Notes: a model not told the origin generated them from the letters alone. Positions 1-21,385 are shown, counted from the stretch's first letter. The stretch: 21,385 nucleotides of DNA from a virus (IMGVR_UViG_3300020578_000495:1-21385); one strand, 5' to 3'. Program-made: numbers and translations.

Positions 1-1
1 A

Positions 2-193
2 GAACAAGCACGATTCGTCCTACCACAAGGTACTTATACTGAGTGGTGGTGGACTGGTTCCTTGGCAGCGTATGCTAGAGTCTGTAAGCAGCGTCTTGAT
101 CCTCATGCACAGTGGGAAATCCGTGAATATGCTGCTGCCATAAAGGAAATGATTGCACCGTTGTTTCCAGTTTCATGGGAACAACTTACCTAA
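2..193 (+). CDS. thyX: Flavin-dependent thymidylate synthase ThyX, C-terminal part (5' end outside window)
   Basis: An open frame without a start enters from the window edge and stops at TAA 191-193, giving the last 63 residues of a protein. The segment RFVLPQGTYTEWWWTG followed by AQWEIREYA and a closing FPVSWEQL matches the conserved C-terminal part of ThyX, where the ARxxLP...YTE region helps bind dUMP and FAD. ThyX makes dTMP from dUMP using methylene-tetrahydrofolate and FAD/NADPH. The RHR signature lies upstream of the window and cannot be checked. It is followed after 42 bases by nrdJ on the same strand, and the two probably form a nucleotide-supply operon. Family assignment rests on motif recognition, not a search. 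Confidence 0.85.
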   Translation, partial: EQARFVLPQGTYTEWWWTGSLAAYARVCKQRLDPHAQWEIREYAAAIKEMIAPLFPVSWEQLT

Positions 194-235
194 ATACCTT
201 ACCAACCCATAAAGGAATCCAAAAAGGAGAAATAT

Positions 236-2161
236 ATGAATGAGATTAAGTTACCTACTCCATACCAGGAGTTTATACACCTTTCACGGTATTCGCGCTG
301 GCTAGAACAAGAAAAGAGACGAGAAACATGGGCGGAAACAGTATCCCGTTACTTTGATTTCTTTGCAAACCATCTTAAGGAAAAGCATGGTTACAAACTA
401 TCGGCAGATTTGCGAAATGAACTTGAGAGCGCAGTTCTAAATCTTGAGATCATGCCATCTATGCGGGCATTAATGACCGCAGGAGAAGCACTTGCAAGAG
501 ACAATACCGCCGGGTACAATTGTTCATATGTTGCAGTCAATAAGGTTCGTGCCTTTGACGAAATCCTATATATTCTGATGTGCGGCACTGGTGTAGGTTT
601 CAGCGTGGAGAGACAATATGTTGAAAAACTTCCTACAATATCTGAACACTTTACTCAAAGCGATACCGTCATTGTTGTCAAAGATTCTAAAGAAGGATGG
701 GCTAAAGCGTACCGAGAATTGGTATCCCTTCTTATTGGTGGACAGATCCCGAAATGGGACTTATCAAAGATTCGTCCTGCTGGTGCGCGACTCAAGACTT
801 TCGGAGGACGCGCTTCAGGCCCAAGACCTTTGGACGAACTGTTCCACTTCACAATCAACACTTTTAAGAAAGCTGCGGGACGAAAACTTACTTCCATCGA
901 ATGTCATGATATCATCTGCAAGATTGCTGAAATTGTCGTTGTCGGAGGAGTGCGTAGGTCAGCACTTATCTCTCTATCCAACCTCACGGATGAACGGATG
1001 CGTGACGCTAAAACTGGTCAGTGGTGGGTTGACAATCCGCAACGAGCTCTAGCAAATAACTCAGTTGCATATAAGGAGAAGCCCGAGATCGGCACTTTCA
1101 TGGAAGAGTGGGTTTCTCTCTATAAGAGCAAGAGTGGAGAGCGTGGTATCTTCAATCGTGATGCTGCACAGAAGACTGTTGCCAAACTAGGTGATCGTAG
1201 AGATCATACCAAAGAGTTCGGAACAAATCCATGCTCAGAGATAATTCTACGAGACAAGGAGTTCTGCAATCTTTCAGAGGTTGTTGTTCGTCCAAGCGAC
1301 AATCCAGAAACTCTGAAGCGTAAGGTGCAGCTGGCGACCATTCTAGGAACATGGCAAGCGTCTATGACTTACTTCCCATACCTTTCTAGTGATTGGAAGC
1401 ACAACTGCGAAGAAGAGGCTCTTCTAGGTGTATCCCTTACTGGTATTCTAGACAATGCAATCATGCGTGGAAAAAATCCAAATCTTGAAGTACTACTAGA
1501 ATCATTAAAGGCAGATTCTGTTGCTACTAATAAGGAATGGGCAAAGAAACTAGGAATAAATCCTGCCGCCTCTATTACTTGCGTAAAACCTTCAGGTACA
1601 GTTTCACAACTCGTTGATGCTGCATCTGGTATTCATGCTCGACACAACGAATACTTCATTCGCACTGTTCGTGCAGACATCAAGGATCCACTTTGTAAGT
1701 TTATGATCGATGCAGGATTCCCTGCTGAACCGTGTGTCATGCGTCCAGAGCATACTATGGTATTCTCCTTCCCCATGAAGGCAGAAGGTTCAGTCACTCG
1801 TAGCGACATGACTGCAATCGAACACCTAGAGCTCTGGTTGACCTACCAGAAGCACTGGTGCGAACACAAACCATCAATCACTGTTACCGTAAAGGAACAT
1901 GAATGGATGGAAGTGGGTGCATGGGTTTACAAGCACTTTGATGAGGTGAGTGGTATTTCATTCCTACCACACTCTGATCACACATATCAGCAAGCACCTT
2001 ATCAGGATTGCACCAAGCAAGAATACGAAGCACTTCTCAGCAAGATGCCAGTAGTTCAGTGGGGTGATCTAGTCAAGTACGAGAAGGAAGACAATACCGC
2101 CGGAACACAAACATATGCCTGCTCTGGTGATAAATGTGAACTTGTTGATTTGACTAAATAA
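236..2161 (+). CDS. nrdJ: Adenosylcobalamin-dependent (class II) ribonucleoside-triphosphate reductase, monomeric RTPR type
   Basis: Reduces ribonucleotides to deoxyribonucleotides for phage DNA synthesis, using coenzyme B12 to make a thiyl radical. In the 641 residues, NPCSE (331-335) carries the presumed radical Cys333 and Glu335. Cys96 (AGYNCSYV) and Cys344 (EFCNLSEV) would be the active-site redox pair, and the tail CSGDKC gives Cys629/Cys634, the C-terminal shuttle pair. The 11-residue Cys333-Cys344 spacing and the CxxxxC tail match what I recall of the Lactobacillus leichmannii enzyme (Cys408/419 and 731/736). At 641 residues it is about 100 shorter than that 739-residue enzyme, with much of the loss between Cys96 and Cys333, where the Lactobacillus insert lies. 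A clear ribosome site (AAAAAGGAGA) precedes the ATG. It follows thyX and ends at a strong terminator. Confidence 0.93.
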   Translation: MNEIKLPTPYQEFIHLSRYSRWLEQEKRRETWAETVSRYFDFFANHLKEKHGYKLSADLRNELESAVLNLEIMPSMRALMTAGEALARDNTAGYNCSYVAVNKVRAFDEILYILMCGTGVGFSVERQYVEKLPTISEHFTQSDTVIVVKDSKEGWAKAYRELVSLLIGGQIPKWDLSKIRPAGARLKTFGGRASGPRPLDELFHFTINTFKKAAGRKLTSIECHDIICKIAEIVVVGGVRRSALISLSNLTDERMRDAKTGQWWVDNPQRALANNSVAYKEKPEIGTFMEEWVSLYKSKSGERGIFNRDAAQKTVAKLGDRRDHTKEFGTNPCSEIILRDKEFCNLSEVVVRPSDNPETLKRKVQLATILGTWQASMTYFPYLSSDWKHNCEEEALLGVSLTGILDNAIMRGKNPNLEVLLESLKADSVATNKEWAKKLGINPAASITCVKPSGTVSQLVDAASGIHARHNEYFIRTVRADIKDPLCKFMIDAGFPAEPCVMRPEHTMVFSFPMKAEGSVTRSDMTAIEHLELWLTYQKHWCEHKPSITVTVKEHEWMEVGAWVYKHFDEVSGISFLPHSDHTYQQAPYQDCTKQEYEALLSKMPVVQWGDLVKYEKEDNTAGTQTYACSGDKCELVDLTK

Positions 2162-2187
2162 TTAGTGTAGGTTATCCGAACACACGA

Positions 2188-2207
2188 CCCCCCGCAAGGG
2201 GGGTTTT
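2188..2207 (+). terminator. Rho-independent terminator after nrdJ
   Basis: Six C, a GCAA tetraloop and six G (2188-2203) form a perfect G:C stem, followed directly by TTTT. It sits 27 bases after the nrdJ stop and would end the thyX-nrdJ transcript, leaving the next gene dependent on its own promoter. Confidence 0.9.
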
Positions 2208-2212
2208 GCGTT

Positions 2213-2220
2213 TATAAATA
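2213..2220 (+). promoter_or_regulatory. T4-type late promoter octamer TATAAATA, five bases before the RuvC-like start codon
   Basis: An exact copy of the T4 late promoter element lies just after the nrdJ terminator. The spacer to the ATG is TCTAC, and no purine-rich ribosome site is present. In T4 late promoters transcription starts about six bases after the octamer, so the message would begin at or beside the ATG. Confidence 0.7.
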
Positions 2221-2225
2221 TCTAC

Positions 2226-2786
2226 ATGGGAATAATCGCTGGCATTGACTATAGTTTGAATGGGCCTGCAATATGTGTAGCAAACACCGAGAAGGAGTTT
2301 TGCTTCAAGAATTGCACATTTTATTTCTTGACTGATGTTAAGAAGAATGCCACGGTGTTTTTGAATAACATATACGGAGAGAACTTCTCTGAATATGATC
2401 AGGACTGCGAAAGATATGACACTATTTCAGAATGGGTTATGCGAATTTGTATGGGTTGCGAGCAGGTTGCACTTGAAGGTTATGCTTATAATGCACAGGG
2501 TAGGGTTTTTCACATTGCTGAGAACACTGGCATTCTGAAATATAAGTTATGGCAAAACTCTATTCCATTAGAAATAGTTCAACCCTCACATGTAAAGAAG
2601 ATGGCAACCGGAAAGGGAAATTCAGACAAAGAAGGAATGTATGAATCCTTTGTCAAGGAGACATTCATCTCATTGAAGGATATAATGACTCCAAATAGAA
2701 CTGGAGTGGTTAATCCAGTATCTGATATAGTTGATGCTTTTTATATTTGTAAGATTCTGTACTACTCTATGAAAGAATCAAATTAA
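2226..2786 (+). CDS. RuvC-family Holliday junction resolvase-like nuclease
   Basis: A 186-residue protein with the RuvC/RNase H-fold layout. The first strand GIDYSLNGP carries Asp8, VALEGYAYNAQG carries Glu84, GKGNSDKE (129-136) resembles the lysine-containing loop, and SDIVDAFYI carries Asp167 and Asp170. Together these supply the acidic metal-binding set of RuvC-like resolvases. Phage resolvases clear branched DNA before packaging, the job done in T4 by the unrelated gp49, which fits late expression. The start is fixed because Asp8 lies close to it and no later Met would keep it. There is no ribosome site; the ATG is five bases after a late octamer. The stop overlaps the stop of the convergent next gene. 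Confidence 0.85.
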   Translation: MGIIAGIDYSLNGPAICVANTEKEFCFKNCTFYFLTDVKKNATVFLNNIYGENFSEYDQDCERYDTISEWVMRICMGCEQVALEGYAYNAQGRVFHIAENTGILKYKLWQNSIPLEIVQPSHVKKMATGKGNSDKEGMYESFVKETFISLKDIMTPNRTGVVNPVSDIVDAFYICKILYYSMKESN

Positions 2787-3193
2787 GGTCTTACCCCGGC
2801 TCCACCAGCTGCACCCCTGGCCCCTTGTTTAACCATATCTCTTGCCTGCTGTTGTGCTTTGGCTCCATGTGCTCCGCTAAGAGCATTTGAATCATCGATA
2901 GTTATTGATCCGGTTGTTGTCTTATTTCCTTGTTGTTTATGAAATGTTTTTGTTTTTACATTAGTTGATTTTGGAGTAGTTGTCATTCCCCCAGGACCTT
3001 CATCATCTAAATCTCCCCCGCCCTGAACTACTTTAGTTCCAGTTGGAACGCCACTAGATTGTGACGATTTTCCACATCCACCGATTCCACACGATGCCAA
3101 GGCAAGAGCAGCAACTGCTCCTACTTTACCGGCTTTTCTAAAAAAAGATTCATCAATATTTTGCTCGTACAGATATTGTTTGAAAGTTTTCAT
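2783..3193 (-). CDS. Small Gly-rich protein with capsid-targeting-like N terminus and lipobox-like cysteines
   Basis: A 136-residue unknown. It begins MKTFKQYLYE, which looks like the capsid-targeting sequence of T4 internal proteins with a possible cut after LYE (8-10). A hydrophobic stretch, VGAVAALALASCGIGGCG (about 24-41), follows and resembles a lipoprotein signal with lipobox cysteine, although a true signal peptide would not start this far in. The rest is low complexity, rich in Gly, Thr, Ser and Lys, without a recognisable fold. The start overlaps the upstream stop as ATGA, so translation is probably coupled to the preceding lipoprotein gene. It could be an ejected peptide, a lipoprotein, or both if cleavage exposes the hydrophobic segment. 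Confidence 0.65.
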   Translation of the reverse strand: MKTFKQYLYEQNIDESFFRKAGKVGAVAALALASCGIGGCGKSSQSSGVPTGTKVVQGGGDLDDEGPGGMTTTPKSTNVKTKTFHKQQGNKTTTGSITIDDSNALSGAHGAKAQQQARDMVKQGARGAAGGAGVRP

Positions 3194-3507
3194 TGTGGCT
3201 TATTATCTTCAGTAAGTAGTTTTTTCTTATCTTCATCTTCGTCACAGTCATCTGGTTCTTTCTTGAGGAAGAACTCTTTGATGCCCCAGGCGACAACGAG
3301 GAAGAGAACCGGCGCATACCACCATAACCATGAGTTATCTTTGCGTACTTCTTTTCCTTGTTCAATCTTGGATTTGATATCCATCATGATAACCGAGTCA
3401 GCAGTATTATCTGGGACAATTTCTGGTGCAACGGATTGACAACTAGCAAAGGCTATCAAAACAGAAATAGAAAGAATAGCAATGAACATTTTCCATATTT
3501 TCTTCAT
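3190..3507 (-). CDS. Small lipoprotein with an internal membrane segment; possible unimolecular-spanin-like protein
   Basis: A 105-residue protein. A charged start (MKKIWK), a hydrophobic core and FASC at 20-23 make a plausible lipoprotein signal with Cys23 as the lipidated residue. A second hydrophobic segment (about 60-81, starting WLWWYAPVLFLVVAW) is followed by a strongly acidic tail (EPDDCDEDED). Lipoprotein signal plus a C-terminal membrane segment is the layout of u-spanins such as T1 gp11, which fuse inner and outer membranes at lysis, but the periplasmic part here is short (under 40 residues). It overlaps both neighbours by ATGA, and the upstream gene encodes another membrane protein, so a lysis or membrane-associated cassette is possible. 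No sequence homology to a known spanin is claimed. Confidence 0.7.
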   Translation of the reverse strand: MKKIWKMFIAILSISVLIAFASCQSVAPEIVPDNTADSVIMMDIKSKIEQGKEVRKDNSWLWWYAPVLFLVVAWGIKEFFLKKEPDDCDEDEDKKKLLTEDNKPQ

Positions 3508-3941
3508 GACTTCCTCCCTGCGGCGGCAGTGCCGAAGTAGAATCCAACAATAGACACAAGAATTTGTCTATTCTCTGATGTATAGAGGAATCCATTCACC
3601 TCTACGAAGAATTTCTTGGTTGTCTCTGGAACTAGTCCAAACATAGCTTCTGGTGATACCGTATCAACTTCAACCAAGGTAGGTACACCAAAGAATGGTA
3701 GAATGAACGGAGCAGCAATTGTTCCAAAGAGGACAGTTAGAACGATCAACTGACGAACACTAGCACCAATGTCGAGTGGTACTCTCAGTGCTGCCTTGTC
3801 TTGATTTTCGGTTGTTTGTTTGTTTGCGGTGATTAACCGTTCAAACATTTCTTTTTGGTCTTGGCTCTTTTGGGCCATGTACTTGAACACGAATCCAGTT
3901 AAGCTTCCACCCACTAATGAAATTAATTCTGTAGGAATCAT
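3504..3941 (-). CDS. Small membrane protein, possibly holin-like
   Basis: The chosen start is the ATG at 3941, five bases after a strong GGAGG. The frame extends to an ATG at 3953, but that start would place the GGAGG inside the gene. The 145-residue product has a short N-terminal hydrophobic or amphipathic stretch (about 5-22), a charged, Gln-rich probable coiled segment (23-50), a long membrane segment (about 62-86, TVLFGTIAAPFILPF) and a last one (about 126-141). I do not recognise a named family. Size, membrane topology and coupling to the lipoprotein gene behind it (ATGA overlap) suggest a membrane role such as holin, but that is inference. Confidence 0.7.
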   Translation of the reverse strand: MIPTELISLVGGSLTGFVFKYMAQKSQDQKEMFERLITANKQTTENQDKAALRVPLDIGASVRQLIVLTVLFGTIAAPFILPFFGVPTLVEVDTVSPEAMFGLVPETTKKFFVEVNGFLYTSENRQILVSIVGFYFGTAAAGRKS

Positions 3942-3966
3942 AAAAACCTCCAAATATATTTAGGAA

Positions 3967-5637
3967 TTAGTAACTTTCTAATCCTAGTATTTTTCTTCCT
4001 ATTTTAAAATGCCGTTTTTTCTTCTTCCTTGTTAGTTTGTTTTTAGCAGGGACTGCGATATCACCATTAAAATTACCCTCAGAATCATACCCCAATCCTT
4101 GAACCCCCCCCGAACCAACCGAATTTGCAACCATACCATATTCAAACAGAAGATGACCGTATTTTTCTATAAATTCGTTTACCTTCTTTTTCTTGAACTT
4201 ATCCTTTTGTGCCACATTTGCGGCAGTAAATGTAGTAGGGACAAATTTTATCGGAAGTAATCCAGGAAGTTCTGAAACAAACCCTTCATGACCGTGACCT
4301 CTTGCTGGTTGCATAGGCAATTGCCCGGTCCTGGTCAGGTGTCCGAATATAACATCTCTTGCTGAATCAACTGCATTGTGAGCGTCGAATAGGTGCTGTA
4401 GGGTTTTTTCTCTACCCCTGAACGCTTCAAGGTGTCCCTGAAGTCGTCTTGCTTGTTTTCCTAACTTACCTTCTAATGCTTTTTGTATTCTTGCCGTTGT
4501 AAAATCTCTATAACCTTGGACTGTTCTAGCATGTTCGCCTCTTTGAACGGCATTTGAGAACATTGTCATATGTCCGGCACGAGTTGCGGCTTTATCTTTT
4601 GTAGTAGGATCCGTATGCGCTGCAATTTCATCGGATAACGCCTGCACATTCTCTCTCTTTAACTTTTTATTCGCTTTGGAGATATGACCTCTTAGTAGTC
4701 TTCTTTCCCTGAGGCCTAGTTTTGGTACGTTATTAAGAGAAAGAGATGGAAAGTGTCGCTCTGCTGTGTTTAAAAAGGAGACATCAGGAACTGCTTCTAG
4801 TCTTTTACCTGTCTGTGAGTCGAATCTACCGTGGACTGCTAGTATAGTTTTGGTGGTCTTCTTTGGACGTTTATAGTGAATCAGATTTCCTTTGAGTGTT
4901 CCTTCCCCCGAATCATGTATGAAATCTGCTTGATATGCAGTATCTGAATCTATTTTATCGTGGCCTGCTACCTCAAGTGCAGTAATGAAAGGTGTAACAA
5001 TGTGAGGTTTATCTTCTCTTGCTGCATTTTCTTTTACTTCTTCTGGTGAATAGAATCTCGTTGCGCCCCGTCCTTTGTAACTAACAAAAGGTCTACCACC
5101 AGACTTTCCAAATACAAGTGATATACTTCCATCTGCTTTGTACGAGAGGTTGTGTCCCTTTCTTCCTTTGCCAGTTAATGCTTCGTAAGTTGCTTTTAGG
5201 TGCTCAACCGTATGATGACCCCCTCCGTGATAAATGAATTCACCTACATGGGGAAGATGTCCAATTGACTCAAACTCTGCTGTTTCTTTTAAATAATTCT
5301 TTATTTGTTCTGAAAGCATTTCTTTGTTTCCTCCGTACATATTTACAGACTCTTCTGCCAATAGATCTATTGCAGTAACTAAATTATTCATATATGCTTT
5401 TATTTTTGGACTACATGATGTGTTTATCAAAAATTTAAGTCTTATGATTAGTTTATCGTATGGTGAAATGTATTTATCAGGATCTTTTAAAAAATTACCC
5501 TTTTCGTCTATTACTCCACTTCTATACGCTGCCATATCTTTAAATGGAGTTGTTATTGATTTTATAAATTTATATAATGAAAATGCATTTACTATTTGAC
5601 CTAAACTTGAAGAATTTGTTTTTCTTTGATAATTCAT
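3967..5637 (-). CDS. Fusion of a conserved marine-phage domain with a ligase-like nucleotidyltransferase domain
   Basis: A 556-residue protein with two parts. Residues about 20-96 (KSITTPFKDMAAY, GVIDEKGNFLKDP, ending AIDLLAEE) resemble a short protein I recall as standalone in T4-like marine phages. Residues about 130-480 look like a polynucleotide ligase/nucleotidyltransferase core: K167-A-D169-G170 as motif I with the candidate AMP-linked lysine, SYKGRG after it, E451-G-F-V as motif IV and LPIKFV (K464) as motif V. Between the parts is EQIKNYLKET (110-119), similar to the capsid-targeting tags of neighbouring genes. The C terminus is Lys/Arg-rich. It may join or cap nucleic acid ends, or the fold may be inactive. 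The start overlaps the upstream gene as ATGA. A run of eight G lies near codon 509. Confidence 0.75.
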   Translation of the reverse strand: MNYQRKTNSSSLGQIVNAFSLYKFIKSITTPFKDMAAYRSGVIDEKGNFLKDPDKYISPYDKLIIRLKFLINTSCSPKIKAYMNNLVTAIDLLAEESVNMYGGNKEMLSEQIKNYLKETAEFESIGHLPHVGEFIYHGGGHHTVEHLKATYEALTGKGRKGHNLSYKADGSISLVFGKSGGRPFVSYKGRGATRFYSPEEVKENAAREDKPHIVTPFITALEVAGHDKIDSDTAYQADFIHDSGEGTLKGNLIHYKRPKKTTKTILAVHGRFDSQTGKRLEAVPDVSFLNTAERHFPSLSLNNVPKLGLRERRLLRGHISKANKKLKRENVQALSDEIAAHTDPTTKDKAATRAGHMTMFSNAVQRGEHARTVQGYRDFTTARIQKALEGKLGKQARRLQGHLEAFRGREKTLQHLFDAHNAVDSARDVIFGHLTRTGQLPMQPARGHGHEGFVSELPGLLPIKFVPTTFTAANVAQKDKFKKKKVNEFIEKYGHLLFEYGMVANSVGSGGVQGLGYDSEGNFNGDIAVPAKNKLTRKKKKRHFKIGRKILGLESY

Positions 5638-6011
5638 TTTAGATCTTTTAATATTTTATCTATTCTATGATCTGTTCTTAGACTTTGAACGTCTACTTCT
5701 GGTATAGAATATGGTATGTAATTTAAGTAGAGTAAAAAAGATTTTAATAATGAGTGCAACTCTATATTTATTTTATAAAAGAGTATTCTACAACATGCCT
5801 CTGCACCAAATATGTTTTGCAAAGTTATTATATGATTTAATATCAATCTTTCTTTGAGTTCTCCACCTTTTTTAAATCTTAATAGTAATCTTTTGATATA
5901 TTTTATTTTATCTAAGTCTTCATAAAATTCATCTATGCCCAAGCAAGATGGATTATTGTACATCTTGCTGGCATATAATAAAAAAGTATCAGGACTTATT
6001 TTTTGTTTCAT
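5634..6011 (-). CDS. Small conserved protein of T4-like marine phages, function unknown
   Basis: A 125-residue protein of mostly helical character with the pattern YNNPSC...DEFYEDLDKIKYIKRLL...GELKERLILNHII...FGAEACCRILFYKI. I recall this pattern from unnamed proteins in T4-like cyanophages and other marine myoviruses, where it sits beside the short domain now found at the N terminus of the next gene. That conserved neighbourhood supports both calls. The gene starts by TAATG overlap with the upstream stop and ends by ATGA overlap with the next start, so the three genes are probably translated together. No enzyme motif or membrane segment is visible, and unlike its neighbours it has no capsid-targeting-like N terminus. 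Confidence 0.8.
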   Translation of the reverse strand: MKQKISPDTFLLYASKMYNNPSCLGIDEFYEDLDKIKYIKRLLLRFKKGGELKERLILNHIITLQNIFGAEACCRILFYKINIELHSLLKSFLLYLNYIPYSIPEVDVQSLRTDHRIDKILKDLK

Positions 6012-7558
6012 TACTTAGCAATTGGTTGTCTATCGTTCTTTGATCCCTTTTTCTTCATTTTGTGAGATTTAGCAAATCTACTAAAGTTTCTTACCAAATC
6101 GTTGACAACTCTATCTTTTTCCGTTTTGGTTAGAGTTGTTTTTGCTTTTCTCATTGCAGAATTCACAACATAATAAAGTTCTCTTTGGATTTGATCTAGC
6201 TTTAGTTGACCTTTATTTTTCTTTTGCAAGAGATGATTAAAAATTGGCATTAAAACTCTATCTCTAATTTCACCTTTTCTGTTTATCAAATGCATTATTG
6301 ATCTTGCTCTATCTTTATTTCCTTTTGATTGTTTTTTTGCAGTATGTTTATCTAATTTACCTTCAAATATTGGTAATTGTTTAAATCTCATAGGATCACC
6401 AACCACAGTTTCACTTGATGGCATGGAAGCAGACATTGGTCCGGCCGAAGAAGCTCCTCCGTCACTACAACCATATTCACACATTTTCTTCACTTTTTTC
6501 TTCTTTGAATATGCTTCTCTAAGTTTCTTTGCTAAACTGTGAAGTTTTGAAGATCCAGATCGGTTGGTTTCAGTAGAGTGTGCTTCACCTTTATGTGCTT
6601 TTGCTTTTCTATGAATGTTTTCTGAATCCTTTTTTTTATTTACTAAAGATTCTATTAGAAGTTTTTCTTCCGCTAATTGTTGATTTCTTATCTGTGCCGC
6701 GGATTGAGTGACTGGTTCTTTTTCAGAAACTTTGGTGAGAATATCACCAGTTGTTTTCTTTAATCCTTCAATTTCTTTTGGTAGATTGAATTTTTCTTTG
6801 TCTTTTTTACCTTCAGTTTTTCCTTTTGCAATTGCATCTGCTGCTTTATCTCCTGCTTGAACAGTTGCACTGCCCCCGCCTTCTCCTGCTTTTTCTGTAG
6901 CACTTCCAGATCCAGGCATCGGCGGCATCATTCCTTTAATTTGATCTGTCGCGGCGCTCACTTCTCCTGCTACTTTTGCACCTTGTTTTGCAACATCCAC
7001 GATTTTGCCAAGCATACCTTCGGATAATTTTTCTTTTTCTTTTCTTCTTGCTTCAACTCTTCTTCCTATATTTTCATTGACTGGACCAGATGGATTGCCT
7101 AATTTAATTTTACCCTTTAGCATCCACATACAAGAGTCTTCATCATATGAGCAAAGAATTTCTAACACACCCTTTGCAAGATCTTCTCCTCTATCAAATC
7201 CTTTTGATAAATCTGTGGTGGGAGTCTGACCAAATACATCACCGTAATGTTTAATTGGGAATGCATTGATGCCTGGGTTTAGTTTTACTCTATTTCCATC
7301 AAATTGGAAATCAATTCCAACATGATTGAGTCTGCTTCTTAGTTCCTTGATTGCGGCATTTGGATCTACATAAGAACCACCAAGAAATCTATGAATGAAG
7401 GCGTTGATTCTGGCCATAGAATCGCCTTGATCTATTCTAAATACACCGAAATCGTTTTCCGCACTTCTGGCTGGATTTCCCATGAATCCATTAAATACGG
7501 ATCCGCCTTCGGTATAATCTTCTAACAGTTCTTTATAGAGTTGCTTAAATTTCTTCAT
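6011..7558 (-). CDS. Large late protein with capsid-targeting-like N terminus and repeated (L/I)xE cleavage-like motifs
   Basis: A 515-residue unknown starting MKKFKQLYKELLED, with a possible cut after LLE (11-13). Residues about 20-155 (MARINAFIHRFLGG, DPNAAIKELRSRL, GIDFQFDG) resemble an N-terminal domain I recall from T4-like marine phage proteins of unknown role. The rest is Lys, Ala and Gly rich: a Pro/Gly/Met linker (209-236), helical stretches, a CEYGCSDGG segment (360-368) and a basic C-terminal domain (about 400-505). LSE|G (178-180), LIE|S (301-303), LRE|A (346-348) and IFE|G (397-399) match the T4 prohead protease consensus. It has its own late octamer and a good ribosome site (AGGAGA), and heads the unit reading to 2783. 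Likely a processed internal or head protein. Confidence 0.85.
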   Translation of the reverse strand: MKKFKQLYKELLEDYTEGGSVFNGFMGNPARSAENDFGVFRIDQGDSMARINAFIHRFLGGSYVDPNAAIKELRSRLNHVGIDFQFDGNRVKLNPGINAFPIKHYGDVFGQTPTTDLSKGFDRGEDLAKGVLEILCSYDEDSCMWMLKGKIKLGNPSGPVNENIGRRVEARRKEKEKLSEGMLGKIVDVAKQGAKVAGEVSAATDQIKGMMPPMPGSGSATEKAGEGGGSATVQAGDKAADAIAKGKTEGKKDKEKFNLPKEIEGLKKTTGDILTKVSEKEPVTQSAAQIRNQQLAEEKLLIESLVNKKKDSENIHRKAKAHKGEAHSTETNRSGSSKLHSLAKKLREAYSKKKKVKKMCEYGCSDGGASSAGPMSASMPSSETVVGDPMRFKQLPIFEGKLDKHTAKKQSKGNKDRARSIMHLINRKGEIRDRVLMPIFNHLLQKKNKGQLKLDQIQRELYYVVNSAMRKAKTTLTKTEKDRVVNDLVRNFSRFAKSHKMKKKGSKNDRQPIAK

Positions 7559-7574
7559 TTTTATCTCCTAGTCT

Positions 7575-7582
7575 TATTTATA
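7575..7582 (-). promoter_or_regulatory. T4-type late promoter octamer TATAAATA
   Basis: An exact octamer on the minus strand in the short gap before the 515-residue protein gene. Sixteen bases separate it from the ATG and include an AGGAGA ribosome site, a normal late leader. It probably drives 7558 down to 2783. Confidence 0.75.
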
Positions 7583-7586
7583 ACGC

Positions 7587-9347
7587 TTATTTCTTTGCTT
7601 TTTTATTCTTCTTTACACCGCCGCGAGCTCTTAGGGTAATATATGTGGCAATACGGTGTCTCGACTCGTCGTCGGTGTCGCCTTTGATTGGTTGTGGTTT
7701 GATGCCTTTTGCTTTCTCGTCTCTTGTTCTAATCTCTGCTCTAGTCATTGATCCCTTGTTTTTCTTATTGACTACTTCTTCTTGAACAAGGAATTGTTTC
7801 TCGTAGTCGCAGACATCACATGTTGGATTGTATGACTCACAACGGCATCCCCAGACTCTGAGTGCAGCATTGATCTTGCTCTTTGGATCTCTTGCAGTCT
7901 TTGCACTGGTTCTTCTTCTCTTCATTCCACACATACGAGAGCAGAACGACTTTCTTCTCTTCTGAGTCTTTCCTGAGAGTTTGCCGAATCCACCCTTCTT
8001 TTGTGCTTCTCGTTTAGTTTCAATACCGGCATGAATACCTTGTCTTCTTGCCTCGGAACGAGAGAGTCCGCCTTCAGGGTGATTCTTTCCCTTCACGAAT
8101 CCTTTGTATGGTTTCTTTGCTTCTTCTAGTCTTCGTTTGTCCTTTTCAGTATCACTTTCTTTATTTACTTGGAGATCTTCTCCTAATCCAACTGCTAGTT
8201 TTATTTTTCGAATTAATCCTTTTAAACCAGTTGGTGGATGAGCAATATCTTGTAGAGCTTGTAATACACTTACACCTTTGGGCAAAGGAAACATTTTCTC
8301 GTCTCGGTTGTCTCTTATAATAGGAGGATCTGTTTCTGGATTGTGGCGTCTATATCCTCCTTTGCCTACATTAATTGCATAATCATAAATAAAATTCTCA
8401 TTCAAATCTTCTTCTGCATCGCTAGACATATAATCAGCAACAGTGTCAATACCATCAGTTGCCTTTGTTATCTTCGATTGAACCCATGCAGGAAGTTGTT
8501 GATTCTTTCCTTTTATTTTGTTTCTTAGTCTCTTTATTGCGTGTTGGATTGTGTCAAGTTGATTTGCTGCCATTTCACCTTCGTCGTCAATTTCATTTCC
8601 TTTTTGTATTGCTATATGATTCTCTGGCAGAAGTTTTTTCATTTGATTTGCATAAAAGTAATTTACAGATTCACTTATAGGAGATGCTTCATCCTTTGGA
8701 TCATATACTTTAATTAAAGAGGTGCCGTCTCTACTTTTTGATAATCGCTTTAAGTCGTTTGGTGATTTAGCAAAAATTGGAAGAGGTTGTCCGGTTGCTG
8801 GATCTGTTTCTTGTCCTTTAATATATTTCTTAATCTTTGGATCAAATATTGCAAACTCTTCATGTACTTTCTTTTTATGCTTCTTTTTAGTTTTCCAACC
8901 ACCGCCCCTCTTCTTATACCATTTAGCGGCCCAACCATTGGCGTAGGCTGATGGATATACATCAAACTTCGATCTTGCAAGTGCTTTTGCCTTTGACCAT
9001 AATTCTGGATTTGTTGGTACATTCTTTTCTGTTAAGTATTCCATCGCCTCTGATATCCTTCCCTTTCCAAAGTTAGAAACATTTACTGGTTTGCCACCTT
9101 TACCCGCACGATCCGCCACGGGATCATGTTTTCTTTTTGCCTTTACAGCCGCAGCCCTTCGTTTTTTGCTGAGTTGCTTTCTTTTCTTGTTCGACATGCA
9201 TTTTGGTTTGGGTTCTGAACTTGATCCTCTCGCGCATGGTCCTATTGCCTCCCCTTTTGAATTAATTCTTTTCCATCCACCATCCGGGTGTTTTGGATTG
9301 AACCAATTTCTTAAATCTTCGTTCATTAATTTATTTAAATCCTTCAT
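7587..9347 (-). CDS. Basic multidomain late protein with domain-boundary cleavage-like motifs
   Basis: A 586-residue, strongly basic protein that joins three segments I recall as separate small domains in marine phages. Residues about 10-95 run from NWFNPKHPDGGWKRI through GPCARG to KRKHDPVADRAGKG. Residues about 108-155 (NPELWSKAKALARSKFDVYP, then ANGWAAKWYKKRGGGW) resemble the domain often annotated DUF5872. Residues about 412-503 (KGKNHPEGGLSRSEARR, RRKSFCSRMCGMKRR, SAKTARDP, ALRVWGCRC) form a Cys/Lys-rich module. ISE|A (98-100) and LEE|A (407-409) lie just before the second and third segments, and ISE|S is at 224-226. The N terminus, MKDLNKLMNEDL, is tag-like. CDVCDYEKQF (510-519) adds a Cys pair. 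The start overlaps the upstream stop as ATGA. A nucleic-acid-binding polyprotein packed in the head is the favoured guess. Confidence 0.85.
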   Translation of the reverse strand: MKDLNKLMNEDLRNWFNPKHPDGGWKRINSKGEAIGPCARGSSSEPKPKCMSNKKRKQLSKKRRAAAVKAKRKHDPVADRAGKGGKPVNVSNFGKGRISEAMEYLTEKNVPTNPELWSKAKALARSKFDVYPSAYANGWAAKWYKKRGGGWKTKKKHKKKVHEEFAIFDPKIKKYIKGQETDPATGQPLPIFAKSPNDLKRLSKSRDGTSLIKVYDPKDEASPISESVNYFYANQMKKLLPENHIAIQKGNEIDDEGEMAANQLDTIQHAIKRLRNKIKGKNQQLPAWVQSKITKATDGIDTVADYMSSDAEEDLNENFIYDYAINVGKGGYRRHNPETDPPIIRDNRDEKMFPLPKGVSVLQALQDIAHPPTGLKGLIRKIKLAVGLGEDLQVNKESDTEKDKRRLEEAKKPYKGFVKGKNHPEGGLSRSEARRQGIHAGIETKREAQKKGGFGKLSGKTQKRRKSFCSRMCGMKRRRTSAKTARDPKSKINAALRVWGCRCESYNPTCDVCDYEKQFLVQEEVVNKKNKGSMTRAEIRTRDEKAKGIKPQPIKGDTDDESRHRIATYITLRARGGVKKNKKAKK

Positions 9348-9973
9348 TGTTTCACCCTTGTTTCTTCTTCAAGGAGTACTTGTATTCTGTCTCTTGTATC
9401 TGTCATAAGTTTAGATGTTTGAATAATATTATTTAGTGCCTTCTTTGTCTTGCTTGGGCTACACCATTGAAGCATTAAATAACCAGAAATGTTATTCTTG
9501 TATTTTACTGGAAGCACCATGAATGAGTTTACATTTGATATTTCCATAAAGGACTTATGAAATCCTTCTCTTTCAGATGATACAAAATGCATATCTGCTG
9601 AGTTGTTAATTATTTTTTCAATAAGTGTTGCGAAGAGAGAAATTAAAAGACCTGTTTTCTTGTCACCTTCGGCTGCCACGCCACGAGAAACAGACTCGTG
9701 TGTGAGTGAGAGTTTTCTCATCGACACACCATCCATGAAGTACTCACCGTTGTGAAACCGAATTAATTGTGCTCTTGCTGCATCTGAAAGAACTCTTATT
9801 TCTGTTAGTTGTTCGTGAATGTCACTATGAACTCTCCAGTCCATGTCATCTTCTTTTTTGATTTTCTTTGGCCACAATTTCCATATGCTTGCACTAATTG
9901 CAACTGCGACAGCAATGCCAAGTTCGATCCAATAATTAAAACTAAACTCCTTGATTAGATCTACTTCCTGCAT
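9344..9973 (-). CDS. Membrane-anchored GAF-like sensor-type protein
   Basis: A 209-residue protein with one N-terminal membrane segment (about 16-34, WIELGIAVAVAISASIW), a basic stop-transfer (KLWPKKIKK), then a soluble domain. The domain starts with a helix (ARAQLIRFHNGEYFMDGVS), a pattern I associate with GAF-like domains in phage and bacterial membrane proteins, and continues through VSRGVAAEGDKK and VLPVKYKNNISGYLMLQW, the typical GAF central strands. The ligand is unknown and no output domain is present. The ribosome site AGAGGT overlaps the end of the upstream gene, and the stop overlaps the next start. It lacks the capsid-targeting-like start. A role at the host membrane is inferred from topology only. 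Confidence 0.75.
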   Translation of the reverse strand: MQEVDLIKEFSFNYWIELGIAVAVAISASIWKLWPKKIKKEDDMDWRVHSDIHEQLTEIRVLSDAARAQLIRFHNGEYFMDGVSMRKLSLTHESVSRGVAAEGDKKTGLLISLFATLIEKIINNSADMHFVSSEREGFHKSFMEISNVNSFMVLPVKYKNNISGYLMLQWCSPSKTKKALNNIIQTSKLMTDTRDRIQVLLEEETRVKQ

Positions 9974-9975
9974 AG

Positions 9976-12600
9976 TTACCTCTTGGATCTATTGTGAGAC
10001 TTGCTGGTAACTCTTAGATTTTTAACACTATTATCTTTTGGGTTGCCATTCTTGTGATCCACATCTTTACCGTCCCCGTAGCTTACTCTTCCCATCTTCT
10101 TGAGAAGTCTTCTTGCTTTATTTCGACTGGATCGTTTTTCAATCTGATCTGATCGTCCTTGGTAATTGTCATATTCTTTTCTGTAGTTTCTTTTTTCTAA
10201 TAAGAATCTTTTAGCAAGGGAAATATATCTTTGTTCTATTATATTTTTTTCAACTGGTATCTCGTATTGTTTGTCACCTATTACAATTGTGTTATAGAAT
10301 CCAGATTCCAATTTACCAAAAGTAGTAAAATCAATGTCGCCAGTTGCAAATTCATCTGGTTCAATTTCTAGAAATTGCATCAAGGAGTAAATGTCTCCTC
10401 CAATTTGATTTTCTAGTTGATCTAATGTTTCAGATACTTCTCTATTTGTAGATTGATCTTCTTTTATTAGAGTATTCAAAAATGCATTGTGTGTGAATAT
10501 TTCTTTAATCAATTTCTTTGGATTTAATACCATTGATATTACACTCCAATATGAATATAATTTTCTACCAGTTTTCTTCTCGAAAGCAATCCCTTCTGTT
10601 GATTTAACAGAACTGCTCTTGAAGCGAATTACAAAGTTCAAAGCATCTGCAACTTTATCTGCATATTCCGGTGTTATTTGTGTTAGAGATGTTTCAGTTC
10701 CATCTCTGTTCATTGAAAGTATATATTGTGCAACCGCCGGACTTATTTTCTTTGGATTTCCTGTATCGAATTTTGCAGCTCCGGTGAGTGCTTCAAATAC
10801 AAATCCTTTTCTAAATTCTTTACTCTCCGATAATAGATCCTCCAGATCCTTCTTTGCTTCTTTATGCAGTTTATCAAACATCAATATATCTTTATCTTTA
10901 CCTTTAAGTTCTCCTTTTAGATAATCAGATATATCACCGCCCTTAGTTCTTCTTGGATCATTTACTAAGTTTTTTAATGCTTTGATTAGTTTTTGAACTT
11001 TCTTTTGAACTTTAGGTTCTAGATCTCTTTTATCCATTCCTTCAAGAGCAGTATATACAGTAGCAGTTGCTTCGCCTCCTGCCTTACCTGACATTAACTG
11101 AGAAGGTCCACACTTGACAGAAACACCAACGATTTGTCCAGTATTAGTGTCTCGGAAAAGTATATCAGATTTTGGAGTATTATCCACTCCACCATAACCA
11201 GTCCAAAATTTACTTAATTTTTCTGTTTTTGTTGCACCATAATGAATTGCAACAAAATTTGAACCAGGATGCTTTACTGAAAGTTGTTCGGATATTGCTT
11301 GTAGTGTTCTATTTGCAGAGTCACCAAGTGTCGTACTTGTTTCTATAAACTTTGCTGCCTCTGGGGTTATGAGTTTATCTTTTACTTGTTTTTGTAAAGG
11401 TATGCCCATCGCAGCATTAAACGCAGCAACAATACCAGATTCCATATCACCCGCAGCATGATCGTCGTCTGGAAATCTAGATTTAGATCCAGTTACTCTT
11501 GGAACTTTTGTAGGAGGTGCCTGCGGCACATCCTTTTTTGTTTTTTTCTTACTAGATTTTGTTTTACTTTTGGTTTTTTCTTTTCCTGATTCTTTTTTAG
11601 TTCCACCAGTTTTTTCGTTTGCTGTTGGTTTTCCCTGTATTTTTCCAAAAAGAGTAATAGATGATTTAGTTTGAACAAATTTCTTTTCTTTTGTTGCTGC
11701 TTGTGCAGCACCCATAGTCATTTTATCACTACTAACTTTAAGAATGTGGGAGGCATCATCGAAGTTTGATTTTCGTATAATCATTACTTCATCGTTTTTA
11801 CTTTTAACTATACAGTATTGACGCATATCGCCGCCCTGTGCTTTTGCATCATCTCGGGCTCTTTGATTTCTTTTTCTTGTGTTATTTCCTGTTTTTGTTT
11901 CTACTCTTGTTTTTCTTTCTGCTTCTGTGATCAGAGAATTAATAACAAACGACAAAGGACCAAAGTATAAACTCTCTTTGAGTTTCTTCTTCGCTTTCTT
12001 TGCGACTTTCTTCTTTGGTGTCTCTTTCATACCAGAGGCAACATCACTAAAAAGTTCTCTGGCGTGTTCTTCCGAAACATGTGCAGGAAGACCTCTTCTG
12101 AATCCGGCAAAGTCTCCAGCAGAAACAAATGCTCTTTGCTTTGTACCAGAAACACCAGCTAGACCTTTGGCATCGTCACTTCTTGCTTCACCGGCAGTTG
12201 AACCTGTAAGTTTCTTTATTCCGAGTTTACCAACACCTGGCAATTCACCAGCTGCAACATACTCTTGCATCTTTTTAAATATGCCTTCATCTGATCTGTC
12301 TGAACCAAGAACCATGTGAACTCTATCGTAACCTTGTTGACTTAGATGATGAAGCATCTCAAATGGATTTTTAGCACCCTCACCAACATGAACTCTAGGG
12401 GTTCCTAGAACTCTTCCCATGTGCTTCGCTTTTTGTTCTGGAGTAAGCGGATTCTTTTTAGGATCGGCACTCATGCTGCCAAAGATCATATGATCTGCTC
12501 CCATTTCCCCTGCTTGCCGCATTACTTCTTGTGCCAATAGATGATGTCCCGCAGTGGGTGGGTTAAATCTACCAAAAGTTACAACTATGCTTTTTGCCAT
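9976..12600 (-). CDS. Three-enzyme fusion: NMNAT-like nucleotidylyltransferase, PD-(D/E)XK-like nuclease, HNH-like nuclease
   Basis: An 874-residue protein. Residues 1-185 are a cytidylyltransferase-like domain: VTFGRFNPPTAGHH with TxGH at 16-19, and VSGTKQR (150-156) in place of ISxTxxR, as in NMN adenylyltransferase-like enzymes. A Lys-rich linker then meets LKE|S (207-209) and ITE|A (224-226). Residues about 380-600 resemble a restriction-type nuclease: TPKSDILF (Asp479), VGVSVKCG (Lys496), then QLMSGKAGGE. Residues about 817-874 are HNH-like: KDVDHKNGNPKDNSVKNLRV, then SKSHNRS, with the pair Asp848-His849. Marine phages often carry the first and last domains as separate genes. The gene has its own late octamer and an AGGAA ribosome site. 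The order suggests a processed polyprotein, but activity of any domain is unproven. Confidence 0.85.
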   Translation of the reverse strand: MAKSIVVTFGRFNPPTAGHHLLAQEVMRQAGEMGADHMIFGSMSADPKKNPLTPEQKAKHMGRVLGTPRVHVGEGAKNPFEMLHHLSQQGYDRVHMVLGSDRSDEGIFKKMQEYVAAGELPGVGKLGIKKLTGSTAGEARSDDAKGLAGVSGTKQRAFVSAGDFAGFRRGLPAHVSEEHARELFSDVASGMKETPKKKVAKKAKKKLKESLYFGPLSFVINSLITEAERKTRVETKTGNNTRKRNQRARDDAKAQGGDMRQYCIVKSKNDEVMIIRKSNFDDASHILKVSSDKMTMGAAQAATKEKKFVQTKSSITLFGKIQGKPTANEKTGGTKKESGKEKTKSKTKSSKKKTKKDVPQAPPTKVPRVTGSKSRFPDDDHAAGDMESGIVAAFNAAMGIPLQKQVKDKLITPEAAKFIETSTTLGDSANRTLQAISEQLSVKHPGSNFVAIHYGATKTEKLSKFWTGYGGVDNTPKSDILFRDTNTGQIVGVSVKCGPSQLMSGKAGGEATATVYTALEGMDKRDLEPKVQKKVQKLIKALKNLVNDPRRTKGGDISDYLKGELKGKDKDILMFDKLHKEAKKDLEDLLSESKEFRKGFVFEALTGAAKFDTGNPKKISPAVAQYILSMNRDGTETSLTQITPEYADKVADALNFVIRFKSSSVKSTEGIAFEKKTGRKLYSYWSVISMVLNPKKLIKEIFTHNAFLNTLIKEDQSTNREVSETLDQLENQIGGDIYSLMQFLEIEPDEFATGDIDFTTFGKLESGFYNTIVIGDKQYEIPVEKNIIEQRYISLAKRFLLEKRNYRKEYDNYQGRSDQIEKRSSRNKARRLLKKMGRVSYGDGKDVDHKNGNPKDNSVKNLRVTSKSHNRSKR

Positions 12601-12618
12601 AAATTAGTTCCTGTACTG

Positions 12619-12626
12619 TATTTATA
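12619..12626 (-). promoter_or_regulatory. T4-type late promoter octamer TATAAATA
   Basis: An exact octamer on the minus strand, 18 bases before the ATG of the 874-residue fusion gene and just after the terminator of the upstream unit. It probably drives 12600 down to 7587. Confidence 0.75.
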
Positions 12627-12631
12627 CGGAT

Positions 12632-12657
12632 AAAAAAACCAGAGGGCGACCCTCTGG
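12632..12657 (-). terminator. Rho-independent terminator closing the 17571-12679 unit
   Basis: CCAGAGGG and CCCTCTGG form a perfect eight-pair stem around a three-base loop (12639-12657). On the minus strand it is followed by seven U. It lies after the stop at 12679 and before the late octamer at 12619, cleanly separating the two units. Confidence 0.9.
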
Positions 12658-12678
12658 TTGGCACAAATGTGACTATAA

Positions 12679-13077
12679 TTAGACTTCTTGTATAGGTTCG
12701 TCTTTTATATCGGAATCTAAACGAATTATTTTGATTCCGTATAGTTCTTCTGCCACAAATGTGTACCCTTTGTATTGTTTTCTTTTCCCACTTATAACTT
12801 CGTACATAGCAGATCTATTTAAATCGTTTTCCTTACAGTATTCAGTAAAGTGAGATATTTTGATCTCTTTGTTGTCTTTGGAAAAGACCCAAGACTTTCT
12901 TGGTATTTCTTGTTTTTTGTTTTCTTCCCACTTCCAATACCTACCCTCTTTCACGAACTTACCACCGTGGGAATCTATGAATAGTTTTCTCCAAATGTTT
13001 GATCTAGAATCATCATTACATGCAGTCCATGTAAGAGAATTTCTTCTATTCACTTCCTCAAGTCGTAGTCGCTTCAT
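12679..13077 (-). CDS. NUMOD-like DNA-binding protein
   Basis: A 132-residue protein. Residues about 64-107 (SKDNKEIKISHFTEYCKEN, LNRSAMYEVISGKRKQYKGY) match the NUMOD/IENR-type helix-turn-helix that gives homing endonucleases their DNA contacts: a short strand, a Phe/Tyr-Cys helix, then SAMxxVxSGKRKxxKG. No nuclease domain (HNH or GIY-YIG) is present. The N-terminal half is charged and unrecognised (RYWKWEENKKQEIPRKSW). It could be a relic of a homing endonuclease or a free-standing regulator. The start lies inside the end of the upstream nuclease gene (20-base overlap), after a good GAGGAAT ribosome site. A late octamer 66 bases upstream may add a promoter. It is the last gene before the terminator. 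Confidence 0.75.
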   Translation of the reverse strand: MKRLRLEEVNRRNSLTWTACNDDSRSNIWRKLFIDSHGGKFVKEGRYWKWEENKKQEIPRKSWVFSKDNKEIKISHFTEYCKENDLNRSAMYEVISGKRKQYKGYTFVAEELYGIKIIRLDSDIKDEPIQEV

Positions 13078-13753
13078 TTTTATTCCTCATATTTCTAATA
13101 TAATCAAAGTATGTGTCTATGGCTTCTTTTAATCTTCCAACATTATTTATAACTTTGTCTTCAAAAACTTGACAGATTCCTTCTTCAGATGCCAATAATA
13201 TCTTGATGTCGGGTACTTTTATTCCTGTCATTTCTTGAAACATCATGGAGTATGCACTAGCCTGTAAGAAATAATTCTCGATCTCATTTCTTTTCTTGTT
13301 TCTGGTACTACCTTTAAAGTCTATTACTGCTAGTTTTCCTTCATGTATAGCAATACAATCTACTCTACCAGCAAGTTGAAGTGTTTTGCTGTAAAGAGGA
13401 GATTCAAGGCAATAAATGTTAGTTATTTTATCCACTTCTGGTTTTATAGTATGAAATAGATCTCGTTCTATATCTCTTAATTCAGACAGATCTACTCTCT
13501 CGTTAAGAAGATATTTCTCCACAACAGAGTGAAGACTAGTTCCGCGTGAGCATACTCTTTTTGATTCTGTTGGATTGTTTCTTCGCCACTCGGCAAAGAA
13601 TGATCGCTTTTCAAACCCAGTAACCGTGGTAACAGAAGGATATACTCTACCATCTGGTGTTTGGTAGAATCTTTCCCCCGCAACTTCAAGTCTTTCTAAA
13701 TTTGGAAGTTCAAGATCGGTTTTTACATGATGAAAATTACCAACTACGATCAT
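13058..13753 (-). CDS. RecB/Cas4-like PD-(D/E)XK exonuclease
   Basis: A 231-residue single-domain nuclease. The motifs of the RecB-type family appear in order: GTSLHSVVEKYL (His75), GRVD (Asp132), VIDFKGS (Asp145, Lys147) and QASAY (Gln164, Tyr168). These build the two-metal site and the QxxxY motif shared by Cas4, AddB and mitochondrial MGME1 nucleases. T4-like marine phages often carry such a gene, probably for DNA degradation or recombination end processing. The start overlaps the upstream stop as TAATG with only a weak ribosome site, so translation is likely coupled. There is no capsid-targeting-like N terminus. The 3' end overlaps the NUMOD-like gene by 20 bases. Confidence 0.88.
   Translation of the reverse strand: MIVVGNFHHVKTDLELPNLERLEVAGERFYQTPDGRVYPSVTTVTGFEKRSFFAEWRRNNPTESKRVCSRGTSLHSVVEKYLLNERVDLSELRDIERDLFHTIKPEVDKITNIYCLESPLYSKTLQLAGRVDCIAIHEGKLAVIDFKGSTRNKKRNEIENYFLQASAYSMMFQEMTGIKVPDIKILLASEEGICQVFEDKVINNVGRLKEAIDTYFDYIRNMRNKNEATTT
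13144..13151 (-). promoter_or_regulatory. Possible internal late promoter octamer TATAAATA
   Basis: An exact octamer on the minus strand inside the nuclease gene, 66 bases before the ATG of the NUMOD-like gene. It could give that gene extra late expression, or be chance in AT-rich coding sequence. Confidence 0.4.
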
Positions 13754-14109
13754 TACTGTTTTCTTGATATATTATAGAACTCTTTCATCAGTCTGTCAAT
13801 TACTGTTTCTTTTTTTGGTTCTGGTTTTGGTTCATTTGATAAAATAACATTTAATTTATTTGAAAGATCTTCGTTTTCTGCAATTTGTTTGTGTGGTTCT
13901 CTAACTGATATCGTTTTAGTTGGTCCTGTTCTAATTGAACCAAGTGCATTTTGTCCTAACCAAGTCATTTGTTCAAGACCAGATGATTGGCCAGATGATG
14001 AAGTCGAATCAGTCTGTGGTCTATTTTCCGTAGACAACCTAGTTTGTCTTCTTTCTCCCCTTAATATCTTAGCAACACTTCTAGCTATTTTTTTTTCTTT
14101 TTTGTTCAT
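13753..14109 (-). CDS. Small unknown protein, Ser/Thr/Gln-rich centre
   Basis: A 118-residue protein I do not recognise. It has a Lys/Arg-rich N-terminal helix (NKKEKKIARSVAKILRGERR), a low-complexity Ser/Thr/Gln centre (about 27-45), and a C-terminal half with Pro-Lys spacing (EPKPEPKKET) before a short helix. No Cys, no membrane segment and no enzyme motif. The ATG is one base after the stop of the HAD gene, with GGAG nine bases ahead, and a late octamer lies 36 bases upstream. It overlaps the nuclease start as TAATG. The composition suggests an unstructured structural or adaptor protein. Confidence 0.7.
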   Translation of the reverse strand: MNKKEKKIARSVAKILRGERRQTRLSTENRPQTDSTSSSGQSSGLEQMTWLGQNALGSIRTGPTKTISVREPHKQIAENEDLSNKLNVILSNEPKPEPKKETVIDRLMKEFYNISRKQ

Positions 14110-14110
14110 T

Positions 14111-15007
14111 TTAGTGATCTCCGTAGTTAATTTTTCTTGCTCTGATATTTATATTGGGAAATTCTCTTGACAATCCTGAAACATGCTCAACATTCGATCC
14201 AGCATCATCTACAAACATTAAATGATCATGATCATTTTGTCTCAGTATTTCTCTTAAGTAATCGGCTTTTGCTTTTGATTCTGATGTTCCAAGTCCAACA
14301 ACTTTAACACCATCGTGATGTAATCCTTGTTGTTTTAGATAATCTATTATTGCAGGTTCTGCTTCTTTACTCCTCGCAGTTAAAACCATAAAATTTCTTC
14401 CTGCTCTTTTCATATTTCTCAGAATTTTATGAATTGGTTTTATGCGTTGTGGGTTTGTCACCCTGTTAAATTCAGAAAAATCCATTCTTTCATGTGGCTC
14501 TGGTTTATATGTAGCAAATCCTGATGAAGAAATATGTTTCCATGATCCAGTTCTATTATCAATTACTTTAACTCGTGAATCATTACTTTTTGCAATTGTA
14601 TCATCAAAATCAAAGACGTATAAAGGATTTCTAAATCTTGATTTTCTTGCTTCTTCTAATCTTCTTCTTGCATTTCCTATTTTTACAGAAAATGGAATAG
14701 AAGCAGATTCCCTATTCTTGTCAACCAATCCTTGAACATCTCTACTTGGGGGTATAACTCTCTGTTGTCTAAGGCTTTGAATTGTATCTGCATAATTATC
14801 TTCAAAATTATACTTCATTTTCTTGTGAGGTAATGCTTCTGAATAAATTATATTAATCTTTTCTCTTTCTTTGACTGTTGATCCAGGGGTTCTACCAGAA
14901 CCAATTAAAGCAGCAGTAAGAGCACTGACAGTTCCAAAATTACCAAACCATCCCTTTGCTTCAAATAAGTTATTTGATATAAATTGTTTGAAACTTAACC
15001 TTTCCAT
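14111..15007 (-). CDS. HAD-family phosphatase with capsid-targeting-like N terminus
   Basis: A 298-residue protein. Residues about 127-298 form a HAD hydrolase domain: YVFDFDDTIAKS with DxDxT at 133-137 (nucleophile Asp133), VLTAR (208-212) as motif II, KAKAD (245-249) as motif III region and LMFVDDAGSN (Asp267, Asp268) as motif IV. The layout resembles phosphatase domains such as the 3'-phosphatase half of T4 polynucleotide kinase, but no kinase domain is present and the substrate is unknown. The N terminus, LSFKQFISNNLFEAKG, matches a T4 internal-protein tag with LFE|A at 14-17. LEE|A at 117-120 sits just before the HAD domain and could free it. It overlaps the upstream gene by 13 bases and has an AGGAAG ribosome site. 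Confidence 0.88.
   Translation of the reverse strand: MERLSFKQFISNNLFEAKGWFGNFGTVSALTAALIGSGRTPGSTVKEREKINIIYSEALPHKKMKYNFEDNYADTIQSLRQQRVIPPSRDVQGLVDKNRESASIPFSVKIGNARRRLEEARKSRFRNPLYVFDFDDTIAKSNDSRVKVIDNRTGSWKHISSSGFATYKPEPHERMDFSEFNRVTNPQRIKPIHKILRNMKRAGRNFMVLTARSKEAEPAIIDYLKQQGLHHDGVKVVGLGTSESKAKADYLREILRQNDHDHLMFVDDAGSNVEHVSGLSREFPNINIRARKINYGDH
14146..14153 (-). promoter_or_regulatory. Possible late promoter octamer TATAAATA inside the HAD gene
   Basis: An exact octamer on the minus strand, 36 bases before the ATG at 14109 and so within the last codons of the HAD gene. Its distance and orientation fit a late promoter for the next three genes. Confidence 0.5.
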
Positions 15008-15297
15008 CTTCTTCCTGTTCTGTTTGTTGCTTGATCTAACTTTTTATGATATCTTGGAGAAAGTCCAGATTTCATTTTACTCATAAGTTCAGACCAAGCA
15101 CCGCCTGTCGCTTTATCTGGTGTTAATGTGGAGTCTGAAGATAACGCACAACGTATCCCATTGAAATCTTTAACTATTTTGCCCTCAGCTAAACAGTGTG
15201 GACATGGTTCATTTAAAGGATTATCTCTATTTGCTATGCTCAATAGACAATCAAATCCAGTTCCACACTTTTCACAAATAAATCCATAATTTGGCAA
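14995..15297 (-). CDS. FmdB-like zinc-ribbon protein (TTG start)
   Basis: A 100-residue protein beginning MPNYGFICEKCGTGFDC, with CPHC at 32-35. Cys8, Cys11, Cys32 and Cys35 form the zinc ribbon of the FmdB/regulatory-protein family, small proteins seen in many bacteria and marine phages. The start codon is TTG at 15297, set five bases after GGAGG; translation from that codon gives the conserved N terminus exactly. The region after the ribbon (SELMSKMKSGLSPRYHKKL) is basic and helical. It overlaps the next start by 13 bases. The role is unknown; small zinc ribbons often bind nucleic acid or assist assembly. Confidence 0.85.
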   Translation of the reverse strand: MPNYGFICEKCGTGFDCLLSIANRDNPLNEPCPHCLAEGKIVKDFNGIRCALSSDSTLTPDKATGGAWSELMSKMKSGLSPRYHKKLDQATNRTGRRWKG

Positions 15298-15298
15298 T

Positions 15299-15565
15299 TT
15301 AGCCTCCCATCATTCTTCTTTGTTTATCTTCCATTGTTTTATTTCTTGCTTTCGCTGCTGCGTTATTTTCTGCTGGAACAGTAAAGTCCCCTCTACCGCT
15401 TTGTTTATATTCAGAACTTTTTTGTCTTGCTCTGATCATTGCATCGTTGTTTTGTCCGGGAGGAGTAAGTCTTGGTTGTCCACTAGTTCTTGATTGCATC
15501 AGCTGCTCCCTTGCTCGATCTGCTGCATTTCCGCCCGATCCTATTTTATTTGGTAGTTGTGCCAT
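15299..15565 (-). CDS. Small low-complexity unknown protein with internal repeats
   Basis: An 88-residue protein rich in Arg, Ala, Gln, Asn and Gly, without Cys, Trp or membrane segments. It carries an imperfect repeat: GNAADRAREQLMQSR, NNDAMIRARQKSSEYKQS and ENNAAAKARNKTMEDKQR, each of the form N-N/G-x-A-x-x-A-R followed by a charged helix. Three such units make almost the whole protein, separated by Pro-containing linkers. The ribosome site AAAGGAT lies a few bases before ATG. Its stop codon overlaps the ribosome site of the FmdB-like gene. I do not recognise a family; a small structural or packaged peptide is possible. Confidence 0.7.
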   Translation of the reverse strand: MAQLPNKIGSGGNAADRAREQLMQSRTSGQPRLTPPGQNNDAMIRARQKSSEYKQSGRGDFTVPAENNAAAKARNKTMEDKQRRMMGG

Positions 15566-15576
15566 GTTTTTATCCT

Positions 15577-16101
15577 TTATCTAATGTATTTTCCGTATTC
15601 TTTAGTTTCATCGTAACCTGGGTTTGACTCTGGAGATAGACCTAAAGACCTTCTAAGATTTAGCAAAGTTCTGCCAGGCCCTGTCATTATTGCTCTTTGT
15701 TCATTTCCTCTCGGACGACCAGATTCACGATACTCTTGTCCTGTTTGCATTGTTCCTGCATGAAAATCTTGTAAATCTCCTAATACTCTTGACATACGAC
15801 CTTTTGCAGCACCTCTTGCTCTGGCATCTAATGTTTTGTCCTGCATTTTTTCTCTATTTTTAACCATTCGACCTACCATGTTTATTAGGGCAGAATGATG
15901 TTTATCGTATATTTTCTGAGAGTCTTTAAATCTTTGTATTCTATCTTTTGCTTTTTGTATTTTCTCGGTTGCTCTTGACTTTAGTGTTTCAAATCTATTA
16001 GTATGATAATCATGAAGATCCATCATCTTTTGTCTATGTTGTTCTTGGGCCTTGTCGATTATGCTTTGAGCATGTTGTTTGCAAATGTCTGGTATTTCCA
16101 T
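15577..16101 (-). CDS. Helical coiled-coil protein, unknown
   Basis: A 174-residue protein. Residues about 1-110 are a long, highly charged helix rich in Lys, Gln, Arg and His (IIDKAQEQHRQKMMDLHDYH, EKIQKAKDRIQRFKDSQKIY) with heptad-like hydrophobic spacing, suggesting a coiled coil. The C-terminal 60 residues are Gly/Arg/Pro-rich (GRPRGNEQRAIMTGPGRT) and probably flexible. No Cys pairs except Cys7, no membrane segment and no enzyme motif. The GAGGAAAA ribosome site overlaps the stop of the upstream gene. It could be an internal core or scaffold-type protein; that is inference from shape and context. Confidence 0.7.
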   Translation of the reverse strand: MEIPDICKQHAQSIIDKAQEQHRQKMMDLHDYHTNRFETLKSRATEKIQKAKDRIQRFKDSQKIYDKHHSALINMVGRMVKNREKMQDKTLDARARGAAKGRMSRVLGDLQDFHAGTMQTGQEYRESGRPRGNEQRAIMTGPGRTLLNLRRSLGLSPESNPGYDETKEYGKYIR

Positions 16102-16107
16102 TTTTCC

Positions 16108-16743
16108 TCATTTCTTAGTAAGACTATTTATTAAAGATTGAATTCTTGGTGTTATTTTTTTACTTTGGAGGGTATATGAATGCATTCCATCTACACCCTC
16201 AGATGATGAAACTCTGTAACCCTTTGATATTTCATCTACTAATTTTCTAAAAAATGCTCTGTTTCCTTTTACTTTAAAGTTTATAGTGTCTGGAGATAAT
16301 GCCTTTATGTGGTGTCTCATGGAAGGTATCACACTATTAAGTATTTCCAGTGATGCTGGTTTGTCTCCCAGATTAATCTCTACTTTACTACTTGTCAATG
16401 ATCCTTTTTTCATTTTAGATTTTTGAGACATTCCATGTTTAATGTCCATCACTACATTTTCTTTGTCTGTTTTTATTGTGTATTGATGGGAACCGGCCTC
16501 TTTGTTTGCTGAATATTTTTCTGTCTTTTTATCAAAGGCTGTTGGTTTAAATCTATAAGTTGTTGGTAACTCTGCGGAACTAATTTTTCCCCTGTGTTTA
16601 CCTTTGTCTGCATTTACTTTCATATCTTCTATTGTTTTACCCTTCAGTGGAGATTTTTTACTTTTTAATGGTATATCCTTTCCGATAATGCCATCGAATC
16701 TCTGTTTGATTTCTGTTAGAAGTTGTTGCTTTATATCATTCAT
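16108..16743 (-). CDS. Basic unknown protein, tag-like N terminus
   Basis: The start chosen is the ATG at 16743, giving 211 residues that begin MNDIKQQLLTEIKQRF; LTE (9-11) recalls the tag-type cut site of the neighbouring genes. An ATG at 16767 would add eight residues and overlap the upstream gene by 32 rather than 8 bases. The ribosome site is weak for either. The protein is Lys-rich, with a disordered basic region (about 25-60) and a later alpha/beta stretch (about 130-200: SLEILNSVIPSMRHHI, INFKVKGNRAFFRKLVDEI, YTLQSKKI) that looks like a small folded domain. I do not recognise it. Coupled translation after the metalloprotease gene is likely. Confidence 0.7.
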   Translation of the reverse strand: MNDIKQQLLTEIKQRFDGIIGKDIPLKSKKSPLKGKTIEDMKVNADKGKHRGKISSAELPTTYRFKPTAFDKKTEKYSANKEAGSHQYTIKTDKENVVMDIKHGMSQKSKMKKGSLTSSKVEINLGDKPASLEILNSVIPSMRHHIKALSPDTINFKVKGNRAFFRKLVDEISKGYRVSSSEGVDGMHSYTLQSKKITPRIQSLINSLTKK

Positions 16744-17212
16744 AGAATCCAGGCACCTGTTCTCCATATGTTCTAATCATTCTTCCTGCTACCGCATTCG
16801 CTTCATCTTCGTGTGGTGATCCAGTTGAACCATCAAGATCGTCTGGGTTTTCTATTTCTTCGTGTTGCTTTTGGTGTACCATTTCATGTGCAATGCTTCT
16901 GCAAATATCAAAGCAGGCTCTACCCTTTGAGTATATTTTCATATTGCCATCTTTGATGTTATAATATGCAGTTGTCATGTTTGGTTCTCTAGTAGTCAAA
17001 AGAGTTACATCTGGTCTTCTACTGAGTCCAAGGTAGTTAGTGGCAAAGTCAACAAAGTCTGAAACTTTGTTCTCTAACTCTACCTGTTCATTGATATACT
17101 CTTTGAACTCTTTGAGTTTTCGTTTCTTACGACCTTGACAATGTGCCTTTTGGGAGAATCCCTTTGGGTTGTCGCAATCTATTGATTTTTTGTATTTCTT
17201 TGACCAGCTCAT
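16736..17212 (-). CDS. Zinc metalloprotease with internal capsid-targeting-like segment
   Basis: A 158-residue protein in three parts. Residues 1-30 (KKYKKSIDCDNPKGFSQKAH, CQGRKK) form a small Cys/His-bearing basic module that I recall at the start of many marine phage proteins. Residues 33-42 (LKEFKEYINE) match the capsid-targeting-like tags of this window, so a cut after INE (40-42) would remove the module. The rest is a minimal protease: RSIAHEMVHQKQHEE gives HExxH at 109-113, and HEDEANAVAGRM offers Glu135 or Glu137 as third zinc ligand, a gluzincin or SprT/ImmA-like layout. The start overlaps the upstream stop as ATGA. If packed and ejected, it would act on host proteins early; the target is unknown. 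Confidence 0.85.
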   Translation of the reverse strand: MSWSKKYKKSIDCDNPKGFSQKAHCQGRKKRKLKEFKEYINEQVELENKVSDFVDFATNYLGLSRRPDVTLLTTREPNMTTAYYNIKDGNMKIYSKGRACFDICRSIAHEMVHQKQHEEIENPDDLDGSTGSPHEDEANAVAGRMIRTYGEQVPGFYE

Positions 17213-17571
17213 TTCTTGTGATGCTTAAACCATTCTATCTGCCGAAGTCTCTTGACTGCTTTCTTTTTACTCTTAAACTTGCCAAGAGGTTTTCCCTTCT
17301 TGCTGACAATCTGGTATTCGCTTCCCTTTCTTAAAATATATTCGTATAGGTATTCATATATAGAATCCTCAGAAGACTCGTCCATCTTCTTATTCATAGA
17401 GCATTGACGACCGTTTTGACACCTTTCGCACCGACAACGATTGATAGGTCTACCACTTCTGGTTTGTTTTTTGGAGTCTACCTTCTTGAATTTTGCTTTT
17501 TTCCGAATCCTGTCTGCATGTTTCCCTTTTTCTTCAAAAATCTTGCCGATCAGAGAGTTAAAATCTTTCAT
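17209..17571 (-). CDS. Small Cys-cluster basic protein with capsid-targeting-like N terminus
   Basis: A 120-residue protein. The N terminus, MKDFNSLIGKIFEEKG, resembles a T4 internal-protein tag (IFE at 11-13). Residues 42-58 (PINRCRCERCQNGRQCS) hold Cys46, 48, 51 and 57, a probable zinc site. The C terminus (about 84-118, YQIVSKKGKPLGKF, KKKAVKRLRQIEWFKHHK) matches a short domain I recall in phage proteins, with the pattern GKxLGxF...AxKRLRQIExFK. EYLYEYILRKGS (73-84) joins the two parts. The gene has a clear ribosome site (AAGGAGAA) and a late octamer 29 bases upstream, and heads the unit ending at the 12632 terminator. Nucleic-acid binding in the host after ejection is plausible but unproven. 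Confidence 0.8.
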   Translation of the reverse strand: MKDFNSLIGKIFEEKGKHADRIRKKAKFKKVDSKKQTRSGRPINRCRCERCQNGRQCSMNKKMDESSEDSIYEYLYEYILRKGSEYQIVSKKGKPLGKFKSKKKAVKRLRQIEWFKHHKK

Positions 17572-17600
17572 AGGATTCTCCTTATTAAGTTGTATAATAT

Positions 17601-17608
17601 TATTTATA
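17601..17608 (-). promoter_or_regulatory. T4-type late promoter octamer TATAAATA for the 17571-12679 unit
   Basis: An exact octamer on the minus strand, 29 bases before the ATG at 17571, with an AAGGAGAA ribosome site between them. It shares four bases with a plus-strand octamer. Confidence 0.75.
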
Positions 17609-17612
17609 CATA
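17605..17612 (+). promoter_or_regulatory. Late promoter-like octamer TATACATA for the 17638 gene
   Basis: One mismatch to TATAAATA, on the plus strand and overlapping the divergent minus-strand octamer. Transcription would begin near 17618, leaving a 20-base leader that contains the GAGGA ribosome site of the gene at 17638. Confidence 0.6.
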
Positions 17613-17637
17613 CATGTATGAAGAAACGAGGAAGAAT

Positions 17638-17892
17638 ATGAAGAAGGGTAAGAAAGTACAGTTATATTTCGCAAAGGCATATACTGGGAAGTGTCAGGAA
17701 ATGCTGCTATCAGAAATTGAAATCATGAAGGGGGTTGCAAGAGCAATCGATCCAAAGAATGCCAACCTTCTTGTCGGACAAGACAGATGCGAAATCGAAG
17801 TTCCAGTCGTTGAGAAAAAGAAAGAACTAAAATCCTTTATTGACGGTCTTATTGAAAAGATTGGAAATAAGATTAAAGGTTATTTCGAGTAA
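17638..17892 (+). CDS. Small basic unknown protein
   Basis: The start is the ATG at 17638, set a few bases after GAGGA. The frame is open further upstream (ATG at 17614 and 17404), but those starts lack a ribosome site and the longest would run through the divergent gene. The 84-residue product starts MKKGKKVQLYFAKAYTG, has a central helix (EMLLSEIEIMKGVARAI), then a short DRCEIEVPVVEKKKELKSF stretch and a Lys-rich amphipathic C-terminal helix. It looks like a small single alpha/beta domain; I do not recognise it. It ends inside the convergent neighbour (20-base overlap). Confidence 0.65.
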   Translation: MKKGKKVQLYFAKAYTGKCQEMLLSEIEIMKGVARAIDPKNANLLVGQDRCEIEVPVVEKKKELKSFIDGLIEKIGNKIKGYFE

Positions 17893-18256
17893 GATTCAGA
17901 ATCTTCTGAACTTGTAAGTCGCATTGCGCCTGTCTTTGGGCGCCAGGCCAATAAATATAGTCCTTCTCTTTATTCTTCTTCAAGTTGAGTAAAAGAGGGA
18001 CTATATTTTTTTCTATTTCAAGAAGTCTAGCCTTCAACAGTTGATCGTACTGTGCTTTTACTGCCAAAGCACCTTCACAAGTTGAGTTCATCTCAAGTAT
18101 GAGATCTAACTTTTCCTTGATTGCATTTATCTCTGGGCTATCTTGAACTGGGCTTAGAATACTACTCAGTTCGCCATTATCAACGGCGCTGAAACCAAAG
18201 TCAGCACCCTCTTGCATATATCGTTGTAGAATGTCATCTGGAATATCTGCGTGCAT
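17873..18256 (-). CDS. Conserved small helical phage protein, unknown role
   Basis: The ATG at 18256 follows AGGT and comes four bases after the upstream stop. The frame stays open to 18346, but that part overlaps the upstream gene in a GC-rich patch and gives unlikely sequence, so it is left out. The 127-residue protein starts MHADIPDDILQRYMQEGADF and ends with a helical region containing IVPLLLNLKKNKEKDYIYWP. I recall the closing pattern PLLxNLxxNxxKxYIYWPxR from short coiled-coil proteins of T4-like marine phages. A helix from about 50 to 95 has coiled-coil character. The function is unknown. It is convergent with the 17638 gene and probably transcribed with the 402-residue protein gene. 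Confidence 0.8.
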   Translation of the reverse strand: MHADIPDDILQRYMQEGADFGFSAVDNGELSSILSPVQDSPEINAIKEKLDLILEMNSTCEGALAVKAQYDQLLKARLLEIEKNIVPLLLNLKKNKEKDYIYWPGAQRQAQCDLQVQKILNLTRNNL

Positions 18257-18260
18257 AATT

Positions 18261-19469
18261 TTACCTAGATGGCATAGGGAAGTAGTTCCCGCTGCGGGTG
18301 TATCGGCCGCCGAACCGTGGCGCGCGAGCAGCTGCTGAAGTTGCAATATTTAATACATTTTGTCTATCTCTGTTGAATTTGAGATAATCCAATCTACGTT
18401 TTGCATCAGAGATGGCATTACTTTGGTGTGATGCAGTTTCTATTGCTCCATATCGTATTCGATCTGCTTGTGTTGCACTTGTTGTAAATGGATCTATTCC
18501 TGCCTTTGTTTCAGGAAATGCAGTCCCTACACCTGGCTGTTGTCTTGCAAGTTTTTGCCATGATTTTGCATCTTTTCTACCATAATATCCCCTCCCGAAA
18601 ATAGAATAGTCTGGACCTTTATCTGGATCACCGCGAGTGGAACTAGCAGTATTAGTTTCTCCTTCTCTAGACGATTGACCTTTACCAAAAAGTAAATTAG
18701 TAACTGCATTACCTCTGTCACTAGCAGCATCTCTACCATACGGTCCTGCATCATGACTTTGCTGTAACATAGTTCTCAAGGATCTTGCATTATCTCCAAC
18801 CAGTGTTTCCTCTTGTTTTTTAGTTTCTAATTTTCCTGTTGTTGGATTGAATACTTGCACAGTACCAAGACCTTCACCAGATCTAGCTAAATATGCAGAT
18901 ACAGATGGTCCACCGCGAGCTAAGCTCGCTTTAGAAATAATAGAAGCTGATGCTGACCCGTATTTCAATCTATTTGAAGCTCTCATTGCCCTTTGATCTA
19001 TATTAAACTGACCTCTATTTGCAAGTGAATAGTATGCTGCAAATTTACCTAGTCCTTTTGCAGTTTGCCCTATTCCTCTAGCAACGTCTCCAATTTGTTG
19101 TTTTAATTCTGTTCCACTTTTTGGTATGAACGATGCTTTTGGTTGTTTTGATAATTCTCTTTCTATGGTTTCTTTATCACCCTCTGCTGCTTTTGCTAAA
19201 ACATCAGTGGTATCACCAAACCCCACGCGCGAAGCGTCTGGAATCGGATTTGTATTTATCCTTTCGTATCTTGAAATCTCTAATGCTCTCTCTCCACTAT
19301 CGCTTCTTGCTTCATCTGGGGTTCTGTCTAGTGTTTGTGCAGTTGGAGCGGTGCTCTGACCAGGCACCAATCTTTTGTTCGGATACCACGGACTGCTTAC
19401 GGCAGTGCTTTCTTTCAATTTTTGAAAAATGGATTTGGTTGATTTAATTCTATTAATTCTTTTGTCCAT
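18261..19469 (-). CDS. Large disordered Arg/Ser/Gly-rich protein with tag-like N terminus
   Basis: A 402-residue protein without a recognised domain. The N terminus, STKSIFQKLKESTAVSS, contains LKE|S at 18-21, matching the cleavage-like tags of other genes here. The body is rich in Arg, Ser, Gly, Thr and Asp with few hydrophobic clusters (GQTAKGLGKFAAYYSLANRG at 133-152 is the most ordered), no Cys and no membrane segment, and looks largely disordered. The last 25 residues (AAARAPRFGGRYTRSG) come from a markedly GC-rich patch unlike the rest. The ATG lies exactly five bases after TATACATA on this strand, without a ribosome site, so the message may be leaderless. Possibly a packaged DNA-binding or core protein. 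Confidence 0.75.
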   Translation of the reverse strand: MDKRINRIKSTKSIFQKLKESTAVSSPWYPNKRLVPGQSTAPTAQTLDRTPDEARSDSGERALEISRYERINTNPIPDASRVGFGDTTDVLAKAAEGDKETIERELSKQPKASFIPKSGTELKQQIGDVARGIGQTAKGLGKFAAYYSLANRGQFNIDQRAMRASNRLKYGSASASIISKASLARGGPSVSAYLARSGEGLGTVQVFNPTTGKLETKKQEETLVGDNARSLRTMLQQSHDAGPYGRDAASDRGNAVTNLLFGKGQSSREGETNTASSTRGDPDKGPDYSIFGRGYYGRKDAKSWQKLARQQPGVGTAFPETKAGIDPFTTSATQADRIRYGAIETASHQSNAISDAKRRLDYLKFNRDRQNVLNIATSAAARAPRFGGRYTRSGNYFPMPSR

Positions 19470-19474
19470 AACAT

Positions 19475-19482
19475 TATGTATA
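19475..19482 (-). promoter_or_regulatory. Late promoter-like octamer TATACATA, five bases before the 402-residue protein start
   Basis: On the minus strand the octamer TATACATA is followed by ATGTT and then the start codon. There is no ribosome site. It shares two bases with the divergent plus-strand octamer at 19481. Confidence 0.65.
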
Positions 19483-19488
19483 TAAATA
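19481..19488 (+). promoter_or_regulatory. T4-type late promoter octamer TATAAATA, five bases before the 19494 start
   Basis: An exact octamer followed by ATACC and the ATG at 19494, with no ribosome site. It is back-to-back with the minus-strand octamer, so one small site would serve two divergent genes. Confidence 0.7.
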
Positions 19489-19493
19489 ATACC

Positions 19494-19931
19494 ATGAAAT
19501 CATTCAAGCAACATTTACAAGAAATGAAAACTGGAAGTCCAGCATTGGACTTATTTGGTAGAGATCCAAAACCCGGAAGTGAATCAGACACCGCAATGGG
19601 AAGGATACACACCGAAGTGTTATTAGGCAAACTTGCTAGAGTGGGTGTTACTCCCGAATCAGAGCACCCACACCACATTGCAACCGCCGTAACTAAAGCA
19701 CAAAGTAGGATAATTACCGGAAATCATGAAAATGAAAATTTACGAAATGTAACTATACCTCACAGAATAAGAATGGCAGCAGACCTAGATCGTAACTTTA
19801 AAGATCACATTGCCGGAACGGCAGAAGGATTTGGAGTCATTTCAGACCTACACGACCGAGGAATAGACTCAACTCCCGCAAACATAGTGAGTAGATTTCC
19901 ACCACCACCGAGTAAGTACATAGAGTTTTAA
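19494..19931 (+). CDS. Small protein with clear capsid-targeting-like N terminus
   Basis: The start at 19494 is preferred over the in-frame ATG at 19476, because it gives MKSFKQHLQEMKTG, almost the same tag as MKTFKQYLYE of the gene at 3193, and because a late octamer ends five bases before it. A 145-residue product with a likely cut after LQE (8-10). The rest is polar (LDLFGRDPKPGSESDT, SEHPHHIATAVTKAQ, DHIAGTAEGFGVISDLHDRG) and ends FPPPPSKYIEF. No catalytic set is obvious, although the His-rich part (about 58-64) could bind metal. I do not recognise a family. Its TAA shares bases with the stop of the convergent metalloprotease gene. Confidence 0.75.
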   Translation: MKSFKQHLQEMKTGSPALDLFGRDPKPGSESDTAMGRIHTEVLLGKLARVGVTPESEHPHHIATAVTKAQSRIITGNHENENLRNVTIPHRIRMAADLDRNFKDHIAGTAEGFGVISDLHDRGIDSTPANIVSRFPPPPSKYIEF

Positions 19932-20545
19932 GCAAATGCTCGGTCGAGTTCTCGACGCACTGCCTTTGGCACTACGATGTGACTCTTTGCTTTGAAGTTG
20001 TTTGACACAACGTCCAAAATCTTATTTGACTTATAGACATTGAATCTGGTCTTCAGAAAGTGATATTCTTTCCACATATGGTGAAGATACACATATATGT
20101 TTGCCTTCTTGATGTACATATCCTTGTTGAAAGGAATGTTCCATTCTTCAAGAAGTTTGACCGTTCGGCGTTCGCAATCTCTTTCGTTCTCTGCAACAAC
20201 GCGGAATGCCCAGGCAATATATGACTGCTTCCACTTTGGATCCACTTGTCCAACAGAGACACAATGAACAACATGTTGTGCATTGTCTTGTGAGTCGAGA
20301 GTTCTCTGCGGTGTTTCTAGCCATTGCAGGAAATGGCAATATTCGTGGGCAAGGACATACAGCCATGTCTCCCCTTCTCTTGCCACTCTTATCTGTCTTT
20401 CTTTCTTGGTGTCGCCCACGGAGAAGTATCCTTCGCACCGTGCATCGCCCACATTTACTTTCTTACCTCTCCCGAGGATAAGACGGAACCCGTGTTCCTT
20501 GAGATGATTCCTGATATGCTTTACGAGTTCTTGCTCTTTGGTCAT
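19928..20545 (-). CDS. Zinc metalloprotease-like protein (HEYCH), host-type promoter
   Basis: The start is the ATG at 20545, a few bases after GGAGG. The frame extends to 20596, but that stretch covers the promoter. The 205-residue product carries YVLAHEYCHFLQW (HExxH at 67-71) and AENERDCERRTVKLLEEW, whose Glu119 fits the third zinc ligand of gluzincins. T4-like marine phages often have a standalone protein of this pattern, usually annotated metallopeptidase. The C-terminal third is Tyr/Lys-rich with no further motif. There is no capsid-targeting-like tag, and the promoter is sigma70 type, so it is probably expressed early in infection, unlike its neighbours. The target protein is unknown. 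Confidence 0.85.
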   Translation of the reverse strand: MTKEQELVKHIRNHLKEHGFRLILGRGKKVNVGDARCEGYFSVGDTKKERQIRVAREGETWLYVLAHEYCHFLQWLETPQRTLDSQDNAQHVVHCVSVGQVDPKWKQSYIAWAFRVVAENERDCERRTVKLLEEWNIPFNKDMYIKKANIYVYLHHMWKEYHFLKTRFNVYKSNKILDVVSNNFKAKSHIVVPKAVRRELDRAFA

Positions 20546-20567
20546 ATAGCACCTCCTTGATATGTAG

Positions 20568-20596
20568 ATTATACCATAGGGAGTGTGCCGGTGCAA
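20568..20596 (-). promoter_or_regulatory. Sigma70-type promoter (TTGCAC-17-TATAAT) for the metalloprotease gene
   Basis: On the minus strand TTGCAC (20596-20591) and a perfect TATAAT (20573-20568) are 17 bases apart, the ideal spacing. Transcription would start near 20561, just before the GGAGG and ATG at 20545. It is the only clear host-type promoter seen in the window. Confidence 0.8.
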
Positions 20597-20618
20597 AATT
20601 GCTATTTTATTATTCTTT

Positions 20619-20626
20619 TATACATA
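20619..20626 (+). promoter_or_regulatory. Late promoter-like octamer TATACATA, five bases before the 20632 start
   Basis: The octamer is followed by TTCTT and ATG at 20632, with no ribosome site. It has the same form and spacing as the 19475 octamer on the other strand. Confidence 0.55.
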
Positions 20627-20631
20627 TTCTT

Positions 20632-21385
20632 ATGGAACCAAACGATCTAAATAAAGTGATAAAAGGCACTACGACCGAGGCAGACGATGAGTTTATGACA
20701 CAAATCGCCGATGCCCTACGATCAAGAAAACCAATGTCTCCTGCCGAAAGAAAGAGATACGACAGCATAAATAAGGCAAGAGAAGAAGAACTAGAACTTC
20801 AAGGTGCAGCATTTAAGTTGGAGAAACAAGGAAAACTAAACATGGACATGAAAGAACATTTCAAATCAAGGTTGAATAATCAGTTAAACGAAGTTAGATA
20901 CGATATTAGAATGAAAAAAGCGATTAGTAAAGGAAAATCTCCTCTTGTGGCAGCTGCAAAGGCTTTACGAACTAACATAAAACACAGAGGAATCAGAGGT
21001 GCATTTAGTCCTATAGATAATTTGGCGCGCCGTGCTTGGCAATACCAAACATCGCGGGACAATGAACCCGGTGCATACAAAAGTCCAGATCTATTAGTGA
21101 GAGCATACGATATGGCGAGAGATATTGCCAACCGCATCGGCGCGTCGCGCGCGGCCAACAGTCTATTTGCTCCGTCAGCGCGCAATATGTCTACACGCAA
21201 GATCATGGATTGGCGCGGCGGCCCGGGCGGCCGCGCCCCAACTAATTTAGTTGTAGGTGTCGGTGTTGAATCCAACCCACAATATATGCAAGATAGACCA
21301 ATAGGCGATCAACTGGAACAGCGATATAGAGAAAGCGGAGGGGTAGCAGGAGTTCGAGATGCGTCAGAAAGAAGACAGGCCATAC
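20632..21385 (+). CDS. Partial late protein, unknown (runs off the window end)
   Basis: An open frame of 251 codons without a stop. It begins MEPNDLNKVIKGTTTEADDE, with SPAERKRYDSINKAREEELE (36-55) as a charged helix. Residues 71-88 (MDMKEHFKSR, LNNQLNEV) resemble the capsid-targeting tags, so the ATG at 20842 or 20848, preceded by AAGGA, is a possible second start. Later parts are Arg/Ala-rich (RRAWQYQTSRDNEPGAYKSP, RAYDMARDIANRIGASRAAN) and Gly-rich, in GC-rich patches unlike the AT-rich surroundings. No family is recognised. The upstream start fits the octamer-plus-five rule. The general character resembles the disordered 402-residue protein at 18261, without clear homology. Confidence 0.65.
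   Translation, partial: MEPNDLNKVIKGTTTEADDEFMTQIADALRSRKPMSPAERKRYDSINKAREEELELQGAAFKLEKQGKLNMDMKEHFKSRLNNQLNEVRYDIRMKKAISKGKSPLVAAAKALRTNIKHRGIRGAFSPIDNLARRAWQYQTSRDNEPGAYKSPDLLVRAYDMARDIANRIGASRAANSLFAPSARNMSTRKIMDWRGGPGGRAPTNLVVGVGVESNPQYMQDRPIGDQLEQRYRESGGVAGVRDASERRQAI

Follow-up and report, generated by a model that had tools for sequence, protein, structure and literature searches.

Does a short peptide that recurs at the starts of neighbouring viral genes address their products to the phage head? The question comes from a 21,385-base virus fragment (the window, which is the whole record), in which a B12-type ribonucleotide reductase gene and a RuvC-like gene on the plus strand are followed by a long run of minus-strand genes; many of the block proteins are strongly basic (net charge up to +59). 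A preliminary description had listed eight genes with a near-identical tag at or near the N-terminus and proposed that it targets their products to the capsid. In our view the block is, with good probability, head cargo of a T4-type phage, with a tag like the T4 capsid-targeting sequence (CTS), cleavage by a gp21-type protease, polyproteins and delivery together with the genome.

The block shares synteny with 83-105 kb of the closest related contig, G001, and with 105-131 kb of a second, G002. Because G002, G004 and G012 encode the T4 head genes gp17, gp20, gp21, gp22 and gp23, the window phage is itself T4-type. The closest isolates that share such a block are Methylophilales phage Melnitz (L127:12203-23656) and Pelagibacter phage HTVC008M (L137:8768-21427), both Kyanoviridae. 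Common to the two blocks are a cytidylyltransferase, a ligase-like protein and a HAD protein, and several of their proteins have (L/I)xE-type sites close to the N-terminus; the HTVC008M block also has a P-loop protein, and a HAD protein in it resembles 5' nucleotidases.

Being a fragment, the 21-kb window record holds neither a protease nor a capsid gene. An S77 prohead protease is present in 8 of the 12 related records searched, and in G002, G004 and G012 the gp21-type protease adjoins gp20, gp22 and gp23 homologues. G001 is without an S77 protease, but its contig starts near the terminase gene and the head cassette therefore probably lies beyond the contig end. The major capsid propeptides of G002, S-CREM2 and S-SZBM1 carry LTE/A (here and below, the slash marks the putative cut), a site of the same class as those of the cargo. 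We also noted in G002 an extra 228-residue protein (G002:C1:53222-53908, L092; start MNRNPKNLQEINKFEAWKRQQIINEIFRA) whose gene separates the gp21 and gp22 homologues; T4 has no gene at this place.

A T4-like tag and its carriers

In T4 IPIII, targeting is mainly through residues 4 and 7 and processing through residues 8 and 10, with gp21 cutting after (L/I)xE (PMC9026906). IPII and IPIII start with MKTYQEFIAE and IPI with MKTFKEF, and the window tag, whose consensus is M-K-(S/T/K)-F-x-x-(F/Y/H/L)-(L/I)-x-E, fits this internal-protein capsid-targeting sequence in its bulky residues at positions 4 and 7 and its (L/I)xE cut site. All eight strings listed previously are found in the translations, although what they share is a common pattern rather than near-identity. 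The pattern is tied to position: in a non-redundant set of 1,901 proteins (window, relatives and reference phages) the core motif (F/Y/L)xx(F/Y/H/L)(I/L/M/F/V)xE occurs 33 times with its first residue at position 4, whereas each of 59 other offsets gives 0 to 6 matches, with a mean of about 2. The strict tag was not found in the HTVC008M parts and the third of S-RIM2 that were searched.

A first profile, built from the window tags and T4, proved too permissive to be informative, and the literature rule and a profile from other phages were used instead. This 9-residue profile, trained on 32 tags of other phages with the window and G001 excluded, was run over residues 1-45 of each of 25 window proteins, with 5,449 internal segments serving as the null. 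Six of the 25 reached p<=0.01 (binomial tail 1.5e-7). Genes 2783, 19494, 14111 and 16736 scored above all or nearly all null segments (p printed as 0.0000), gene 6011 followed at p=0.0026 for its segment KKFKQLYKELLE, and the sixth, 19928, which was outside the eight-gene list, is probably a chance match. Five of the eight listed carriers (2783, 6011, 14111, 16736, 19494) are thus firm; 17209 and 18261 are weak, and 7587 finds no support from the other-phage profile.

Gene 2783-3193 (136 residues) bears MKTFKQYLYE/Q at its N-terminus (3161..3193, minus strand; score 19.9) and a lipobox-like LASC further on, while gene 19494-19931 on the plus strand has MKSFKQHLQE/M (19494..19523; score 19.5), which in G001 reads MKSFKQHLLE. 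The ORF of the latter was called from 19476, but M7, the seventh codon (19494), is most likely the true start, as in G001 MKSFKQHLLEMRTGS. Both tags follow the T4 rule strictly, having bulky residues 4 and 7 and (L/I)xE at 8-10; in 6011 and 14111 the site is shifted, in 16736 the tag is displaced to residues 33-42, and 7587 departs from the rule. Gene 6011-7558 encodes a basic protein of 515 residues tagged MKKFKQLYKELLE/D (7520..7558, minus strand). Its homologues carry MKKFKELYKKLLE/D in G001, MKKFKQILSKLAE/S in G002 and MKNFKNHIAE/E in Melnitz, and the cut site reads LLE/D, LLE/D and LAE/S across three phages.

The clearest conservation footprint is that of the HAD-like phosphatase gene 14111-15007, whose tag MERLSFKQFISNNLFE/AKG (14960..15007, minus strand; profile match LSFKQFISN..LFE) corresponds to MERLTFKEFILE/AKG in G001. 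Where G001 has LTFKEFILE/AKG the window has LSFKQFISNNLFE/AKG, with an insertion of four residues, and the (L/I)xE/AKG junction is kept across this indel. Pfam, PHROG and NCBIfam agree on a HAD-like protein, which also matches polynucleotide-kinase PHROG 415; tblastn against phage records gave no match. In gene 16736-17212, a metalloprotease-like gene with HEMVH and a weak Pfam Peptidase_M78 hit, LKEFKEYINE/Q (17087..17116, minus strand) occupies residues 33-42 behind a 31-residue module, and the G002 homologue begins at the tag itself (MKKFKQHLRE/A). That module (17119-17212, minus strand; MSWSKKYKKSIDCDNPKGFSQKAHCQGRKKR) is also present in several cyanophages, where it is separate from the remaining protein and stretches of about 28-50 residues are 64-93% identical.

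Two further genes have possible tags. Gene 17209-17571 (120 residues, net charge +23) starts with MKDFNSLIGKIFE/E (17533..17571, minus strand), a segment with a late cut site that is identical in G001 and loosely matched by MNSYEEYLDN in G002; the rigid profile does not score it as significant (p=0.27), since the E sits three residues further along than that profile expects. Gene 18261-19469 has KSIFQKLKE/S at residues 12-20 (19410..19436, minus strand) with a marginal p=0.02, and no homologue was found in G001-G004. We dropped MKDLNKLMNE (9318..9347, minus strand) of gene 7587-9347 (586 residues, basic), as it scores p=0.53 and is absent from the homologues in G001 and G002, which are untagged and about 60 residues longer at the N-terminus.

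Could the tag simply be a general N-terminal helix, or a translation-start preference of AT-rich phages, on proteins that act in the producing cell? AT-rich genomes often encode lysine and phenylalanine close to protein starts, and several block proteins are wholly without a tag. The motif, however, demands an ordered F-x-x-F/Y-L/I-x-E, is absent in its strict form from SPO1 and HMO-2011 (206 called genes), is predictive of virion detection in S-CREM2 and has its cut site repeated at domain junctions far from starts (see below), and to our minds such an explanation is very unlikely.

Two minus-strand genes beside gene 2783 (window 3190-3953) deserve mention: gene 3190 seems to encode a small lipoprotein whose C-terminus holds a membrane segment, gene 3504 seems to encode a membrane protein, and both possibly have lysis functions. 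A separate untagged gene (13058-13753, minus strand) has homologues in Melnitz, S-CREM2 (gp196) and S-SZBM1 (78, annotated as a PD-(D/E)XK nuclease).

Tagged proteins in virions of other phages

The Synechococcus phage S-CREM2 has 52 virion proteins among 219 genes, and its authors caution that contaminants may be among those detected (PMC10665884). By the strict T4 rule 6 of the 219 genes qualify, where about 0.1 would be expected by chance, and five of these six were detected in virions as opposed to 47 of the 213 others (Fisher p=0.003). The five, three of which are annotated enzymes, are a SAM hydrolase (MKDFDSFLEE), gp13 (MKDLHSFLTE), an APH-like kinase (VKRFDAFLTE), gp136 (MQTFSMFFSE) and a cytidylyltransferase (MKNFSSFLTE). 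When a profile trained without S-CREM2 was restricted to non-structural genes, it flagged 12, of which 7 were detected, versus 21 of 182 others (p=0.0003); gp15 and a Cas9-annotated nuclease (LRFASFMAEA at residue 17) are flagged as well. Along one stretch, genes 6 and 12-15 combine detection with a tag or a tag-like segment, and genes 7-11 have neither. S-SZBM1 has a shallower proteome with 30 virion proteins listed (PMC9146016), and on this short list one of three clear tags appears, that of the cytidylyltransferase, while the strictly tagged 191 and 192 do not.

Homologues of the window cytidylyltransferase are thus virion-detected in both S-CREM2 and S-SZBM1, each with the tag at its start, and a cytidylyltransferase was reported from S-SM1 virions (PMC3037559) and an NMNAT-like protein from those of S-SCSM1 (PMC9602691). 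The starts of this enzyme in six cyanophages read MKKFSAFLSEA, MKKFSAFLKEA, MKSFSQFLTET, MKKFSTFISEA, MKNFSSFLTEA and MRFRQFIIEA, and those of Syn9, P-SSM4, P-SSM2 and S-RIM14 are tagged. The S-PM2 cytidylyltransferase has no tag, and the enzyme was not detected in S-PM2 virions (PMC3037559).

Together with the gp21-type protease of the relatives, the S-CREM2 detections and the virion-borne cytidylyltransferase homologues lend support to the capsid targeting proposed for this locus, and we regard packaging of tagged proteins in the head as well supported. Cytidylyltransferase (NMNAT), SAM hydrolase and APH/ChoK kinases have repeatedly been detected by mass spectrometry in cyanophage virions, with their route of entry unexplained and contamination left possible by the authors. 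The first is a direct homologue of the window enzyme and the others are tagged counterparts. The tag very likely loads proteins into the head, which would explain why enzymes recur in purified particles of such phages.

Fused genes as candidate polyproteins

Beyond what had been described before, two large window proteins contain (L/I)xE junctions between their domains, and in relatives these domains are encoded separately with a tag at the start. In gene 3967-5637 the site LSEQIKNYLKE/TA (5284..5316, minus strand) lies at the boundary between a small N-terminal domain and an RNA-ligase-like domain. An (L/I)xE within 30 residues before the ligase domain is found in 14 of 15 homologues versus 16% of control windows, and one followed by A, S, T or G in 11 of 15 versus 0.8%; in several phages the same junction is the protein N-terminus (MRKLSSFLLE/S, MKFMDFITE/S). 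The domain behind it (3970..5283, minus strand) has KADG and HEGFVS motifs (alignment A1), with K, D and G of the KxDG motif I invariant in 12 sequences and HEGxVS (EGxV motif IV) nearly so. Its AlphaFold model is of fair confidence (pLDDT 75.8), and almost all Foldseek matches are ligases and capping enzymes with RNA ligases on top, although the best is weak (E 0.013) and TM scores are low. By motifs and modelled fold, this cargo is a putative RNA/DNA-ligase-like covalent nucleotidyltransferase; tblastn of gene 3967 against phage records gave no match.

Gene 9976-12600 (minus strand, 874 residues; Pfam CTP_transf_like and HNH_3) joins an NMNAT-like cytidylyltransferase to a conserved TPK(S/T)D..SxK domain and an HNH motif, with LSFVINSLITE/A (11923..11955, minus strand) in the linker between the cytidylyltransferase and the next domain. 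Similar sites occur in most fused homologues, the second domain stands alone in Melnitz behind MQGFKTFLSE/A, and the first is alone and tagged in cyanophages. As the density of (L/I)xE in linkers of the homologues is only 1.5 times that within domains, the polyprotein case for this gene rests on site position and not on counts. A PD-(D/E)XK nuclease was considered for the middle domain, whose TPK(S/T)D..SxK resembles the motif, and was set aside after a fold search gave no structural match; a sequence search of solved structures with both domain alignments returned none either.

That the junctions are plain flexible linkers rather than cut sites is a reading to which the shortness of (L/I)xE, its presence inside folded domains and the modest linker excess in gene 9976 homologues all lend some weight. 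The near-constant site before the ligase domain, above all where a small residue follows, and the occurrence of the same domains singly with N-terminal tags speak against it, and it seems rather unlikely to us. Similar cut sites between domains imply instead that one targeted chain may yield several head products, and on the simplest reading what is conserved is targeting and cutting, not the state of fusion.

Loading, delivery and related systems

How might such proteins reach the next host? We infer core binding, cleavage at (L/I)xE sites and ejection into the host, the first and last of these steps (the tag binding the core, the cargo leaving with the DNA) by analogy with T4. The short N-terminal tag would bind the prohead core and draw each protein in, so that the tagged chain becomes enclosed in the prohead. 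The gp21-type prohead protease would then cut after (L/I)xE, removing the tag and, inside the head, separating the joined domains of the 3967 and 9976 products. The mature and mostly basic protein would stay among the packaged DNA and enter the next host along with the genome. The cargo set would tentatively comprise a cytidylyltransferase, a ligase-like enzyme, a HAD phosphatase and a HExxH protein, a set that would suit a role in repairing nucleic-acid ends or in nucleotide chemistry as infection begins.

Packaging and cutting could, on the other hand, serve head assembly or DNA condensation, with the proteins acting as core or structural components rather than host effectors. Many block proteins are basic and without catalytic annotation, and T4 IPIII influences head assembly (PMC9026906). 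Against this stand the enzyme-like tagged proteins - cytidylyltransferase, HAD phosphatase, ligase-like protein, SAM hydrolase and kinase - and we give a purely structural role appreciable weight while thinking it somewhat unlikely.

The tag system extends a known T4 mechanism, and the CTS has been proposed in a review by Black as a general protein-packaging route for T4-like phages. T4 IPI, IPII and IPIII likewise have an N-terminal peptide of the MKT(F/Y)xEF(I)xE type with an (L/I)xE cut site and are small basic proteins with otherwise unrelated bodies. In contrast, the tag described here is on large enzymes, cut sites recur between fused domains, the phages are aquatic and cleavage is predicted. 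The T4 ADP-ribosyltransferase Alt is a head-borne enzyme with an N-terminal LFDE propeptide, is cut by gp21 and acts early on the host, yet the enzymes here differ from it and no ADP-ribosyltransferase is among the annotated tagged proteins. In the giant phages phiKZ and SPN3US, too, many head proteins, ejection proteins included, are cut by a T4-type prohead protease, some at several sites, but as described in the literature their propeptides are not a short F-x-x-F/Y-L/I-x-E label. For such a label in cyanophages and related aquatic phages, on virion enzymes or at polyprotein junctions, we found no report in the open-licence papers searched.

A label readable from sequence yields, for any T4-type genome, a prediction of the proteins that travel in the head and are the first to be delivered, and if the polyprotein reading is true, several enzymes are loaded by one label. 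Early-delivered T4 proteins counter host defence, IPI acting against GmrSD and IPIII being required for infecting strain ECOR17 (PMC9391042), and the label may therefore be a way to find anti-defence proteins in uncultured phages. Whether aquatic T4-type phages at large address an open-ended arsenal of early-acting enzymes to the head by one interchangeable code, with the arsenal made partly as protease-split polyproteins, with activities (nucleotide/NAD chemistry, nucleic-acid end repair, proteolysis) delivered ahead of phage gene expression, is in our estimate an evenly balanced question.

Finally, a protein of a related contig (L018:287-1135, plus strand) has the tag MKTFKVYLEE/S, behind which come a Sec-signal-peptide-like stretch, a phage lysozyme domain and then LysM. 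Loss of the tag would uncover the signal peptide, as it would with the tag and LASC of window gene 2783, which hints at re-export after delivery.
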